Assembly: GCF_002102355.1 (NCBI RefSeq)
Contig: NZ_LQPT01000019.1
Location: 248,001 to 312,000 of the forward strand
Length of the DNA: 64,000 nucleotides
Source: Mycobacterium sherrisii
GTDB taxonomy: Bacteria; Actinomycetota; Actinomycetes; Mycobacteriales; Mycobacteriaceae
Reading direction: 5' to 3'
Shown piece by piece: positions 1-64,000 of the stretch. Every line of letters begins with the position of its first letter. Position 1 is the first letter of the stretch. Under the pieces are notes generated by a model that saw nothing but the letters and a program-made list of their open reading frames with translations, was not told the origin of the DNA and did not search any database. Both the position numbers and the translations under genes were made by a program.

Positions 1-1335
1 CATTCGCTCGGTGACGGCGACTTCGAGCACTTCGTCCGCATCAGTCGCGAAATCACCTGCGCTCAAGCCAATCTCATGCCGGCCACGGCCTGCCGGGAAA
101 TCGACCGGGTGCTTTCAGAGGTGCGCGAGCAGAAACGGCCCGGCTACATCCTGATGTCCACCGATGTGGCCCGCTTCCCGACCGAACGTCCCGACGCCCC
201 ACTGCCCCGCTACACCGGCGGTACCAGCCCGCGAGCATTGTCGATGTTCGTCGAGGCCGCCACCGAGCTGATCGGCGACCACCGGCTGACCGTGCTGGCC
301 GACCTGCTGGTACATCGCCTGCAAGTGGTCAAGGAACTCGAGGCGCTGTTGACCGCCGACGTGGTGCCCTACGCCACGCTGATGTGGGGCAAGAGCCTGC
401 TCGACGAGAGCTCCCCCAATTTCTTGGGCATCTACGCCGGCGCCGCCAGCGCGCCGCGGGTCCGCGCCGCGATCGAGGACGCACCCGTCCTGGTCACCGC
501 CGGCGTGGTGTTCACCGACATGGTCAGCGGCTTTTTCAGCCAGCACATCGACCCGGCCCGCACCATCGATGTCGGGCAATACCAGAGCAGTGTGGCCGGC
601 CAGGTCTTCGCGCCGCTGGAGATGGGTGCGGCGCTCGGCGCGCTGGCCGAGATCTTGACCCGCCGTGGGATCAGCTCGCCACCGGTGGCGGCGGCCGACG
701 ATCCCGAGCCCGATCCCGGCGCCGAACCGCCCGCGCGTGACCGGGGACTGACCCAGGAGATGGTCTGGAATCGGCTGTGCCGGGCGCTCACCCCAGGCAA
801 CGTGGTGCTCGCCGACCAGGGCACCTCTTTCTACGGCATGGCCGATCACCGGCTCCCGCGCGGCGTCATGTTCATCGGCCAACCCCTCTGGGGCTCAATT
901 GGTTACACGCTGCCGGCGGCGCTCGGGGCGGGGGTGGCACATCCGGACCGCAGGACGGTGCTGTTGATCGGCGATGGTGCCGCACAGCTGACCGTCCAGG
1001 AATTGGGCACGTTCTTCCGCGAGGGACTGGCCCCGGTGATCGTGGTCGTCAACAACGACGGCTACACGGTGGAGCGTGCGATCCACGGGGAAACCGCCCC
1101 GTACAACGACATTGCCGCCTGGAGTTGGACCGACATCCCCAACGCGCTAGGGGTGACCGATCATCTGGCGTTCCGAGCGCAAACCTACGGCGAGCTCGAC
1201 GATGCCCTGACCGCGGCGGCACAACATCGGGACCGCATGGTACTCGTCGAGGTCGTCCTGCCGCGCCTCGAGATCCCGCCCCTGCTCGTCGAACTCGTTC
1301 AACCGATGTCGCCGGATGGCAGCCGGCGCCGGTAG
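1..1335 (+). CDS. kdc: 2-keto acid decarboxylase, ThDP-dependent (3' part)
   Basis: Partial gene: the reading frame is open from base 1 and ends at TAG 1333-1335, leaving about 444 residues; the start lies outside the window. The C-terminal third has the thiamine diphosphate binding signature GDGAAQ ... VVNNDGY (roughly 970-1065) and the following ERAIHG segment typical of the indolepyruvate/pyruvate decarboxylase family. Family members are normally about 550-560 residues, so roughly 110 N-terminal residues are missing. They decarboxylate branched-chain or aromatic 2-keto acids to aldehydes with Mg2+ and ThDP. The gene converges on the Bfd-like gene with one base between stop codons. Family assignment is firm; the exact substrate is not. 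Confidence 0.88.
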
Positions 1336-1336
1336 C

Positions 1337-1516
1337 TCACGCCGAGCTGCGATCCGGTTTCGATGAGTTGAGAATCGCCTGAACGGTGCGGCGGCAGCGG
1401 CCGCAGTCGGTGCCCGCCCCGCACGCCCGGGCGACCTCATTGGTCGTCGCCGCCCCCGCCTCGACGGCGTCGCACACGCTATGGCTGGTGACTCCGTTGC
1501 ACAGGCAGACGAACAT
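1337..1516 (-). CDS. bfd: Bfd-like [2Fe-2S] ferredoxin
   Basis: A 59-residue protein beginning MFVCLCNGVTSHSV. It has the bacterioferritin-associated ferredoxin pattern: CxC at residues 4 and 6 and CxxC at 38 and 41 (TDCGRCR), which bind a [2Fe-2S] cluster. Bfd normally docks on bacterioferritin and supplies electrons to release stored iron. No bacterioferritin gene is in the window. ATG 1516 lies 16 bases after the stop of the hypothetical gene at 1533-2156, so it looks like the last gene of the amidohydrolase-fadD operon. It could therefore serve a local oxygenase or reductase instead of iron release; that is inference. Confidence 0.87.
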   Translation of the reverse strand: MFVCLCNGVTSHSVCDAVEAGAATTNEVARACGAGTDCGRCRRTVQAILNSSKPDRSSA

Positions 1517-1532
1517 CGAACGGCCGGCTCGC

Positions 1533-2156
1533 TCAGCTCTCGATGCGCATGATGTTCGAGAACCGGCCGACGAACAGCGGTGGGTAGGGACCTACTCCGG
1601 CACCCGACATCCATTGCGCCGCCGCATCGGGATGATCGATCCACTCCCGGGCGCTCGCCTCGTCGGGGAACTCCTGCAGGATCAACACCTCGTGACTGTT
1701 GTCGAAAGCCCGGAATACCCAAGTCTTTCGGATGCCCGCGGCGGTGAATCTGTCCATCGCGCGGCGCACGCCGGCGGTCAGCGTCGCAACGTCGTCGACC
1801 GACGCGATGGCGGCCACCACCACTCCCGGCACCGCGGCCGTCTGCGGCGGCGCCGGAAGGAACCTGTCGACGATTTCACCGGCGAAAACCGCCGGGATGT
1901 CCTCGACACCGGCCTCGTCGAACCAATTGAAGAACACCCGCGATCGCAGCAGTTCCACGATCGGCTCGCGACTGTGCACACCGATCATCACCAGCACCCG
2001 GCCGTATTCGTGCGTCGAGGTGTAGACCAGAACGTGGTGCGCACCGATGTCGGAAAGAGCTGCCCTGTTGCGTTCCAGGAGCGGCCATACCTTGGTCGGA
2101 TCGGGGACGCGATAGTCCGACGCAATCACCATCGAGTGAATGTCGCCGTTGTTCAT
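1533..2156 (-). CDS. hypothetical protein, two-domain alpha/beta-barrel-like
   Basis: A 207-residue protein of unknown function with no signal peptide or membrane segment. It appears to be two similar-sized halves (about 1-95 and 105-207). Each has the strand-helix-strand-strand rhythm of dimeric alpha/beta barrel (antibiotic-monooxygenase-like) proteins, for example VLVYTSTHEYGRVLVMIGV in the first half and TWVFRAFDNSHEVLILQEF in the second. The ATG overlaps the stop of the upstream acyl-CoA synthetase gene (ATGA), so the two are translationally coupled. Context suggests a role in the same catabolic step series, perhaps as a small isomerase or cyclase-like enzyme. No catalytic residue could be identified. 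Confidence 0.75.
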   Translation of the reverse strand: MNNGDIHSMVIASDYRVPDPTKVWPLLERNRAALSDIGAHHVLVYTSTHEYGRVLVMIGVHSREPIVELLRSRVFFNWFDEAGVEDIPAVFAGEIVDRFLPAPPQTAAVPGVVVAAIASVDDVATLTAGVRRAMDRFTAAGIRKTWVFRAFDNSHEVLILQEFPDEASAREWIDHPDAAAQWMSGAGVGPYPPLFVGRFSNIMRIES

Positions 2157-3592
2157 CGGAGCCGGTCCTTCATCACCTTCCCCGTCGCGTTGAGTGGAAG
2201 TGAATCAAGGAACTGTACCGCGCGGGGCACCTTGAACCCGGCCATCCGGTCGCGGCACCAGCCGATCAGCTCGTCGGCGGTGACCTCGCCCTTGCGGACC
2301 ACGAACGCCTTACCCACTTGGCCCATCCGGTCATCGGGGATACCGATGACCGCCGCCTGCGTAACGGCCGGGTGGCTGAGCAAGAGTCCTTCGATCTCTG
2401 CCGGATAGGCGTTGAATCCGCCGACGATGAACATGTCCTTTTTGCGTCCGACGATGCGGAGGCGACCCGAGTCGTCCAGGGTGCCCAGGTCTCCGGTGTG
2501 CAGCCAGCCGTCGACGTCGATCGCTTCCGCCGTCGCGGCGGGATCATCCAGATAGCCTTGCATCACGCCATACCCGCGGACGAGCACCTCGCCGTCGTCG
2601 GCGATCCGCACCTTTACCCCCTCGCAGGGCACGCCTGCGGTCGTGGCCACGTCCTCGAACGAATCGCCGGGCAGCGACAGCGTGACGTTGCCCGCCTCGG
2701 TGAGCCCGTATCCGGTCATCAAGGTCTGAAACGGCAGTTCGTCATGGATTCGACGGACCAGCTCGACGGGGATGTCGGCCGCTCCGGTCACGCCGGCGCG
2801 CAATGTCGACAGCTTGGACTTGTCCCGCACCGTCAGCAACGAATGATACAAAGTCGGCGGCCCGGGGAGCATCGTAACGCGTTCGCGTTCAATAAGATCC
2901 ACCACCGTGTCGACATCGAACACCGCGACCGGCAGCATCGTCGCGCCGCGCAAAAAGGACGTGACGAGTCCCGCCTTCAGGCCGAAGGTGTGGAAGTACG
3001 GGTTGATCTGCAGGTAGCGGTCACCCTGGCGCAGATCCGCGAGCGTCGCCCATTCCTCGTACATGCGCAGGGTCTGGCCATGATTCATCATCGCCCCTTT
3101 CGGGCGCCCCGTCGTGCCCGAGGTGAAGATGATGTCCGCGATGTCGTCGCCGCTCACCGCCCGCTCGAAGGGTGAACCGCTGGAAAGGAAGCCGGACTTC
3201 AGGTCGATGACCGGTATGCCCGCGGGTGCTGTGTAATCCTGCCCCAGAAAGCCCTTCTGCGCCAGGACCGCCTTGACGCCGCTGCGGGCAATGATGTCAC
3301 CCGCTTCCTCGGTCTTGAACCGCGTGTTGACCGGCACCAGCACGCCACCGGCGGTAAGCAACCCGAACGCGGCGATGATCCACTCCGCGGAGTTGGGCGC
3401 CCAGACGGCGACCCGGTCACCCTTGTGGATACCAAGGTCCGCGAATGCGCCTGCGGCGCAACGGATTCGCTGGACGACTTCGGCGAAGGTGAGGCGCAGC
3501 GGACCGTCGACGACTGCTTCGGCATCGCCGAATCGGTCCGCCGCGCTCAAGACCATCTCGGGGATGGTCTCCCACGGAGGGGTGTTTGTCAC
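2153..3592 (-). CDS. fatty-acid/organic acid CoA ligase (FadD-type)
   Basis: A 479-residue adenylate-forming enzyme that converts a carboxylic acid to its acyl-CoA via acyl-AMP. Visible motifs: P-loop-like TSGTTGRPKG at residues 157-166, GYGLTEAG in the A5 region, the hinge segment GWLHTGDLG ... GRKKDMFIVGGFNAYPAEIE (A7/A8), and the catalytic lysine in NATGK near residue 472. The length is short for a mycobacterial FadD but normal for the FadD3/FadD17-like branch. The GTG start overlaps the TGA of the upstream amidohydrolase (GTGA), and its own stop overlaps the next gene. The operon is headed by a perfect GAGAAT-N3-ATTCTC site. It probably activates a pathway intermediate; substrate unknown. 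Confidence 0.92.
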   Translation of the reverse strand: MTNTPPWETIPEMVLSAADRFGDAEAVVDGPLRLTFAEVVQRIRCAAGAFADLGIHKGDRVAVWAPNSAEWIIAAFGLLTAGGVLVPVNTRFKTEEAGDIIARSGVKAVLAQKGFLGQDYTAPAGIPVIDLKSGFLSSGSPFERAVSGDDIADIIFTSGTTGRPKGAMMNHGQTLRMYEEWATLADLRQGDRYLQINPYFHTFGLKAGLVTSFLRGATMLPVAVFDVDTVVDLIERERVTMLPGPPTLYHSLLTVRDKSKLSTLRAGVTGAADIPVELVRRIHDELPFQTLMTGYGLTEAGNVTLSLPGDSFEDVATTAGVPCEGVKVRIADDGEVLVRGYGVMQGYLDDPAATAEAIDVDGWLHTGDLGTLDDSGRLRIVGRKKDMFIVGGFNAYPAEIEGLLLSHPAVTQAAVIGIPDDRMGQVGKAFVVRKGEVTADELIGWCRDRMAGFKVPRAVQFLDSLPLNATGKVMKDRLR

Positions 3593-4779
3593 ACCGTGAC
3601 GAGTCGACCGAGGTTACCGCCCATGATCTTCGCCTGGTCGTCAACGGACAGGTGCGACAGCGCGTTGACATAGAAGGTCGGCTCCGCCAGGCCCTCCGGG
3701 TGCGGCCAGTCCGAGCCGTACAGCACCTGATCCACACCGACCAGGTTGACCAGGTCGTCGATGCCGTCCTCGAAGAACGGGCTCACATAGATGCGGTTCT
3801 TGACCATCTCGACCGGGTCGCTCGGGAAAGCTTCGGGCGCCTTGCGGAAGACCTCGGCCAGGCCGTCGAGCAACGGCGTCATCCACTTCGACCCGGCCTC
3901 GACGATGGCGACCTTCAGCTTGGGGTGGCGGTACAGTGCGCCGTGAATCACCCAGGAAGCCACTGAGTCCTGGATCGGCCGCCACTCGTTGAGGATGCCC
4001 ATCGCGTTGGTCTGGAAGGGCAGCATCTCCTGATCGGCCCCGTCCCACTCGGAGGTGTAGCGGGAGTAGCCGCTGTCGCTGGAGTGCATGCCCACCAGCA
4101 CGTCGTGTTCGACAACCCGCTCCCAGAACGGGTCGAACTCGGGCAGCGCGAACGACCGCGGGCCGCGGAAACCGGGGACGGGCGCCGGCCGGACCAGGAT
4201 GGCGCGGGCGCCACGCTGGACCGCCCACTCCAGTTCCTCGATCGCCTTCTCGACGATCGGCAGGGTGATGACCGGGGTGGTGAAGATGCGGTTCTGGTAG
4301 TTGAAGCCCCACACCTCGTCGAGCCACTGGTTGAGCGCGTGGATCAGGATGTGGATGGCGACCGGGTCGTCGCGCAACCGCTCCTCGATCAGGCTGGCCA
4401 GCGTCGGGAACATCAGGGTGCGGTCCAGGCCCAGTTCGTTCATCTTCTCCAGCCGCGGGCCGGGCTCGAAGAACGCCGGGATGGCGCGCATCGGCTCGCC
4501 GAACAGCTCGCGCTTGCTTTTGCCCTCGGGGTTGCCGTACTTGAAGTACTCCTCCCAGGCCCCCGGTCGGGCGACCACCTCGAACGTGGGGTTGGGGATG
4601 TAGTTGCTGATCACGCCGCGCAGGGCGATCTTGGTGCGCCCGTTGATCTGCACATACTGGACGAAGTCTTTGTACTCCTTGGGCAGGAACTTGGTCAGCG
4701 CCTCCGGCGGTTCGTAGAGGTGATTATCCGCGTCAAAGATTGGAAACGGGACGTCTTCCCGATGCGACAACTGGCCCAT
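3589..4779 (-). CDS. amidohydrolase family 2 metal-dependent hydrolase/decarboxylase
   Basis: A 396-residue TIM-barrel protein of the amidohydrolase-2 (ACMSD-like) family. The N-terminal metal motif reads FDADNHLYEPP, a barrel histidine lies in LVGMHSSDS, and the catalytic aspartate is in VLYGSDWPHPEG near the C-terminus. Family members hydrolyse or decarboxylate ring-cleavage and related carboxylate intermediates. A frame extends upstream to 4830, but the start at ATG 4779 is chosen because AAAGGAGG lies 5-12 bases before it. The longer start would also run through the operator at 4802-4816. First gene of a four-gene minus-strand operon (amidohydrolase, fadD, hypothetical, bfd). Confidence 0.9.
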   Translation of the reverse strand: MGQLSHREDVPFPIFDADNHLYEPPEALTKFLPKEYKDFVQYVQINGRTKIALRGVISNYIPNPTFEVVARPGAWEEYFKYGNPEGKSKRELFGEPMRAIPAFFEPGPRLEKMNELGLDRTLMFPTLASLIEERLRDDPVAIHILIHALNQWLDEVWGFNYQNRIFTTPVITLPIVEKAIEELEWAVQRGARAILVRPAPVPGFRGPRSFALPEFDPFWERVVEHDVLVGMHSSDSGYSRYTSEWDGADQEMLPFQTNAMGILNEWRPIQDSVASWVIHGALYRHPKLKVAIVEAGSKWMTPLLDGLAEVFRKAPEAFPSDPVEMVKNRIYVSPFFEDGIDDLVNLVGVDQVLYGSDWPHPEGLAEPTFYVNALSHLSVDDQAKIMGGNLGRLVTV

Positions 4780-4801
4780 GAGATCCTCCTTTGCAATTTG
4801 T

Positions 4802-4816
4802 GAGAATACTATTCTC
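4802..4816. promoter_or_regulatory. operator GAGAAT-ACT-ATTCTC
   Basis: Perfect 6-bp inverted repeat with a 3-bp spacer, 22 bases upstream of the amidohydrolase start. This is the reference copy of a motif that recurs in front of most catabolic units in the window. The shape fits a TetR-family operator; the regulator is inferred. Confidence 0.75.
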
Positions 4817-4870
4817 TTGCAGGTCGTCATCGCAACACGCCCCCGGGGGGCGGTGCCGCACGACGCTGGG

Positions 4871-5302
4871 TCAGCAGGTGACGATGATCTTGAAGGGCGC
4901 CGACGCCGCTTCGTTTGGCTTGTCGGTCTTGAATCCGTTGGCGGTGCCCGTGACAGTGAATTTGTCGCCGGTCATGCTCGTGTCCGCGTGCTCGCCGTCG
5001 CCCCGGGCGTACATCCCATTGAACCCGCCGAGATTTCGGATGTGCACCGACTCCGTCGAGGCCGGTTGCGCTCCCATATCGACGATCAGGCTGGCCCCGG
5101 AAAAATTGCCGCCTATGTCGATCGTCCTCGTCCATTCCCGTTGCGTGCATTTCACGATGTGGAAGTTGGCATCGGTGCCGTTGACGGTGACCGATGCGGT
5201 GCCGGACACCGGGGTCGACGGTCGCGAGCTGCACGCGCCGAGTCCGGCCGCGGCGAGCACGGCGGCGGTTGCCGCGACGAATCGGGTCTGCACGTGGGGC
5301 AC
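4871..5302 (-). CDS. LpqH/19-kDa-antigen family lipoprotein
   Basis: A 143-residue lipoprotein. It has a short cationic N-terminus, a hydrophobic stretch and a lipobox LGAC (cysteine at about residue 24), followed by a Ser/Pro/Thr-rich linker. The mature part (VSGTASVTVNGTDANFHIVKC ... TVTGTANGF ... FKIIVTC) matches the mycobacterial 19-kDa antigen/LpqH/LppE family, with two conserved cysteines probably forming a disulfide. These proteins are exported and anchored in the cell envelope; LpqH relatives are TLR2 ligands, a family fact not tested here. It is divergent from the enoyl-CoA hydratase gene and shares the intergenic region holding the 5350-5368 repeat. Confidence 0.85.
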   Translation of the reverse strand: MPHVQTRFVAATAAVLAAAGLGACSSRPSTPVSGTASVTVNGTDANFHIVKCTQREWTRTIDIGGNFSGASLIVDMGAQPASTESVHIRNLGGFNGMYARGDGEHADTSMTGDKFTVTGTANGFKTDKPNEAASAPFKIIVTC

Positions 5303-5349
5303 CCCTAACCTTGTTCAACGGAACCCGCTCAGCCTGCAGCGATGATGCT

Positions 5350-5368
5350 ATTCTCGCCGCACGAGAAT
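5350..5368. promoter_or_regulatory. inverted repeat ATTCTC-N7-GAGAAT
   Basis: Both half-sites are perfect but in the opposite order to the other operators, with 7 bases between them. It lies in the divergent promoter region between the lipoprotein (start 5302) and enoyl-CoA hydratase (start 5404). The same arrangement recurs at 55063-55081. Probably a binding site for the same regulator. Confidence 0.5.
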
Positions 5369-5403
5369 GCCAATGTCGACCGCTCTTCGAGGAGCACACG
5401 CAC

Positions 5404-6150
5404 ATGCTGGATTTGGAGCTCGACAATGGGTTGGCGGTACTCACCATCGACCGTCCCCACGCGCGCAATGCCATCGCGCTCGACACCATGGACCAGCTGG
5501 AAAAGGCACTCGACGCAGCCTCCGGCGCCCGCACCCTGGTGATCAGGGGCGCTGGCGACAAGGCTTTCGTGTCGGGCGGTGACCTCAAGGAACTCAGCGC
5601 ACTGCGCACCGAAGAGGACGCCGCGGCGATGGCGAAGCGGATGCGGTCCATCTGTGACCAATTGGCGGACTTCCCCGCTCCGGTGATCGCCGCGCTGAAC
5701 GGCCACGCGTTTGGCGGTGGCGCCGAAGTGGCCGTGGCGGCCGACATCCGTGTTGCCGCAAGCGATGTCAAGATCGCGTTCAATCAGGTGACCCTGGAAA
5801 TCATGCCCGCGTGGGGCGGCGCCGAGCGGCTGGCCGCGCTGGTCGGAAGCAGTCGGGCACTGCTGTTGGCGGGCACTGGCAAGACGATCGACGCCGCGGA
5901 GGCCGAGCGCATCGGGTTGTTTGACGTGGTGTTGCCGCGCGCCTCATTCGAGGAAGGCTGGCGGTCGATCGCCACGTCGATGGCCGGTCAGCCGGCCGCC
6001 GAGATAAAACGAGTAATCAAAGGTGTTTCGCCGGACGAGGCGATAGCATCCTTTGCACGACTGTGGGTTGCCGACGCGCACTGGCAGGCCGCAGAGCGGG
6101 TCACGAACCGAAACGCCAAACCGCGCCCGGCGGCCGGAGGAGCGATATGA
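5404..6150 (+). CDS. enoyl-CoA hydratase/isomerase family protein
   Basis: A 248-residue crotonase-fold protein. The frame is open much further upstream, but ATG 5404 (MLDLELDNGLAVLTIDRP) matches the usual family start and follows GAGGAG at about 10 bases. Family landmarks: RNAIALDTMDQL, the first oxyanion-hole region KAFVSGGDLKEL, and the second, ALNGHAFGGGAEVAVAADIRVAA. Crotonase members hydrate or isomerise enoyl-CoA thioesters in beta-oxidation-type pathways. The stop overlaps the ATG of the next gene (ATGA). The upstream repeat at 5350-5368 suggests co-regulation with the other catabolic units. Hydratase versus isomerase or hydrolase cannot be decided. Confidence 0.9.
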   Translation: MLDLELDNGLAVLTIDRPHARNAIALDTMDQLEKALDAASGARTLVIRGAGDKAFVSGGDLKELSALRTEEDAAAMAKRMRSICDQLADFPAPVIAALNGHAFGGGAEVAVAADIRVAASDVKIAFNQVTLEIMPAWGGAERLAALVGSSRALLLAGTGKTIDAAEAERIGLFDVVLPRASFEEGWRSIATSMAGQPAAEIKRVIKGVSPDEAIASFARLWVADAHWQAAERVTNRNAKPRPAAGGAI

Positions 6151-6584
6151 GGACCAGCGTGAAGAGGCTGCGGACATTCGGATCGGCACTCAGCGTGGCG
6201 GGGCTGTTGGTCGGTGCCAGTGTGCCCATCGGTACCGGACAAGCCCATGCCGACCCCGTCATCCATCACGTCAAATATGCGGTCACCGCCGAAAAGCCGA
6301 TCTACACCGACATTTATTACCTTGACCACCAGCCGGAGAAGTTCGCCGATTACAGCCACAACCCCTACTCGTTCACTCCGCACATCAACGTCGATCTCGT
6401 CCCGGGCAAGCCGTGGACCTACGACCTGGACATGACCAACCCGGACGCGTACGCGATGGTCGTGGCGAGCACCGGGACCGAGCCCGGCACACCGGGACTT
6501 CACTGCGTGTTGGCGGTGGACGGCGTCATCGTCGTGTCCAAGGACGGACTCAAAGGCGTGCTCTGCTCGCTGCGGAATTGGTGA
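6147..6584 (+). CDS. secreted MmpS-like small protein
   Basis: A 145-residue exported protein. ATG 6147 is chosen because it overlaps the upstream TGA and is preceded by GGAGGAG. The signal peptide covers about residues 1-36 (cationic start, hydrophobic core, cleavage near AHA-DP). The mature region ends with a beta-rich segment HCVLAVDGVIVV ... LCSLRNW with two cysteines, reminiscent of the soluble domain of mycobacterial MmpS/transport-accessory proteins. Coupled to the enoyl-CoA hydratase gene. The last 85 bases overlap, convergently, the 3' end of the tetR gene. Function unknown. Confidence 0.72.
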   Translation: MRTSVKRLRTFGSALSVAGLLVGASVPIGTGQAHADPVIHHVKYAVTAEKPIYTDIYYLDHQPEKFADYSHNPYSFTPHINVDLVPGKPWTYDLDMTNPDAYAMVVASTGTEPGTPGLHCVLAVDGVIVVSKDGLKGVLCSLRNW

Positions 6585-7228
6585 ACCATCCACGCCTCCG
6601 GTATTCCGGGAATGGGCTGCGGTTCGCCTTCCAGTCGGTGCAGGTAACTTTCGACTAATGCCCGGGTTTCGGCGTGCCCCGCGGAGATGCCGACTGCCTG
6701 CTCGAGCACCAGGAACCTCGACAAGCTCGACATCAGCACGGTGAACACCACCGGTGGCATGTCCTTGCCGTCCACGCCGTACCGTTGCAGCGCGGCCGTC
6801 ACGGCTTGGCGTTGCTCTTCGCGGAATCGTTCGGCGTAGTAAGCGATTTCGGCGCGCATATCTTTGCGGTGATTGGCCAGCGCCATGAATTCCAAGGAAA
6901 TGCGGGTGAATGCGGGGTCGGTCCCGAATCGCCACACCGCCCACAGCGGCTGCGGCGATTTCATCAGCTGGGCGTGCACCTCCAGCGCCTCTTCGGCGCG
7001 CCGGCGGAAGACCTCGAGAAACAGTTCCTCCATCGTGCGGAAGTAATAGTGCACCAATTGAGGCTTGAGCCCGGCCTTGTTCGCCAGGCGGCGCGACGTG
7101 ACCGCGGCGTAGCCCTCCTCGATCATCAATTGTTCGGCCGCGTCGAGCAGCAGGACGCGATTCTTTGCGTCCGGCGCACCGATCCTGCGGGCCGATGTCA
7201 TACCGCTGCTCCCTGTTTCCGCACTCAC
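6500..7228 (-). CDS. TetR-family transcriptional regulator
   Basis: A 242-residue regulator. The N-terminal TetR helix-turn-helix covers about residues 23-70 (LLDAAEQLMIEEGYAAVTSR ... LVHYYFRTMEELFLEVF). The C-terminal ligand domain is variable, with a Pro/Ser/Thr-rich tail. ATG 7228 is used; an in-frame ATG at 7201 is also possible. Divergent from the P450 gene at 7385, with a strong 20-bp inverted repeat at 7292-7311 between them, the classic layout of a self-repressing TetR that also controls its neighbour. The ligand is likely a substrate of that P450. Confidence 0.88.
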   Translation of the reverse strand: MSAETGSSGMTSARRIGAPDAKNRVLLLDAAEQLMIEEGYAAVTSRRLANKAGLKPQLVHYYFRTMEELFLEVFRRRAEEALEVHAQLMKSPQPLWAVWRFGTDPAFTRISLEFMALANHRKDMRAEIAYYAERFREEQRQAVTAALQRYGVDGKDMPPVVFTVLMSSLSRFLVLEQAVGISAGHAETRALVESYLHRLEGEPQPIPGIPEAWMVHQFRSEQSTPLSPSLDTTMTPSTANTQ

Positions 7229-7291
7229 CTGTTGACCTCGGGAATCGTATCGCGGCTCGGGGTTGTGACCTTGACCACGACATTACCGCCG

Positions 7292-7311
7292 TGCTAAGCA
7301 AGTGCTCAGCA
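7292..7311. promoter_or_regulatory. TetR-type operator, 9-bp arms
   Basis: Inverted repeat TGCTAAGCA-AG-TGCTCAGCA (one mismatch between arms) in the intergenic region between the divergent tetR (6500-7228) and P450 (7385-8680) genes. It differs from the GAGAAT sites and is probably the operator of the adjacent TetR. Confidence 0.65.
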
Positions 7312-7384
7312 GAATTTCGAAATCGGGGCGGCTCGCGCGTGCCGCCGACGTTCACCGGTAACTCAGCCCAGGAGACGCAATCCG

Positions 7385-8680
7385 ATGACCGACTTTGACT
7401 CGATCGACTTCTTCACCGATCCGACGCTGGTCCCAGATCCACACCCCTACTTCGACTATTTGCGTAGCCAGAACCCGGTGTTGCGGTTGCCGCACTACGG
7501 CGTCGTCGCGGTCACCGGTTATGCCGAAGCCACCGAGATCTATAGGGATCCCGAGACGTTCTCGAACATCGTTGCGCTTGGTGGGCCGTTCCCGCCGTTG
7601 CCGTTCACCCCCGCGGGCGGCGATATCCGCCCGCAGATCGACGAGCATCGAAGCTACTTCCCGATGAACGAGCACATGGTGACGATGGACCCGCCGGATC
7701 ACACCAAGGCGCGGTCGGTGCTGGCCAAGCTACTGACCCCGAGCCGGTTGAAGCAGAACGAGGAATTCATGTGGCGCCTCGCCGATCGCCAGCTCGACGA
7801 GTTTCTGCACAACGGCGAGTGCGAATTCATCGCCGAGTACTCCAAGCCGTTTGCCACCTTGGTGATCGCCGACCTGCTCGGGGTGCCGGAGGAGGACCAC
7901 AAGGAGTTCCGGTCGGTGCTCGGCGCCGACCGTCCGGGCGCGCGGGTCGGGGCCCTTGATCACGAGTCGGTCGGGATCAACCCGCTGGAGTGGCTCGACG
8001 AAAAGTTCTGCAACTACATCGAAGATCGCCGGCGCGAGCCGCGCGGCGACGTGTTGACCCACCTGGCCGAAGCGAAATACCCGGACGGGTCGATACCCGA
8101 GGTGATCGATGTGGTCCGTTCGGCCACTTTCCTTTTCGCCGCCGGCCAGGAAACCACGGCCAAGCTGCTCAGCGCGGCGCTGCAGGTGCTCGGTGACCGG
8201 CCGGACATCCAACAGCAGTTGCGCGAGGACCGCAGCCTCATTCCGGGATTCATCGAGGAATCGTTGCGGATGGAGAGCCCGGTCAAGAGCGACTCGCGAC
8301 TCGTCGTCAAGGACACCAACATCGGTGGCGTGGATCTGCCCGCCGGAACCGTGGTGATGGTGCTGCCGGGCGCGGCCAACCGCGACCCCCGCCGGTTTGA
8401 GAACCCGCACGAATTCGACTTGCGCCGCAAGAACGTTCGCGAGCACATGGCCTTTGCCCGCGGTGTGCACTCCTGCCCGGGTGGGCCGCTGGCCCGGGTG
8501 GAGGGCCGGGTCTCCATCGAGCGCATCCTGGACCGGATGCCGCACATCGAGATTAACGAGACCCATCACGGGCCGGCTGCCGAGCGGCGCTACACCTACG
8601 AGCCCACGTACATCCTGCGCGGGCTGAGCGAACTGCACCTGTCGTTCACCACGGCCGATACCGTTGCGGCGGTTGGCTGA
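7385..8680 (+). CDS. cytochrome P450
   Basis: A 431-residue soluble bacterial P450. The I-helix oxygen-activation motif is AAGQETT, the K-helix ExxR is in EESLRMES, and the heme-binding loop is FARGVHSCPGG with cysteine thiolate at about residue 364. ATG 7385 follows AGGAG by 9 bases. It is clearly related to the second P450 at 47745-49028: both start with an FxxxDFF-like region and end in a YILRGLxELHL tail. No ferredoxin is adjacent, unlike the other three P450s here. It presumably hydroxylates a hydrophobic compound and is controlled by the divergent TetR. Confidence 0.94.
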   Translation: MTDFDSIDFFTDPTLVPDPHPYFDYLRSQNPVLRLPHYGVVAVTGYAEATEIYRDPETFSNIVALGGPFPPLPFTPAGGDIRPQIDEHRSYFPMNEHMVTMDPPDHTKARSVLAKLLTPSRLKQNEEFMWRLADRQLDEFLHNGECEFIAEYSKPFATLVIADLLGVPEEDHKEFRSVLGADRPGARVGALDHESVGINPLEWLDEKFCNYIEDRRREPRGDVLTHLAEAKYPDGSIPEVIDVVRSATFLFAAGQETTAKLLSAALQVLGDRPDIQQQLREDRSLIPGFIEESLRMESPVKSDSRLVVKDTNIGGVDLPAGTVVMVLPGAANRDPRRFENPHEFDLRRKNVREHMAFARGVHSCPGGPLARVEGRVSIERILDRMPHIEINETHHGPAAERRYTYEPTYILRGLSELHLSFTTADTVAAVG

Positions 8681-8698
8681 CACCGCCGTTCGCGATCA

Positions 8699-8980
8699 CT
8701 AGCGGAATTTCATCCCGACGAAGTAGCAGCCGAGCAGCGCGACCGCCACGATCACCACCCAGGCGTCGGTGAGCCGGCACAACAGGACGGGGGCGTTGCG
8801 TACCTCCATGAACTCCCGAAAGATGATGCGTACCTTGATGAGTGCGATCACGACGACGCTCGAGGTGACGACCGCCCGCGACCGCGGTGTGCTGCCGGCC
8901 GCGTGGTCTATCCACAGATAGCCCGTGGTGAGTGCCGCCAGGATCACCCACACCGCGAACAATCGCTTGTTGAACCGCAC
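8699..8980 (-). CDS. prokaryotic cytochrome c oxidase subunit IV-like membrane protein
   Basis: A 93-residue protein starting at GTG 8980. Three hydrophobic segments at about residues 7-24, 37-54 and 70-88, with a REFMEVRNAP loop, match the COX4_pro/CyoD/NorF type of small oxidase subunit. It follows the subunit III homologue by 3 bases, so they are one operon. No catalytic subunit I or subunit II is in the cluster. The protein may assemble with an oxidase encoded elsewhere. Confidence 0.78.
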   Translation of the reverse strand: MRFNKRLFAVWVILAALTTGYLWIDHAAGSTPRSRAVVTSSVVVIALIKVRIIFREFMEVRNAPVLLCRLTDAWVVIVAVALLGCYFVGMKFR

Positions 8981-8983
8981 GAC

Positions 8984-9571
8984 TCACCTCACCACATACA
9001 GCAGCGCGAAGATGAGCACCCACAGGAAATCCACGGTGTGCCAATAGGTTGCGCAGGTTTCGACGAGAATCTGGGAGTCTCTTGATCGGGGCCTGCCGCC
9101 GGGGATTTGGTAGACGATGACACCGAGGGCGACCAAGCCGATCAGCAGATGCACGAAGTGGATCCCGGTGAGGAAGAAGTAGTACGTGAAAAAGTCGTTG
9201 CTTTCCAGGCCGTTTCCGCCGCCAACCAGCCGAGCCCACTCAAACACCTTGCAGGACAGGAAGACCCCGGCCAGCGCTGCCGTGATCACCACGTCCCGCA
9301 GGGCCGCCCGGTAGGCACCGGCGCGCGCGGACTGGACACACCGCGCAACCGACCAGGAGCTCAGCAGCAACACGAGGGTGTTGAAAACGCCGATGGGCAG
9401 GTCCAGCTCAGCCTGGGCTTGCAGGAAAAGCTGCGGGTGCTGCGCACGCGCGGACAGGTAGAAGCCGAAATATGCGGTGAAGACCAATGTTTCGAACAAC
9501 ACAAAGGCCCACATGTCCGGCTGGCCCGGCACCATCCTGCCGCGTCGCCCGGTGTTCACGAGATCGGGCAT
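8984..9571 (-). CDS. heme-copper oxidase subunit III family (CoxIII/NorE-like)
   Basis: A 195-residue membrane protein with about five helices. Landmarks: MWAFVLFETLVFTAYFGFYL, the FFLTGIHFVHLLIGL segment, and the terminal CATYWHTVDFLWVLIFALLYV that is diagnostic for cytochrome oxidase subunit III and NorE. ATG 9571 is chosen because it overlaps the upstream stop by one base (TGATG); the frame continues further upstream but only as a shadow of the neighbouring gene. Subunit III normally stabilises subunit I. Here it stands with a subunit IV-like protein and two larger membrane proteins, without subunit I. Confidence 0.85.
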   Translation of the reverse strand: MPDLVNTGRRGRMVPGQPDMWAFVLFETLVFTAYFGFYLSARAQHPQLFLQAQAELDLPIGVFNTLVLLLSSWSVARCVQSARAGAYRAALRDVVITAALAGVFLSCKVFEWARLVGGGNGLESNDFFTYYFFLTGIHFVHLLIGLVALGVIVYQIPGGRPRSRDSQILVETCATYWHTVDFLWVLIFALLYVVR

Positions 9572-10404
9572 CAGGCCGCCACGCCCGTCGGGTCGGGCCG
9601 GGCGCTGCGCGTCCGGGCGGGCAACGGTCCGGTTCCGAAGTCTTCGCGGCGGATCATCTGGAACAGCATCACGATGAACGTGACTTGGTAGATGCCGAAT
9701 ACGACCATGTCCAGCCACCACGCGATCTGGCCGTTCCACGCCAACACGCCACGCCGGAAGATCCAGCACGGGGCCACGACGACCTCCGTAAGGGCATTGC
9801 ACAGGTTGAGATAGCCGAACCATTTCGGGAAGACCCGATTCTTGTCAAGCAGAATCGCGACCATCCAGATCAGTGAGCCGATCAGGAACACCCCCATGGT
9901 TCCGTCGAACGACAAGAACGCGAAGTCGTACAGCCAGCCGATCGCCTCGGGGTCCCGCGCGGGGCGCAACGTCCCCACCATCAGCGCCACATTGAGCAGC
10001 AGCATGCCCGGAACTGCACTGAGCGAGTAGATGATCAGATACGAATAGCCGAAAGCGCGGCTGACCGACATGCGCCGCATCGAATAGGCGATGAGGGCGT
10101 TGTTGACAGCGATCATGCCACTGATGGCAAAAATGACTCCGAATCCCACCGGTATTCCGAGGTGACGTTCGCGGAACCAGTGCAGCTGCATGGGCAAATC
10201 CCAGGCCGGCCTCGGCGGCGGCTGGACCTGGGCCACGATGAAGAACATCGGGAAGAAGATGGTGTAGAAGACGACGAGCATGGCCCATGCCAGCCACAGC
10301 TCACGCTTGGGCCCATGCAGCAGGTGCCAGGCGAGCTGCCGCGACAGCGGCCCGACGGGAGGCTCCAGGGCAGCGGCGCCCGGCGGCGTGACGACTGCGC
10401 TCAT
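9571..10404 (-). CDS. multi-pass membrane protein, unknown function
   Basis: A 277-residue integral membrane protein with about six or seven hydrophobic helices, beginning MSAVVTPPGAAALEP. ATG 10404 is set by its ATGA overlap with the upstream gene. Features include several tryptophan-rich loops (PKRELWLAWAM, LPMQLHWFRERH) and PAPC-like PCWIF. No transporter or enzyme motif was recognised. It shares layout and loop style with the upstream 261-residue protein, so the two may be paralogues forming a heteromeric complex with the oxidase-like subunits III and IV. Confidence 0.75.
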   Translation of the reverse strand: MSAVVTPPGAAALEPPVGPLSRQLAWHLLHGPKRELWLAWAMLVVFYTIFFPMFFIVAQVQPPPRPAWDLPMQLHWFRERHLGIPVGFGVIFAISGMIAVNNALIAYSMRRMSVSRAFGYSYLIIYSLSAVPGMLLLNVALMVGTLRPARDPEAIGWLYDFAFLSFDGTMGVFLIGSLIWMVAILLDKNRVFPKWFGYLNLCNALTEVVVAPCWIFRRGVLAWNGQIAWWLDMVVFGIYQVTFIVMLFQMIRREDFGTGPLPARTRSARPDPTGVAA

Positions 10405-11186
10405 ACGTTGGTCAATTCCGTTGCGCGGTCTTGGTTCTCGGATCGTTTCCGATATACGGCCCGGCCCAGCACGACGCCCATCACAATGATCCACCCGAAG
10501 ATGGCGACATTTTTCACCCAGAACGACAGGAAGCCGTCCCAGGCAAGCGGACCGGTCAGCGACACCCCGACGAAGGCCGCGGGAACCAGGGCGGCGGCGA
10601 CCACAAGGTTGAAGTAAGCGACCCAACGCCCGAAGACCGGCCGCGGCTGTTCGTCGAAAAAGATTGCCAGAGAGAGGATCACGCTTTGACCAATCAGGAA
10701 CGGGACGAGGATGGTGAAGGTGACCCAGGCCAGGTCGTTGAGCAGTTGCGTCAGCTCGGCGCTGCGTTCCGGGCGGAAGGCGGCCAACAGCCAGCAGACA
10801 TTCGCGACGAGGAACAGCGTCGGGCCGCCCGCCGCGCACCCCAGCATGGCGTAGGAGAAGATCGGCGTCCGGTGTGCCATGCGACGAATCTGCACCATGA
10901 TCAACGCCAGGATCGGAACCAGACAGACCCCGAACCAGTTGAACAGGATCATGCTGTAACGGATCTCGGGCAGGTGGGCGAAGTCGCGGTAGAACGCGGC
11001 GACCCGTTCCGCCGGCATGCCGGGTGACATCGGTGGATGGAAACCGGGAAAGAGCAGGAACCCGGCGAGCCACAGAATCATCGCGGCGGGCAGCGTCCAC
11101 AGCAGGACGAGCTCACCGTCGGGGCGCCGCGGCACTGCTCCCACGGATTTGCGAGCCGTCGCCGCGCCCCCGCCGATGTCGGACAT
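10401..11186 (-). CDS. multi-pass membrane protein, unknown function
   Basis: A 261-residue membrane protein with about six helices. It has an acidic or polar external segment (GFHPPMSPGMPAERVAAFYRD) after the first helix and a basic C-terminal tail. ATG 11186 is preceded by GGAGGGAG. First gene of a four-gene minus-strand operon ending in the subunit IV homologue. It is divergent from a tetR gene, and the intergenic region carries the palindrome 11240-11257, so repression by that TetR is likely. Function unknown. Confidence 0.77.
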   Translation of the reverse strand: MSDIGGGAATARKSVGAVPRRPDGELVLLWTLPAAMILWLAGFLLFPGFHPPMSPGMPAERVAAFYRDFAHLPEIRYSMILFNWFGVCLVPILALIMVQIRRMAHRTPIFSYAMLGCAAGGPTLFLVANVCWLLAAFRPERSAELTQLLNDLAWVTFTILVPFLIGQSVILSLAIFFDEQPRPVFGRWVAYFNLVVAAALVPAAFVGVSLTGPLAWDGFLSFWVKNVAIFGWIIVMGVVLGRAVYRKRSENQDRATELTNV

Positions 11187-11239
11187 CGGTGACTCCCTCC
11201 AGCACGAACTCGGCTGACTACATTCGGCCCGCCATCGAA

Positions 11240-11257
11240 GCTAGCCGTTCGGCTAGC
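11240..11257. promoter_or_regulatory. perfect palindrome GCTAGCCG-TT-CGGCTAGC
   Basis: Eight-base arms, perfect, with a 2-base spacer, between the divergent membrane operon (start 11186) and tetR (start 11290). Likely the operator of that TetR. Confidence 0.68.
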
Positions 11258-11267
11258 CTGGGTCAAT

Positions 11268-11283
11268 AGCCTTCGTCTAGGCT
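11268..11283. promoter_or_regulatory. second inverted repeat AGCCT-N6-AGGCT
   Basis: Located 7 bases before the tetR GTG start. It shares the AGCC/GGCT core with the stronger palindrome at 11240-11257 and may be an auxiliary operator controlling tetR itself. Confidence 0.4.
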
Positions 11284-11289
11284 CGGTGC

Positions 11290-11901
11290 GTGGTCACAGC
11301 ACAGCAACCGGTCGACGACGGAGAGCTCAGAGTTGTCGGCTACAGCCCTGCCCGCACCCGAGTACTCGACGCGGCGCTGGACCTATTCGCACAGCATGGC
11401 GTCAGCGGCACCTCGCTGCAAATGATCGCCGACGCCGTCGGCATCACGAAAGCCGCTGTCTACCATCAATTCCGAACCAAGGACCAGATCGCCATCGCCG
11501 TCACCGAGCGCGAGCTGGGCCGGTTGCTGCCGGCCTTGGAAGACGCCGAAACGCACGGTAGCGGTCCGCAAGCCCGGGACGCGCTGCTGCAAAACGTCGT
11601 CGCCATGGCGGTGCGCGACCGCCGACTGGTGCGGACGCTGCAGTTCGATCCGGTCGTCGTGCGACTATTGGCCGAACACAAGCCCTTTCAGCGCTTCATG
11701 GACCGGCTGTATCGGGTGCTGCTGAGCGATGCGGGACTGGACGGGCGGATCGAGGCGGCGATGTTTTCCGGAGCCATCAGCGCCGCGGTCATGCACCCGC
11801 TGGTCGCCGACATCGACGACGAGACCCTACTCGCGCGGCTCACCGACATGATCCGGCGCCTGATCGGTTTGCGTCAGGAGGCACCCGAGCCATCCAGCTG
11901 A
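11290..11901 (+). CDS. TetR-family transcriptional regulator
   Basis: A 203-residue TetR protein starting at GTG 11290. The DNA-binding domain is at residues 20-70 (RVLDAALDLFAQHGVSGTSL, then GITKAAVYHQFRTKDQIAIAV). The C-terminal all-helical domain is typical for ligand sensing. It is divergent from the four-gene membrane/oxidase-like operon and has two inverted repeats directly in front, so it probably regulates both itself and that operon. It converges with the DUF732-like secreted gene 17 bases further on. Confidence 0.9.
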   Translation: MVTAQQPVDDGELRVVGYSPARTRVLDAALDLFAQHGVSGTSLQMIADAVGITKAAVYHQFRTKDQIAIAVTERELGRLLPALEDAETHGSGPQARDALLQNVVAMAVRDRRLVRTLQFDPVVVRLLAEHKPFQRFMDRLYRVLLSDAGLDGRIEAAMFSGAISAAVMHPLVADIDDETLLARLTDMIRRLIGLRQEAPEPSS

Positions 11902-11918
11902 AGCAAACGTTCTGGGCG

Positions 11919-12323
11919 TCAATACCCTTGTCCGCGAGGCTGGTTGGCGAGAAAACAGTGCACCCGGGTGGCGGCATCCTCCGGCTTCACTCCCATTCCT
12001 ATCAAGATCTGGACTATCTGCGCGGAGGGAACACCGGAATCGAGATCGGTCTGGATCACATGCACACTCGGAAACCAGACATCTGCACTTACCCCCGGTG
12101 GCGGGGGCTTCGTGTCGCCGCCGACGCAGCGAGCGTAACCATCGAGGCCGGTTTCGGCTCGCGCAGACGGCACCCCGGTCAACAGCATCGGGGCGATCAG
12201 CAGGGCGGCCACGGCCGTGCCGACCTTCGCTGCAATATGCCTCGAAGGCGCCGCGCCTCCCGCACCGCCGACCCGCTGGTCGCTGCTGAAATCGGGGATT
12301 TGCATAGCGAATGGCTCCCTCAT
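11919..12323 (-). CDS. secreted DUF732-like protein
   Basis: A 134-residue exported protein with a hydrophobic segment at about residues 34-50 ending in an ARA-E cleavage-like site. The mature domain contains two cysteines (YARCVGG and VHCFLAN) framing a helical region with ...QILIGMGVKPEDAA. This arrangement resembles mycobacterial DUF732 proteins, small secreted helical proteins of unknown role. ATG 12323 gives a long N-tail; ATG 12305 is an alternative start. Confidence 0.7.
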   Translation of the reverse strand: MREPFAMQIPDFSSDQRVGGAGGAAPSRHIAAKVGTAVAALLIAPMLLTGVPSARAETGLDGYARCVGGDTKPPPPGVSADVWFPSVHVIQTDLDSGVPSAQIVQILIGMGVKPEDAATRVHCFLANQPRGQGY

Positions 12324-12353
12324 GTCGCCGGTGAAGATGCGAAAACGGCGCGG

Positions 12354-12773
12354 CTACGTATCGCCGCGTACCCAAGTCGTTACGCCGTCATGGGCTATGC
12401 AGACCAGGAACAGGCCGTCGGGCGACTGCGCGACGTAGTTCAGGTACATAGGGCAGGCCGCGCCCTCGTCCTTGATTCCCGCCATCGGCGGTGAGCGGAA
12501 CCATCGGGGCTGATATCTCCTCGGCGAGCCGCAGAACATCAGACGGCCGGGCTGCGAGCCGAACGAGACATATCCGTCGGTGACACCGAAGGCGTAGTAG
12601 GTGGTGTTGTCGCACGGTGCCCCGAGGACCTGATGCGGCATGATGCCCGGAGTGCAATCGGGATAGTCACACACCGTCGGCCCGGCGAAAGATGGCGGCG
12701 CCGCCAGTACACCGGCGCCGAGCAACGCGGCAAATAGGGCCACGATTAATCGCACCCGATTACTTTGCCACAT
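12354..12773 (-). CDS. secreted hypothetical protein
   Basis: A 139-residue exported protein starting MWQSNRVRLIVALFAALLGAG. The signal peptide covers about 1-30 with cleavage near SFA-G. The mature part is rich in Cys, Gly, Pro and aromatic residues (six cysteines, e.g. TVCDYPDC, MFCGSP, AACPMYLNY), suggesting a disulfide-bonded secreted domain. The frame is open up to 12818, but ATG 12773 puts the signal sequence at the N-terminus and has AGGAG upstream. Found in mycobacteria as an unnamed exported family; function unknown. Confidence 0.68.
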   Translation of the reverse strand: MWQSNRVRLIVALFAALLGAGVLAAPPSFAGPTVCDYPDCTPGIMPHQVLGAPCDNTTYYAFGVTDGYVSFGSQPGRLMFCGSPRRYQPRWFRSPPMAGIKDEGAACPMYLNYVAQSPDGLFLVCIAHDGVTTWVRGDT

Positions 12774-12954
12774 GCGAAAAGAAAATTCTCCTGCTTGGAG
12801 AAGATCTTTCGTATCCACGACTATGCGTATCGGACGGACTCGAACGCTGCTGCGCCCCTTAGCCTGCCGGGCGTGGATTTCCGCACTTGAGCGTCGATAT
12901 GGCGGCCGCCCGATGACGGTTTGCGCCCGAGTGCGGATGATAAGCTGCTTCTCC

Positions 12955-13761
12955 GTGCACGATCCGGAGGTGCCTGACGTCGACCGTCACAGTGACCCGG
13001 CAAACGTGAGCGATCCGGACGAACCGCAAACGAGGGCCGGGGTTGGTTCCGATGCCGCTGCGCCCGCACCGCAAACAGACGCCGAAGACGAAGTTGCCCG
13101 AGAAGTCGCCCAGGCCGAATCGCGCGCCGAGGCGGCCAGGGCGCGCCTGGAGCGGCTGCGCCGAGCGGCGGGAGTCGCAGCCGCAGAGGATTCGAACGAG
13201 GCGGCCCGGCCGTCCGCCAAGACCCGGAAACGGTTGCGCCTGCCCAGCCGTCCCGGACGACCACGCTGGCTGCGCCGCCCCCGCCGCAACACGCTCGTCG
13301 TTGCCGCCGGCGTCGTTCTCGTGTCGGCTTCGGCCGGCGCCAGCGGTTACATGCTGTGGCAGCACCGCACCCAGGCGCACAATCGGCAGCTCGCCGCGGA
13401 GTTCAGTGCAGCCGCCCGACAAGGGATCACGGCGCTGATGACCATCGACCCCGAGCATGCCAAGGAGGACGTCCAGCGCATGATCGATGCTTCGACGGGC
13501 GACCTCAACAGCCAGCTGTCGGCGATGTCCTACCTGATGGTCACCAAGGCCCGGGACTCGAAGATCGGGAACAAGGTCAGCGTGGAAGCCGTTGCCGTGC
13601 AGTCGATGAGCGACAATTCGGGGATCGTGCTGGTAGCGGCGAAAACCGATACCACTGGGCCCGATAACGCCAAACCGCCACCGGCCTTGTTCCGGCTCAG
13701 CGTCACCCTGGACCGAGATGGCGGTCAGCTGAAGATGTCGAGAGTTGATTATCTGTCATGA
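12955..13761 (+). CDS. Mce-associated membrane protein (first of pair)
   Basis: About 268 residues. An acidic, Ala/Glu-rich N-terminal region (coiled-coil-like AQAESRAEAARARLERLRRA) precedes a basic stretch and one transmembrane helix (LVVAAGVVLVSASAGASGYML). An extracytoplasmic domain (AAEFSAAARQGITALMTI ... LKMSRVDYL) follows, of the family found beside mce operons (Rv1972/Rv0199-like). These proteins are thought to support Mce transporters in the envelope. The start is uncertain: GTG 12955 is chosen, with GTG 12970 also in frame. The stop overlaps the ATG of the next gene. It closely resembles the protein at 29487-30449. Confidence 0.8.
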   Translation: MHDPEVPDVDRHSDPANVSDPDEPQTRAGVGSDAAAPAPQTDAEDEVAREVAQAESRAEAARARLERLRRAAGVAAAEDSNEAARPSAKTRKRLRLPSRPGRPRWLRRPRRNTLVVAAGVVLVSASAGASGYMLWQHRTQAHNRQLAAEFSAAARQGITALMTIDPEHAKEDVQRMIDASTGDLNSQLSAMSYLMVTKARDSKIGNKVSVEAVAVQSMSDNSGIVLVAAKTDTTGPDNAKPPPALFRLSVTLDRDGGQLKMSRVDYLS

Positions 13762-14369
13762 GTTTCGAGGGCGACTCCTCGCCAGACGGCAGCGAAACGG
13801 CGACGGACCCGCTGGACCGGCACGCCGATGGTTCGGTGCGTCCGGGCCGAATCGCCGTGCTGCGGCGCTGGGCGCGCCGCGGTATGGCGCGGTGGCGTTC
13901 GATCGTCGCGACGGCGTTCGTCGTTGCCGCCGTGGCCGCCGCCATCGGTATCTACGCCGTGGTCTACCGGCCGGATCAGCGGGTAGGCGATGCGACCGCG
14001 CACCGGGCCATCCAGGACGCATCGGATGGCGCCGTGGCGGTGTTGTCCTATTCCTATGAGCATTTGCACCGCGACTTCGCCACCGCGAAGTCGCACCTCA
14101 CCGGCGATTTTCTGGCCTACTACACCAAATTCACCGACGATGTTCTCGGCCCGACGGCCCAACAGGGGCAATTGACCACGACCGCCAAGGTGGTTCGCGC
14201 CGCGGTCTCGAATCTGCATCCCGATTCGGCCGTCGTGCTGGTTTTCGTCGACCAGACCACCACAAGCACACAAAAGAAAGACCCCGCAACGAACAAAAGC
14301 GCGGTGGTGGTCACGTTGACAAAGGTCGACGGATCCTGGCTGATCGCGAAATTCGATCCGGTCGCGTGA
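13758..14369 (+). CDS. Mce-associated membrane protein (second of pair)
   Basis: A 203-residue protein with a basic segment, one transmembrane helix at about residues 48-70 (SIVATAFVVAAVAAAIGIYA) and an extracytoplasmic domain. The domain ends in a conserved [18 protein letters not shown] ... VVVTLTKVDGSWLIAKFDPV block. This is the partner type that accompanies the preceding Mce-associated protein in mce1/mce3/mce4-like loci. ATGA overlap with the upstream gene shows translational coupling. It is paralogous to 30446-31030, which has nearly the same C-terminal block. Confidence 0.84.
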   Translation: MSFEGDSSPDGSETATDPLDRHADGSVRPGRIAVLRRWARRGMARWRSIVATAFVVAAVAAAIGIYAVVYRPDQRVGDATAHRAIQDASDGAVAVLSYSYEHLHRDFATAKSHLTGDFLAYYTKFTDDVLGPTAQQGQLTTTAKVVRAAVSNLHPDSAVVLVFVDQTTTSTQKKDPATNKSAVVVTLTKVDGSWLIAKFDPVA

Positions 14370-14446
14370 GCGCTGTTCTAACCGTTACCTGCCTGGCCGA
14401 AACGGTGTAACGTCATCGCTCGAGAATGCGCTTCGAGGAGCACCTG

Positions 14447-14968
14447 ATGCGTTCAGCGAGAACAGTCACCACCGCAACAATGCTGGCGGCCACCGTATTC
14501 GGCGGCTTGGGCACCGCACCCACGGCCGGGGCAACCACCAAGGAAGAAGTCGCCATTAACGGGACGTTCCGCGCTACGTCCATCGGCGATTACGCGCAGC
14601 GCAATGATCAATACTTCGGCGAGCCGACGGTCTATCAGGTTTGGACCATATCTTCGACGTGCGTCACATTCCAGGAATGCCACGGCACGGTGAAGAGCGA
14701 CCAGGGCTGGACGGCGCCTCTTTACATGAATGACGGCCAGATGTGGAAGGTCAGACGAGAGGTGCCGAATTGGGAGCGGTGCGAAGACGGTACCTCGTTC
14801 CCCGGCCAACAGACCTTCTTTTTCTTCCCGGTCAACGACAATGGCGGGTTTCAAATCGGGTCACGGGTCTTCTCCGGTAAAGACAAGACGTTGGGCCCGA
14901 GCGGTGCCTGTGGGCAAAACCAATGGCTTGATATCACAATGCCATTGCGCTTGGACCAGCTTTCCTAA
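14447..14968 (+). CDS. secreted hypothetical protein next to mce locus
   Basis: A 173-residue exported protein. The signal peptide covers about 1-30 (hydrophobic core with ATMLAATVFGGLG), with cleavage near TAGA. The mature domain is beta-rich with four or more cysteines (SSTCVTFQECHGTV, WERCEDG, SGACGQNQ). ATG 14447 is preferred to ATG 14426 because GAGGAG lies 7 bases upstream and the signal sequence then starts the protein. It converges on mceF. Similar small exported proteins accompany the mce-associated genes of other mycobacteria. Function unknown. Confidence 0.75.
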   Translation: MRSARTVTTATMLAATVFGGLGTAPTAGATTKEEVAINGTFRATSIGDYAQRNDQYFGEPTVYQVWTISSTCVTFQECHGTVKSDQGWTAPLYMNDGQMWKVRREVPNWERCEDGTSFPGQQTFFFFPVNDNGGFQIGSRVFSGKDKTLGPSGACGQNQWLDITMPLRLDQLS

Positions 14969-15031
14969 GTTTTTTCTAGCCGTTTTTAGCAGGCCGGTAA
15001 CTTCGCACCCCGGCAGCGCCACCAACCGGCG

Positions 15032-16768
15032 TCACGTCGGAAGCATGTCCTGCCACGTCTTGGGCGCCTTCGCCGTCACCAGATCCGACTGCTGATACAA
15101 CTTTCCGTCCGGCCCGACATACCGACCGGTGCGCGGATCGTATTTCGCCACCACGACCGACGGCGCCGGCTTGGATCCGTTGGCCCCGAACGAACTCGGC
15201 GCGGCCTGGGGCGGCCCGCCGTCGGCTTGCTCCGGCGGTGCCGGCGCGGGCGGCGCCGGGGCGGGGGGCGCTGCCGCGGGAAGGTCCCCGGGCCCAGCGA
15301 CGTCCAGCGGCGCAAAAGCCGGAATGTCTGCCGACATAGGCGATATCGGCGCCAGCGCGGGCCCCGGCGACTGCGCCGGCGGCACGGCCGCTCCCACCGC
15401 GCTCTGCGGGGGATTCTCGCCCCGCGGGCCCGCCGGTGTACCGCGCGGCACCGCTCCCGGCGGCAGCGGCGTGCCCTCGAGCGGCGCGAAGATTCGGTTG
15501 TCGGAGGTAACCCGGTCATCGGGCGGGACACCCTGAGCGAGCAGGTTCGGATCCAATGGGTAGGGGCCGAGAGTGTGCTGGCGCATTGCCAGCGGCATGA
15601 AAGGCTTGTCGCTATTGCAGATTTCAACCGTCGGGGCGCGTTTGCCCGGGTGGCCCATGCACGGGTAGTTGCGGGCACCACGAACCGCCAGCGGTGAATC
15701 CTGCGGGAGCTTGCAGTACAACCCGTCCGGCGTGTCGATGTCGCTCAGGTCGTCCGGTGATCGCCAGGTGTTGGGTGGCATGAAGCCGACCGTGCAAATG
15801 GGCGGATCGTCGATCGTGAGCGCGAAGTCGCCCATCGCCTTGCCGTCGGGATGGTTTTCACCCTGGGCGGCCTGCTCGATCGCCACGGCCGACGGCAGCA
15901 ACACCAGCAACTGCTCGATCGAGGGATGATAGGTGATGCCGATCTGCCCGATGGTGGTCAGGTTGGCCAGCAACACCGGCAATGTCGGTTTGATCTGTTC
16001 GAGCAGCGCCGACGCCTCGTCGGCGGTACCGGGCCCTTTTTCCAGCACGGTACGGAAGTGGGAATCGTTGTCCACCAATACATCCGAGATTCCGGCGAAA
16101 CTACGCGCCCACGTTCTGATCGAGTCGGTGGTGCGTGCTTGGGTATCCAGTAGTGGCCCGGTGTCTTCGGTCAGCGCGGTGGTGCGGTCCACGACGCCAT
16201 TGGCGTCTCGGGACAGTGTCTCCGAGGAGTCCAGCAGGGACCCCAAATCGTAACCGGAACCGTTGAAGGCTTGGAAGGTCTCGTCGAGCAGTTGACCGAG
16301 CTTGGCCTTCGGGATGCTGCCGACCAACGCGTTGAGCTGATCGAGCATCGGTGCGACCGGCTGCGGAATTGTCGCGTTGCGCATCGTGATCACCGAACCA
16401 TCATGCAGATACGGCGGCGAATCGGTGTTGGGCCGCAGGTCCACATACTGCTCGCCCACCGCGGAGACACTGAGCACGTGCGCTGTCAGGTTCGCCGGAA
16501 CCTTGGGTGAAGTATTAAGGGAGAGCGTCGCTTTCGCGCCGGTCGGCGTCAAGCCCACCGACGTGACCTTGCCGAGCTGAACCCCGCGGTAGGTCACATT
16601 GGAGAATTGATACAGCCCGCCGGTGGCCGGCAGCTCCAGTGTCACCGTCATTCGACCGATGCCCAGCAGGGTCGGCGCCTGGATGTAGAAGAGCACCATC
16701 GAGATCACGCCGATGATCCCGACGAGCGTGAAGATCGCCAGCTGGATCCGAACGAAGCGCGTCAGCAT
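15032..16768 (-). CDS. mceF: Mce family protein, MceF type
   Basis: A 578-residue protein, last of the mce operon. One N-terminal membrane anchor (residues 8-30, IQLAIFTLVGIIGVISMVLF) is followed by the MlaD/Mce domain (about 40-115, TLELPATGGLYQFSNVTYRG). After that come a long helical region and a Pro/Ala/Gly-rich C-terminal tail of about 130 residues ending near DLVTAKAPKTWQDMLPT. In the MceA-F heterohexamer such proteins form the periplasmic tunnel that moves lipids from the outer membrane to the YrbE permease. ATG 16768 directly abuts the mceE stop. The long low-complexity tail is usual for MceF. Confidence 0.92.
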   Translation of the reverse strand: MLTRFVRIQLAIFTLVGIIGVISMVLFYIQAPTLLGIGRMTVTLELPATGGLYQFSNVTYRGVQLGKVTSVGLTPTGAKATLSLNTSPKVPANLTAHVLSVSAVGEQYVDLRPNTDSPPYLHDGSVITMRNATIPQPVAPMLDQLNALVGSIPKAKLGQLLDETFQAFNGSGYDLGSLLDSSETLSRDANGVVDRTTALTEDTGPLLDTQARTTDSIRTWARSFAGISDVLVDNDSHFRTVLEKGPGTADEASALLEQIKPTLPVLLANLTTIGQIGITYHPSIEQLLVLLPSAVAIEQAAQGENHPDGKAMGDFALTIDDPPICTVGFMPPNTWRSPDDLSDIDTPDGLYCKLPQDSPLAVRGARNYPCMGHPGKRAPTVEICNSDKPFMPLAMRQHTLGPYPLDPNLLAQGVPPDDRVTSDNRIFAPLEGTPLPPGAVPRGTPAGPRGENPPQSAVGAAVPPAQSPGPALAPISPMSADIPAFAPLDVAGPGDLPAAAPPAPAPPAPAPPEQADGGPPQAAPSSFGANGSKPAPSVVVAKYDPRTGRYVGPDGKLYQQSDLVTAKAPKTWQDMLPT

Positions 16769-18043
16769 TTATCCGCCATCTCCCGTCGGTGCCGGTGCCG
16801 CCGGCGGCGATTGACCAAGGCCCGCATCGGGAATCGGTGCCGGTCCGGGCCGCGGCCCGTAGGCCGATTGTGGTCCGGGTACCGCGTCCGGCGGCGGGGG
16901 CGGCAGCGGCAGCGCATTGGGGTCGACCCACGGCGGCCGCAGCGGGTTGTGCAACGGGTCCAGCGTGTAGTTCATCCGATATGGGTCGCCGGGTTCGGGC
17001 ACCACCGGCATGTCCAGCTGTCCCCAGTGGGTGCCCAACAGCAACCCCTTCTTCAACCGTGGGATCGACAGGTCGAGGTCGACGTGCAGATTGAAGTAGT
17101 CGCCCCGGACCGCCCGGTCGACGAAGTTCTGGGTGAACGGGAACACGAACCCCGCGGCGATCGCCATGCCGAACTCCGGTCCGACGTCGGCCAGCGCCTT
17201 GACCGTTGGCTCCAGGTTCTTGAGGTTCTTGACCAAGTCGTCCTGCGTGTCGTTGACCAGCCGGGTGGCGGTGTTGCTGAATGTGCGAAGGTGATCCAGC
17301 GCGGACGTCAGCCGCGGCCGCTCCTTGATCAGCACGTCGAGGGCGGGCGGTATTTTCTGCAACGCATTGCTGACGACATCGCGCTGTTCGGCGAAGGTGG
17401 TCGAAAGCCGGTTCAGCGCCTGGATGGACTCGACGATGTTGTCTCGTTGGTCGTCCAGCGTTGACACGAATGTGTCGAGGCGAGTGAGCAGATCCCGGAA
17501 GGCGGCGCCGTTGCCGGACAATGCCGTCGAAAAGTTGTGGACGACCTCCCCGATCTGGCCCAGTCCGCCGCCGTTGACGACCGCCCCCAGCGAGGACAGG
17601 GTCTGCTCGGTCGACGGGTAGGCCGTCGACCGGCTCAGCGGAATGGTGGCGCCCGGCTGGAGCCGTCCGCTTCCCCCTTCGCCGAGCGGCGTATTGAGCT
17701 CGACATGCATCGAACCCAGCAGGCTGGTCTGACCAACGCTGGCGACCACGTTGGCCGGGACGACGACGTCTCGCTTGACCGAGATCTCGACGTCGGCGTG
17801 CCAGCCTTTCACCCTCATCTCGCCGACGCTGCCGACGACGACGTCGTCGATCATCACCGGCGAATTCGATTCCATCGTCCCGACATTCGGCAACTCGACG
17901 TGGTAGATGTTGGCACCCGGACCACGTCCGACCGCGCCGGGCAGTGGCAACGAGTTCAGGCCGTGGAATGCGCATCCCGTCGCCGTGAACACCACGCAAC
18001 AGCCGACGGCGAACACCCGCCGAGCCGCGACCCGGGCCATCAT
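16769..18043 (-). CDS. mceE: Mce family lipoprotein, MceE/LprK type
   Basis: A 424-residue protein with a signal sequence and lipobox ending ATGC at about residue 23 (VVFTATGCAFHG), so it is probably lipid-anchored, the hallmark of MceE (LprK). The Mce domain starts at about residue 45 (IYHVELPNVGTMESNSPVMID). A long alpha-helical needle region and a Pro-rich tail follow. Start ATG 18043 is set by the ATGA overlap with mceD; ATG 18040 is immediately downstream. Component of the lipid-transport complex. Confidence 0.92.
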   Translation of the reverse strand: MMARVAARRVFAVGCCVVFTATGCAFHGLNSLPLPGAVGRGPGANIYHVELPNVGTMESNSPVMIDDVVVGSVGEMRVKGWHADVEISVKRDVVVPANVVASVGQTSLLGSMHVELNTPLGEGGSGRLQPGATIPLSRSTAYPSTEQTLSSLGAVVNGGGLGQIGEVVHNFSTALSGNGAAFRDLLTRLDTFVSTLDDQRDNIVESIQALNRLSTTFAEQRDVVSNALQKIPPALDVLIKERPRLTSALDHLRTFSNTATRLVNDTQDDLVKNLKNLEPTVKALADVGPEFGMAIAAGFVFPFTQNFVDRAVRGDYFNLHVDLDLSIPRLKKGLLLGTHWGQLDMPVVPEPGDPYRMNYTLDPLHNPLRPPWVDPNALPLPPPPPDAVPGPQSAYGPRPGPAPIPDAGLGQSPPAAPAPTGDGG

Positions 18044-19455
18044 TGTTGTGGTCCTTCCGCCGGCAGCAGCATGTCCGACAAATTCGAAGCCGGTGGTGGT
18101 GGCGGCGGCATGGGTGTCGACGGCGGGGGCGGCAGCGGCATCGCCGCGCCCGGGATGCGCGCCGGCGGCACCGCCCCCGGCGGTCCCACGGGATCGCCCG
18201 GGAGGCCGGTGTAGGCCGACACCGCGGGTGGGATCTCGGGCGGGCCGGGTTTCGGGCCCTCGCCGCCCGGCGCCAGGCGCGGTTCGGTGTAGAGAATCTT
18301 CGACGGGTCGACGGACTTCTGCAGGATGAAGTTGATGGGTATCGGCGAGTTGTTGAAGTTGAGCAGCCGCAGCCCCGGACCGATGAACAGCGAGCACAGC
18401 TTGCCCGATTCGACCGCGGTGACGTTTTCGATGGCGCCGATTTGGGTGCAGCCGGGCAGGGACAGCAGAACTTGGCCGCCCCAGGTGGGATTCGCGAAGT
18501 TCATCAGTCCGAACCCGCCCACGATGGTTCCGGTGTCGGCGTTGTAGTCGTTGAAGAAGTTGCCCAGCGCGTTCGGCGCGCCGTGCAGAATGTTCTCCAA
18601 GGCCATGTGGTGATCGACCAGGTTCTGTGTGACATTGGCCAACCTGGCGATCTGCTCGCTGGTCTGGTCGCGGCTGCCGGCGATGAACCGTTGCACCTCG
18701 CCGACCGCCGTCGACAGGTCTGTCAGCGCCGCGTCCAGTTCCGATTTGCTGTCGTTGACCACACTGGTGAGCGTGGCCAGTCGGTTGTTGAACTGCACGA
18801 TCTGTACGTCGCTGTCGCGCAACGCGGCGACGAAGACCTGCAGGTTTTTGATGATGTCGACGATGTTGCCGCTGCCGTTGGCAAGGATCCGGCCCACCCC
18901 GGACAGCTGCGCAAGAGTTTGGCGCAGCTTGTCGCCGTTACCGTCCAGAGCGTTGGCGGCACTGTCGATGAACCGACCCACGGATGTGCCCGATACCCCG
19001 CTCTTGGGCCCCAAATCCGTTGCGAGCCGCATCAATTGGGTTTTGACCTCATCCCATTCAACCGGGACCGCGGTCCGTTCGACGGGTATGACCGCCCCGT
19101 CGTGCATGACCGGCCCCTTGTCCCGATAGGCCGGCGAGAGCTGGACATAGCGGGAGGCCACCAGATTCGGGGCGACGATCACCGCCTTCGCATCCGCCGG
19201 AATGGGCACGTCGCGATCGACCTTGAGGGTCATCTTCGTCTGGGTGCCCAGCGGCTGAATGGATTCGATGTGGCCGACCTTGACACCCGATACCCGCACC
19301 TCGTCGCTGGGGTAGATCGCGGTGGCGGTGGTGAAGTACGCCGTGATCGTCCGGGCAGCGAAAAACGTATTGCGGACGAGTACGGCCGCGCCGGCAAGCA
19401 GCAGCCCGACCAGGACAACCGCCGTGATGGTCACCAGCCTTCTGCGCGAGGTCAT
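18040..19455 (-). CDS. mceD: Mce family protein, MceD type
   Basis: A 471-residue protein. Start ATG 19455 (MTSRRRLVTITAVVL) is fixed by overlap with the mceC stop and puts the membrane anchor at residues 7-28. The Mce domain follows (YFTTATAIYPSDEVRVSGVKVG), then the helical needle domain and a proline-rich C-terminus with runs of Pro/Met. Fourth subunit of the transporter; overlaps mceE by 4 bases. Confidence 0.92.
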   Translation of the reverse strand: MTSRRRLVTITAVVLVGLLLAGAAVLVRNTFFAARTITAYFTTATAIYPSDEVRVSGVKVGHIESIQPLGTQTKMTLKVDRDVPIPADAKAVIVAPNLVASRYVQLSPAYRDKGPVMHDGAVIPVERTAVPVEWDEVKTQLMRLATDLGPKSGVSGTSVGRFIDSAANALDGNGDKLRQTLAQLSGVGRILANGSGNIVDIIKNLQVFVAALRDSDVQIVQFNNRLATLTSVVNDSKSELDAALTDLSTAVGEVQRFIAGSRDQTSEQIARLANVTQNLVDHHMALENILHGAPNALGNFFNDYNADTGTIVGGFGLMNFANPTWGGQVLLSLPGCTQIGAIENVTAVESGKLCSLFIGPGLRLLNFNNSPIPINFILQKSVDPSKILYTEPRLAPGGEGPKPGPPEIPPAVSAYTGLPGDPVGPPGAVPPARIPGAAMPLPPPPSTPMPPPPPPASNLSDMLLPAEGPQQ

Positions 19456-20570
19456 TGTGATCCACCAATCCGGCCGCCCAGCGTGCAACCCGGGCACGGC
19501 GGAATAGCGTTGTAGGGGAATGGAACCAGCGACCGAGGCACCGGTGACGGGAAGCCGGGACCGCGCGAAGTATCGAACGTCCGGAATCCCCACAGGTAGT
19601 CGAAGAACGGTTGGAAGATCTGTGGTGCAAGGAAGTTCGGGACGAACGCCGAGTAGGCGTACATGCTGGAAATACCCTCACCGACCGTGATCTCAAATTT
19701 CTTGAGACCTTCCAGTGATTTGCCGATGTTGTCGCGTTGCTTTTCCAGCATTGCGGTCACCGAGTTGAGCCTCTCCAGCGTTGGCGCCAAAGTGCTTTCG
19801 TTGTCGTGCACCAACGCTGTCAGCTGCTTGGCCACCGCTGACGTGTTGGCCAGCAAGTCCACGATCTCCTGGCGGCGGGCCACCAGAACTTGGAGCAGCG
19901 AGTCGGAGTTGAGGATGAGCTTGTTGACCTGCTGGCTGCGTTCGGACAGCACGCCGGTGACGTTGCCGGCGCTCTTGAAGAGGTCGGCGAGATTCTTGTT
20001 GCGGCTGTTGAGGGTTCGTGACAACCGGGTGAGTGCGTCGAAGGCCGGCCCCATTTGGGGTGCGAGTTGGTCGAGCGTCGCCGAGAGTGTGTCCAACGAC
20101 TGATTCAGCGCGGTGGTGTTGGTCCCCGCAGTGTCCGACGTCAGATCGCTGACGGCTTCGGTCAACGAATACGGCGAGGAGGTGCGGGAGACCGGGATGA
20201 GACTCATCGGGTGCATCGTGCCGCCGCCGGCGGACTCCAGCGTCAGCATCCGTTCACCCAGCAGCGAGCCGGTGCGGATGTGCGCGGTCGTCTCCGATCC
20301 GAGCAAAACGTTGCCCTTCGTCGTGAACGTCACCAGCGCATCGCCATGGGACAGCGAAACATCCGACACCGTGCCGACCTTCAACCCCGACACGATCACG
20401 GGGTTGCCCACCGCGATGCCGCCGGCTTCGGAAAACAGCGCCTGGTAACGGACCATCGTGGCCCACGCAATGAACCGGTCTGGCGACAGGCCCACCAGGA
20501 TGACCATGACCGCCAAGACGATGCCGATGAACCCGGCCTTTACTCGCCCGCCGCCGCGATACTTGAGCAT
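19452..20570 (-). CDS. mceC: Mce family protein, MceC type
   Basis: A 372-residue protein with an N-terminal anchor (FIGIVLAVMVILVGLSP) and Mce domain (ALFSEAGGIAVGNPVIVSGLKVG), then a helical domain ending in a Cys/Gly-rich short tail (CPGCTLGG). ATG 20570 overlaps the mceB stop by one base (TAATG). An in-frame GTG at 20585 is an alternative, adding five residues. Subunit of the MceA-F hexamer. Confidence 0.91.
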   Translation of the reverse strand: MLKYRGGGRVKAGFIGIVLAVMVILVGLSPDRFIAWATMVRYQALFSEAGGIAVGNPVIVSGLKVGTVSDVSLSHGDALVTFTTKGNVLLGSETTAHIRTGSLLGERMLTLESAGGGTMHPMSLIPVSRTSSPYSLTEAVSDLTSDTAGTNTTALNQSLDTLSATLDQLAPQMGPAFDALTRLSRTLNSRNKNLADLFKSAGNVTGVLSERSQQVNKLILNSDSLLQVLVARRQEIVDLLANTSAVAKQLTALVHDNESTLAPTLERLNSVTAMLEKQRDNIGKSLEGLKKFEITVGEGISSMYAYSAFVPNFLAPQIFQPFFDYLWGFRTFDTSRGPGFPSPVPRSLVPFPYNAIPPCPGCTLGGRIGGSQ

Positions 20571-21592
20571 TAGGGTTCGGTGCACCTTCCCGCTTCTGAC
20601 CTGAACACATTGGCGTGCACGGTCCGGCCCTGAAGATCGGTGCCGCGGAGTTCCAACTGGCAGAGGTAATACGGGATGGTCGCGCCCGCCACGCCGAGAC
20701 GGACGAGCTTGCGATAGTTCTTGGGCGCCTTCTGGATTGCGGCCTCGAGGCGGTCCTTGTCGTTGTCGAGTATCGGCGCCAGCCGATTGAGCTGCGCGAC
20801 GGTGCCCGACAGCGGCGGGCGCGCGCTGGACAACAGGTCCGCCAGTGATGCGGTTCCTCGGTCCAAGGCGTCGATCGCGGAGCCGATGGTGTCCCGGTCG
20901 TTGGACAGCCCCGTGACGAGCTGCTCGAGGCGATCGATCGCGGCGGAGAACTGCTTGCCGTCCTGCGACACCGTGCCGATCACCGTGTTGAGGTTGTCGA
21001 TCAACTGCTGCACGGTTTGGTCGTTGTCCGCCAACGCATTCGAAAACGACGTCGTCTTGGAGAACAACGACTCCAGCGTCCCGCCCTGGCCCTGGAACAC
21101 CTGCAACAGCCCCGAGGTCAGCGCGTTGACATCGTGCGCGTTGAGGCCTTGGGTAACGGGTTTCAGTCCGCCGAGCAGCAGATCGAGGTCCAGCGCCGGT
21201 GCGGTGCGGTTGACCGGAATCTCACCGCCGGCTGCCAGACGCCTGGTCGACCCCGGACCATCGATGAGTTCGAGGTAGCGATCGCCCACCAGGTTCAGGT
21301 AGCGGACCGCCGCCCTGGTGCCCTCGGTGAGGACGATGCTGCGGTCGGCGTCGAATTTCACCACGACTTTTTTGTCCGGCCGCAACGAAACGCTGTTGAC
21401 GGTGCCCACCCGGATTCCGGCGACCCGCACCGACTGCCCCGGCTTGAGCCGCGATACGTCGCTGAACACCGCCGAATATCCGTTCGTCGCACCCGTCCGG
21501 TACTGGCCGAAGATGAAAAACAGAAAGGAGGTCAGGATCGCCATCACAACCGCGAAGACGGCGAACTTGATCAGCGTTGCGCGCGTTCTCAT
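20570..21592 (-). CDS. mceB: Mce family protein, MceB type
   Basis: A 340-residue protein, short and without a Pro-rich tail as is usual for MceB. The membrane anchor lies at residues 7-29 (TLIKFAVFAVVMAILTSFLF) and the Mce domain at about 38-115 (YSAVFSDVSRLKPGQSVRVA). The remainder is helical and ends in VFRSEAGRCTEP. ATG 21592 overlaps the mceA stop (ATGA). Confidence 0.92.
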   Translation of the reverse strand: MRTRATLIKFAVFAVVMAILTSFLFFIFGQYRTGATNGYSAVFSDVSRLKPGQSVRVAGIRVGTVNSVSLRPDKKVVVKFDADRSIVLTEGTRAAVRYLNLVGDRYLELIDGPGSTRRLAAGGEIPVNRTAPALDLDLLLGGLKPVTQGLNAHDVNALTSGLLQVFQGQGGTLESLFSKTTSFSNALADNDQTVQQLIDNLNTVIGTVSQDGKQFSAAIDRLEQLVTGLSNDRDTIGSAIDALDRGTASLADLLSSARPPLSGTVAQLNRLAPILDNDKDRLEAAIQKAPKNYRKLVRLGVAGATIPYYLCQLELRGTDLQGRTVHANVFRSEAGRCTEP

Positions 21593-22851
21593 CCGGGTTG
21601 TCCGATCTGAGCCGAGTTGCGTGGCGGGCCGGCGATGGGCCCGTATAACAGCTGCTTGAGGAGGTCGGAGTTGAGCAACGTCTGCTGGTTTCCATACCCC
21701 ACGGGGTTGGCGCCGATATCGGTGATCAGCTGCGGCGGGTTGGTGTTGAACGGCAGCTTCGGCAGACCCACGCACTGCGGACCACCCGTCGCCGCAACCT
21801 TGGGCAGGTTCGTCGGATACCGGTAGCGTTCGGCGCCCAACGTGAGGCTCGCCGAGATGTTGATGCTCGGCTCCGACAGCGGCGCGCCATGCCCGATCTG
21901 TATGAGGCCGCCGAAGCTACAGGTCAGTGCCGGGCCGTACTCGTTGGTCAGGTCGGTGGTCGGCACCAGCAGGTGCATCACATCCGTCAGAGGTTGGCGG
22001 TTGACGGCCAACACGTCGTTGCCGACGTCGGCCAACCCGATCGCGCTGATCAACAACGCGTCGAGGTTGTTCTGCTCGTCGACGATCGTCTTGCTGATTC
22101 GGGTGGCGTTGGAGGCGGTCTTCACCAGATCCGATGCGGCGTCGGCGTAGGCGTTCGACACCACCGGGAGGGCCTCGAGGTCATGGCGGAATGCGGGAAG
22201 ACTCGGCTCCAGTTTGGCCAGAAATGAATCCAAGTCGTTGAGGGATTGGCCCAGTTTCGCGCCGCGCCCGCTGAAGGCTTGCGCCAGCGCGCCAAGGGAT
22301 TCGTTGAGTTTGGGCGGATCGATATGGGACAGCACCGACACCAATTGCTGGAACACGGTGTTGATTTCGACCATGACGTGCTTGCCTTGCAGCGTCTGCC
22401 CGCCGTGCAGCCGCCGCAGGGAGGGTTGATCCGGTTCCACCAGCAGCACGGATTTCGCACCGAACACCGTGGACGACGCGATATCCACCAGTACGTTGCT
22501 GGGAATGTAGCGCAGCTGCGATGGGTCCATTGCCAGGTGAATCGCGGCTTGGCCGTTGGGCAGCGGCTCGATCGAATCCACCTTGCCCACTTGCACGCCA
22601 CGCATTTTCACTTTGGCGTCCGGGTTCATCACCAGGCCGGCGCGTTGCGAGATCACGGTCACCGGCACGGATTCGGTGAACGAGCCGCGGAACAGTCCGA
22701 CCGCAAACGCAAATATGGCGCAAATGCTGACGACGGTGATCAGGCCGAGCAGGGGTGGCAGGTAATTGCGTGCGCGCGGCGGTCGGGCCTGGCCGGCCGG
22801 CGACGGTCGGCCGGCAATCGCGCCGCGACCCGCTGGCTCATTTCGCGTCAT
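21589..22851 (-). CDS. mceA: Mce family protein, MceA type
   Basis: A 420-residue protein. A cytosolic Pro/Arg-rich N-terminus of about 30 residues precedes one membrane helix (LLGLITVVSICAIFAFAVGLF). The Mce domain is at about 60-140 (VTVISQRAGLVMNPDAKVKMR), followed by the helical cholesterol-uptake-porter-like domain. MceA subunits are candidates for substrate contact. ATG 22851 has AAGGAGG upstream. It follows yrbEB by 18 bases in the operon. Confidence 0.93.
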   Translation of the reverse strand: MTRNEPAGRGAIAGRPSPAGQARPPRARNYLPPLLGLITVVSICAIFAFAVGLFRGSFTESVPVTVISQRAGLVMNPDAKVKMRGVQVGKVDSIEPLPNGQAAIHLAMDPSQLRYIPSNVLVDIASSTVFGAKSVLLVEPDQPSLRRLHGGQTLQGKHVMVEINTVFQQLVSVLSHIDPPKLNESLGALAQAFSGRGAKLGQSLNDLDSFLAKLEPSLPAFRHDLEALPVVSNAYADAASDLVKTASNATRISKTIVDEQNNLDALLISAIGLADVGNDVLAVNRQPLTDVMHLLVPTTDLTNEYGPALTCSFGGLIQIGHGAPLSEPSINISASLTLGAERYRYPTNLPKVAATGGPQCVGLPKLPFNTNPPQLITDIGANPVGYGNQQTLLNSDLLKQLLYGPIAGPPRNSAQIGQPG

Positions 22852-22869
22852 TACCTTGCACCTCCTTCG

Positions 22870-23715
22870 CTAGCCGGACAGGTTGAAGTTGCCGTTCGTA
22901 CCGTAAATAGACAGCGAGACCAGCAGCGTTACCGACACCACGACGATGAGCGAGGTGCGCACCGCATTGCCCGTCGCATTGCCCACGCCGGCCGGCCCGC
23001 CGGACGCGAAATAGCCGTAATAGGTGTGGATCAGCAGGATGGTCAACGCCATCAGGATCGCCTGCAGAAACGACCACAACAGGTCGATCGGGTTCAGGAA
23101 CGTGTTGAAGTAGTGCTGGTACAAGCCCTGCGACTGGCCGAGCAAAAACGTCGTGGTGAACTGGCTGGCCAAAAAAGACAGGATCACGGCGATGCTGTAC
23201 AGCGGCGTGATGGCCAGCATTCCCGCCAGGATCCGCGTACTCACCAGGTACGAGACCGGCCGAATGGCCATGGCTTCCAGCGCATCGACTTCTTCGTTGA
23301 TCCGCATGGCGCCGAGCTGAGCCGTGACGCCAGCGCCGAACGTGGCCGCCAGTCCGATCCCGGCCACCACCGGTGCCGCGATGCGCACGTTGATGAATGC
23401 GGCCAAAAAGCCCGTCAACGCCTCGATGCCGATGTTGCCCAGCGACGTGTAACCCTGGATGGCCAGGGTGCCGCCCGCCGCCAGCGTCAGGAAGCCGACG
23501 ATCACGACGGTCCCGCCGATCATCGCCAAAGTGCCTGCACCCATGCTGATCTCGGCAATCAGGCGAATAACTTCGTGCCGGTAGCGGGTAGCCGCGAAGG
23601 GCACACCGGCGAGCGCTTTACCGTAGAACAGGGTATGGTCGCCGATCCGCCCCAGCGAGGCGACCGGCTTTTCGAGTTGACGGCTCAGTCGCGGATACAC
23701 GGCCCTCACTGCCAT
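22870..23715 (-). CDS. yrbEB: YrbE-family permease, B subunit (MlaE-like)
   Basis: A 281-residue integral membrane protein of the MlaE/YrbE permease family, with an N-terminal amphipathic helix and five hydrophobic helices. The conserved internal segment is LGAMRINEEVDALEAMAIRP, the family's EExDALxxMxxxP loop that contacts the ATPase. It pairs with YrbEA to form the inner-membrane permease of the Mce lipid importer. The ATPase (MceG/Mkl) is normally encoded elsewhere and is absent here. Nine bases separate it from yrbEA. Confidence 0.94.
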   Translation of the reverse strand: MAVRAVYPRLSRQLEKPVASLGRIGDHTLFYGKALAGVPFAATRYRHEVIRLIAEISMGAGTLAMIGGTVVIVGFLTLAAGGTLAIQGYTSLGNIGIEALTGFLAAFINVRIAAPVVAGIGLAATFGAGVTAQLGAMRINEEVDALEAMAIRPVSYLVSTRILAGMLAITPLYSIAVILSFLASQFTTTFLLGQSQGLYQHYFNTFLNPIDLLWSFLQAILMALTILLIHTYYGYFASGGPAGVGNATGNAVRTSLIVVVSVTLLVSLSIYGTNGNFNLSG

Positions 23716-23724
23716 TCGCAGCCC

Positions 23725-24543
23725 CTACTTCACCGTCATTTTGATGCCGATCGCGGTGACCACCACGTTGACGACGAACAGCGACATGAAGGCATAGACC
23801 ACGGTTTCGTTCACCGCGTTGCCAACGGCCTTCGCGCCGCCGCCGGTGATCGACAAGCCTCGATAGCAGGCGACCAGACCCGCGATGAGGCCGAACAGGG
23901 CCGCCTTGATGCAGGAAATGACCACTTCGGGTACGCCGGTCAGCAAGGTGATCCCGGCGGCGAATGCGCCCGGATTGACGTCTTGGACGAATACCGAGAA
24001 AACGTAGCCGCCGAGCACGCCGATGATGACCACCAGGCTGTTGAGCAGAAAGGCCACCAACCCGGAGGCCAGCATGCGCGGTGTGACCAACCGTTGGATC
24101 GGGTTGATGCCCAGCACTTCCATCGCGTCGATCTCTTCGCGAATCGTGCGCGAGCCGAGGTCGGCACACATTGCCGTGGCGCCCGCGCCGGCCACGATCA
24201 ACACCGTCACCAGCGGGCCGAGCTGGGTGACCGCACCGAACGCGGCACCCGCACCGGACAGGTCGGCCGCACCGAGTTCGCGCAACAAAATGTTGAGCGT
24301 GAAGCTGACCAGCACCGTGAACGGGATCGCTACCAACAGGGTGGGAGCCAGTGACACTCGCGCGACAAACCAGGACTGTTCCAAGAACTCCCGCCATTGG
24401 AACGGCCGGCGGAACGCGAACTTGACCGCGTCGGCCGACATCGCGAATAACGCCCCGACCGCCTGCATTGGGCCCGACAAATCCCACTTCAGTTTCAGCT
24501 GCGGCAATCCCGCCGACCAGTGGTCCGCGCCTTTAGTGGCCAC
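23725..24543 (-). CDS. yrbEA: YrbE-family permease, A subunit (MlaE-like)
   Basis: A 272-residue permease, first gene of the eight-gene yrbE-mce operon. The MlaE landmark is IREEIDAMEVLGINPIQRLV. Five hydrophobic helices follow an amphipathic N-terminus (AVKFAFRRPFQWREFLEQSW). The frame is open to 24648, but GTG 24543 is preferred: GGAGGG lies 10 bases upstream and the N-terminal length then matches the family. The operon lacks the GAGAAT operator found before the catabolic units, so its regulation probably differs. Confidence 0.92.
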   Translation of the reverse strand: MATKGADHWSAGLPQLKLKWDLSGPMQAVGALFAMSADAVKFAFRRPFQWREFLEQSWFVARVSLAPTLLVAIPFTVLVSFTLNILLRELGAADLSGAGAAFGAVTQLGPLVTVLIVAGAGATAMCADLGSRTIREEIDAMEVLGINPIQRLVTPRMLASGLVAFLLNSLVVIIGVLGGYVFSVFVQDVNPGAFAAGITLLTGVPEVVISCIKAALFGLIAGLVACYRGLSITGGGAKAVGNAVNETVVYAFMSLFVVNVVVTAIGIKMTVK

Positions 24544-24929
24544 TGATGCCCGCCCCTCCGAACGATCCGAGACTGACAGTCTTGTTGTTGCGCAACGACT
24601 GCGGTAAGTTCGGTTCAGCCGACAAACCCGGGCGGTTGGCACCGACAACGAAATGTGCAGCGGCCAGCGGAAATTCGACGGCTATCGCCGGCGCGGCAAT
24701 GCTGCCTTTCCTCACGCCGGGCCTCCATTCAGTCGCGTGAGTTGACGCATCAAGACGAAGAGCGTGCCGCCTCGAAGCGTTCGGCGATTATGACTCATGC
24801 CGATTCCAGGTGGAGCGAAAAACGCAGAATCGTTATTGGACGACCTCTAACCGGCGCACGCGGACAGGACGCGTCACTTTTGTTGGCGGGTTGAAACATC
24901 CAGGGCTGCTCCGGTTCTAACTGCTGGTT
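24544..24929. other. intergenic region with mce operon promoter
   Basis: About 390 bases without a credible gene, between the mce operon start and the 3' end of the CoA-transferase gene. Both flanking genes are on the minus strand, so it should contain the mce promoter. No GAGAAT-type operator or strong inverted repeat was recognised. Short frames here have poor composition and no ribosome binding site. Confidence 0.5.
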
Positions 24930-26135
24930 TTAGGTGACGGCGCCGGCCGTTTTGAGTTCGATGATGCGATCCCAGTCGAAGCCCAATTCCTGCAGGATCT
25001 CGTCGGTTTGCTCGGCGAATCCGGGTGCCGGTCCCGTCTGCGGTGCGCTGACATCGAACTGGACCGGATTGGCGACCAGTTCGAGTTCGCCTGCCCGGAC
25101 CAGGTATTCGTTGGCCCGAATTTGCGCGTCATCGGCCGCCTGCAACGTGTCCTGCACCGGAGCCCACGGCCCGGCCAGCGTGGCAAAGCGTTCGCTCCAC
25201 TCGGCAAGCGTGCGGGTTGCGATTGCCTTGGTCAAGATCTCGACGGCCGCTGCGGTGTTCGCGGTGATCTGCTCGATGGTGGCGAACCGGGGATCATCGG
25301 CCAGCTCGGGCAGGTCGACGTGGCGGCAAACGTCGGCCCAGAACTTCGTCGGCTGCATCATCACGAAGGAGATGTAGCGACCGTCCGAGGTCGTGTACAA
25401 CCCCACCAATGGGTTGTTGGGTGCGCCGTGCACGCCGGGCGGCGGCGCTTCCAGTCGCTGGTTCAGGTGCTTGGTCAAGGCGACCGTGTGACCCATCGAC
25501 CACAGTCCAGAGCCCAGCAGCGACACGTCGACGACCGAAGGTTCGCCGGTCCGCTCGCGCTTGAGCAACGCGGCGGCGATGCCGCCGGCGAGGTTGGTCC
25601 CGGAAATGGTGTCGCCGTAGGCAGGTCCGGGCGGCGCGATCATGCCGGGCAGTCCCATCGGCGTGATGGTGGCCGCGGTCCCGGCCCGGCACCAGAAAGC
25701 CGTCATGTCGTAGCCGCCCTTGGTGGCCTCGTCGCCGCGCGGACCCAACGCGCTGCCGCGCGCGTAAATGATCGACGGGTTCACCGCTCGGATGTCGTCG
25801 ACGTCGATGCCGAACTTCTGCCGAGCACCCGGCAGGAAGCTGGTCAAGAAGACGTCCGAGCGCCGGGCCAGCTCGTAGAGCACTTCCTTGCCCTCGGGCA
25901 CCGACATGTCCAGCCCGACGCTGCGCTTGCCGCGATTGGCGTGCTCGATGTTGGGATTCGGATCGCCCTCGACCCGCAACATGCCGGTCTGCCGCAGTCC
26001 CCGCTGCGGATCACCCGTCACCGCGTGCTCGACCTTGACGACGTCGGCGCCCCATTCGGCCAGCACCGCTCCTGCCGATGGGACGAACCCATACATGGCG
26101 ACCTCGAGAACCCGAATGCCCTCGAGCGGCCTCAT
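24930..26135 (-). CDS. class III CoA transferase (CaiB/BaiF family)
   Basis: A 401-residue CoA transferase moving CoA between acyl-CoA and free acid. Features: N-terminal LEGIRVLEVAMYGFVPSAG and ADVVKVEH, the segment RGKRSVGLDMSVPEGKEVL, and the probable nucleophilic aspartate in KGGYDMTAFW (about residue 143). The C-terminal part has GLYTTSDGRYISF and WAPVQD blocks. ATG 26135 overlaps the stop of a 49-codon gene (ATGA). The unit is preceded by a GAGAAT-type operator. It probably activates or recycles an acid of the local catabolic pathway. Confidence 0.92.
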   Translation of the reverse strand: MRPLEGIRVLEVAMYGFVPSAGAVLAEWGADVVKVEHAVTGDPQRGLRQTGMLRVEGDPNPNIEHANRGKRSVGLDMSVPEGKEVLYELARRSDVFLTSFLPGARQKFGIDVDDIRAVNPSIIYARGSALGPRGDEATKGGYDMTAFWCRAGTAATITPMGLPGMIAPPGPAYGDTISGTNLAGGIAAALLKRERTGEPSVVDVSLLGSGLWSMGHTVALTKHLNQRLEAPPPGVHGAPNNPLVGLYTTSDGRYISFVMMQPTKFWADVCRHVDLPELADDPRFATIEQITANTAAAVEILTKAIATRTLAEWSERFATLAGPWAPVQDTLQAADDAQIRANEYLVRAGELELVANPVQFDVSAPQTGPAPGFAEQTDEILQELGFDWDRIIELKTAGAVT

Positions 26136-26281
26136 TCGTGGCCTCCCAGCGCAGCGACGGCGTAGCGGAATGACCCGGTGCGCCGGCCATCGATCAGCAG
26201 TCGGCAGTCGACTCCTGCGCCTGTCGTCTCCGCGACTTCCGACGTCTGAGCGACTGTCGCAGCTGTGACCTGAGCTGGCAT
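26132..26281 (-). CDS. small protein (49 aa) leading the CoA-transferase operon
   Basis: A short gene of 49 codons starting MPAQVTAATVAQTSEV and ending in RRTGSFRYAVAALGGHE. Support: GAGGAG sits 4 bases before ATG 26281, the TGA overlaps the CoA-transferase ATG (ATGA), and it lies directly downstream of an operator at 26308-26322. No family recognised. It could be a translation-coupling leader or the remnant of a longer N-terminal domain (the CRLLIDGRRTG segment is faintly reminiscent of dehydrogenase N-termini, which is speculation). Confidence 0.55.
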   Translation of the reverse strand: MPAQVTAATVAQTSEVAETTGAGVDCRLLIDGRRTGSFRYAVAALGGHE

Positions 26282-26307
26282 TCGACTCCTCATGTGGTGG
26301 CAGTCAC

Positions 26308-26322
26308 GAAAATTTCATTCTC
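26308..26322. promoter_or_regulatory. operator GAAAAT-TTC-ATTCTC
   Basis: Matches the GAGAAT-N3-ATTCTC consensus with one mismatch. It lies 27 bases upstream of the small gene that heads the CoA-transferase unit (minus strand). Confidence 0.62.
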
Positions 26323-26415
26323 TTCCCGGGCGAATCTTACAGTCGACTCTCGCGAATTCAAGAAAGTCATAGGAATGGGACAAGGGCTCTGACCAGCGCC
26401 GCAAACGCCGACAGG

Positions 26416-26456
26416 ACACCGGACGATGCCCCTCTGCCCAGGCCATCCGGTGTTTT
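26416..26456. repeat. stem-loop ACACCGGA ... TCCGGTGT followed by TTTT
   Basis: Eight-base perfect stem with a 22-base loop and a short T-run, located between the divergent operators at 26308 and 26485. Terminator-like in form, but no plus-strand gene ends before it, so its role is unclear. Confidence 0.35.
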
Positions 26457-26484
26457 GGCCGAATGTTGCACGGCGCTTCTACGT

Positions 26485-26499
26485 GAGAGTAGGGTTCTC
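26485..26499. promoter_or_regulatory. operator GAGAGT-AGG-GTTCTC
   Basis: Variant of the GAGAAT-N3-ATTCTC site with symmetrical substitutions in the inner bases; the flanking T and A extend the palindrome (TGAGA ... TCTCA). Located 22 bases upstream of the first start codon of the SDR-ferredoxin-P450 operon. Confidence 0.55.
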
Positions 26500-26521
26500 A
26501 TAATTGCGAAGGAGATTCTTT

Positions 26522-26563
26522 GTGACTGAGACGGCCGCGTTTACCCCAGGGGTCTTGTCGTGA
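26522..26563 (+). other. 13-codon reading frame coupled to SDR start
   Basis: GTG 26522, preceded by AAGGAGATT, reads 13 codons (VTETAAFTPGVLS) and stops at TGA 26561-26563, which overlaps the GTG start of the SDR gene. The peptide looks like a normal SDR N-terminal lead (xxFxPGLLxGKxAVVTG), so one missing base could have split the gene. Alternatively it is a coupling leader. Confidence 0.5.
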
Positions 26564-27261
26564 AGACGGCGGTGGTCGCGGGCGGCGGATCCGGGATCGG
26601 TCTGGCGGTCGCGCGACGGCTGCGCGACGACGGCCTCGACGTCGCGACCATCGATCTCAAACCCGGCGACGATGATCTGTCGTTCACCGCCGACGTCACC
26701 GATCGCGCTCAGGTCGATGCCGCGCTGTCCGGGATCCGCGCGCGGTTGGGACCGGTGGCGATTCTGGTGAACGCCGCCGGGCTGGATGGGTTCAAGCGGT
26801 TCAGCAACCTCACCTTCGAAGACTGGCAGCGCGTAATCAACGTCAACCTGCACGGGGTGTTCCACACCATCCAGGCGGTGCTGCCCGACATGGTCGAGGC
26901 GGGATGGGGCCGCATCGTCAACATCTCGTCATCCAGCACACATTCGGGCGCCCCCTATATGAGTCACTATGTGGCGGCGAAATCGGCGGTCAACGGGTTG
27001 ACGAAATCTCTGGCGCTCGAGTACGGACCCAGCGGCATCACCGTGAACGCGGTACCGCCCGGCTTCATCGACACACCGATGTTGCGTGCCGCGGAAAAGA
27101 ACGGGTTCCTCGGCGACATCGAAGAAACCATCGCCCGTACGCCGGTCCGCCGCATTGGCAAGCCGGAAGACATCGCTGCGGCGTGCGCATTTTTGGTGTC
27201 CGAGGAGGCCGGCTACATCACCGGGCAGCTGTTGGGCGTCAACGGCGGCCGTAACACCTGA
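26560..27261 (+). CDS. short-chain dehydrogenase/reductase
   Basis: A 233-residue classical SDR. The nucleotide-binding motif GGGSGIG is at residues 8-14, NAAG at about 71-74, the catalytic serine is in NISSSS (about 123-126), and YxxxK is Tyr137/Lys141. The C-terminal GQLLGVNGG closes the fold. It oxidises or reduces a hydroxyl/keto group with NAD(P)(H). GTG 26560 has no ribosome site of its own and overlaps the stop of the 13-codon frame just upstream. It heads an operon with ferredoxin and P450 genes, suggesting it oxidises the alcohol that the P450 makes. Confidence 0.9.
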   Translation: MKTAVVAGGGSGIGLAVARRLRDDGLDVATIDLKPGDDDLSFTADVTDRAQVDAALSGIRARLGPVAILVNAAGLDGFKRFSNLTFEDWQRVINVNLHGVFHTIQAVLPDMVEAGWGRIVNISSSSTHSGAPYMSHYVAAKSAVNGLTKSLALEYGPSGITVNAVPPGFIDTPMLRAAEKNGFLGDIEETIARTPVRRIGKPEDIAAACAFLVSEEAGYITGQLLGVNGGRNT

Positions 27262-27329
27262 GCCGGCGCCGGGGAAGCCCTCGTCGATTCCACACACGAG
27301 CCACACCGCAGCCCCAGGAGGAGGACACC

Positions 27330-27530
27330 GTGAAGGTCCGGGTTGATCCGGAACGCTGCCAGGGCCACACCCTGTGCGCGATGATTGCTCCGGATTCGTT
27401 CGAGCTCAGCGATATTGACGGCAGTTCGTCGGCGGTCAGCGAAGTGGTGCCCGCCGACCAGGAAGACCGGGTTCGCGAGGCCGCCCATTCGTGTCCGGAA
27501 CAAGCGATCCTGATCACGGACGAAACCTAA
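27330..27530 (+). CDS. P450-partner [3Fe-4S]-type ferredoxin
   Basis: A 66-residue acidic ferredoxin. Cluster ligands follow the pattern C10-QGHTL-C16 ... C55-P; histidine replaces the second cysteine of a classical [4Fe-4S] motif (position 13), typical of mycobacterial P450 ferredoxins. GTG 27330 follows AGGAGGA. It lies 14 bases before the P450 gene and should pass electrons to it from a ferredoxin reductase; none is in this operon. Confidence 0.93.
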   Translation: MKVRVDPERCQGHTLCAMIAPDSFELSDIDGSSSAVSEVVPADQEDRVREAAHSCPEQAILITDET

Positions 27531-27544
27531 AGGGAGACAGCACC

Positions 27545-28909
27545 TTGAGCGTCGACGATGTCGTGAGCGACGACGAACGCAAGAAGCATCGGTACCACTT
27601 CGACCGCCACGCCCCGGAGTACCGCTCGCGGTTCAAGCAGATCACCGAGGAAATGCACGCCAAATGTCCGATGGCGTGGACGGACACCTATGGCGGGCAT
27701 TGGGTCGCGGCCGGCAGCCGCGAGGTGTTCGAGCTCGCCCGCTGCCCCGCAGTCTCCAACGACCACGACATCAACAACGAACGTCGTGGCTACAAAGGGA
27801 TTTCGATCCCGACCGCCAGCCGGGTCAGTGTGGTGCGCGGCGGCATCCTGGAAATGGATGAGCCCGAACATCGCATCTACCGCACCGTGCTCAACCCGTA
27901 CCTGTCGCCGGCCGCCGTCAAGCGCTGGGAGCCGTTCGTCCACGACGTGACGCGCGCCTGCCTGAACGAGAAGATCGAACAGGGCAGCATCGACTTCGTC
28001 GACGACCTCGCCAACATCGTGCCCGCCGTGCTCACGTTGGCGATGCTGGGCATCCCGCTGAAGAAGTGGAACCTCTACAGCGAACCGGTGCACGCGGCGG
28101 TGTACACCCCGGAGCACTCCCCCGATATCGAGCGGGTGACCGCGATGCACCGGGAGATGGGCCTCGACATGGTCAACAACATGCTGGAGATCCGCGAAAA
28201 TCCGCGCCCCGGCATCGTCAACGGCCTGCTGCAGATGCGGATTGACGGCGAACCCGCCCCCGACCTGGAGATCCTCGGCAACCTCGGCCTCGTTATCGGC
28301 GGAGGCTTTGACACCACGACCGCATTGACCGCGCACTCCCTGGAATGGTTGTCCGAGCATGCCGACGACCGGGAGCGGCTACGCGCCAACCTCGACACCC
28401 TGCTGGACTCGGCGACCGAGGAATTCCTCCGGTACTTCACGCCGGCCCCCGGCGACGGGCGGACCTTCTCCGACAATGTCGAACTCGACGGCATCCAGTT
28501 CAAAGAAGGTGAACGGTTGTGGATTTCATGGGCGATGGCCAATCGCGACCCGTCGGTGTTCGCCGATCCGGACAACGTCGTACTCGACCGAAAAGGCAAC
28601 CGGCACTTCAGTTTTGGTATCGGCGTGCACCGGTGTGTCGGCTCCAACGTGGCACGCACGGTGTTCAAGTCGATGCTGACCGCGGTGCTGGCCCGGATGC
28701 CGGACTACCGCTGCGACCCCGCGGGTGCGGTGCACTACGAAAGCATCGGCGTGATCCAGGGCATGCGTAAGCTACCGGCCACGTTCACTCCCGGCCCCAC
28801 GATCGGCGCCGGCCTGGACGAAACGCTCGACAAGCTGCAGCGCATCTGCGACGAGCAGGAACTCGCCCGGCCGGTCACCGAGCGCAAGGAAGCGGCCGTC
28901 ATCGACTAG
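27545..28909 (+). CDS. cytochrome P450
   Basis: A 454-residue P450. I-helix GGGFDTTTA, K-helix ExxR in TEEFLRYF, and the heme loop FSFGIGVHRCVG with cysteine at about residue 364. The start is taken as TTG 27545 (GGGAGA 7 bases upstream), just after the ferredoxin gene; the frame is open 18 codons further. It has a longer C-terminal tail than most P450s (about 50 residues after the final strand, ending in REL-like helical sequence). With the SDR and ferredoxin it makes an oxidation module; substrate unknown. Confidence 0.93.
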   Translation: MSVDDVVSDDERKKHRYHFDRHAPEYRSRFKQITEEMHAKCPMAWTDTYGGHWVAAGSREVFELARCPAVSNDHDINNERRGYKGISIPTASRVSVVRGGILEMDEPEHRIYRTVLNPYLSPAAVKRWEPFVHDVTRACLNEKIEQGSIDFVDDLANIVPAVLTLAMLGIPLKKWNLYSEPVHAAVYTPEHSPDIERVTAMHREMGLDMVNNMLEIRENPRPGIVNGLLQMRIDGEPAPDLEILGNLGLVIGGGFDTTTALTAHSLEWLSEHADDRERLRANLDTLLDSATEEFLRYFTPAPGDGRTFSDNVELDGIQFKEGERLWISWAMANRDPSVFADPDNVVLDRKGNRHFSFGIGVHRCVGSNVARTVFKSMLTAVLARMPDYRCDPAGAVHYESIGVIQGMRKLPATFTPGPTIGAGLDETLDKLQRICDEQELARPVTERKEAAVID

Positions 28910-29022
28910 AGGGGCTGGACGAACCGACTGTTGAGTGCTCCAATGTGTCCGAATAGCTCTGTTCAGCACGGCCGCGCTCTATACATTCACGTCCAGCGCG
29001 CCCGGAGAGGGGAGACACATCG

Positions 29023-29451
29023 GTGAAGACTCTCGCTGCGAGCTTCGCGCTGGCCACAGCCGCGCTGACGGTCGCACCGACCGCCCACGCGGACATGATC
29101 ATCGCCAACTACCGGGTGGACACGAACCGCGATCCTGGCCACATCTGGATTTGGTCGCTGGGTACATGCACCCCGAAAGCCGCGGGATGCCTGACTGTGC
29201 AAGCGATTCCGCAACCCAACGGGCAGGCGGCGCCCTGGAAGACGGATGCTCACCTCGCCAACGGCCGCTACACCATGGACGTCGACGTGCCCGACGGCGT
29301 ACGCTGCGTGGTCCAGTTCTTCCCGTCGCACGACGTTTATTCATGGGATGAAACGACCCTGGCCGGTCAGGTCGTCTCGACGTTCGACACGGGATGTGGT
29401 GGCGCGCCGGGGGGCACCGCCACATACCCGTTCTCGCTCGTGCGATGGTAG
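29023..29451 (+). CDS. secreted hypothetical protein
   Basis: A 142-residue exported protein beginning at GTG 29023 after GAGGGGAG. The signal peptide covers residues 1-23 (LAASFALATAALTVAPTAHA) and would be cleaved before DMIIANYR. The mature domain has five cysteines (LGTCTPKAAGCL, VRCVV, TGCGG) and is beta-rich. It sits in front of the second pair of Mce-associated genes, just as 14447-14968 follows the first pair. Function unknown. Confidence 0.78.
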   Translation: MKTLAASFALATAALTVAPTAHADMIIANYRVDTNRDPGHIWIWSLGTCTPKAAGCLTVQAIPQPNGQAAPWKTDAHLANGRYTMDVDVPDGVRCVVQFFPSHDVYSWDETTLAGQVVSTFDTGCGGAPGGTATYPFSLVRW

Positions 29452-29486
29452 CCGCGTGAGACGTTCAGCAACGGGGAGTACGCACG

Positions 29487-30449
29487 GTGGCTGAGGCGAA
29501 AAAGCCGCCGCAGAATTCGGCGACGTCCAAAGCCGACACCATGGCGTTGATTGCCGAAGCCGAAGCCGAAGCCGCCGAAGCCGAAGCACTGGCCGCTGCC
29601 GCGCGAGCCCGGGCCCGTGCCGCCCGGCTCCGGCGCGAGGCGCTGGCCGACGGAGCGCAAGGGGACCCCGAAGAAGGCTCGGACGAGGGCTCAGATATGG
29701 GCTCGGGCGTAAGTCCAGCAGCGCATCCCGACGAGAGCGAAACCGACGCGCCGACCGCCGAAGTAGCCGCCACCGACGAAGCGGCGACGCGGGACGAAGC
29801 CGCCGAACGGCCGGAAGAACCCGGGGACGCTACAAAAGACGCTGAAAAAGACACTGAAAAAGACAGTGAAAAAGACACTGAAACCGTAGCGGCGGCGCCC
29901 GACGAAACCGCCGAAGACACCGAACCGGAATCCGAGACGGTTCGCTCTGGGCGACGCCTGCGGTTGCCATCGTGGTCCGTGACGTGGAAAGCGGCCGCGA
30001 TCATCCTCATCTGCGCTTTCATCGCGGCCAGCGGATACATGATTTGGCAGCGTCATGAGGTCACCGAGCGCAACCAGCGCGCCGCGAACTTCCTCGCCGG
30101 AGCCAAACAAGGCGTCGTCAACATGACTTCCTTGGACTTCAAGCGGGCCAAGGATGACGTGCAGCGGGTGATCGATAGCTCGACCGGGCAGTTCCGGGAC
30201 GATTTCCAGCAGCGCGCAAAAGATTTCATCACCGTTGTCGAACAGTCCAAAGTGGTGACCGAGGGAAGCGTCACGGCCGCGGCAGTGCAGTCCATGGACG
30301 GAAATTCTGCGGTGGTGCTGGTCGCGGCGACCTCACGGATCACCAACGCCGCGGGCGCCAAGGACGAACCACGCCGGTGGCGACTCAAGGTGACCGTTAC
30401 CGAGGACGGTGGCCAATACAAGATGTCCAAACTGGAGTTCATTCCATGA
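29487..30449 (+). CDS. Mce-associated membrane protein (first of second pair)
   Basis: A 320-residue paralogue of 12955-13761. A long charged N-terminal cytosolic region includes an alanine/glutamate-rich coiled coil (residues about 25-55) and a tandem EKDT/EKDS repeat (29832-29885). One transmembrane helix ([19 protein letters not shown]) follows, then the Mce-associated extracytoplasmic domain ([15 protein letters not shown] ... YKMSKLEF). GTG start at 29487. The N-terminal repeat region is longer and more acidic than in its paralogue. Confidence 0.85.
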
Positions 30450-31030
30450 GCGAGGACGACCGCGACGCCGACGCTGTCGAGGCCACCGACGCCGATGCTG
30501 CAGAGCAACCGGAACGGAGCGGGCGTGCCGCGTTGCTCGCCTGGCTGAAGGCGAAAGCCGTTCCCATCACCCTGATTTCGCTCCTGCTGCTGTCCGGCGG
30601 CGCGGCGGCGTGGCTGTACTTCCAGCAGTACCGTCCCGACCAGCAAACGAACGCTGCCGTCGCCGACGCGGTTGTCAGTTCGGCCTCGGACGGAACCGTC
30701 GCACTGCTGTCCTACTCGCCCGACTCTCTGGACAAAGATTTTGCCGCCGCCAAGTCCCACCTGTCCGGCGACTTTTTGTCGTACTACAACCAGTTCACCG
30801 AACAAATTGTGGCTCCGGCGGCCAAACAGAAGTCGCTGAAGACCAACGCGCGAGTCCTGGGGGCCGCGGTCCAGGAACTGCATCCGGACTCGGCCGTCGT
30901 GCTGGTGTTGGTCGATCAGAGCACCACGAGCAAGGACAACCCCGACCCCGCGATGTCCTCGAGCAGCGTGCTGGTGAGTTTGACCAAGCTCAACGGCGCC
31001 TGGTTGATCACGAAGTTCGAGCCGGTATAA
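30446..31030 (+). CDS. Mce-associated membrane protein (second of second pair)
   Basis: A 194-residue paralogue of 13758-14369. It has an acidic N-terminus, one membrane helix ([21 protein letters not shown]) and an extracytoplasmic domain with [18 protein letters not shown] and [21 protein letters not shown] 30446 overlaps the upstream stop (ATGA). The two genes probably function with an Mce transporter, either the one at 15-24.5 kb or another in the genome. Confidence 0.87.
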
Positions 31031-31046
31031 CGATCAGCGCGACTCG

Positions 31047-32234
31047 CTAGCCACGCGGCAGGCCCAGTACCCGCTGGGCGATGATGTTGCGCTGAATCTC
31101 GGAGGTGCCGCCGGCAATGGTGCCGGAAAAGCTTCGCGCAAAACGCTCGAACCAGCTGGCGAAGTAGTGGTCGAGGTTCATGTGGTTGTACGGCCCGGTC
31201 TGCTGCGGATGAATGAGGCCGTCGGCACCCGCGGCCGTCAATGCCAATTCCATGCCCCGCAGCTCGGCCTCGGAACCAAGCAGCTTGAGCACCGAGATCG
31301 CGGCCACGTCGTCTTCGCCGCGTGCCGCGCGGGCCAGCGCCGCCGAACCCAACAGGCGTAGTGCCTGCTTGTCCATGATCGTGCTGGCGTACTGGTCGCG
31401 CTCGACCTCGGTGTGCGGGTGGAAGTCGGCGATCATGTTCTCCAGCCGATCGGCGAAGCCGAGCCACATCATCGTGCGTTCGTGACCGAGTGATCCATTG
31501 GCCACCTTCCAGCCCTGGTCGATCTCGCCAACCAAATTCTCCGCCGGCACCCGCACGTCGGTGAAGAACACCTCGTTGAAGTCCAGGTCGTCGACGCCAC
31601 AGATGGACGGGAACGGCCGGCGCACGACGCCCGGCGTATCGGTGGGGACGATCAGCACACTGATTCCCTTGTGCTTCGGCACATCTGGGTTGGTGCGCAC
31701 GAACGTCAGCAGGACATCGGCGTCGTGGGCACCCGAGGTCCACACCTTCTGCCCGTTGATCACGAATTGATCGCCCTGTGAATCAGTGGTGCGAACCGCG
31801 CGGGTGCGCAGCGACGCGAGGTCCGAGCCCGCACTGGGCTCGCTCATGCCCAGCGACGCGGTGATCTCGGCGCGCAGGATCGGCACCGCCCAGCGGCGCT
31901 TCTGCTCCTCGGTTCCGAACGACAACAGCGAGGCGCCAACGATATTCACGCCCTGCGGATTGAAGCTGTGGTAGATCCGCCGCCGACTGAGTTCCTCGAG
32001 ATAGACGAACTGCTGAATCACCGTCGCGTTGCGCCCGCCGAATTCCGGCGGCTGACTGGGTAGCAGCCACCCATTGTCGAACAGCAGTCGCTGCCAGTCC
32101 CGTGCCCACTGCGGCATGTGCGACACCGACCGGGGCCGTTCGAGCGTTTCGCTTGCGGCAGGCAAATTCTCGTCGAGGAACGCCGAAAACTCCGCCCGGA
32201 ACTCCTCGACGTCGGAATCAAAAGTCAGCTGCAC
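31047..32234 (-). CDS. acyl-CoA dehydrogenase (FadE-type, large subunit)
   Basis: A 395-residue acyl-CoA dehydrogenase. ACAD landmarks: ITASLGMSEPSAGSDLASL (FAD/substrate region), QKVWTSGAHDADVLL, and the C-terminal GGTSEIQRNIIAQRVLGLPRG. GTG 32234 overlaps the 3' end of the partner fadE by 17 bases. A closely similar protein is at 61553-62728, and a truncated copy at 40645-40857. Such enzymes introduce a C2-C3 double bond in acyl-CoA. With its short neighbour it probably forms an alpha2beta2 heterotetramer, as known for mycobacterial steroid FadE pairs (inference). Confidence 0.92.
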   Translation of the reverse strand: MQLTFDSDVEEFRAEFSAFLDENLPAASETLERPRSVSHMPQWARDWQRLLFDNGWLLPSQPPEFGGRNATVIQQFVYLEELSRRRIYHSFNPQGVNIVGASLLSFGTEEQKRRWAVPILRAEITASLGMSEPSAGSDLASLRTRAVRTTDSQGDQFVINGQKVWTSGAHDADVLLTFVRTNPDVPKHKGISVLIVPTDTPGVVRRPFPSICGVDDLDFNEVFFTDVRVPAENLVGEIDQGWKVANGSLGHERTMMWLGFADRLENMIADFHPHTEVERDQYASTIMDKQALRLLGSAALARAARGEDDVAAISVLKLLGSEAELRGMELALTAAGADGLIHPQQTGPYNHMNLDHYFASWFERFARSFSGTIAGGTSEIQRNIIAQRVLGLPRG

Positions 32235-33216
32235 GGTATTCCTCCGCGATCCGCGCGCGGTGCTCGGCAGCGCCGCCGAGCATCAGCTCCCCGGCCTTGG
32301 CCCGTTTCAACGCGAACTGCAAATCGTTCTCCCAGGTGAATCCCATTGCGCCATGCAGCTGGAGGCCGTGGCGGAACACCAGCGATTGGCACTCCCCCGC
32401 CGAGGCCTTGGCCATCGCTGCGGCCAGCCGGCGGCGGGGATCGTCGGCAGCGATCGTCAACGCGGCGAAGTAGGCCAGCGCGCGGGCACGCTCCACCGCA
32501 ACGTGCATGTCGGCAGCCTTGTGCTGCACCGCCTGGAAAGTTCCGATCGCAACCCCGAACTGCTGGCGGCTTTTGACGTGTTCGAGCACGAGGTCGAGGA
32601 TGCGTTGGCAGGCGCCGACGGTGGTGATGGCCATCCCGGTCAGCGCGAGGTGATGTGCGCGTTCGGCGTCGACGTCCAGCCGGTCGCTGTCGGGTACCCG
32701 CACATCGGCGAACGACAGATCGGCGACGTGTAGCACCGGGTCGAATACCGCGGCGCGCCGGGCGGACACCTGACTGGAGTCCACCAGGAAAACCCCGGCG
32801 TTGGTCACCACCGCGAGTCGGTCCGCGCGATCACCGTCGAGCACGTGGCGCGCGGTCCCGTCCAGCACCCACCCGTCGGCGTCGCGGTGCGCCGCCACCC
32901 CGCTGTAGACCGCGGTGCCGGACTGGTGTGGGTCGAAGCGGCTTCCGGCCAGCGGCGCGAACTGACTCATGGTGGCCAGAAACGGCGTGGGATCGGTCGC
33001 GCGACCCAGCTCTTCGAGCACGATGGCAAGCTCGACGGCGCTGTCCGACTCGTTGAGCTCGGTCCAGCCCTGGTCGACATACGACTTCCACAGCGGGCTC
33101 GGGTCCACGCCGTCCTCGGCCACGCTGCGTACCAGCGAGGGCGGGCACTGCTTGGCGACGGCGTCGCGCACCGTGTCCTGCCACAGTCGCTGATCAGCAT
33201 CGAACTCCAACAGCAT
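32218..33216 (-). CDS. acyl-CoA dehydrogenase (FadE-type, short subunit)
   Basis: A 332-residue ACAD-fold protein, about 50 residues shorter than typical because the middle beta domain is reduced. Recognisable parts: LLEFDADQRLWQDTVRDAV, VELAIVLEELGRATDPTPFL, the C-terminal helical bundle with RQQFGVAIGTFQAVQHKAADMH, and LQLHGAMGFTWENDL. It heads the two-gene unit and has a perfect GAGAAT-N3-ATTCTC operator 31 bases upstream. The pairing of short and long subunits resembles heteromeric FadE enzymes acting on bulky CoA thioesters. Confidence 0.88.
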   Translation of the reverse strand: MLLEFDADQRLWQDTVRDAVAKQCPPSLVRSVAEDGVDPSPLWKSYVDQGWTELNESDSAVELAIVLEELGRATDPTPFLATMSQFAPLAGSRFDPHQSGTAVYSGVAAHRDADGWVLDGTARHVLDGDRADRLAVVTNAGVFLVDSSQVSARRAAVFDPVLHVADLSFADVRVPDSDRLDVDAERAHHLALTGMAITTVGACQRILDLVLEHVKSRQQFGVAIGTFQAVQHKAADMHVAVERARALAYFAALTIAADDPRRRLAAAMAKASAGECQSLVFRHGLQLHGAMGFTWENDLQFALKRAKAGELMLGGAAEHRARIAEEYRAADF

Positions 33217-33246
33217 CCGCGCCGCCTCTCGTCATGACTGTTAGGT

Positions 33247-33261
33247 GAGAATATCATTCTC
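33247..33261. promoter_or_regulatory. operator GAGAAT-ATC-ATTCTC
   Basis: Perfect copy of the recurring inverted repeat, 31 bases upstream of the fadE pair (minus strand). Confidence 0.75.
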
Positions 33262-33476
33262 GGTTGCGAAAGTAATAATCTCGATTTCGACGTACGGCGT
33301 GCTTGCCCGTGGGCCACCCGGACGCGAGAATGCCTCCCTGCGACGTCGGGCACAGGCGCGACGGCGTCCACCTGCGCTGGGCGCGGCAGAACCCGAAACA
33401 TCTTGCCGCTTTTCGGCTTTGGGAACAGCGGAGGCGGCGAAGGCGGCGCGCCGATCGTACCGGCCCGTCGAACACC

Positions 33477-33859
33477 CCACCATCAGGGCATCGCCAACGC
33501 CGAGGTCGGGCGAACTCGGGAAACCACGCCGATTCGTTGGATCGCGATCCGCTTCAAACGCACGATGTCAGGATCGATCGCGCGCGAGCCCGGCCCGCCC
33601 GGCGGCGACCAACACCGCGCGCAAATTGCCGCCATCGATGTCCCCGGCAGCTTCGCGTTCCGTCCTCCGCGCGAGCGCCCAGGGCATGACGTCGAGGAAA
33701 ACCGCACGCTTATCGGGGTGACGGGCGTAGAGCGTGCGCCGCCTGATGCCGGCCGTACTAGCCGTACCTGATGAACGTCGCGACAGCCGCGTTGCGCAAC
33801 GTGTTACCGCCTTTCGGCTTCCGCGTCAGTGGGCCCCCGCGCCGCGCTGTCGTGACCAC
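33477..33859 (-). pseudogene. broken tetR-family regulator
   Basis: On the minus strand, fragments of one TetR protein are spread over different frames. GTG 33859 opens a normal N-terminus (TRKPKGGNTLRNAAVATFIRYG) that stops at TAG 33758-33760. The recognition-helix part (AGIRRRTLYARHPDKRAVF) continues in another frame, followed by a C-domain piece (DPDIVRLKRIAIQRI) and FPEFAR in further frames. Several small deletions have destroyed it. The 3' boundary is approximate, and downstream sequence to 33262 shows no coding signal. This may be the lost regulator of a neighbouring unit. Confidence 0.7.
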
Positions 33860-33992
33860 GGAAATTTATTAACGTGTAGCTAGCCGTCGGCACCACGAAC
33901 TGGACCGGGACGGCGCGAAAAGGGTTACGAAGCAATGGATATGTTCGCCGCGACCAAGACCGTGGTCGTATCGGTATAGAAGGAGAAGACGA

Positions 33993-34382
33993 TTGGACCG
34001 CGACACTTATCAGCGGGGCCTTGAGGTCCGTTCGGCGGTGCTCGGTGAGGAATACGTCAAGCGGGCATTAGCCGACGCAGACCAGTTCAGCCAACCGCTG
34101 CAAGATCTCGTCACCGAGTATTGCTGGGGCGCGGTATGGGGTCGAGACGGGTTGGCGCCGAAGACGCGCAGCATGCTCAACCTGGCGATGATCCCGATCC
34201 TCAACCGGCCGAACGAATTACGCACGCACATCCGGGGCGCCCTGGCCAACGGCGTCAGCCGCGAAGAAATCTGCGAGGTGTTCCTGCAGGTCGCCATCTA
34301 CGCGGGCGTCCCGGCGGCGGTCGACAGCTTTCGCATCGCCCGCGAGGTGTTCGCCGAACTGGACAACGCGGACGTAAGCTAA
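33993..34382 (+). CDS. carboxymuconolactone decarboxylase family protein
   Basis: A 129-residue CMD-family protein with start TTG 33993, 8 bases after AGGAGAAG. It matches PcaC-type proteins: YCWGAVWGRDGLAPKTRSMLNLAMI, LRTHIRGALANGVSREEICEVFLQ and YAGVPAAVDSFRIA. The active-site region has the conserved arginine/histidine block (RTHIRGAL). PcaC decarboxylates 4-carboxymuconolactone in aromatic degradation; related proteins include peroxidase-like members, though the CxxC of AhpD is absent. It is followed by a truncated dehydrogenase gene, as if its operon had been cut. Confidence 0.87.
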   Translation: MDRDTYQRGLEVRSAVLGEEYVKRALADADQFSQPLQDLVTEYCWGAVWGRDGLAPKTRSMLNLAMIPILNRPNELRTHIRGALANGVSREEICEVFLQVAIYAGVPAAVDSFRIAREVFAELDNADVS

Positions 34383-34387
34383 CGGCC

Positions 34388-34534
34388 GTGGCCGCGATCG
34401 GGTTCGTCGGGCTGGCAAACATGGACTGTCCCATGGCCTCTCGCCTCCTTCGTGCCGGTAACGACGTCATCGCGTTCGACACCGATCGCGCGGGAACGGT
34501 GTCGGCTGCCTGCCATCACCCGCGGTGTCGCTAG
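34388..34534 (+). pseudogene. N-terminal stub of 3-hydroxyisobutyrate-dehydrogenase-family gene
   Basis: A 48-codon frame from GTG 34388 encodes only the dinucleotide-binding start of a beta-hydroxyacid dehydrogenase (AAIGFVGLANMDCPMASRLL, then NDVIAFDTDRAG) and then stops. Two positions normally glycine in GLGNMGGPMA are changed (A and D), showing decay. Full-length relatives are at 44047-44862 and 44859-45713, which begin the same way. The remaining 240 or so residues are missing. Confidence 0.72.
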
Positions 34535-34918
34535 AGGTCGCCACCGGCACCGCCTCGCGAGGTATTGACCCGCAATAGTGGCGCGACGCGCACGGCGCGC
34601 GCAGACATCGGCGAGACCCCGCGGGGCGCCGTGACAGTTGGCAGCGGATCTGTAAGTCAGGCCACCTGGTCGGCCGCGGTGCCACAAGCCGGGAAGCAAC
34701 CTCCCCGCAGCGGTCGATTCCGGGCTGGCTAATCAAGAGAATGGTATTATCCGGTTTGAAGAACGCCGATTGCTCTGGTGGCGGTGTTACCGGCAGCTAC
34801 CAGGGCTTATCGCTAATCGAGCCGCTTACCGAAAGTTCATTGATCGACAGCCGACGAGAATGTTAGATTATCTATCTTATGACCGTGTTGGAGCCACTCT
34901 GGCTACCGGAACCGAAGG
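34535..34918. other. intergenic region with promoter of amidohydrolase operon
   Basis: About 385 bases, AT-richer in its second half, with no credible gene. It holds the operator-like repeat at 34737-34751 and a weaker GAGAAT-N5-ATTATC at 34856-34872, and it should contain the promoter for the operon starting at 34919. The first 150 bases may be decayed remains of the dehydrogenase stub. Confidence 0.5.
34737..34751. promoter_or_regulatory. operator GAGAAT-GGT-ATTATC
   Basis: One mismatch to the GAGAAT-N3-ATTCTC consensus. Located about 170 bases upstream of the amidohydrolase operon at 34919; a weaker copy with a 5-base spacer lies nearer the gene at 34856-34872. Confidence 0.55.
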
Positions 34919-36019
34919 GTGACGGTCGTGATCGAACATGCTGACGGGACCTCCACGCCGCTGATCGACGCGAGCGTGCACATCTTCTTCCCCTCCAACA
35001 AGGCGCTGCGCGCGACCCTGCGCGAGCCGTTCAAGAGCCGGGGCTTCCCCGACTACGAGATGGACTGGTACGGCGCGCCGGGCGGTGAATATGCGCCCAG
35101 CACCGAAGGCCCGGACCGGGGGTACCCGGGCTCGAACCCCGAGTTCGTTGGCAACGAGCTCTTTTCAAAGCGCGGCGTCGATGTGGCCGTGCTGCATCCG
35201 ATGGCCCGGGGCATCATGCCGGATCGGCATCTGGGCACCGCGCTGCACGCCGCGCACAACGAGATGATGGTGTCGAAGTGGCTGGAGTCCAGTACCTTCG
35301 GTGACCGGTTCCGCGGCACCATCCGGGTCAACCCCGACGACATCCCCGGCGCGCTGCGCGAGATCGAGAAATGGCGATCGCACCCGCGCGTGGTCCAGAT
35401 CGGCGTGCCGTTGCAGTCCCGCGAGCTGTACGGCAAGCCGCAGTTCTGGCCGCTCTGGGAAGCCGCCGCCGACGCCGGGCTGCCCGTCGCCGCCCACATC
35501 GAGGTCGGCTCCGGCATCGCGTTCCCTCCCACACCCAACGGGAACACGCGCACGTACGAGCAGTACGTCAGCTTCATGGCGCTGAACTACCTGTATCACC
35601 AGATGAACATGATCGCCGAGGGAGTGTTCGAGCGGTTCGACGGCCTCAGGTTCGTGTGGGGCGACGGCGCCGCCGACTTCATCACGCCGTTCATCTGGCG
35701 GATGGACACGTTCGGCCGGCCGCACCTGGAGCAGACGCCATGGGCCCCGCGGATTCCGAGCGACTACCTGCCCGGTCACGTGTATTTCGTGCAAGGCAGT
35801 CTCGACGGGCCCGGCGATGTCGAGTTCGCCGGCGAATGGTTCGGGTTCACCGGCAAGGACAACATGGTGATGTTCGGCTCGAGCTACCCGCACTGGCAAT
35901 GCGGCGATGCGCAGAAGCTGCCCAGCGCCCTGTCCGCCGAGCAGCGCGAAAAGCTGTGTTGGCGTAACGCGGCGCAGCTCTACGGCATAGACATCCCAGC
36001 CGGGGTAAGCGCACAGTAG
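34919..36019 (+). CDS. amidohydrolase family 2 protein with altered metal site
   Basis: A 366-residue TIM-barrel protein of the amidohydrolase-2 family. The N-terminal motif is LIDASVHIFFP, a barrel histidine lies in LPVAAHIEVGSG, and the segment after strand 8 reads MFGSSYPHWQ. In active relatives this is GSDYPH, so the catalytic aspartate is serine here. The start is uncertain: GTG 34919 or GTG 34928 (GAAGGG 8 bases before). It is followed by a paralogue with the aspartate intact, so it may be a structural partner or have changed chemistry. First gene of a four-gene operon. Confidence 0.87.
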   Translation: MTVVIEHADGTSTPLIDASVHIFFPSNKALRATLREPFKSRGFPDYEMDWYGAPGGEYAPSTEGPDRGYPGSNPEFVGNELFSKRGVDVAVLHPMARGIMPDRHLGTALHAAHNEMMVSKWLESSTFGDRFRGTIRVNPDDIPGALREIEKWRSHPRVVQIGVPLQSRELYGKPQFWPLWEAAADAGLPVAAHIEVGSGIAFPPTPNGNTRTYEQYVSFMALNYLYHQMNMIAEGVFERFDGLRFVWGDGAADFITPFIWRMDTFGRPHLEQTPWAPRIPSDYLPGHVYFVQGSLDGPGDVEFAGEWFGFTGKDNMVMFGSSYPHWQCGDAQKLPSALSAEQREKLCWRNAAQLYGIDIPAGVSAQ

Positions 36020-36049
36020 AGGCAAGAGGCAAGACCGAGGAGTGCTGAG

Positions 36050-37195
36050 ATGACGTTGACCCATTCGCACGAGCGGGTTCCGGCAACCGAACGCATAGCC
36101 ATCCGGTGCGTCGATTCGGATGTCCACCCGGCCCCCAAGCGCGGCGAGCTCGTCCCGTACATCCCGGAACCCTGGCGCAGCAAGTACTTCCTCACCCGTA
36201 CCGTCGGCGAGCAGATCTACTACGACGCCCCCGACTACGCGCACTCTTACGCGATGCGGGTGGATTCCTTCCCCGCCAACGGCGAATTCCCGTGCAGTGA
36301 CCCGGATTTGGCATTCCGCCAGCTCATCATGGAGGCGGGTTCGGACATTGCGATCCTGGAACCGGCCGCCTACCCGGCACGCTTACCCGAAGCGCAGCAC
36401 GCGATGTCGGCCGCGCTGAACGACTGGCAGGCCAATCATTGGCTAGACAGCCACAACAACTGGCACCAGCGATGGCGGGGTTCGATCTGCTGCGCCATCG
36501 AGGAACCGGAGGAATCCGCGCGCGAGATCGAGAAATGGGCCGGGCACCCCTACATGGCGCAGATCCTGATCAAGGCCGAGCCGCGACCGTCCTGGGGTCA
36601 CCCGAAGTACGACCCGATTTGGGCCGCCGCCACCAAGCACGACATCACCGTCAGTTGCCACCTGTCGCGCAGTCAGTTCGACGAGCTGCCCATCCCGCCG
36701 GTGGGATTCCCCAGCTACAACCACGACTTCATGGTGACCTACTCACTGTTGGCCGCCAACCAGGTGATGAGCCTGATCTTCGACGGTGTTTTCGATCGGT
36801 TCCCGACGCTGCGGATCGTTTTCGTCGAGCACGCGTTCACCTGGATCCTGCCGCTGACGTGGCGCATGGACGCGATTTACCAGGCCCGCAAATCCTGGGT
36901 CGACATCAAGCGCAAGCCGTCGGAGTACGTCAAGGACCACATCAAGTTCACCACTCAGCCGCTGGATTATCCCGAAGACAAGACGGAGCTCACCCGCGCA
37001 CTGGAATGGATGGAGTGCGAGAAGATTCTGCTGTTTTCCTCCGATTACCCGCACTGGACATTCGACGACCCGCGATGGTTGGTCAAGCACCTGCCCAAGC
37101 ACGCGCGGGATGCGGTGATGTACCAGAACGGCATCGCCACCTACCACCTACCCGAGACCGTGCCGGTCCTCGAGGGTCAGACCCGGGTGCTCTGA
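36050..37195 (+). CDS. amidohydrolase family 2 metal-dependent hydrolase
   Basis: A 381-residue paralogue of the preceding protein. Motifs: CVDSDVHPAPK at the N-terminus, a barrel histidine in TVSCHLSRSQ, and the intact LLFSSDYPHWTFD with catalytic aspartate. ATG 36050 follows GAGGAG. Related enzymes decarboxylate or hydrolyse aromatic and ring-cleavage acids, often with one Zn or Mn ion. Next to the Rieske protein and alpha/beta hydrolase genes, it probably acts after an oxygenation step. Exact reaction unknown. Confidence 0.9.
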   Translation: MTLTHSHERVPATERIAIRCVDSDVHPAPKRGELVPYIPEPWRSKYFLTRTVGEQIYYDAPDYAHSYAMRVDSFPANGEFPCSDPDLAFRQLIMEAGSDIAILEPAAYPARLPEAQHAMSAALNDWQANHWLDSHNNWHQRWRGSICCAIEEPEESAREIEKWAGHPYMAQILIKAEPRPSWGHPKYDPIWAAATKHDITVSCHLSRSQFDELPIPPVGFPSYNHDFMVTYSLLAANQVMSLIFDGVFDRFPTLRIVFVEHAFTWILPLTWRMDAIYQARKSWVDIKRKPSEYVKDHIKFTTQPLDYPEDKTELTRALEWMECEKILLFSSDYPHWTFDDPRWLVKHLPKHARDAVMYQNGIATYHLPETVPVLEGQTRVL

Positions 37196-37196
37196 G

Positions 37197-37610
37197 TTGA
37201 CGGCCAAAGAGGAAGGGGCAACCACACGGCGCCCCGAACCCCGCCTCGCCCAGGGTCGCGAACACGTCGTCGCCACCGTTGACGAAATCCCGCCTGGCAG
37301 CCATAAGTTGGTTCCGATCGGGCGCCATGGAGTCGGTGTCTACAACGTCAACGGCACCTTCTACGCGATCGCGAATTACTGCCCACATCAAGGCGGTCCG
37401 CTCTGTTCGGGTCGGGCAAGGGGACGCACGATCATCGACGAGACCGCTCCGGGCGACTCGGTGATGGTGCGCGACCTGGAATACATCTACTGCCCGTGGC
37501 ATCAATGGGGTTTCGAGCTGGCGACGGGCACCACCGCGGTCAAGCCGGAATGGAGCATCCGCACCTATCCGGTACGCGTCGTCGGCAATGACGTTCTGGT
37601 ACAGGCCTAA
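37197..37610 (+). CDS. Rieske [2Fe-2S] ferredoxin
   Basis: A 137-residue small Rieske protein. Cluster ligands: C62 and H64 (CPHQGGPLC) and C99 and H102 (CPWHQWGFEL). The fold resembles Rieske ferredoxins that supply electrons to ring-hydroxylating oxygenases or act as redox subunits. There is a short Arg/Pro-rich N-terminus. TTG 37197 lies one base after the amidohydrolase stop. Possible partners are the Rieske oxygenase at 55968 or the flavoprotein at 39007. Confidence 0.9.
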   Translation: MTAKEEGATTRRPEPRLAQGREHVVATVDEIPPGSHKLVPIGRHGVGVYNVNGTFYAIANYCPHQGGPLCSGRARGRTIIDETAPGDSVMVRDLEYIYCPWHQWGFELATGTTAVKPEWSIRTYPVRVVGNDVLVQA

Positions 37611-37625
37611 CCACAGGAGAATCGC

Positions 37626-38492
37626 GTGCCTGCTATTGAGATCAACGGGGGAAACGTCGTCTACGAAATCCTCGGTGACTCAGGCGATCTCATTGCTCTG
37701 ACGCCGGGCGGCCGGTTCAGCAAAGAGATCCCCGGGCTGCGCCCGCTGGCTGAGGCGCTGGTCGCTGGCGGCTACCGGGTGCTGCTGTGGGACCGGCCCA
37801 ACTGCGGTGCCTCCGATGTGCAATTCTACGGGCAAAGCGAGTCCCACATGCGGGCCGAGACATTGCACAAGCTGGTGACGGGACTCGGCTTCGAACGCTG
37901 CATCCTCGCCGGAGGTTCGGGCGGTGCAAGGGATTCGATGCTGACCACGATGCTCTACCCCGAGCTGGTCACCAAGCTCGTGGTGTGGAACATCGTCGGC
38001 GGCATCTACGGCACGTTCGTGCTGGGTTCCTTCTACATCATTCCCAGCATCCTGGCGGTTCGCGGCACCGGGATGGACGGCGTGGTGAAGGTGCAGGAAT
38101 GGCGTGAGCGCATCGAGGAGAACCCGAACAACAAACAGCGCTTCCTGGAGATCGACTCCGGCGAGTTCCTCAAGGTCATGCTGCGCTGGCTCAACGCGTT
38201 CGTTTCCAAACCGGGACAGACGATTCCGGGGGTCGAGGACGAGATGTTCGATCGGATCACCGTTCCCACGCTGATCATCCGCGGTGGGGAGAACGACATG
38301 GACCACCCCAAGCGGACATCCTTGGAAGTCAGCTGCCTGATCAAGGGATCAAAGCTGATCGATCCGCCCTGGCCGGAAGACGCATGGGAGCGAGCATCCG
38401 AAGACCGCGCCGCCGGCCGGGTCAAGCACTTCAACATGTTCGACACCTGGGTGCAGGCAGCACCGGCGATCCTGGACTTCCTGGCGTCGTGA
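37626..38492 (+). CDS. alpha/beta hydrolase
   Basis: A 288-residue alpha/beta-hydrolase-fold protein. The HG motif region reads LTPGGRFSKEIPG. The nucleophile elbow is AGGSGGARD (serine about residue 99), the acid probably in RGGENDMDHP, and the C-terminal histidine is in VKHFNMFDTW. It is like hydrolases that cleave ring-fission or ester/thioester products. GTG 37626 has AGGAGA upstream, 15 bases after the Rieske gene. Last gene of the 34.9-38.5 kb operon. Confidence 0.9.
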   Translation: MPAIEINGGNVVYEILGDSGDLIALTPGGRFSKEIPGLRPLAEALVAGGYRVLLWDRPNCGASDVQFYGQSESHMRAETLHKLVTGLGFERCILAGGSGGARDSMLTTMLYPELVTKLVVWNIVGGIYGTFVLGSFYIIPSILAVRGTGMDGVVKVQEWRERIEENPNNKQRFLEIDSGEFLKVMLRWLNAFVSKPGQTIPGVEDEMFDRITVPTLIIRGGENDMDHPKRTSLEVSCLIKGSKLIDPPWPEDAWERASEDRAAGRVKHFNMFDTWVQAAPAILDFLAS

Positions 38493-38496
38493 TGGC

Positions 38497-38970
38497 TCAC
38501 ACCGTGCGAATGTGCACCTCGCAGTTGAGCGACGCCTCCAGTGCCGTGTGGATTCGGCTTTCTGGAATGCGCTCGAGGTCCGCCTCGCGCAGCGTCACCC
38601 GCACGACGTCGAACCCGTCGTCGCCCGGCGTACGTTCGACCTCACCGGTGAGGCCGAATGCGGACAGCACGCCCAGCGCGTCGTCGTCGGTTCCGCGGCT
38701 GACGAACGTGACAACGCCGGGAACGGGATCGATACCGAACACGCTGGCGCACAGGCTCATTGCCGTCGCCTTGGCGGTGTCAGGGTCTTCGGCGGTGATG
38801 AGCAGCGCAACTTCACGACGACTCACCGGCCTGGATGCCAAATCGTTTCCGATCGCCTCCGCCCCGGATTGGGCCGCGACTTCCACCAGCGCTGCCATGC
38901 CGTCTCGCACCTGTGCGGCCGTGAGCACACCTTCCGGGTCGACGTTGAGACGCACCACCGCAGTCCGCAT
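38497..38970 (-). CDS. conserved hypothetical protein
   Basis: A 157-residue protein starting MRTAVVRLNVDPEGVLTAAQVRD, converging on the hydrolase gene. The frame is open far upstream, but only as the antisense shadow of the NuoF-like gene; ATG 38970 leaves a 36-base divergent gap to that gene's GTG. It is soluble, alpha/beta, with no recognised motif. Divergence from the NuoF-like/ferredoxin pair could indicate shared regulation. Function unknown. Confidence 0.7.
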   Translation of the reverse strand: MRTAVVRLNVDPEGVLTAAQVRDGMAALVEVAAQSGAEAIGNDLASRPVSRREVALLITAEDPDTAKATAMSLCASVFGIDPVPGVVTFVSRGTDDDALGVLSAFGLTGEVERTPGDDGFDVVRVTLREADLERIPESRIHTALEASLNCEVHIRTV

Positions 38971-39006
38971 GGGCGCAAGCCTAACGAAGCCGATGGCGGG
39001 CCGGCC

Positions 39007-40314
39007 GTGAATACCACCCAGTCCACCGCGCTGACCACCACCGTCTTTCCGGGCTGCGTCCCGCGCCTGCTCACCGACCAACCCGGTCGGGAGGACCTCG
39101 GCAGCTACCGTCGGCTCGGCGGCTACGCCGCGCTCGTCAACGCTGAGGCATTGCTGCGTGAGGTCGAGGCCAGCGGGCTTCTCGGCCGGGGCGGCGCAGC
39201 TTTCCCCCTTGCGGTGAAGTTGCGGACGGTTCGCGACAACGGACGGCTGATCGCGGCCACCGGGGGCACTGTCGTGGTCGCGAATGGCGAAGAGGGAGAA
39301 CCGGCTTCGGTCAAGGACCGATGGCTGCTGCGCCATCGGCCGCACCTGGTGTTGGACGGGCTGCGATTGGCCGCGGCGGTCGTCGCCGCCGATCGCGCCT
39401 ACGTGTACGTGTCGGATCCGGAAGCGGCGCACAGCGTCGAAGCCGCGCTCGGCGAGCTCGGTTCCGACGTCCGCGGCGTCGGCATCAAGCTGGTGACGGT
39501 ACAACCCGGTTACGTCGCGGGCGAGGAAACCGCCGCGGTCCGGATGATCAACGAGGGCCTGGCCAAACCGACCGACAAGCCGCCGCGCCCATTCGAGGCG
39601 GGCGTGCATGACCGGCCCACGCTGGTGAGCAACGTTGAGACGCTGGCCAATCTGCCCTACCTGCAGCGCCACGGTGCGGCGGCGTTCCGTGCGGTGGGCA
39701 CGTCGTTGTCGCCCGGCACCTTCCTGGCCACCATCACCGGCGGCGGCAAATTGCCGGCCCTCTACGAGCTGCCGCACGGCGTGGCGTTCCCCGAATTGCT
39801 TGCGCGGCACGGCGTTTCCCCCGGACAGCTGCGCGGAGTACTGATGGGCGGATACTTCGCCGGCTTGCTCAACCGCACGGTATTGGACACCACACTGGAC
39901 CACGAGACGATGCGGCGGTTGGGCAGCGGTTTGGGTTGCGGCGCGATTTCGCTGATCACCGACGACTGCCCCGTCGCGGTCGCGGCGGCGGTGCTGGCCT
40001 ACTTCGACCGGGAAAACGCCGGGCAGTGCGGATCCTGCTTCAACGGGACGGCGGCCATGGCGGCGGCCGCGGGGGCGCTGCGCGACGGCGCCGCAACCAC
40101 CGAGGACGTCGACCGATTGCGCCGCTGGTCGGTGCTGCTGCGCGGACGCGGGGCGTGCGCAACCCTGGACGCGGCCACCAACGTCGCGGCCACCCTGCTC
40201 GACCAATTCCCGGAGGACGTCGCCGCACATCTGTACGGCACCTGCCGGGACTGCGCCCGCGGCGTGTTCCGTGCCGACCGGCCCTACGAGGCGGAAACAG
40301 GGAGAAACCCATGA
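39007..40314 (+). CDS. NuoF-like flavo-iron-sulfur protein (NADH-binding subunit type)
   Basis: A 435-residue protein resembling the 51-kDa NuoF subunit of complex I and the NAD-linked beta subunits of hydrogenases and formate dehydrogenases. GRGGAAFP is the FMN/NADH glycine-rich motif, VVANGEEGEPASVKDRWLL follows, and a C-terminal [4Fe-4S] motif includes GQCGSCFNGT with a further cysteine in ACATLD. Additional cysteines at the end (YGTCRDCARG) are typical. GTG 39007 is the plausible start. It is coupled (ATGA) to a ferredoxin gene, so it is probably an NAD(P)H:ferredoxin reductase for the local P450/Rieske enzymes; inference. Confidence 0.88.
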   Translation: MNTTQSTALTTTVFPGCVPRLLTDQPGREDLGSYRRLGGYAALVNAEALLREVEASGLLGRGGAAFPLAVKLRTVRDNGRLIAATGGTVVVANGEEGEPASVKDRWLLRHRPHLVLDGLRLAAAVVAADRAYVYVSDPEAAHSVEAALGELGSDVRGVGIKLVTVQPGYVAGEETAAVRMINEGLAKPTDKPPRPFEAGVHDRPTLVSNVETLANLPYLQRHGAAAFRAVGTSLSPGTFLATITGGGKLPALYELPHGVAFPELLARHGVSPGQLRGVLMGGYFAGLLNRTVLDTTLDHETMRRLGSGLGCGAISLITDDCPVAVAAAVLAYFDRENAGQCGSCFNGTAAMAAAAGALRDGAATTEDVDRLRRWSVLLRGRGACATLDAATNVAATLLDQFPEDVAAHLYGTCRDCARGVFRADRPYEAETGRNP

Positions 40315-40616
40315 GAATCCGCCTGGACCGCACCGTCTGCGACGGCTTCGGCATCTGCGCCAAGCACGCGCCCGGCTACTTCTCGCTGGACGACTGGGGC
40401 TACGCATCCCTGGTCGGCGACGGCACGGTGGCCGAGGCGGACCGCGACGCTGTCATGCGGGCACTGCTGGACTGCCCGGTACATGCCATCACCGAGATCG
40501 GTCAGCGCAGAGCCCCGGCCCCGCAGCCGCCACCGGCCGACCTCGGCGAGTCCGACGACCCGGCCGAGCACCTGAAAACCGAAGAGAACGAAGCCGAGTG
40601 GGGGTTCACGCGTTGA
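40311..40616 (+). CDS. [3Fe-4S]-type ferredoxin with C-terminal extension
   Basis: A 101-residue ferredoxin. Ligands C10-DGFGI-C16 and C55-P give the CX5C ... CP pattern of P450 ferredoxins, with phenylalanine in the variable position 13. About 40 extra C-terminal residues are acidic and Pro-rich, ending EAEWGFTR. ATG 40311 overlaps the NuoF-like stop by 4 bases, strongly suggesting these two proteins form a reductase-ferredoxin pair. Confidence 0.92.
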   Translation: MRIRLDRTVCDGFGICAKHAPGYFSLDDWGYASLVGDGTVAEADRDAVMRALLDCPVHAITEIGQRRAPAPQPPPADLGESDDPAEHLKTEENEAEWGFTR

Positions 40617-40644
40617 GCTCTTCGGCTTGCGAGTAAGAGCGTTC

Positions 40645-40857
40645 GTGCAACTCACCTTTGACCCCGAGGTGGAAGCATTCCGCCGGGACTTCGTCAGCCT
40701 TCTGACCGAGCATCTTCCCCCGGAAGTACAAGCGGCGCAACGTCCGTCATCGACCTCGCACATTCCGGATTGGTCCCGCCGCTGGCAACGGCTGCAATTC
40801 GCCCACGGTTGGCTGCTGCCCGGCAATCCCCCCGGCTCCGACCTCCGCCTCTGGTAG
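40645..40857 (+). pseudogene. truncated acyl-CoA dehydrogenase
   Basis: Only the first 70 or so codons of a FadE remain. From GTG 40645 the sequence reads VQLTFDPEVEAFRRDFVSLL ... SHIPDWSRRWQRLQFAHGWL, then LPGNPP and a run to TAG 40855-40857. The start matches the intact enzymes at 31047-32234 and 61553-62728 (MQLTFDSDVEEFRAEF), which continue as NPPEFGGRNAT. The break falls exactly where the conserved FGGRN segment should be. The rest of the gene is gone. Confidence 0.78.
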
Positions 40858-41067
40858 GCGTAGATCGACCCGGTGGACACAAGACGAAGCCCTTGGCGAC
40901 GCGGCAGTGATATCGCAGATTGCCCGGCATCTGCGCATTGGTTTCCAGCCGACGGTTCCAGTCGTCGACGCCGGGATCCACGGTCCCACCCTTTTGACCT
41001 GGTCGGAGGCGGGTCAGCGGAATAAGCTAAGCGAACCAAGGCCGGGAAAGCCCATGAGAGGCCCACC

Positions 41068-41388
41068 ATGATGCGGTTCGTTCGTCGTTTGACTACCTCA
41101 CTTGCGATCGCGCTCATGGCGACGGCGGTCGCAGCGATCGCGACACCCGGCATCAGTTCGGCGAACTGCGATCTCACCATGTCGTGGAATTGGGCGACCG
41201 GCCAGTGCAAGCCGCCGCCGGCGGCACCGGCGTGGTACACGCCCGCGCCTGCCTATGCGCCGTCATTCGCCGGACAGGACGTCCCGCCACCTCCCCCGTG
41301 GCCGTGGTGGTCACCCGTGGCCCCGACGTGGAGCGTCGGGTTTCACCAGTGGGGCGTTTACCTGAACGGCGTCTGGGTGCCGCTGTAG
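41068..41388 (+). CDS. secreted proline-rich protein
   Basis: A 106-residue exported protein. The signal peptide covers about residues 1-32 (LTTSLAIALMATAVAAIA ... SSA-NC). The mature region has two cysteines (NCDLTMSWNWATGQC), a Pro/Ala-rich middle with PPPPPWPWW, and a tryptophan-rich C-terminus (GFHQWGVYLNGVWVPL). ATG 41068 or 41071. It resembles small exported mycobacterial proteins of unknown role. Confidence 0.7.
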   Translation: MMRFVRRLTTSLAIALMATAVAAIATPGISSANCDLTMSWNWATGQCKPPPAAPAWYTPAPAYAPSFAGQDVPPPPPWPWWSPVAPTWSVGFHQWGVYLNGVWVPL

Positions 41389-41430
41389 TCGCCACCGAGC
41401 ACGCGATCTGGATCACCCCTGCCGCTCGGT

Positions 41431-41445
41431 GATAACGTAATTCTC
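41431..41445. promoter_or_regulatory. degenerate operator GATAAC-GTA-ATTCTC
   Basis: Right half perfect, left half two mismatches, correct 3-base spacing. Located 53 bases upstream of the DUF35-thiolase operon start at 41499. Confidence 0.42.
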
Positions 41446-41498
41446 CGATTCGTATAACCGCCCTACCGAATTGGTGGCCACGCGACTCCGGAGGTGAC

Positions 41499-43154
41499 GT
41501 GTCAGCAGCACCAAGCCGACCACTGCCCCAGGTAACCCCGGAGAACGAATTCTTCTGGACCTCGGGTGCCGACGGAAAGCTCCGGCTGCAGGCGTGCCGG
41601 GCGTGTGACTCGCTGATCCATCCGCCGGCGCCGGTCTGCCGTTATTGCCGTTCCCAGGATGTCGGGATGCGCGCCGTCTCCGGCAAGGCGACGCTGGCCG
41701 GTTTCACCGTCAACGAGCGGTTCAGCCTGCCCGGACTGGCAGCACCCTACGTAATCGCGCAGGTGGCAATCGCCGAGGATCCGCGAGTTCGCTTGACCAC
41801 CAACCTCGTTGACTGCGACATCGACCGGCTCGAACTCGGTCAACAGGTCGAGGTCGTTTTCCAGCAGGTTCAAGACGTCTGGTTTCCGCTGTTTCGACCC
41901 GTGCCGGACGCCGAGCCCGCTCAGTTGCCGGTCGACGAGATCGCCCCGGAACGCTTCGGCGAGTACGTCCGACCCATGCTCACCACGGAGAAATTCGAGG
42001 ACAAGGTCGCGCTGACCGGGGTCGGCATGTCACCGATCGGCCGGCGGCTGATGGCGCTCCCGCTGGCGTTGACGGTGCAGGCCTGCCAAGCGGCCCTCGC
42101 CGACGCGGGCCTGACCCACGCCGACATCGATGGCCTGTCGACCTACCCCGGCGCCATCAATGTCGGGGGGTTCGGCGAGGGCGGCGTCACGGCGCTCGAA
42201 GCCGCGCTGGGGATCCACCCGACGTGGCACAACGGCGCGATGGAAACGTTCGGCCCGGGCGGCTCGGTGATCGCCGCGATGCAAGCGGTCGCCTGCGGGC
42301 TGGCACGCCACGTGCTGTGCTTCCGGACGTTATGGGAAGCCACCAACGGCGAGCTGATGAAGCAGGGCAAGATCACTCCCTCGATGGGCCGAATGTCGGG
42401 CTGGCAGATGCCATTTGGTGCCACGTCCGCCGCACACACCCTGGCGATGAACGCCCAGCGCCATTTCCATCGCTACGGCACCACCAAGGAGACGCTGGGC
42501 TGGATCGCGTTGAATCAGCGCGCCAATGCCGAACTCAATCCGACGGCCATCTACCGCACGCCGATGACGATGGACGACTACCTGAACGCACGGTGCATCA
42601 CTACCCCCTTCGGCCTGTACGACTGCGACGTGCCGTGCGACGGGGCGGTCGCCGTGATCGTCTCGGCGGTCGACGCCGCCCGCGACCTGGCCAAGTCCCC
42701 GGTGCTGGTGGAGGCGGTGGGGACGCAGATCATCGAGCGACTCGACTGGGATCAGAGCACGCTGACCCACGAGCCCCAGGTACTCGGGCAGGCGGCGCAC
42801 CTGTGGACGCGCACCTCGCTGCGGCCCGCCGACGTCGACGTCGCCGAGCTCTACGACGGGTTCACCTTCAACTGCCTGTCCTGGATCGAAGCGCTGGGGT
42901 TCTGCGGGATCGGCGAGGCCAAGGAGTTCCTCGACGGCGGCAAGAACATCGCGCGCGACGGGCAACTGCCGCTCAACACCCACGGCGGCCAGCTGTCACA
43001 TGGCCGCACGCATGGCATGGGTCTGCTGCACGAGGCGATCACCCAGCTGCGCGGCGAGGCCGGTGACCGCCAGGTCGCCGGCGCCAGGGTCGGGGTGGTC
43101 AGCAGCGGAGGCTTGACGCCCAGCGGCGTGTTGCTGTTGAGAAGCGACGCATGA
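41499..43154 (+). CDS. DUF35 OB-fold / thiolase-like fusion (ChsH2-Ltp2 type)
   Basis: A 551-residue fusion. Residues 1-145 form a DUF35 unit: an N-terminal rubredoxin-like zinc ribbon (Cys33, Cys36, Cys47, Cys50 in CRAC ... CRYC) followed by an OB-fold with GFTVNERFSLPG. Residues about 165-551 are a thiolase/lipid-transfer-like domain (VALTGVGMSP ... EALGFCGIGEAKEF ... LNTHGGQLSHGRTHGMGLL). In steroid side-chain degradation, DUF35 and Ltp2 domains on separate proteins make a retro-aldolase complex; here they are one chain. It probably cleaves a C-C bond of a beta-hydroxyacyl-CoA. GTG 41499; heads a four-gene overlapping operon. Confidence 0.88.
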   Translation: MSAAPSRPLPQVTPENEFFWTSGADGKLRLQACRACDSLIHPPAPVCRYCRSQDVGMRAVSGKATLAGFTVNERFSLPGLAAPYVIAQVAIAEDPRVRLTTNLVDCDIDRLELGQQVEVVFQQVQDVWFPLFRPVPDAEPAQLPVDEIAPERFGEYVRPMLTTEKFEDKVALTGVGMSPIGRRLMALPLALTVQACQAALADAGLTHADIDGLSTYPGAINVGGFGEGGVTALEAALGIHPTWHNGAMETFGPGGSVIAAMQAVACGLARHVLCFRTLWEATNGELMKQGKITPSMGRMSGWQMPFGATSAAHTLAMNAQRHFHRYGTTKETLGWIALNQRANAELNPTAIYRTPMTMDDYLNARCITTPFGLYDCDVPCDGAVAVIVSAVDAARDLAKSPVLVEAVGTQIIERLDWDQSTLTHEPQVLGQAAHLWTRTSLRPADVDVAELYDGFTFNCLSWIEALGFCGIGEAKEFLDGGKNIARDGQLPLNTHGGQLSHGRTHGMGLLHEAITQLRGEAGDRQVAGARVGVVSSGGLTPSGVLLLRSDA

Positions 43155-44047
43155 CCGCGCAACGCATCAGCGTCCGGCCCCGGCTGGTGATCGTCGACGG
43201 GGTACCGATGTCGGCGATCGTCGCGGAGGCACCCGACCCGACGGCCGTGATCGTGGCCATCCACGGTGGCGGGACTACCGCCACCTATTTCGACTGCCCC
43301 GGCTATCCGGCGTATTCGCTGTTACGGGCCGGCGCCGCAGCGGGATTCACTGTCATCGCACTGGACCGACCTGGTTACGGCAGCTCGGCCGCCTACCCCG
43401 AGGCGATGACCGAAGGTCACCAACGGGTCCGGCTGGCTTACGGCGCCGTTGATCGCATCCTCGGTGAAAAGCCATGCGGTGCCGGGCTCTTCGTGGTCGG
43501 TCATTCGGGCGGTTGCGAACTGACGCTGCGGATGGCGGCCGACGAGCGCGGCGCGGGTCTGCTCGGCATCGAGCTGTCCGGCACCGGGCGGCGCTATCAG
43601 TCCGCCGCTCGCGAAATGCTCAAGGCAGCGACCCGGCAGCGTCGCCCGTCGGGGTTGCGCGAACTGCTGTGGCACCCCGAACATCTGTACCCACCCGAGA
43701 TTCTCCGTGGGGTCACGGTCTCCCCGACGGCCCCGGCTTACGAGGACCAGATGGTGTCGGACTGGTCCCGTCACACGTTCCCGACCTTGGCTCCGGCGGT
43801 GCGGGTGCCGGTGCACTTCAGCGTCGCCGAGCACGAAAAGGTCTGGCAGACCGATGATTCGGCGATCCAGGAGATCATTGCGATGTTCTCCGCCGCGCCC
43901 CGGTGCACCGTGCACAGGCAACTCGGCGCCGGGCATAACATCAGTCTCGGCCACACCGCCGCCGAGTACCACGCGCGGGTTCTCGCCTTCGTCACCGAAA
44001 GCGTGGCCGCTCGCTCGCAAGACGCCCAGCAAGAGGAGGCCGGTTGA
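43151..44047 (+). CDS. alpha/beta hydrolase
   Basis: A 298-residue alpha/beta-hydrolase. Oxyanion region VAIHGGGTTATYFD, nucleophile elbow VGHSGGCEL (serine about residue 119), and C-terminal catalytic histidine in LGAGHNISLGH. Overlaps the thiolase-fusion stop (ATGA). In this context it may hydrolyse an ester, lactone or acyl-CoA product released by the retro-aldolase-like enzyme. Confidence 0.9.
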   Translation: MTAQRISVRPRLVIVDGVPMSAIVAEAPDPTAVIVAIHGGGTTATYFDCPGYPAYSLLRAGAAAGFTVIALDRPGYGSSAAYPEAMTEGHQRVRLAYGAVDRILGEKPCGAGLFVVGHSGGCELTLRMAADERGAGLLGIELSGTGRRYQSAAREMLKAATRQRRPSGLRELLWHPEHLYPPEILRGVTVSPTAPAYEDQMVSDWSRHTFPTLAPAVRVPVHFSVAEHEKVWQTDDSAIQEIIAMFSAAPRCTVHRQLGAGHNISLGHTAAEYHARVLAFVTESVAARSQDAQQEEAG

Positions 44048-44862
44048 TGCGGGTGGGCTTCATCGGCTTGGGCAACCAGGGCGGCCCGATGGCCCGTCGG
44101 ATCATCGAGAGCGGCTTTCCGACCACGCTGTGGGCCCGTCGGCCCGCCTCGGTTGCAGCCTTCGACGACACCCCGGCAACCATCGCGGACTCGCCGGCCG
44201 AACTCGCCGCGGCCAGCGATCTGATCTGCCTCTGCGTCGTCAGGGAGAGCGATATCGACGAGGTCGCCGGCGGCGAGCATGGACTGCTCGCGGGTGTCAT
44301 GCCGGGCAGCGTGATCGCGGTACACAGCACGGTGCACCCCGACACCTGCAAATCGCTGGCCAAAAAGGCTGACGCTAAAGGGGTTTCGGTCATCGACGCG
44401 CCCGTGAGCGGCGGCGGACCGGCCGCCGCCGAGCGCCGCCTGGTCGTGATGGTCGGCGGCGACGCCGACACCGTGGAAAGCTGCCGTCCGGTCTTCGAGA
44501 CCTACGGCGATCCGGTCGTCCATCTCGGCGAGCTCGGCACCGGCCAGACCGCCAAGCTGCTGAACAACCTGCTGTTCACCGCCCAGCTGGGCACGGCGGC
44601 CACCGCCCTCTGGTTGGCCCAGTCCCTGGGCATCGCCGGGGAGCGCCTCGTCGAGGTCGTCGCGCGCAGCAGCGGAAACAGTTTCGCGCTCAACGCTCTT
44701 CGCGGCATCGGCGGCCTAGACCGGCTGGCCGGTATGGCCGGACCGCTGCTACAGAAGGATGTGCGGCTGATCGGCGACCTCATCACAGCGGTCGGCGCCG
44801 ATGGCGGCGCCGTGCTCGCCGCGGCCGACGCGGCGTTGACCCTGATGGATCATCCCCGGTGA
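44047..44862 (+). CDS. beta-hydroxyacid dehydrogenase (3-hydroxyisobutyrate dehydrogenase family)
   Basis: A 271-residue NAD(P)-dependent dehydrogenase. N-terminal Rossmann motif VGFIGLGNQGGPMARR, substrate-binding DAPVSGGGPAA, and the catalytic lysine in GTGQTAKLLNNLLF. ATG 44047 overlaps the hydrolase stop (TGATG); a TTG at 44044 is in frame just ahead. It oxidises a beta-hydroxy acid or reduces a related semialdehyde. Immediately followed by a paralogue. Confidence 0.92.
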   Translation: MRVGFIGLGNQGGPMARRIIESGFPTTLWARRPASVAAFDDTPATIADSPAELAAASDLICLCVVRESDIDEVAGGEHGLLAGVMPGSVIAVHSTVHPDTCKSLAKKADAKGVSVIDAPVSGGGPAAAERRLVVMVGGDADTVESCRPVFETYGDPVVHLGELGTGQTAKLLNNLLFTAQLGTAATALWLAQSLGIAGERLVEVVARSSGNSFALNALRGIGGLDRLAGMAGPLLQKDVRLIGDLITAVGADGGAVLAAADAALTLMDHPR

Positions 44863-45713
44863 GGATCGGGTTCGTCGGCGCGGGGCGGATGGGCCGCCCG
44901 ATGGTCACGCGGCTGACCGCGGCCGGCCACGACGTCCGCGTGCTGCTCCGCTCGCCGGTGGACCCGGCTCGTCGGCGCGAACTCGAACACCTCGGTGCGA
45001 CCGTGGTGGACGGCGCCGCCGATGCCGCCGCGCGCAGCGACGCGGTCGTGCTCTGCGTGTTCACCGACGCCCAGGTGCGCGAGCTGTGCCTGGACGGCGG
45101 CCTGCTCGCCGCGATGGCGCCGGGCTCGGCGCTGGTGGTGCACACGACCACCAGCCCCGCCACGATCGAGGCCGTCGCCGCCGGGAACGACGCCGTCGAC
45201 GTCGTCGACGCGCCCGTCAGCGGAGGACCACACGACGTAGCAGCGGGCCGGATCACGTTGTTGGTGGGCGGCAGCCAGGACGCCGTAACCCGGCTCCGGC
45301 CGATGTTGCGCTGCTACGGCGACCCCGTCCTGCATGTCGGACCGCGCGGGGCCGGTCAGGCGATCAAGCTGGTCAACAACGCCCTGTTCGCGGCCCACAT
45401 CGGCGTGCTCGCGGAGTCGGTCAGGCTGGGCGAGCAGCTGGGCGTCGCGGAATCGACGCTGCTGAGCGCGCTGCGGCACGGCAGCGCTACCAGCCGGGTG
45501 CTCGAGATCGTGGCGGCGGGCGGTGGTGTCGCGGAGTTTTTCGAGGTCGCCGGGGAATTCGTCGGCAAGGACGTGGCCGTCGTTCGCGGTATCGCCGAGG
45601 ACCTCGGCGCCGAGCTGGGGGCACTGGGCCGCGTCATCGACGTCCTGCCCGTCCTGGACAGCGCAGGCATCGGCGACGTCGGTCACGGCGGTAGGCGGAA
45701 AGGTCTGACGTGA
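44859..45713 (+). CDS. beta-hydroxyacid dehydrogenase (second, paralogous)
   Basis: A 284-residue dehydrogenase similar to the preceding one: RIGFVGAGRMGRPMVTRL, DAPVSGGPHDVAAG and the catalytic lysine in GAGQAIKLVNNALF. GTG 44859 overlaps the upstream stop (GTGA). Two tandem paralogues may act on different substrates or form a heteromer. Last gene of the operon 41499-45713. Confidence 0.92.
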   Translation: MRIGFVGAGRMGRPMVTRLTAAGHDVRVLLRSPVDPARRRELEHLGATVVDGAADAAARSDAVVLCVFTDAQVRELCLDGGLLAAMAPGSALVVHTTTSPATIEAVAAGNDAVDVVDAPVSGGPHDVAAGRITLLVGGSQDAVTRLRPMLRCYGDPVLHVGPRGAGQAIKLVNNALFAAHIGVLAESVRLGEQLGVAESTLLSALRHGSATSRVLEIVAAGGGVAEFFEVAGEFVGKDVAVVRGIAEDLGAELGALGRVIDVLPVLDSAGIGDVGHGGRRKGLT

Positions 45714-45751
45714 CGCCGCTTTGCTCCTTCCGGGTTCGCCACGAAAGCGCT

Positions 45752-45794
45752 ACCGTTACCGTTACAGTCAGGCATTCGATCGTAACGGTTACAG
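45752..45794. promoter_or_regulatory. GTTAC/GTAAC repeat cluster before P450
   Basis: Tandem ACCGTTACCGTTACAG at 45752-45767 and a palindromic GTAAC-G-GTTAC at 45782-45792. They lie 30-70 bases before the P450 start at 45823. Distinct from the GAGAAT operators; a binding site for another regulator is likely. Confidence 0.55.
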
Positions 45795-45822
45795 CCCGCC
45801 CCAACCCTCGCCGCTGAGGAGG

Positions 45823-47034
45823 ATGTCAGTGACAAAGCCGAAGGTCGTCTTCGATCCGTACTCCGAGGACTACTACAACAACCCCTTCGACATCTACCGC
45901 CGGATGCGCGAGGACGCGCCGCTGTACTACGACGAGAGAGAGGACTTCTACGCGTTGACGCGCCACGTCGACGTCGCGGCGGCGTTCAAGGACTTCGAGA
46001 CGTACTCTTCGGCGCGAGGCTGCGATCTGGCCATGGTGCGCAGGGGCATATCCCCCGAGCAGAAGTCGATCATCTTCATGGACCCGCCGGAGCACCGCCA
46101 CATGCGCAGCCTGCTCAACAAGGCGTTCACCCCGCGCGCCATCCAATCGCAGCGCGAGACGATCGTGGAGGTGATCGACAAGTACCTGGGCGCCGCGGAC
46201 CCCGACAATTTCGACGTCGTCGCGGACTTCTCCGGACCGTTCCCGGTCGAGGTCATCACCCGGATGGCCGGCGTGCCAGAGGAATACCGCCAACAGGTAC
46301 GGCACTGGATCGACACCAGTCTGCATCACGAACCCGGCCAGATCGAGGTCAGCGAGGCCGGCATGCAGGCCAACATCGAGACGGCGATGTACTACTTCGG
46401 TCTCATCCAGGAGCGGCGCGCCGACCCGCAGGACGACATGATCAGCAGGCTGATCGCGGCCGAGATCCCCGGCGAGGATGGGCAGCCGCGCAAGCTCGAC
46501 GACATCGAAATCACCGGTTTTGCCACGCTTTTGGGCGGGGCCGGCGCGGAGACCGTCACCAAGCTGATCGGCAATGCGGCGGTGATCTTTGCCCGCAACC
46601 TCGACCAGTGGCAGAAACTGCTGGACGACCCCGACAAGATTCCCGGAGCGGTGGAAGAACTACTGCGTTACGAGGGTCCGGTGCAATACAACGTCCGCTA
46701 CACCCTTAGGGAGGCGCATGTCAGCGGTGGCGTGATCCCGCCGGGCAAACCGGTGTTCCTGTGCGGCGCCGCGGCCAACCGAGACCCCGAGGCCTTCACC
46801 GACGCCGACACATTCGACATCGAGCGCGACCAGACGGAGGCCCAGCACCTCGGCCTCGGGTACGGCATCCACAGCTGCCTGGGCGCCGCCCTGGCCCGCC
46901 TGGAAAGCCGGATCGCCCTGGAGCGGTTGCTCGAGTTCATGCCGCGCTACGAGGTGAACTGGTCCGGGTGCCAGCGGGTGCGCATGCAGAACGTGGCGGG
47001 CTGGAAGAGCGTGCCCGTCAAGGTACTTCGATAG
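45823..47034 (+). CDS. cytochrome P450
   Basis: A 403-residue P450 with I-helix GGAGAETVT, K-helix EELLRYEG, and heme loop LGLGYGIHSCLG with cysteine at about residue 352 (YGIHSCLGAALAR). The frame continues upstream, but ATG 45823 or GTG 45829 fits the AGGAGG at 45817-45822; the GTG has the better 6-base spacing. It is followed, 10 bases on, by its ferredoxin gene. Possible fatty-acid or terpenoid hydroxylase; substrate unknown. Its promoter has GTTAC repeats rather than the GAGAAT operator. Confidence 0.94.
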   Translation: MSVTKPKVVFDPYSEDYYNNPFDIYRRMREDAPLYYDEREDFYALTRHVDVAAAFKDFETYSSARGCDLAMVRRGISPEQKSIIFMDPPEHRHMRSLLNKAFTPRAIQSQRETIVEVIDKYLGAADPDNFDVVADFSGPFPVEVITRMAGVPEEYRQQVRHWIDTSLHHEPGQIEVSEAGMQANIETAMYYFGLIQERRADPQDDMISRLIAAEIPGEDGQPRKLDDIEITGFATLLGGAGAETVTKLIGNAAVIFARNLDQWQKLLDDPDKIPGAVEELLRYEGPVQYNVRYTLREAHVSGGVIPPGKPVFLCGAAANRDPEAFTDADTFDIERDQTEAQHLGLGYGIHSCLGAALARLESRIALERLLEFMPRYEVNWSGCQRVRMQNVAGWKSVPVKVLR

Positions 47035-47044
47035 GAAGACCACG

Positions 47045-47242
47045 ATGACGAAGAAGATCGAAGTCGATTGGGGACTCTGCGAGAGCAACGGGGTCTGCAT
47101 GGGCATCAACCCCGACATCTTCGAACTCGGCGACGACGACATGCTGACCGTGCACCGGGAAGAAGTCACCCCGGACATCGAGGCGGACGTGCGCGAGGCC
47201 GTGCGGCAATGCCCCCGGCAGGCGATCTCGATCGTGGAGTAA
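47045..47242 (+). CDS. P450-partner [3Fe-4S]-type ferredoxin
   Basis: A 65-residue ferredoxin. Ligands C12-ESNGV-C18 and C56-P; the variable position is asparagine. ATG 47045 is 10 bases after the P450 stop, so it is the dedicated redox partner. Its stop nearly abuts the converging DUF1330 gene. Confidence 0.93.
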   Translation: MTKKIEVDWGLCESNGVCMGINPDIFELGDDDMLTVHREEVTPDIEADVREAVRQCPRQAISIVE

Positions 47243-47245
47243 CGG

Positions 47246-47539
47246 TCAGAAACCGGAGAGGATCACGGCATTACAGTCGGCGGCGGCCCGGCGCAGTTTG
47301 GCCGCCTTCTGGTAACCCTCGGACTCGTACCACGCGCGCGCTGCCTCGACCGACTCGAACTCGAGCACCACGGTCTGATCCCCGTGCCAGCTGCCTTCGA
47401 CGACCTTCGGCGCGGTGTCCACCGCGAGGATGGTTGCCCCGCTCATCGCCGGTCCGGCGGCCTGGGCATAGGCCTTCATGCCCTCCGGGTCTTTGATCGC
47501 TTCGGTCAGGATGACATACCCTTTTGGCCCCTTAGACAT
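47246..47539 (-). CDS. DUF1330 family protein
   Basis: A 97-residue ferredoxin-fold alpha/beta barrel protein of the DUF1330 family: KGYVILTEAIKDPEGMKAYAQ, VVEGSWHGDQTVVLEFESVEAARAWYESEGYQ. No enzyme activity is established for this family. It is the last gene of a minus-strand operon with a P450 and ferredoxin, 20 bases after the ferredoxin stop. Confidence 0.88.
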   Translation of the reverse strand: MSKGPKGYVILTEAIKDPEGMKAYAQAAGPAMSGATILAVDTAPKVVEGSWHGDQTVVLEFESVEAARAWYESEGYQKAAKLRRAAADCNAVILSGF

Positions 47540-47559
47540 TCAAGATCTCCCTACTGCCG

Positions 47560-47748
47560 TCATTTCTCGCTGATGGCTTGTTCTGGACAACACTCGATGG
47601 CCTCCACGGCCGCCGCTTCCAAATCCGTTGGGAGAGCGGCATCTATCGCTTCGGCGTAACCATCGTCGGTCAGGCTGAACACGTCGGGGCACAGCGTCAG
47701 ACACATGCCGTGACCGCGGCACCGCTGGTCGTCCACCCAGACCTTCAT
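47560..47748 (-). CDS. P450-partner ferredoxin with extra cysteine
   Basis: A 62-residue ferredoxin. C10-RGHGM-C16 and CP near residue 54 with histidine at variable position 13; additional cysteines at residues 20 and 53 (CLTLCP, ECCPEQ). ATG 47748 overlaps the P450 stop (ATGA). Partner of the P450 at 47745-49028. Confidence 0.92.
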   Translation of the reverse strand: MKVWVDDQRCRGHGMCLTLCPDVFSLTDDGYAEAIDAALPTDLEAAAVEAIECCPEQAISEK

Positions 47749-49028
47749 GCCGGCGTGAACTCCAGGTGCAACTCGGTGAGCCCGCGCAGTATGTACGTCG
47801 GGACGTATTGGTAGCGACGGCTATTCGCCGGGCCGTGCACACTTTCGTCGATCCTGATCTGGCTGGTGCGGTCGAGCAGTCGCTCCAGCGCAACCCGGGT
47901 TTCGGCTCGCGCCAGCGGTGCCCCCGGACAGCTGTGGATGCCGCGGCCGAACGCGATGTGCTGACGGGCGTTCTTGCGTTGCGGGTCGAAGGTGGCGGGG
48001 TCGTCGAACCGGCGCGGATCGCGGTTGGCGGCGGCCTGCACGATCATCACGGTGGTGCCGGCGGGCAGGTCGACCCCGCCGACGGTGACGGGCCTGCGGT
48101 TCAACCGGAAGTCACCCTTCACCGGGCTTTCGTGGCGTAGCGACTCCTCGATGAAGTTGGGGATCAGGCTGCGGTCGCTGCGGAGCTCCGCCTGGATGTC
48201 CGGGCGCTCCGCAAGGGTCTGCAGCGCGGCACCGAGCAGGCGCACGGTGGTCTCCTGACCCGCGGAAAAGACGTTGCTGGCGACCCGCGCGACGTCTTCG
48301 ACGTCGGGAATGGTGCCGTCCGGGTAGGTCGCGGTGGCCAGTCCGGTCAGCACGTCGTCGCGGGGGTCCCGGCGGCGGTCGCGCACGTAGTCAGAGAACA
48401 GTCCGTAGAGGAATTCCAGCGGACTGTGCGCCAGCGATTCCTTGCCGGTGCCACCGATACCGCCGCCGGAGTGGTCGCGGATGCCCTGGACGAACTTGTC
48501 GCGGTCCTCCATCGGTACGCCCAGCAAATCGGCGATGACCAGCAGCGTGAACGGGCCGGCGAAGCCCTTGATCCACTCGCCGTGGCCGGGCGCCAGGAAG
48601 TCGTCGAGGGCCTGGTCGGCGAGCGCCCACATGGCGTCCTCGTTCTCCTTGAGCCGCTTGGGGGTGATCAGTCGCATCAACAGGGAGCGATGGTTGGTGT
48701 GGGTGGGCGGGTCGAGCGTGGGCAGCTGGTCGCTGAATGGCAGTTCGTCGCGGTGTTTTTCGATCAGCTCGGTGATGTCGCTGTCGCCCAGACCCTCGAG
48801 GCTGACCGGGAAGCCGGGGAACGGCCCGGTCACCGAGATGCAGGACGACCAGGTTTCGGCGTCGTTCAGGACCGCGCAGGCCTCGTCCCAGCCGGTGACC
48901 ATGGTGACGCCGTGCTGGTCTTCAGGCGTCACGGGGCACCGCCGGCGCAGCGACTCGTAGTAGGGGTACGGGTCGGCGATGAGCTCGGTGCCGCGAAAGA
49001 AGTCCATCGTGGAGAAGTCGTTCGCCAT
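47745..49028 (-). CDS. cytochrome P450
   Basis: A 427-residue P450 related to the one at 7385-8680. I-helix SAGQETT, K-helix EESLRHES, heme loop FGRGIHSCPGAP with cysteine at about residue 367, and a C-terminal YILRGLTELHLEF. ATG 49028 is the first codon. A degenerate GAGAAT operator lies 25-40 bases upstream. In an operon with ferredoxin and DUF1330 genes. Confidence 0.94.
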   Translation of the reverse strand: MANDFSTMDFFRGTELIADPYPYYESLRRRCPVTPEDQHGVTMVTGWDEACAVLNDAETWSSCISVTGPFPGFPVSLEGLGDSDITELIEKHRDELPFSDQLPTLDPPTHTNHRSLLMRLITPKRLKENEDAMWALADQALDDFLAPGHGEWIKGFAGPFTLLVIADLLGVPMEDRDKFVQGIRDHSGGGIGGTGKESLAHSPLEFLYGLFSDYVRDRRRDPRDDVLTGLATATYPDGTIPDVEDVARVASNVFSAGQETTVRLLGAALQTLAERPDIQAELRSDRSLIPNFIEESLRHESPVKGDFRLNRRPVTVGGVDLPAGTTVMIVQAAANRDPRRFDDPATFDPQRKNARQHIAFGRGIHSCPGAPLARAETRVALERLLDRTSQIRIDESVHGPANSRRYQYVPTYILRGLTELHLEFTPA

Positions 49029-49053
49029 TCCGCTCCATTCGGATCTCAGCAGT

Positions 49054-49068
49054 GAGAATGAGCCTCTC
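49054..49068. promoter_or_regulatory. degenerate operator GAGAAT-GAG-CCTCTC
   Basis: Left half perfect, right half with two inner mismatches; extended outer palindrome TGAGA ... TCTCA. Located 25 bases upstream of the P450 start (minus strand). Confidence 0.5.
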
Positions 49069-49149
49069 AGAGATGAGCATTACATTTCCACACGGGCCTG
49101 TTGTCGTCAACGACAGGTGCCCCCGCACGGTCTAAGGACGAGCGCGTTG

Positions 49150-49665
49150 TTAGCCGGCCGGAACCAGATCGGCGGCCACCGACGGAAACGCGAGTAGACC
49201 ACTGCGGAAGCTCTCGGTGTGGCCGATGGAACACCCCGGCAGCGCGGCGGCCGCCAACGCCTTGCCCTTGAACACCTGCGCGGCCACGCTCAGCCGGTGT
49301 TGCACCAGGCCGACGGTGCCGTCCAGCTCCGCGGGCCAGGTCTCACCCCACAGGATGACCTCCGTGACGCCATGATCGAGCGCCTGCAGGACGCCCTGGC
49401 GCACCCGCGAGTCGCACCCCACCAGATCGGCCGCCGCCGCCAGAGCCTGCGGTCGGGGCCGGTCCTTTATCGATGCGAGCGCGTCTTCCAGATCGAGCGG
49501 CTGGGCGCCGATGATCTGTAGCGGCCGTAGGTCGGGGTGGTCCGCAAGGTCGGTGAGCAGCACCGTGACGTCCCAGCCGGCCATCGAGCGGTCGAACAGC
49601 CAGCCCCCGGCGAACCGCACCACGTCGAGCACGCTGGAGGCGACAACGTCCAGGCGATACCTCAT
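49150..49665 (-). CDS. hypothetical protein coupled to TetR
   Basis: A 171-residue protein starting MRYRLDVVASSVLDVVRFAGG. ATG 49665 overlaps the tetR stop (ATGA); the frame extends upstream only within tetR. It has an alpha/beta character with LTDLADHPDLRPLQIIGA and DHGVTEVILWGETWP. No family recognised; similar sequences tend to be ancillary, acetylglucosamine-/sugar-unrelated mycobacterial proteins. Function unknown. Confidence 0.68.
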   Translation of the reverse strand: MRYRLDVVASSVLDVVRFAGGWLFDRSMAGWDVTVLLTDLADHPDLRPLQIIGAQPLDLEDALASIKDRPRPQALAAAADLVGCDSRVRQGVLQALDHGVTEVILWGETWPAELDGTVGLVQHRLSVAAQVFKGKALAAAALPGCSIGHTESFRSGLLAFPSVAADLVPAG

Positions 49666-50291
49666 GTCGTGCTCGGGGATGCGCTCAGCGGCTGCTCCGA
49701 CGGCGCGAAGTCCCGCGCCAGCGTCTCGGCGTACTGTTTGAACACCTCGGTCAGCGGTATCGAAGGATCGAGCAACCATGTGGTTTCCATTCCGTGAACG
49801 AAGGCGAGTATTTCGACTGCCTTGATGGTGGGGTCTATCTCCGCCCGGTACCGACCCTCAACCTGGCCGTTGCGGATGAGCTCGGCGACGATGTCGACGG
49901 CGGCCTGATGACGCGCCAGCATGCGGTCGTGCAGCGGAGCGTCGGGCAGGATGTTTTCGACCAGCAACACCGTGAAGGTGCCGACCAGCTCCGGCGCCCG
50001 GTGAAATCGATCTGCGACGGCGGAGATCTGGGCGATGAGATCGCCGGCACGGTCGGCGTGCGTGTCGTCATCTTGATCACGGGCGTCCAGCACCGCGTGC
50101 AGCAGCTGCTCCTTGGACGCGAAGTGGTGCAGCAGCCCCGCGGGAGTCACTCCGGCTTCCCCGGCGATCTGCGCCAGCGTGGTGTTGCGCCAGCCATTGC
50201 GGGTCAGCAGCCGCTGCGCGACCGCGAGGATGCGCTGTTTGCGGTCCTCACCCTTGGCGAGCAGCGTGTCGTAACGGCGAGCGTCGGGCAC
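49662..50291 (-). CDS. TetR-family transcriptional regulator
   Basis: A 209-residue TetR protein, start GTG 50291. HTH region ILAVAQRLLTRNGWRNTTLA then GVTPAGLLHHFASKEQLLHAV. The C-terminal domain includes ILAFVHGMETTWLLDPSIPL, a typical effector-binding end. An inverted repeat AACCAACCTA ... TAGGTAGGTT (50321-50352) lies directly upstream, probably its own operator. Followed by the coupled hypothetical gene. Confidence 0.9.
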   Translation of the reverse strand: MPDARRYDTLLAKGEDRKQRILAVAQRLLTRNGWRNTTLAQIAGEAGVTPAGLLHHFASKEQLLHAVLDARDQDDDTHADRAGDLIAQISAVADRFHRAPELVGTFTVLLVENILPDAPLHDRMLARHQAAVDIVAELIRNGQVEGRYRAEIDPTIKAVEILAFVHGMETTWLLDPSIPLTEVFKQYAETLARDFAPSEQPLSASPSTT

Positions 50292-50320
50292 CGGGCTCCT
50301 TTGACCGATCGGCGGGGCTG

Positions 50321-50352
50321 AACCAACCTAGTGAACACACAGTAGGTAGGTT
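50321..50352. promoter_or_regulatory. inverted repeat AACCAACCTA-N12-TAGGTAGGTT
   Basis: Ten-base arms with one mismatch, 30 bases upstream of the tetR GTG (minus strand). It differs from all other repeats here and is a candidate autoregulatory operator. Confidence 0.6.
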
Positions 50353-50415
50353 TGGCCGATGTGACAAGGGTCTCAGCCGGACTCAAAGGAAGTTCTTCCC
50401 CGTGCCCCGTCGACG

Positions 50416-51564
50416 CTAGGCGACCAACTCGACCAGGGTGGCGTTGGCGGTGCCGCCGCCCTCACACATCGTCTGCAGGCCATAGCGGATCCCGTTGTCG
50501 CGCATGTGATGCACCAGCCGCGTCATCAGCACCGCGCCGGAGGCGCCCAGCGGATGGCCCAGCGCGATCGCCCCGCCCAGCGGGTTGACCCGCGCGGTAT
50601 CGGCACCGGTCTCGGCGATCCACGCCAGCGGCACCGGCGCGAAGGCCTCGTTGACCTCGAAGGCGCCGACCTCCGACAGCGGAACGCCCGCTTTCTTCAG
50701 CACCTTCTCGGTCGCCGGGATGGGGCCGGTGAGCATGAGCACGGGATCGGCGCCGGTGACGGCGCCGGCGCGGTACCGCACGATCGGCGTCAGGCCCAAC
50801 TCGACGGCCAGGTCCGAGGTCGTCACCAGCAATGCGGCCGCGCCGTCGGAGATCTGCGACGAATTGCCCGCGTGGATGACACCGTCTTCGGCGAACGCGG
50901 GCTTGAGCGTGCCGAGTTTCTCGACGGTGCTGCCCCGGCGCACGCCCTCGTCGGCGCTGACGACCGATTCGTCGTCGGTGATGACCGTGACCATCTGATC
51001 GGTGAAGGCGCCGCTGTCCTGGGCCGCGGCGGCCCGCTCGTGGGACTGCACGGAGAACTCGTCGAGCTGGGGCCGCGAGAAACCCCATTTTTTGGCGATC
51101 AGCTCCGCGGACAGCCCCTGGTTGAACGAGAAACCGTGGTAGCGGGCCAGGACCTTGGGGCCGTAAGGCATGCCGGTGGCCCGGGCCGCGCCCAGCGGCA
51201 CCCGGCTCATCACCTCGACACCGCCGGCCACCACGACGTCCTGCTGGCCCGACATCACCGCCTGCACCGCGAAGTCTAGGGCCTGCTGGCTGGAACCGCA
51301 GGCGCGGTTGATCGTGGTGCCGGGGATGCTCTCCGGCCAGCCGGCCGCCAGGACCGCGTACCGGCCGATGTTGCTGGACTGGTCGCCGACCTGGGACACG
51401 CAACCCCAGATCACATCGTCGACGATGTCGGGGCCCACCCCGGCTCGGTGCAGCACCTCGTTGAGGACGAGCGCGGACAGGTCCGCGGGATGCATGCCCG
51501 ACAACCCGCCGTTGCGCTTGCCGACCGGCGTGCGCACCGCCTCGACGATGACCGTCTCCCGCAT
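50416..51564 (-). CDS. acetyl-CoA acetyltransferase/3-ketoacyl-CoA thiolase
   Basis: A 382-residue thiolase. Nucleophilic Cys89 in NRACGSS, active-site His337 in GHPLGASG and Cys367 in CEGGG, so all catalytic residues are intact. It carries out thiolytic release of acetyl-CoA (or propionyl-CoA) in beta-oxidation-type steps. Starts 3 bases after the enoyl-CoA hydratase stop; operon order fadE - echA - fadA on the minus strand forms a complete beta-oxidation set except the hydroxyacyl dehydrogenase. Confidence 0.94.
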   Translation of the reverse strand: MRETVIVEAVRTPVGKRNGGLSGMHPADLSALVLNEVLHRAGVGPDIVDDVIWGCVSQVGDQSSNIGRYAVLAAGWPESIPGTTINRACGSSQQALDFAVQAVMSGQQDVVVAGGVEVMSRVPLGAARATGMPYGPKVLARYHGFSFNQGLSAELIAKKWGFSRPQLDEFSVQSHERAAAAQDSGAFTDQMVTVITDDESVVSADEGVRRGSTVEKLGTLKPAFAEDGVIHAGNSSQISDGAAALLVTTSDLAVELGLTPIVRYRAGAVTGADPVLMLTGPIPATEKVLKKAGVPLSEVGAFEVNEAFAPVPLAWIAETGADTARVNPLGGAIALGHPLGASGAVLMTRLVHHMRDNGIRYGLQTMCEGGGTANATLVELVA

Positions 51565-51567
51565 GTC

Positions 51568-52380
51568 CTACTCCGATTCCTCATCAGATTTCGATAACGC
51601 CCACCGCCCAGTAAACGACGGCTCCCGCCGCTGGCGGAACGCGGCATAGGCCGCGGCCGCGTCCGCCGTCGCGAAGTTGCCGATCTGCGCGCGCGCCTCG
51701 TTGGCCAGCGCGTCGCGCAGGGTGCGGTCGGCCCCCTCGTTGAGCAGCGCCTTGGTCTGTGCCAACGCGATCGGCGGGCCGGCGGCCAGCCGCGCGGCAA
51801 CTTCGTCGACGAAGCCGTCGATCGCTGCGGCCGACACCACCCAGGTAACCAAATTGAGCGCATGGGCTTCGGCCGCGTCGATGGTTTCGGCGAGCAATGC
51901 GAGTCGTTTAGCCTGTTGCAGCCCAACGATTTTCGGCAGCAACCAGGAACCGCCGAGGTCGATCGACAGGCCGCGTTTGGAAAAGATCTGGGAGAACGTC
52001 GAATCCGGCGTCGCGACGACCAGATCACAGCCCAGCGCCAGATTCCAGCCGGCGCCGACCGCGACACCGGTCACCTTGGCCACCGTCGGAACCGGGAGTT
52101 CATGCAACGCCAGCGCCACGTCGGTGAGGCGCTGCAGCTTGTGTTTCGGATGCACGTCGTCCGGGCTGGCGATGTCGGCGCCGGAACAGAAGGCTCCGCC
52201 GGCACCGGTGAGCACCAGCGCACGCACCCCGCGATCACGGCCGGCCTGCTGCAGCGCGTCGCGCAGTGCGATCCACAACTGGGGGTCGAGGGCGTTCTTG
52301 CGGTGCGGACGGTTGAGCGTCAGGGTGCGCACCCCGTCGTTGTCCCGCGACAGCAAGACGGGTTCTTCGGTGGACGTCAA
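51568..52380 (-). CDS. enoyl-CoA hydratase/isomerase family protein
   Basis: A 270-residue crotonase-fold protein: LNRPHRKNALDPQLW, GAFCSGADIASPDD (first oxyanion-hole region) and AVGAGWNLALGCDLVVATP (second). Start TTG 52380 overlaps the fadE TGA by 4 bases (TTGA), which decides the start despite a longer open frame. A glutamate/aspartate needed for hydration cannot be confirmed by eye. Middle gene of the fadE-echA-fadA operon. Confidence 0.91.
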   Translation of the reverse strand: MTSTEEPVLLSRDNDGVRTLTLNRPHRKNALDPQLWIALRDALQQAGRDRGVRALVLTGAGGAFCSGADIASPDDVHPKHKLQRLTDVALALHELPVPTVAKVTGVAVGAGWNLALGCDLVVATPDSTFSQIFSKRGLSIDLGGSWLLPKIVGLQQAKRLALLAETIDAAEAHALNLVTWVVSAAAIDGFVDEVAARLAAGPPIALAQTKALLNEGADRTLRDALANEARAQIGNFATADAAAAYAAFRQRREPSFTGRWALSKSDEESE

Positions 52381-53558
52381 TAGCTCCTCGGCAGTTTCAA
52401 CACGTTGGCGCCCAGGAAATTCAGGATCATCTCCTGGCTGACCGGTGCAATCTTCATCAGTCGCGCCTCGCGGAAGTAGCGGGTGATGTGGTATTCCTCC
52501 GCGTAGCCCATGCCACCGTGGGTCTGCAACGCCCGGTCCGCGGCGGCGAAGCCGGCGTCGGCGCACAGATATTTTGCGGTATTCGCTTCGCGCCCACAGG
52601 GTTTGCCATTGTCGTAAAGCCAGGTCGCTTTCCGCAACATCAGCTCGGCGGCGTCGAGCCGGGCCAGCGAGTCCGCCAGCGGGAACTGCAACCCCTGGTT
52701 CATGCCGATCGGCCGGCCGAACACCTCGCGCTCGTTTCCGTACTTGACGGCCTTTTCCAGGGCCACCCGGCCGATACCGAGCGCCTCGGCCGCGATCAGC
52801 ATCCGCTCCGGGTTCAAGCCGTCGAGGATGTACTGAAATCCCTTGCCCTCCTCGCCAACTCGGTCCTGAACCGGAACTTCGAGGTTGTCGATGAACAGCA
52901 CGTTGGAGCTGACGGCGTTGCGGCCCATCTTGCGGATTGGGCGAATGTCGACCCGGCTGCGGTCGAGATCGGTGAGGAACAGCGTCATTCCGTCAGTCTT
53001 CTTGGTGACCTCGTCGTAGCTCTTGGTACGGGTGAGTAGCAGGATTTTGTCGGATTCCATCGCCTTGGAGATCCACACCTTGCGGCCATTGACGACGTAG
53101 CGGTCGCCGTCGCGCTTGGCGAACGTGGTGATTCGCGACGTGTCGAGCCCGGCACCCGGTTCGGTCACGCCGAAGCACACGTGCACCTCGCCCCTCGCCA
53201 CCGGCGGCAGGGTGCGGGCCTTGAGTTCGTCGGAGCCGTGCACGACGACGGGCTGCATACCGAAGATCGAGAGATGGATGGCGCTGGCCGCGTTCATCGC
53301 CCCGCCGGACTTGGCCACCTCTTCGAGTAGCAGTGTGGCTTCGGTGATTCCGAGACCGTGGCCGCCGTACTCGGTCGGAATCGTCATGCCGAGCCAGCCG
53401 CCCTGAGCGATGGCGTTGTAGAACTCGGTCGGAAATTCGTGCGCCTGGTCCTTTTCCATCCAGTACTGGTCGTCGAATTTCCGTGCCAACTCCGCCACCG
53501 ACCGGCGGATCAGCTCCTGATCTTCGGTCAGCTCGAAGTTCATCCCATCGCCGGGCAC
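52377..53558 (-). CDS. acyl-CoA dehydrogenase (FadE-type)
   Basis: A 393-residue ACAD of the classical single-subunit type: FGVTEPGAGLDTSR, QGG/EYGGHGLGI, VWISKAMESDKI, and the C-terminal LQTHGGMGYAEEYHITRYFREARLMKI. It differs from the VQLTF-type FadE enzymes elsewhere in the window. GTG 53558 has AGGAGATC 8 bases upstream; ATG 53543 is alternative. Leads the fadE-echA-fadA operon. Confidence 0.93.
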   Translation of the reverse strand: MPGDGMNFELTEDQELIRRSVAELARKFDDQYWMEKDQAHEFPTEFYNAIAQGGWLGMTIPTEYGGHGLGITEATLLLEEVAKSGGAMNAASAIHLSIFGMQPVVVHGSDELKARTLPPVARGEVHVCFGVTEPGAGLDTSRITTFAKRDGDRYVVNGRKVWISKAMESDKILLLTRTKSYDEVTKKTDGMTLFLTDLDRSRVDIRPIRKMGRNAVSSNVLFIDNLEVPVQDRVGEEGKGFQYILDGLNPERMLIAAEALGIGRVALEKAVKYGNEREVFGRPIGMNQGLQFPLADSLARLDAAELMLRKATWLYDNGKPCGREANTAKYLCADAGFAAADRALQTHGGMGYAEEYHITRYFREARLMKIAPVSQEMILNFLGANVLKLPRSY

Positions 53559-53678
53559 TGCCGGATCTCCTGTTCATTGCCGCGCGGCGCGATCGCCGTG
53601 CTGGTCGTCAATAGGTCGAATGGCGACCCTGAGTGCAATCTCGACACAGCGCGACACCCAGGCCCGACACGTTGGCGG

Positions 53679-54977
53679 TCAGTCTTTGTTGCCGGTAAGG
53701 GCTTTCGCGTTGGCCGCGAAATCCGCGAAGGACGAGCCGCCTCGGCTGTCCTTGTCGTGGCCCTTGGCCTTGATGGACACGTCGTGTCCCTCGGCGGCCT
53801 TGCGCAGCGCCCCGACGGTGGCCTGCTCGCGCGGGATGTGCGTGAACGGGTCGAACGAGTACCAACGCATCGCGTTCTCGTGGGTCATCTTGTTGATCTC
53901 GTCATCGGGAACATTGTTGCGGGACAACACATCCCATAGTTCTTCGGGGGCGCCTGGCCACATCGAGTCGCTGTGCGGGTAGTCGGCCTCCCAACAGATG
54001 TTGTCGATGCCGATCATGTTGCGCAGCGCCACGCCGACCTTGTCGCTGATGAAGCAGGTCAGGAAGTGGTCGCGGAAAACCTCGCTGGGCAGCTTGCCCT
54101 TGAAGTCCTGGTGCGTCCAGGCGGAGTGCATCTCGAAGGTGCGGTCGGCGCGCTCGAGGAAGTAGGGAATCCACCCGGTTCCGCCTTCGGAGAGCGCAAT
54201 CTTGAGGTCCGGGTATTCCTTGATGGGCCGCGACCAGAGCAGATCCGCGGCCGCCTGCACGATGTTCATCGGTTGCAGGGTGATCATCACGTCCATCGGC
54301 GCGTCCGGCGCGGTGATCGCCAGCCGCCCCGAGGAACCGATGTGCACGTTCATGACGGTGTCGGTGTCGCACAGAGCCCTCCACAGCGGGTTCCAGTATT
54401 CGTCGTGAAAACTGGGGTAGCCCATCGCGGCGGGATTCTCGGTGAAGGTCAGCGCGTGGACGCCTTTTTTCGAAACCCGGCGCACCTCGGCCGCGCACGC
54501 TTCGGCGTCCCAAATCACCGGGATCGCCATCGGGATGAACCGGGCCGGGTAGGCGCCGCACCATTCGTCGATGTGCCAGTCGTTGTAGGCCTGCACCAGC
54601 GCGATCGAGAAGTCGTTGTCGTCGGTGGCGAACAGCCGACCCGCGAAGCCCGGGAACGACGGAAAACAGATGGAGGCCAGGATGCCGCCGGCGTTCATGT
54701 CCTTGACGCGCTCGTCGACGTTGTAGCAACCCGGCCGGATCTCGTCGAGCCCGGTCGGTTCGATGCCGTACTCCTCCTTGGGCCGGCCGGCGACGGCGTT
54801 CAGCGCCACGTTCGGGATGACGGTGTCGCGGAACTTCCACATGTCCGAGCCGTCGTCGTTGTGGATCAGCCGCGGCGCGTCGTCTTGATACTTCTTCGGC
54901 AGGTGGTTCTTGAACATGTCGGGCGGCTCGACAGTGTGGTCGTCGACGCTGATCAGCATCATGTCTTCTTTGTTCAT
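53679..54977 (-). CDS. amidohydrolase family 2 metal-dependent hydrolase
   Basis: A 432-residue TIM-barrel enzyme. N-terminal metal motif ISVDDHTVEPP, barrel histidine in VMNVHIGSSG, and the catalytic aspartate in CWEADYPHSDSMWPG. Longer than the other amidohydrolases by a C-terminal tail of about 70 residues (KDSRGGSSFADFAANAKAL). Start ATG 54977 follows GGAGAGGG. The promoter region carries the CTTCTC-N7-GAGAAT repeat. Probably a decarboxylase or hydrolase on a ring-cleavage intermediate. Confidence 0.91.
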   Translation of the reverse strand: MNKEDMMLISVDDHTVEPPDMFKNHLPKKYQDDAPRLIHNDDGSDMWKFRDTVIPNVALNAVAGRPKEEYGIEPTGLDEIRPGCYNVDERVKDMNAGGILASICFPSFPGFAGRLFATDDNDFSIALVQAYNDWHIDEWCGAYPARFIPMAIPVIWDAEACAAEVRRVSKKGVHALTFTENPAAMGYPSFHDEYWNPLWRALCDTDTVMNVHIGSSGRLAITAPDAPMDVMITLQPMNIVQAAADLLWSRPIKEYPDLKIALSEGGTGWIPYFLERADRTFEMHSAWTHQDFKGKLPSEVFRDHFLTCFISDKVGVALRNMIGIDNICWEADYPHSDSMWPGAPEELWDVLSRNNVPDDEINKMTHENAMRWYSFDPFTHIPREQATVGALRKAAEGHDVSIKAKGHDKDSRGGSSFADFAANAKALTGNKD

Positions 54978-55062
54978 GAGCTTCCCTCTCCATCGGATCC
55001 ACGAGCAGTCTGCTCCCGGGGCGTTCGGCTGCCGTGCGCACCCCGCTACCTCTGAAAACTAT

Positions 55063-55081
55063 CTTCTCGCCAAGTGAGAAT
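55063..55081. promoter_or_regulatory. inverted repeat CTTCTC-N7-GAGAAT
   Basis: Same inverted order and 7-base spacer as at 5350-5368 (one mismatch). It lies 86 bases upstream of the amidohydrolase start at 54977 (minus strand). Confidence 0.45.
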
Positions 55082-55099
55082 CAACATCCACGAAGCCGG

Positions 55100-55111
55100 C
55101 CCCCCCCCCCC
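55100..55111. repeat. homopolymer of 12 C
   Basis: Run of cytosines in the intergenic region between the divergent amidohydrolase (54977) and carboxymuconolactone-decarboxylase (55395) genes, close to the 55063 repeat. Such tracts can slip during replication or be a sequencing weak point. Confidence 0.8.
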
Positions 55112-55357
55112 AACACCCTTCCCGTATAGCCCGTTTCGGTCCCGTCTCGGCCCCGGTGTGCCCTCACGTGCCGCGACGCCGTCGGAGAAGTGCCTGCACT
55201 CGGCCATCCCCGCCCGGACGGCCAAAAATTGTTACGCACACCGCGGTGACGGCGGCGCGCCTCGCACGGGGCCTCCACCGGCCGCGCCGCCGGCCCTGCG
55301 TGGGCACGCCCGGCATTGACCAGTCGTGCGAATCATGCCAGTCTGTTAGTTACAAAT

Positions 55358-55372
55358 GAGAATACGATTCTC
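55358..55372. promoter_or_regulatory. operator GAGAAT-ACG-ATTCTC
   Basis: Perfect copy, 22 bases before the start of the seven-gene operon at 55395. Confidence 0.75.
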
Positions 55373-55394
55373 CTGCACAGAGAGGACATTGCCG

Positions 55395-55943
55395 ATGCGC
55401 TTGCGGCCGCTGCCCGCGGACCAGTGGGACGAGGCTACCCGGCGGGCACTGTCGTCGATGCGGGGCGCGGATACCAACAACGCGCTCAGCACCCTTGCAC
55501 ACCACCCCGCGCTGGCGAAGGCGTTCCTCCGCTTCAACGTGCATCTGCTCGCCTCGTCCACGCTGCCGCCACGCATCCGGGAATTGGCGATCCTGCGGGT
55601 GGCACATCGTCGGCAGTGCGCCTACGAGTGGTCCCACCACGTCCGGATGGCCAAGGACGAGGGCATCACCGACGACCAGATCACCGCCGTCCAGCGTGCT
55701 ACCGGCGCCGACGACGGTGTCCTCGACGCGTTTGATGCCACGGTGATCACCGGCGTCGATGAACTCGAAGAGAACTCGCGAATATCCGACCCGACCTGGG
55801 CCGTGCTCGGCGAGCGTCTCAACGACCAGCAACGGATGGACTTCGTGTTCACGGTCGGCTGCTACGCGCTACTGGCTATGGCTTTCAACACTTTCGGCAT
55901 CCAGCTCGAGCACCCCGACCCAGCCGCCACCCACGTCGAGTAA
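55395..55943 (+). CDS. carboxymuconolactone decarboxylase family protein
   Basis: A 182-residue CMD-family protein. Conserved block RELAILRVAHRRQCAYEWSHHVRMAKDEGI contains the Cys/Glu/His pattern of the family (CAYEWSHH). Start ATG 55395 is chosen since it is the first start after the operator; ACATT/GAGGACATT provides a weak ribosome site. First gene of an operon with a Rieske oxygenase. May act on a lactone or be a peroxidase-like helper. Confidence 0.88.
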   Translation: MRLRPLPADQWDEATRRALSSMRGADTNNALSTLAHHPALAKAFLRFNVHLLASSTLPPRIRELAILRVAHRRQCAYEWSHHVRMAKDEGITDDQITAVQRATGADDGVLDAFDATVITGVDELEENSRISDPTWAVLGERLNDQQRMDFVFTVGCYALLAMAFNTFGIQLEHPDPAATHVE

Positions 55944-55967
55944 GAGTCAACAGAGGAGCAAAGAACG

Positions 55968-57257
55968 TTGCCGCACTTCCCGAAGCCAGCCGTCGGCAGC
56001 TGGACAGAGAACTACCCCGAATTAGGCACGGCGCCGGTTGATTACACCGACTCGATCGACCCGGCGTTCTTCGAGGCCGAACGCGACGCGGTGTTCAGGA
56101 AGACCTGGCTCAACGTCGGGCGGGTCAACCGGCTCCCCCGTGCCGGCAGCTATTTCACCAAAGAGCTACCGTCGGCGGGCAAGGGCACCTCGGTGATCAT
56201 CGTCAAGACCAAGGACGGGACCGTCAAGGCCTATCACAACGTGTGCCGGCATCGGGGAAACAAATTGGTGTGGAACGACTTTCCCAACGAGGAAACCGCC
56301 GGAACATGCCGGCAGTTCACCTGCAAATACCACGCCTGGCGCTACAGTCTCGACGGCGACCTGACCTTCGTCCAACAGGAAGACGAGTTCTTCGATCTCG
56401 ACAAGAGCAACTTCGGCCTGGCCCCGGTCCGTTGCGAGGTGTGGGAAGGCTTCATCTTCGTCAACCTCGACGACAACGCGGCACCGCTGACCGACTATCT
56501 GGGCCCGCTGGCCAAGAGCATCGAGGGCTACCCCTTTGGCGAGATGACGGAGACCTATTCCTATCGCGCGGAAGTGGGCAGTAACTGGAAGCTGTTCATC
56601 GACGCGTTCGTCGAGTTCTACCACGCGCCGATCCTGCATCAGGGGCAGTACACCAAGGAAGAAGCCGCCAAGATCCAGAAGTACGGCTACGAGGCGTTGC
56701 ACTACGAACTGGCCGGGCCGCACAGCCTGCAGTCGACATGGGGCGGTCAGGCTCCGCCTCCGGACATGTCCATGGTGAAACCGATGGACCAGGTGTTGCG
56801 CAGCGGCCTATTCGGTCCGTGGGACAAGCCCGAGATCATCGAGAATCTGGAACTGCCACCCGGGGTGAACGTGAAGCGGGCGCCGCAGTGGGGCATCGAC
56901 TCCTGGCTCTTCTTCCCGAACTTCATGCTGCTGATCTGGGAGCCGGGTTGGTACCTGACCTACCATTACTGGCCGACCGCGGTGGACAAGCACATCTTCG
57001 AGTGCACACTGTATTTCGTGCCGCCGCGCAACGCGCGCGAACGACTGGCGCAGGAACTCGCCGCGGTGACATTCAAGGAGTACGCGCTGCAGGACGCCAA
57101 TACCCTGGAAGCGACCCAGACCATGATCGGCACCCGGGCCGTCACCGAGTTCTTACTGTGCGACCAGGAAGTCTTGATCCGTCATCTGCACAAGACCACG
57201 GGCGACTACGTCGCGAATTGGCAGAAGGAGCACCAGCGCAATGTCGCTACCGTCTGA
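55968..57257 (+). CDS. Rieske non-heme iron oxygenase, large subunit
   Basis: A 429-residue ring-hydroxylating-type oxygenase. Rieske cluster: C93, H95 (NVCRHRGNK) and C119, H122 (CKYHAWRYSLDG). The mononuclear iron site lies in FIDAFVEFYHAPILH (H219, H224, D212 region). TTG 55968 follows AGAGGAGC. It inserts O2 into a hydrophobic acid or steroid-like substrate, or performs demethylation. Reductase and ferredoxin may be those at 37-40 kb; none is adjacent. Confidence 0.93.
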   Translation: MPHFPKPAVGSWTENYPELGTAPVDYTDSIDPAFFEAERDAVFRKTWLNVGRVNRLPRAGSYFTKELPSAGKGTSVIIVKTKDGTVKAYHNVCRHRGNKLVWNDFPNEETAGTCRQFTCKYHAWRYSLDGDLTFVQQEDEFFDLDKSNFGLAPVRCEVWEGFIFVNLDDNAAPLTDYLGPLAKSIEGYPFGEMTETYSYRAEVGSNWKLFIDAFVEFYHAPILHQGQYTKEEAAKIQKYGYEALHYELAGPHSLQSTWGGQAPPPDMSMVKPMDQVLRSGLFGPWDKPEIIENLELPPGVNVKRAPQWGIDSWLFFPNFMLLIWEPGWYLTYHYWPTAVDKHIFECTLYFVPPRNARERLAQELAAVTFKEYALQDANTLEATQTMIGTRAVTEFLLCDQEVLIRHLHKTTGDYVANWQKEHQRNVATV

Positions 57258-57564
57258 ATTCGCGGCCTTGGAGCCGTATTTGGCGTGGGATCTGGCCACC
57301 GAACCCGAGCGGTACGCCAAACGGCTCTCGTCGACGATGGCCGAGATGCAGGAGTTTTACAACGTCGCGTTCCCGCTGCTGAACGACGTGATCGCGTACT
57401 GCGACAAATTTCCCCTGGACGACCTGCCGGATGACGCGAAAACGTTGATGCACATGATGCAATCGTTGGTCATGGTGTCCTTTCCGATCGAGGCGTGGAA
57501 ACAACCGCGCGTTCCCGACAGCGGCGCGGCGTGGGTGGAATTGATCCGGGAACCGGTGATCTGA
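57241..57564 (+). CDS. hypothetical protein coupled to Rieske oxygenase
   Basis: A 107-residue mostly helical protein beginning MSLPSEFAALEPYLAWDLATE. ATG 57241 lies inside the end of the Rieske gene (17-base overlap). No domain recognised. Its place suggests a small subunit or assembly partner of the oxygenase, but it lacks the usual beta-subunit sequence. Confidence 0.72.
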   Translation: MSLPSEFAALEPYLAWDLATEPERYAKRLSSTMAEMQEFYNVAFPLLNDVIAYCDKFPLDDLPDDAKTLMHMMQSLVMVSFPIEAWKQPRVPDSGAAWVELIREPVI

Positions 57565-57566
57565 CC

Positions 57567-58820
57567 TTGTCCCGCGCTGCTCGCGCCGGCGACTCATCGC
57601 CGTTGACGCTCAAGGCCGCTGGACTGCTAGACGTCGACTCCGGTGAGATCGTCCGCCCCGGGTTGGTGACCATCGACGGCGACCGCATCGCCGGTATCGG
57701 CGGCGAGCCCGACGGCGAGCTCATCGACCTGGGCGACGCGATCCTGTTGCCGGGGCTGATGGACATGGAGGTCAACCTCCTGATGGGCGGGCGGGGTGAA
57801 AAGCCCGGCCTGTCTCAGGTGCAGGACGATCCTCCGACGCGGGTGCTGCGCGCCGTCGGCAACGCCCGACGGACGTTGCGCGCCGGGTTCACCACGGTGC
57901 GCAACCTCGGCTTGTTCGTCAAGACGGGCGGCTACCTGCTGGATGTCGCACTGGGCAAGGCAATCGACGCGGGTTGGATCGACGGGCCCCGGGTGGTTCC
58001 GGCCGGTCATGCCATCACGCCCACCGGCGGCCACCTGGACCCCACGATGTTCGCCGCGTTCGCACCGCATGCGCTGGAACTGACGGTCGAAGAAGGCATC
58101 GCCAACGGCATCGACGAGATCCGCAAGGCGGTCCGCTATCAGATCAAGCACGGCGCCGAGCTGATCAAGGTCTGTTGTTCGGGTGGCGTGATGTCGCTGA
58201 CGGGTCCGCCTGGCGCACAGCACTATTCGGATGAAGAGCTGCGCGCGATCGTCGACGAGGCGCATCGGCGGGGGCTGCGTGTCGCCGCGCACACGCACGG
58301 CGCGGAGGCGGTCCGGCACGCGGTCGACGCCGGAATCGACTGCATCGAGCACGGTTTCCTGGTCGACGACGATGCCATCGCGATGATGGTCGAGCACGGC
58401 ACCTTCCTGGTCAGCACCCGGCGCCTGGCCGAAGCGATGGACGTGTCGCATGCCCCGCCCGAGCTGCAGGCCAAGGCCGCCGAGATGTTCCCCAGATCGC
58501 GCACCTCGATCCTGGCGGCGTACGAGGCCGGGGTGAAGATCGCGCTCGGCACCGATGCTCCCGCGATACCGCACGGCCGCAACGCCGACGAGCTCGTCAC
58601 CCTGGTCGAATGGGGCCTTCCCCCGCTGGCGGTGCTGCGCGCCGCCACCAGCACCGCAGCCGAACTGATCAACTCGACCGATCGGGGACGCCTGGCACCG
58701 GGTCTTCTCGCCGACATCATCGCGGTGCCGGGAAACCCGTTGGAAGACATCACCGTTACGCGAAACGTCAGCTTTGTGATGAAAGGTGGCAAGGTCTATG
58801 TCGACACCCGATCGGTCTGA
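57567..58820 (+). CDS. amidohydrolase (imidazolonepropionase-like fold), HxH motif lost
   Basis: About 417 residues of an AMDH1-type metal hydrolase. Expected parts are present: LLPGLMDMEVNLLMGG, carboxylated-lysine region ELIKVCCSGGVMS, histidines in VAAHTHGAEAV and CIEHGFLV, and the aspartate in LGTDAP. But the N-terminal metal motif, normally DMHVHL, reads DMEVNL, so both histidines are replaced. Start TTG 57567 (2 bases after the preceding stop) is preferred to the longer frame. Overlaps the SnoaL-like gene. Confidence 0.86.
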   Translation: MSRAARAGDSSPLTLKAAGLLDVDSGEIVRPGLVTIDGDRIAGIGGEPDGELIDLGDAILLPGLMDMEVNLLMGGRGEKPGLSQVQDDPPTRVLRAVGNARRTLRAGFTTVRNLGLFVKTGGYLLDVALGKAIDAGWIDGPRVVPAGHAITPTGGHLDPTMFAAFAPHALELTVEEGIANGIDEIRKAVRYQIKHGAELIKVCCSGGVMSLTGPPGAQHYSDEELRAIVDEAHRRGLRVAAHTHGAEAVRHAVDAGIDCIEHGFLVDDDAIAMMVEHGTFLVSTRRLAEAMDVSHAPPELQAKAAEMFPRSRTSILAAYEAGVKIALGTDAPAIPHGRNADELVTLVEWGLPPLAVLRAATSTAAELINSTDRGRLAPGLLADIIAVPGNPLEDITVTRNVSFVMKGGKVYVDTRSV

Positions 58821-59247
58821 GAGCGGCCGCACGCGCACCGACGATTTGGTCGAGATTCAGCAGCTGCTCGCCCGCTACGCGGTCACCATCACCCAGGAAG
58901 ATATCGACGGTCTGATCGGTGTCTTCACCCCGGACGGCACCTACAGCGCGTTCGGCTCCACCTACCACCTTGACCGGTTCCCGGAATTGGTGGCCGCCGC
59001 GCCGAAAGGCTTGTTCCTCACCGGAACCGCCTTGATCGAAACCCTCGACGGCGACACGGCCAGCGGTACCCAGCCGCTGTGCTTCATCGACCACGCCACG
59101 CACGACATGCGGATCGGTTACTACCGCGACACCTACTCCCGCACGTCCCAGGGTTGGCGGCTGAAAACCCGTGCCATGACCTTCATTCGGCGCAGTGGCG
59201 TGCACGACTCCGGACGTCCACACGCCGTCGGCCGTCCGCAGCCGTGA
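58798..59247 (+). CDS. SnoaL-like (NTF2-fold) protein
   Basis: A 149-residue protein of the SnoaL-like/nuclear transport factor 2 fold, with EIQQLLARYAVTITQEDIDGL and a C-terminal beta sheet MRIGYYRDTYSRTSQGWRLKTRAM. Family members are often isomerases, cyclases or oxygenase helpers. ATG 58798 lies inside the end of the amidohydrolase gene (23-base overlap). The operon position suggests processing of the oxygenase product. Confidence 0.82.
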   Translation: MSTPDRSESGRTRTDDLVEIQQLLARYAVTITQEDIDGLIGVFTPDGTYSAFGSTYHLDRFPELVAAAPKGLFLTGTALIETLDGDTASGTQPLCFIDHATHDMRIGYYRDTYSRTSQGWRLKTRAMTFIRRSGVHDSGRPHAVGRPQP

Positions 59248-60359
59248 GGGTCGACGAGTTCCGGGCGGGTTTACGCGCGTGGCTCGACGAACACGACCTG
59301 ACGCCCGGGGCGGACCACACGCTGGAAGGCCAGATGCGCCAATTCCGGCGGGTCAGCCGCGCGCTCTACGACGCCGATTGGATGCGCTACGGCTGGCCGG
59401 AAGAAGTCGGCGGCCTGGGTGGGCCCGCGGTGCTGCGCGCCATCGTCGGCGAGGAGGTCGTTGGCCGCCGACTGGCCGAGCCCGGCCCGTATTCGATGCT
59501 CGAGGTGCTCACTCCCACGATGATCGATTATGCCCCACCAGAACTCGCCGCGGAGATGGTGCCGCGCCTGCTGCGCGGTGAAGAGCAATGGTGTCAAGGG
59601 TTTTCCGAGCCGGGCGCCGGCAGCGACCTGGCGTCGTTGACGACCCGGGCGGTCCGGGACGGCGACCACTGGATCGTCAACGGGCAGAAGGTCTGGACCA
59701 GCTTCGCGCAGTTCTCCACCCGGTGCATCCTGCTCACCCGCACCGGGCCGGCCCACCTAAACCATGACGGCATCACCGCGTTCTTCGTCGACCTCGACAC
59801 CCCGGGCATCACCATCCGGCCGCTGCGCACGATGCACGGCGTCGACGAGTTCTGCGAGGTCTATTACGACGACGTGGTGGTCCCGTCGAACCGGATGCTC
59901 GGCCGGCCGGGCGACGGCTGGAGGCTGGCGATGGACCTGCTTCCCTTTGAGCGGTCCACCTGCTTCTGGCAGCGCATCGCCTATCTGTACTCCCGATTCG
60001 ATGCGCTCATCGCCGAGGTTGCCGACGGCCCTCGGCACGGTGGACACGACGAATTCGAATTAGGTGCAACGTATCTCGCGCTGCACACGCTGCGCTGCCG
60101 CTCCCGCGCCACCCAGCATCGGCTCGGCGGCGGCGCCCGCCTGGGCCCGGACACCTCGATCGATAAGGTACTGCTGGCCGCGGCCGAACAGCGGCTCTAC
60201 GACACCGTCCGCGACGTGCTGCCCGGCGTCTTAGAACTCGACGACACACCGTGGCGTTCGGAATATCTCTATTCGCGCGCGTCGACCCTTTACGGGGGCA
60301 CGGCGGAGATTCAGCGCAACATCATCGCCCGTCGGCTTCTCGATCTCGGGAAGGAATGA
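59244..60359 (+). CDS. acyl-CoA dehydrogenase (FadE-type, first of pair)
   Basis: A 371-residue ACAD. Motifs EEVGGLGGPAVLRAIVGEEV, GFSEPGAGSDLASL, QKVWTSFAQFSTRCILL and the C-terminal LYGGTAEIQRNIIARRLLDLG. GTG 59244 overlaps the SnoaL-like stop (GTGA); the longer frame is a shadow. Coupled to a shorter ACAD protein, so probably a heteromeric dehydrogenase like the pair at 31-33 kb. Confidence 0.91.
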   Translation: MRVDEFRAGLRAWLDEHDLTPGADHTLEGQMRQFRRVSRALYDADWMRYGWPEEVGGLGGPAVLRAIVGEEVVGRRLAEPGPYSMLEVLTPTMIDYAPPELAAEMVPRLLRGEEQWCQGFSEPGAGSDLASLTTRAVRDGDHWIVNGQKVWTSFAQFSTRCILLTRTGPAHLNHDGITAFFVDLDTPGITIRPLRTMHGVDEFCEVYYDDVVVPSNRMLGRPGDGWRLAMDLLPFERSTCFWQRIAYLYSRFDALIAEVADGPRHGGHDEFELGATYLALHTLRCRSRATQHRLGGGARLGPDTSIDKVLLAAAEQRLYDTVRDVLPGVLELDDTPWRSEYLYSRASTLYGGTAEIQRNIIARRLLDLGKE

Positions 60360-61180
60360 GCATGGACCTGCCCTCAGACCCCGGGGAACTGCAGCTGCTG
60401 ACCGAGTCGCTAGGCACCGCAATGGGGGCGGCCTCCGGCGCCCGGCTCGACGCGGCGCTGACCGACCTCGGCTGGCGTGACATGCTGGACGAAATCCCGG
60501 AACTTGCCATCCCCCTGGTGTTTCGGCTGCTCGGCGAGACCGGTGCGCATGCGCCGGTCCTCAACGACGTGGTGCTGCGCGCGGCCGGCAAGCCGGTCGG
60601 CGGTATCACTGCGCTGCCGTTCTCGGGAAATTCCTGGGTGCGCTGGCGTCGTGACGACACACCCGGTTCGGCAATCGATGAAAGTCTGCCGATACATCCT
60701 GTGGCCGAAGGTGATTCGGTCTTTCAAGCTGGCCTGGACCTCGGGCGGCAGGCGCTGGGCTGGTGGTTGGTCGGGGCGAGCCGGGCCATGTTGACGCTGG
60801 CTCGTCAGCATGCCCTGGACCGAGTCCAGTTCGGTCGCCACATCAGCTCGTTTCAGGCGATCCGTCATCGACTGGCCGAGACTCTCGTTGCGATCGAGGG
60901 CGCCGTGGCGACCCTGCAGGCCGCCGCCGCGCAACCCGAGGATCCCGAGTTGGCCAGCCTCCTTGCCAAGGCGGCGGCGGGGCAAGCGGCGCAGACCGCG
61001 GCCCGGCACTGCCAACAGGTGCTCGGCGGTATCGGTTTTACCGCCGAGCACCCACTGCACCGTCACATCAAACGCTCGCTGGTATTGGACAGCCTCCTCG
61101 GCAGCGCGCGAGAACTCACCGGACAAGCCGGAGCGGCGTTGCGGGTCAAGGGCTTCGCGCCGCGGCTGCTGCAGCTGTAG
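60356..61180 (+). CDS. acyl-CoA dehydrogenase-like short subunit (FadE-type)
   Basis: A 274-residue ACAD-related protein, much shorter than usual. The C-terminal helical part is clear: RVQFGRHISSFQAIRHRLAE, KAAAGQAAQTAARHCQQVLG and GIGFTAEHPLHRHIKRS. The N-terminal half is reduced. ATG 60356 overlaps the preceding stop (ATGA). It is most likely the second, possibly non-catalytic subunit of a FadE heterotetramer. Last gene of the operon. Confidence 0.86.
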   Translation: MSMDLPSDPGELQLLTESLGTAMGAASGARLDAALTDLGWRDMLDEIPELAIPLVFRLLGETGAHAPVLNDVVLRAAGKPVGGITALPFSGNSWVRWRRDDTPGSAIDESLPIHPVAEGDSVFQAGLDLGRQALGWWLVGASRAMLTLARQHALDRVQFGRHISSFQAIRHRLAETLVAIEGAVATLQAAAAQPEDPELASLLAKAAAGQAAQTAARHCQQVLGGIGFTAEHPLHRHIKRSLVLDSLLGSARELTGQAGAALRVKGFAPRLLQL

Positions 61181-61235
61181 CTCGCCGAGCGCCTCGGGAC
61201 CCCGCGTCGGCCGGTGCTGCCTAGAATCAGGGCGC

Positions 61236-61556
61236 ATGAGCTCACTCGGCGAACCGCGGAATCAGGTCGGCGTCGCCTCGGTGATCCTGGGCGGGTTGGC
61301 CCTGGCCACCTGCTGGCTGTTGATCGGCGTGCCGCTGGGCATCGCGGCGGTGTTGAGCGGGGATATCGGGCGGCGGCGCGTCCGTCGCGGCGAGGCGACG
61401 AATGCGCGGGTCGCGGCGGCGGGCATGGTGTTGGGCGCAGTGGCGATCGTGGCGGGACTCATCGTCATCGGCTACTACGCCTGGCTGGACTCCCGGGATC
61501 CGGGGCGTTTACAGCGATGCCTGGACAATCCGGCCGCCACCAACTGCGGGCCCTAG
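61236..61556 (+). CDS. small two-helix membrane protein (DUF4190-like)
   Basis: A 106-residue membrane protein with two hydrophobic helices (VGVASVILGGLALATCWLLIG and VLGAVAIVAGLIVIGYYA) separated by a basic loop RRRVRRGEATNAR, resembling DUF4190 proteins. ATG 61236 has a TAGAAT at 61222-61227, a possible -10 for near-leaderless transcription. Its end overlaps the converging fadE by 4 bases. Function unknown. Confidence 0.78.
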   Translation: MSSLGEPRNQVGVASVILGGLALATCWLLIGVPLGIAAVLSGDIGRRRVRRGEATNARVAAAGMVLGAVAIVAGLIVIGYYAWLDSRDPGRLQRCLDNPAATNCGP

Positions 61557-62728
61557 GCTCGGGGTAATCCGAGCACGCGTTCGGCGATGATGTTGCGCTG
61601 AATTTCAGATGTACCGCCGGCGATCGTCGCGGCGAAGGTGCGGGTGTAGCGGTCGAACCAACTGCCGTAGTGGCTGTCCAAGTTGAGCGCTGCGAACGGG
61701 GCGGTGACGCCCCGCAACACCAGGCCGGCACTGCCGTTGGCATCGAGCGCATCCTCGCAGGCGCGCTGCATCGCCTCCGAACCCAAAAGCTTGAGCACCG
61801 ACTGCGCGGGCACGTCTTCCTCGCCGCGCGCGGCTTTGGCCAGCGTGGCCGACCCCAACAGCCGCATCGCGTAGAAATCCATCACCAGGGTCGCGTAGCG
61901 ATCTCGCTGCACGGACCCCGACGGGGTGGATTCCACCGTCAGCGCGTGCAGCATGTCGGCGTAATCCAGCCACAGCATGGCGCGTTCGTGGCCGAGCGAG
62001 CCGGTGGCCACGCGCCAGCCCTCGTTGAGCTCGCCGACCAGGTTCTGCGCCGGGACCCGTACGTCGGTGAAAAAGACCTCGTTGAAGTCGACGTCTTCGA
62101 TGTCACCCACCGAGGCGAACGGGCGGCAGACCACGCCGGGGGTATCGGTAGGGATCAGAAATGCACTGATGCCCTTGTGTTTTGGCGCGCTGGGGTCGGT
62201 GCGAACGAAGGTCAACAGCACGTCGGCATGGTGGGCACCCGAGGTCCACACCTTCTGTCCGTTGACCACGAAGACCTCACCGTCCGGCACGGCGCGGGTC
62301 TTCAGCGAGGCGAGGTCCGACCCCGCGCCGGGCTCGCTCATGCTGAGCGAGGCCGTCATCTCGGCGCGCAGAATCGGTACGACCCACCGCCGCTTCTGTT
62401 CGTCCGTTCCGAATGAAAGCAAGGAAGCCGCAATGATGCCGACGCCTTGCGGATTGAAGCTTTGGTAGATCCGCCGCCGCGACAACTCTTCGAGATACAC
62501 GTACTGCTGCAGCAGCGTCGCGTTGCGCCCGCCGAACTCCGGCGGATTCCCGGGCAGCAGCCACCCGCTGTCGAACAGCAGCCGTTGCCACCGTCGGGCC
62601 CACTCGGGGATGTCCGAAGTCGACCGCGGACGCTCACCGGCCACCGCGGGATCGGGCAGGTTTTCTTCGAGGAACGCGACAAATTCGGCGCGGAACTCCT
62701 CCACGTCGGAGTCGAAGGTCAGCTGCAC
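61553..62728 (-). CDS. acyl-CoA dehydrogenase (FadE-type)
   Basis: A 391-residue ACAD, close paralogue of 31047-32234: MQLTFDSDVEEFRAEFVAFL, MTASLSMSEPGAGSDLASL, QKVWTSGAHHADVLL and GGTSEIQRNIIAERVLGLPRA. Start at GTG 62728. It lacks the short partner gene that its paralogue has. A perfect operator lies about 100 bases upstream, between it and the divergent tetR. Confidence 0.93.
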   Translation of the reverse strand: MQLTFDSDVEEFRAEFVAFLEENLPDPAVAGERPRSTSDIPEWARRWQRLLFDSGWLLPGNPPEFGGRNATLLQQYVYLEELSRRRIYQSFNPQGVGIIAASLLSFGTDEQKRRWVVPILRAEMTASLSMSEPGAGSDLASLKTRAVPDGEVFVVNGQKVWTSGAHHADVLLTFVRTDPSAPKHKGISAFLIPTDTPGVVCRPFASVGDIEDVDFNEVFFTDVRVPAQNLVGELNEGWRVATGSLGHERAMLWLDYADMLHALTVESTPSGSVQRDRYATLVMDFYAMRLLGSATLAKAARGEEDVPAQSVLKLLGSEAMQRACEDALDANGSAGLVLRGVTAPFAALNLDSHYGSWFDRYTRTFAATIAGGTSEIQRNIIAERVLGLPRA

Positions 62729-62827
62729 GGCACTCCCCTGAAGTTTGCGGGCACTCGTTCGGTAGATCCGGGTTTTCGCCCACGGTGCGATTCACTCTTG
62801 CGATTCCGCTTCTATACACGCGTTCAG

Positions 62828-62842
62828 GAGAATAGTATTCTC
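62828..62842. promoter_or_regulatory. operator GAGAAT-AGT-ATTCTC
   Basis: Perfect copy in the divergent promoter region between fadE (start 62728) and tetR (start about 62878), consistent with autoregulation by that TetR. Confidence 0.75.
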
Positions 62843-62877
62843 ATGGCAAGAAAGTTACAATCTCCGACACATGGTCC

Positions 62878-63621
62878 GTGAGGGGGTCGAGCGCAGCGAT
62901 GTCACGGCGTTCTCCGGTAGAGTCCAACCATGTTCTCCCCTCGCGGCAACCGTCCGAGCCTTCCGTGACCAACCCGAGCGGAGAGCCGGCCTGGAAGCAG
63001 CGCGCCGTCGAGCGATCCATCAAAACCGCGAAACTGCGTGCCGCGCAACGCGTTCAGCGTTTCCTCGATGCGGCTCAAGCCATCATCATCGAAAAGGGCA
63101 GCACCGATTTTACCGTCCAGGAGGTGGTGGACCGCTCGCGCCAGTCGCTACGGAGCTTCTACCTGCAGTTTGACGGCAAGCACGAGCTGCTCCTCGCGCT
63201 GTTCGAAGATGCGTTGAGCCGATCGGCCGATCAGATCCGCGCCGCGACCGAAAGCCACTCCGATCCCCTGGAGCGGTTGAAAGTGGCGGTCGAGCTGTTA
63301 TACGAGGCTTCGCGACCCGACCCCGCCGCCAAGCGACCCCTGTTCACCGACTTCGCCCCTCGGCTGCTGGTGACCCATCCGGCCGAGGTGAAGGTCGCGC
63401 ATGCGCCGCTGCTCACGCTGCTGACCGAGTTGATGGAAGCCGCCAGCGAGGCGGGTGAATTGCGCGCCGGACTCAATCCGCGGCGCATCGCCGCGATGAC
63501 AATGCAAACGGTCATGTTCATCGCGCAGTCCAGCGGCGGCAGCGATGACGCGACGATCCATCCGATCACCGCCGACGAGGTGTGGGACTTCTGCTCAGCC
63601 GGATTCGTCGGCCAGCGCTAA
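62878..63621 (+). CDS. TetR-family regulator, candidate master regulator of the GAGAAT sites
   Basis: Up to 247 residues; the start is uncertain (GTG 62878 or GTG 62965). DNA-binding region QRFLDAAQAIIIEKGSTDFT then VQEVVDRSRQSLRSFYLQF, followed by HELLLALFEDAL, a TetR/KstR-like domain widespread next to mycobacterial fadE genes. The C-domain is helical (LLYEASRPDPAAKRPLFTDF). A perfect GAGAAT operator lies 36-50 bases before the GTG. Likely a repressor released by an acyl-CoA or pathway metabolite. No ligand evidence. Confidence 0.88.
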   Translation: MRGSSAAMSRRSPVESNHVLPSRQPSEPSVTNPSGEPAWKQRAVERSIKTAKLRAAQRVQRFLDAAQAIIIEKGSTDFTVQEVVDRSRQSLRSFYLQFDGKHELLLALFEDALSRSADQIRAATESHSDPLERLKVAVELLYEASRPDPAAKRPLFTDFAPRLLVTHPAEVKVAHAPLLTLLTELMEAASEAGELRAGLNPRRIAAMTMQTVMFIAQSSGGSDDATIHPITADEVWDFCSAGFVGQR

Positions 63622-63692
63622 CCCCCACAACCCTTCTCCCTTGCTCCGGTCCTTTTCGGCGCCGAGCAGATAGCGCACGCGAGTTGCCTTGT

Positions 63693-63707
63693 GAGAATGT
63701 GATTCTC
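63693..63707. promoter_or_regulatory. operator GAGAAT-GTG-ATTCTC
   Basis: Perfect copy between the tetR stop and the SDR start, about 215 bases upstream of ATG 63923. The flanking TAATATTTAGAAC is AT-rich and promoter-like. Confidence 0.7.
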
Positions 63708-63922
63708 TAATATTTAGAACGATAAGTAGCCAAAACGGATTCGCCGTTGACACCCGTTGCCGGGTGATGACAGAGTTCAGTGGCGGCGCCCCGGCGGGTC
63801 GGGGCAAACGCGGTGACTGCGAGAGGCGATCGATTACCCCTGACAGCCGGCGCTTTCCCCATCCACCGGGCCAGCCGGTTTCCGCCGAGACATTCCGGTT
63901 CGAACAACTAAGTGAGGTAGCG

Positions 63923-64000
63923 ATGACTGGACGTGTTGAAGGCAAGGTTGCTTTCGTCACCGGGGCGGCGCGTGGCCAGGGCCGCAGCCACGCGGTGCGG
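63923..64000 (+). CDS. short-chain dehydrogenase, mycofactocin-coupled type (5' part)
   Basis: The first 26 codons of an SDR: MTGRVEGKVAFVTGAARGQG followed by RSHAVR at the window edge. The glycine motif TGAARGQG with RSHAV is characteristic of mycofactocin-dependent SDRs that keep NAD bound. ATG 63923 has GAGGTAG upstream. It is cut by the window end. It could oxidise an alcohol of the same pathway; preceded by the 63693 operator. Confidence 0.83.
   Translation, partial: MTGRVEGKVAFVTGAARGQGRSHAVR

Follow-up and report, generated by a model that had tools for sequence, protein, structure and literature searches.

The closest described regulators are of the TetR family. KstR is an autoregulated repressor of cholesterol catabolism in mycobacteria and rhodococci, for which the operator TnnAACnnGTTnnA is given with a spacer of two bases (PMC1995591), and for KstR2 the motif AnCAAGnnCTTGnT and 15 genes at three promoters are described (PMC3068626). 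BkaR controls branched-chain keto-acid genes through the 16-bp core GTTA(N)T(N4)A(N)TAAC (PMC3920632), and Mce3R, a double-TetR polypeptide, controls the mce3 operon through two binding sites per operator which are non-palindromic and 53 bp apart (PMC11667970). Balhana 2015 (PMC4482099) presents its motifs as logos and 30 regulators under Rv numbers. Among enzymes, the Mn/Fe monooxygenase AibH1H2-AibG is encoded in the order AibH1-AibH2-AibG (PMC10401708). The operators of KstR, KstR2, BkaR and Mce3R were each compared, as far as the cited passages give them, with the palindrome GAGAAT-N3-ATTCTC described below, and none fits. A palindrome near kshA of R. ruber was also considered as a candidate; the GAGAAT letters in the relevant passage (PMC8228715) are primer tails with restriction sites, and the palindrome itself is given there in Figure 2. 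Among the matches listed in CC-licensed literature, no description of the motif or its regulon was found.

In the window, i.e., the whole stretch of 64,000 bases analysed here, 5 perfect copies of GAGAAT-N3-ATTCTC were found, and 8 in the whole 5.56-Mb genome in comparison to 0.055 per genome expected from base composition; 7 of the 8 fall within 107 kb on one contig. The reversed-pattern control gave 0 matches with up to one mismatch in the whole genome. When up to three mismatches were allowed, the window held 26 matches in comparison to 11.8 +/- 3.5 in shuffled sequence, a count reached by none of 100 shuffles of the window. In the window, the 59 other palindromes with equal half-site composition gave 0 copies, and none was seen either when the arms were combined with spacers of another length between 0 and 11. 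The sites and their conservation are as follows.

4802..4816, perfect operator before amidohydrolase-FadD (4779-2153, minus strand); perfect in 4/4 genomes aligned there
5341..5355, degenerate operator, absent from the first-pass annotation, before an enoyl-CoA-hydratase-like ORF (about 5401, plus strand, named by eye); largely kept in 3/3 genomes aligned there
5363..5377, tandem partner of the 5341 copy, 22 bp from it
26308..26322, one-mismatch operator before the CoA-transferase 26135-24930 (minus strand); 1-2 mismatches in 6/6 aligned genomes
26485..26499, degenerate operator GAGAGTAGGGTTCTC before SDR-P450 (26560-28909, plus strand); GAGAGT and TTCTC kept in 6/6 genomes
26506..26520, tandem partner of the 26485 copy, 21 bp from it
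33247..33261, perfect operator before FadE-FadE (33216-31047, minus strand); perfect in 6/6 genomes
33268..33282, tandem partner of the 33247 copy, 21 bp from it, GAGATTATTACTTTC on the minus strand; largely kept in 6/6
34737..34751, one-mismatch operator GAGAATGGTATTATC before an amidohydrolase pair and Rieske ferredoxin (34919-38492, plus strand); identical in 4/6 aligned genomes, changed in the other 2
41431..41445, degenerate operator GATAACGTAATTCTC before the DUF35-thiolase operon (41499-47242, plus strand); identical in 5/6 aligned genomes, lost in G064
49054..49068, degenerate operator before the P450 47745-49028 (minus strand)
49075..49089, tandem partner of the 49054 copy, 21 bp from it
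55054..55068, degenerate operator with 3 mismatches, GAGAAGMTAGTTTTC, before amidohydrolase-FadE-ECH-thiolase-TetR49662 (54977-49662, minus strand); kept in 6/6 genomes
55358..55372, perfect operator before CMD-Rieske oxygenase-amidohydrolase-FadE-FadE (55395-61180, plus strand); perfect in 6/6 aligned genomes, spacer variable
62828..62842, perfect operator between the divergent FadE 61553 (minus strand) and TetR62878
62850..62864, second, degenerate operator GAAAGTTACAATCTC, 22 bp from the 62828 copy; 14/15 columns more than 95% conserved across 79 loci, with a -10-like TACAAT inside
63693..63707, perfect operator downstream of TetR62878, before an SDR gene (start about 63765)
C19:354058 and C19:359337, perfect operators located 42 and 47 kb past the window on its contig
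C77:86722, eighth perfect operator, on a different contig

The intergenic share in the window was 5/5 for perfect sites, 2/2 for one mismatch, 5/6 for two and 5/13 for three, based on a hand-made gene list which leaves 9,563 of the 64,000 bases intergenic and counts several ORFs without Pfam match as coding. Genome-wide there were 5 one-mismatch operators; the 3 outside the window are at about chance level (2.6 expected genome-wide with up to one mismatch), two of them (L059 and L060) lying inside coding ORFs. All the copies reported by the first-pass annotation were recovered at their coordinates, namely the five perfect ones (4802, 33247, 55358, 62828 and 63693), those with one mismatch at 26308 and 34737, and the weaker variants at 26485, 41431 and 49054, which carry two mismatches each. 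Its intergenic placement was borne out for every perfect and one-mismatch copy. Its distance of mostly 20 to 60 bases before a start codon is exceeded by some sites, 26308 lying about 170 bp from the CoA-transferase start and 34737 about 168 bp from the amidohydrolase start. Asked whether perfect sites cluster here and avoid coding sequence, the data answered yes on both counts, and its proposal was not refuted. Its single catabolic system of 60 kb is supported as to the shared operator and too narrow as to extent, since the regulon reaches beyond the window, where at least three further units are marked.

In syntenic relatives the arms are kept and the N3 spacer drifts, and the majority of the weaker copies in the first list are kept as well. 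Five window promoters carry a second, degenerate copy 21 or 22 bp from the first, which had been overlooked; across six genomes, 17 of 20 site pairs no more than 100 bp apart show this same spacing, and a similar pair precedes the orthologue of the P450 47745-49028 in G310. For several weak sites, conservation is the one line of support. By eye, a half-site partner of the 55054 operator was seen at about 55076. No operator copy was found in the window in front of the Mce operon (15032-24648) or the P450 at 7385; in G310, relatives of both are preceded by one.

The regulator gene and the main contents of the marked units are listed below.

2153..4779, minus strand, FadD3-family acyl-CoA ligase and PF04909 amidohydrolase
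31047..33216, minus strand, paired (heteromeric-type) acyl-CoA dehydrogenases
34919..37610, plus strand, two PF04909 proteins and a Rieske ferredoxin in AibH1-AibH2-AibG-like order
41499..43154, plus strand, ChsH2-type DUF35 domain fused to a lipid-transfer-protein-like thiolase fold
49662..54977, minus strand, likely operon of amidohydrolase, FadE, enoyl-CoA hydratase, thiolase and a second TetR
55395..61180, plus strand, CMD protein, Rieske oxygenase alpha subunit, ORF 57241-57564, Amidohydro_1 and two FadE
62878..63621, plus strand, TetR-family regulator (TetR62878), putative repressor, 247 aa with a long N-terminal arm ahead of the HTH

One P450 of the marked units is close to CYP150A6. 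The CoA ligases, paired FadEs, P450s, Rieske oxygenase, AibH-like amidohydrolases and ChsH2/thiolase fusion, taken together, suggest catabolism of a sterol- or terpenoid-like compound, as judged from gene families. Pfam gave no match for ORFs 1533-2156, 5988-7355, 9571-11100, 10401-11186, 38497-40407 and 60410-61237 (all minus strand) and 57241-57564 (plus strand), and NCBIfam gave no model for the AibH-like protein 36050 or the amidohydrolase 53679 at E<=1e-30.

The window contains four TetR genes (62878, 49662, 6500 and 11290). Members of this family are characterised by a TetR_N helix-turn-helix domain, an all-helical fold with some nine helices and binding to a short palindromic operator. 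TetR62878 matches Pfam TetR_N PF00440 (E 2e-07, 31.1 bits in comparison to a cut-off of 24), its residues 36-117 are almost wholly invariant among 26 orthologues, and its AlphaFold2 model is nearly all helical (mean pLDDT 69.8), with TetR-family proteins among the best PDB matches at E of about 2e-5 to 1e-4. NCBIfam gave no model for it at E<=1e-10, and the plasmid search no match. A perfect site lies within 110 bp upstream of its orthologue at 79 of 80 Mycobacterium loci, and a site with up to one mismatch lies within 200 bp of its end at 70 of 79 loci, perfect in 44.

Motif and regulator also occur together across genomes. For the 148 genomes of the genus, 120 have the motif and a TetR62878 orthologue, 2 the motif alone (G044 and G070, with one perfect site each), 2 the orthologue alone and 24 neither (Fisher 3.7e-23, without phylogenetic correction), with the orthologue cut-off of E<=1e-80 picked after the search results had been viewed; some of this association is to be expected, since the cluster contains both the motif and the regulator. 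In the family sample outside the genus, at least two sites were present in 34 of 44 genomes with a TetR62878 match at E<=1e-30 and in 0 of 186 genomes without, of which 16 have one perfect site. Within six genera the split was 31 of 41 in comparison to 0 of 53, which none of 200,000 within-genus permutations reached, again without phylogenetic correction. Relatives of TetR62878 are present in eight other genera, and in two genera outside Mycobacterium sites stand in front of relatives of window units. Five genomes have the regulator and no perfect site; four of them (G056, G241, G344 and G351) carry a site with 1-2 mismatches within about 110 bp of TetR62878, and G089 carries just a more altered one beside it. 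A second close TetR copy was found in 7 of the 148 genus genomes and three copies in G310, so that paralogues could share sites. Of the perfect sites, 3 of 10 in the stretch of G310 examined and 1 of 5 in G177 could not be linked with any relative of the window's units. By this comparative evidence TetR62878 is the best-supported candidate regulator of the sites, and the earlier idea of a single regulator for about a dozen mostly catabolic units holds.

Control of the sites by another TetR of the cluster is improbable. TetR49662 lies inside a marked operon and was found in 112 of the 148 genus genomes, and G310 has a perfect site with a TetR6500-like gene on one side and an Mce operon on the other; however, the search at E<=1e-40 gave no TetR49662 in G041, G057, G076, G091, G103 and G139, where TetR62878 is present with 4-8 sites. 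These negatives come, except for G076, from genomes in at least 230 contigs, and those for G091, G103 and G139 were deduced from the matches listed, where they did not appear. Co-occurrence thus makes TetR49662 unlikely as the regulator, TetR6500 and TetR11290 were not found (E<=1e-30) in the site-keeping 80-kb stretches of G110 and G045, and no perfect site immediately precedes any of these three TetR genes in the window. Slightly more room, though still little, should be given to a role of TetR62878 as activator or mere modulator, the units being controlled mainly by regulators of their own, for example the other TetRs; in its favour are the four TetR genes of the window and its unmarked Mce operon. 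Against this, the autoregulatory position of TetR62878 and the sites near promoter-like elements are typical of TetR family repressors, KstR being an example (PMC1995591).

It is very improbable that these are KstR operator variants in a cluster belonging to the cholesterol regulon: the KstR palindrome TAGAAC-N2-GTTCTA has AGAA in common with the GAGAAT half-site and KstR is among the weak PDB matches of TetR62878 (E 0.0016), but its spacer is 2 in comparison to 3 here, 2 of 6 half-site letters differ, and the 7 perfect KstR-type sites of the genome include 0 in the window. With one mismatch the KstR-type pattern gave 11 matches in comparison to 10 for the reversed control, so only perfect ones are informative. 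Least credible of all, with practically no weight, are non-regulatory repeats or terminators; the palindromes are short inverted repeats between genes, but their arms are kept with free spacers at fixed places upstream of starts, there is no T-run, and their occurrence depends on the presence of one TetR.

We consider it very likely, from sequence comparison, that TetR62878 is the autoregulated repressor of a catabolic pathway whose units are marked by the palindrome. Its dimers would bind the 15-bp operator at about a dozen promoters in the window and at least three outside, and at several promoters a second dimer would sit on the weaker copy two helical turns (21-22 bp) off. With sites placed close to the core promoter or shortly before the start codon, a bound repressor would block RNA polymerase. 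A pathway intermediate, probably a CoA thioester, would free the repressor, and the units would switch on together. They may form one oxidative, beta-oxidation-type pathway with CoA ligases, paired FadEs, enoyl-CoA hydratases, thiolases and the ChsH2/thiolase fusion, along with P450s, AibH-like amidohydrolase-fold enzymes and a Rieske oxygenase. Its substrate would be large and hydrophobic and might resemble a sterol or terpenoid. Binding, repression, ligand class and substrate are what we infer from the observed site statistics, conservation, tandem spacing, co-occurrence and gene content.

A regulon of about the KstR kind in 120 of 148 genus genomes and, judged by its TetR, in eight other genera points to a nutrient important to these bacteria and as yet unnamed. 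With one regulator and one 15-bp operator the proposal is testable, and the releasing ligand would reveal the substrate class. The operator groups P450s, AibH-like enzymes and the ChsH2/thiolase fusion into one pathway and can be used to recognise this set of genes in each of the genomes concerned.

Compared with the described systems, BkaR likewise has two operator copies in its own promoter and is autoregulated, while its published core differs in letters from the operator here (PMC3920632). KstR2, also a TetR, has a motif that is palindromic and situated at divergent promoters, and by letter comparison the GAGAAT operator does not match the motif given for it (PMC3068626). Two sites per operator, found here at several promoters, are shared with Mce3R; unlike it, TetR62878 has 247 aa and one TetR_N stretch, its sites are palindromic, and the window's Mce operon has none in front. 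Mce3R targets include paired FadE genes. The two PF04909 proteins followed by a Rieske ferredoxin resemble AibH1H2-AibG, a likeness based on families and gene order. The PDB entries 6m1w and 8ful, given just as Amidohydrolase in the tables, we take to be AibH1H2; in AibH2 the Mn/Fe pair is held by six residues.

KstR is a close parallel, being an autoregulated TetR with a short palindrome near the -10 element, many lipid/steroid catabolism units and a regulon conserved in related actinomycetes (PMC1995591). The two proteins are weakly related in sequence, and the operator here differs by its N3 spacer and AAT/ATT core, the perfect KstR-type copies lying elsewhere in the genome; the first-pass annotation had rightly set the repeat apart from both the KstR and KstR2 consensus, in so far as these are given in the cited passages. 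It is a tentative reading, held with somewhat less than even confidence, that a pathway without described substrate is controlled here by an undescribed TetR whose operator approximates a KstR half-site with one more spacer base and takes two side-by-side dimers at many promoters; that several amidohydrolase-fold Mn/Fe-type monooxygenases, together with P450s and a Rieske oxygenase, oxidise a polycyclic nutrient resembling a sterol or terpenoid, which in some genera is also taken up by an Mce-type system under the same control; and that the Mycobacteriaceae may have in it a third large catabolic regulon, next to those of KstR and KstR2.

A scan of the window recovered all ten GAGAAT-N3-ATTCTC sites listed by the first-pass annotation, each at its reported position, and the results showed that its claim of intergenic placement holds for the perfect copies (all 12 arm letters; 5 of 5) and the one-mismatch copies (2 of 2), while 8 of the 13 three-mismatch copies lie inside coding DNA. 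The number of matches with at most three mismatches in the window was 26, in comparison to a shuffle mean of 11.8; 59 permuted half-site palindromes had zero occurrences there, and the GAGAAT/ATTCTC arms with any other spacer of 0 to 11 bases were absent from it. In the organism's own genome (5.56 Mb, 128 contigs), 8 perfect sites were found versus 0.055 expected from composition, with no perfect occurrence of a reversed-pattern control. The perfect palindrome is a good marker, because two of the three one-mismatch sites outside the window fall in coding ORFs (the third is of uncertain placement). Seven of the 8 perfect sites fall at 252.8 to 359.4 kb of contig C19, which carries the window (C19:248001-312000), so the regulon is mostly local as proposed, but not entirely, since perfect sites also occur at the following positions.

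Perfect sites of the genome outside the window
C19:354058, upstream of an alpha/beta hydrolase
C19:359337, flanked to one side by FadD-FadE-FadE-ECH and to the opposite side by a 2Fe-2S ferredoxin, a family-less small ORF and a PF04909 amidohydrolase
C77:86722 (another contig), where an APH-family ORF begins; an SDR and a FadE come after it

Conservation was assessed in 80-kb stretches from five same-genus genomes, whose upstream regions were aligned with the window as sixth sequence. Cluster synteny was seen in all five stretches; the left-hand genes (2153-11901) were absent from two (G110 and G045), and single genes were absent elsewhere. The sites at 55358 (spacers ACG, ATG, CCA, CTG, CTG and AGG) and 33247 are each perfect in all six sequences, and the 4802 site is perfect in the four genomes aligned there, while the 63693 site carries no mismatch in three genomes, one in two and two in one. 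The weaker sites also largely persisted: 26308 is retained at 1 to 2 mismatches and 26485 with both halves in 6/6 genomes, 49054 is retained as a variant, 34737 is identical in 4/6 but altered in two, and 41431 is identical in 5/6 but not retained in G064. Sites missing from the earlier list are retained as well, at 5341/5363 (3/3 aligned) and 55054 (6/6).

The window holds five pairs of sites with at most three mismatches that are no more than 100 bp apart, every pair spaced 21 or 22 bp, and this spacing was found in 17 of the 20 such pairs in the window and the five relatives, unevenly by genome (5, 1, 5, 2, 3 and 1). The 59 permuted palindromes gave no pair at 21 or 22 bp in a window-only scan. 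In two genomes outside the genus, the 21 to 22 bp spacing accounted for 6 of 11 pairs (G310, one upstream of the orthologue of the P450 at 47745) and 1 of 3 pairs (G177, at the end of the stretch fetched). Since this spacing equals two helical turns, two dimers could occupy the same DNA face. A -10-like hexamer often lies inside the second box, and part of its conservation may therefore be that of the promoter.

The same two genomes carry candidate targets. The G310 genome has 14 perfect sites, 10 of them within the 172-kb stretch analysed, and seven of these 10 precede or flank relatives of window units.

Perfect sites of G310 beside relatives of window units
before relatives of FadD6852-FadE-FadE-ECH
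before a relative of the TetR at 62878
before a relative of the Rieske oxygenase
before relatives of amidohydrolase 3589-FadD2153
before a relative of the amidohydrolase at L057:8994
before a relative of the P450 at 7385
with a TetR6500-like gene to one side and, to the other, an Mce operon starting with two MlaE permeases (region L220:14931-18063)

The G310 sites at 73909, 131041 and 133052 of the joined stretch showed no tie to any window unit. Because a perfect site stands directly before the Mce operon, the operator apparently governs uptake in the genus of G310, unlike in the window, whose own Mce operon (15032-24648, minus strand; MlaE and MlaD/Mce4_CUP1 domains) has no operator copy. 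G177 has 5 perfect sites in the 100 kb fetched and 6 in its genome; one has no tie to a window unit, and the others precede FadD6852-FadE-FadE-ECH, the TetR, the unit of the Rieske oxygenase and a thiolase with 36% identity. The core common to the window, G310 and G177 consists of a CoA ligase, paired FadEs, a hydratase and a Rieske oxygenase.

Among the four TetR genes in the window, the evidence from site position and co-occurrence points to TetR62878 (62878-63621, plus strand), the candidate of the first-pass annotation, as the regulator of the sites. Among the 80 best Mycobacterium loci, out of 381 confirmed matches (a set that overlaps the genomes counted below), 79 have a perfect site at most 110 bp upstream of its orthologue. 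The sole exception is M. tilburgii (L063, apparently the same genome as G089), where the G089 site is altered at several positions; that this 3.2-Mb assembly keeps the regulator gene (on G089:C43) beside a changed upstream site looks like regulon decay. Within the genus, the perfect motif was found in 122 of 148 genomes, the orthologue at E<=1e-80 in 122 (three more have weak matches only), and both together in 120. In other genera, 41 of 44 genomes with the orthologue (E<=1e-30) had at least one site and 34 had two or more; among 186 genomes lacking it, 16 had one site and none had two or more. Four genomes with the orthologue and no perfect site (G056, G241, G344 and G351) have sites of 1 to 2 mismatches near the TetR. 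In the six genera holding both kinds, two or more sites occurred in 31/41 genomes with the orthologue versus 0/53 without, a split never equalled in 200,000 within-genus permutations. Co-occurrence of motif and TetR is partly explained by cluster linkage. That another TetR of the cluster controls the sites is very improbable, though a TetR6500-like gene adjoining one G310 site makes it slightly less so; at E<=1e-40 the rival TetR49662 went unmatched in six genomes that carry 4 to 8 sites and in four more that carry one. Two close copies of TetR62878 (76-81% identity to the window protein) occur in G016, G022, G069, G073, G086, G101, G130 and G374, and three (66-69%) in G310.

With respect to the enzymes, the nearest solved structure is Tcur3483, which has a steroid role, for FadE 61553; CYP150A6 (E 9e-151) for the P450 at 47745; P450cin for that at 27491; 8sm6-8sm9 and 6m1w/8ful, the latter being AibH1H2, for amidohydrolases 34919 and 36050; and 4dzi for amidohydrolase 3589, with PtmU3, which has a diterpenoid role, more distant. 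For the fusion at 41499-43154 it is the lipid-transfer-protein/ChsH2 complex 6ok1, whose domains are on separate chains, whereas the window protein joins DUF35 (ChsH2-type) and thiolase in one. PMC10401708 proposes AibH2-like proteins with an adjoining Rieske protein as Mn/Fe monooxygenases, and the arrangement at window 34919-37610, a pair of PF04909 proteins with a Rieske ferredoxin, resembles that of the AibH1H2-AibG monooxygenase. Further PF04909 genes (3589, 53679 and L057:8994) have operator copies ahead of their units. These nearest structures and that proposal suggest that the units may oxidise and beta-oxidise a polycyclic sterol- or terpenoid-like compound.

A literature search found no description of the operator or regulon, and since most subscription papers were outside its reach, this silence is weak evidence that they are new. 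The operator's letters differ from the printed KstR and KstR2 motifs, in agreement with the earlier reading, and the printed operators of BkaR and Mce3R differ from it too; perfect KstR-type sites sit elsewhere in the genome. Reversing the KstR pattern gives another palindrome, ATCTTG-N2-CAAGAT, which had 10 matches at no more than one mismatch in the genome versus 2.6 expected from base composition, perhaps reflecting another operator or codon use. The bound repressor would likely block sterically and be released by a CoA thioester of the pathway; a TetR62878 model weakly matched structures of FadR proteins in complex with acyl-CoA, which fits such release but proves little at a mean pLDDT of 69.8, and EthR2 and YvdT score equally. 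As measured on the sequence, the sites lie about 22 to 60 bp before most starts and near promoter-like elements, and in this they are like those of KstR, where part of the motif falls on the -10 (PMC1995591).
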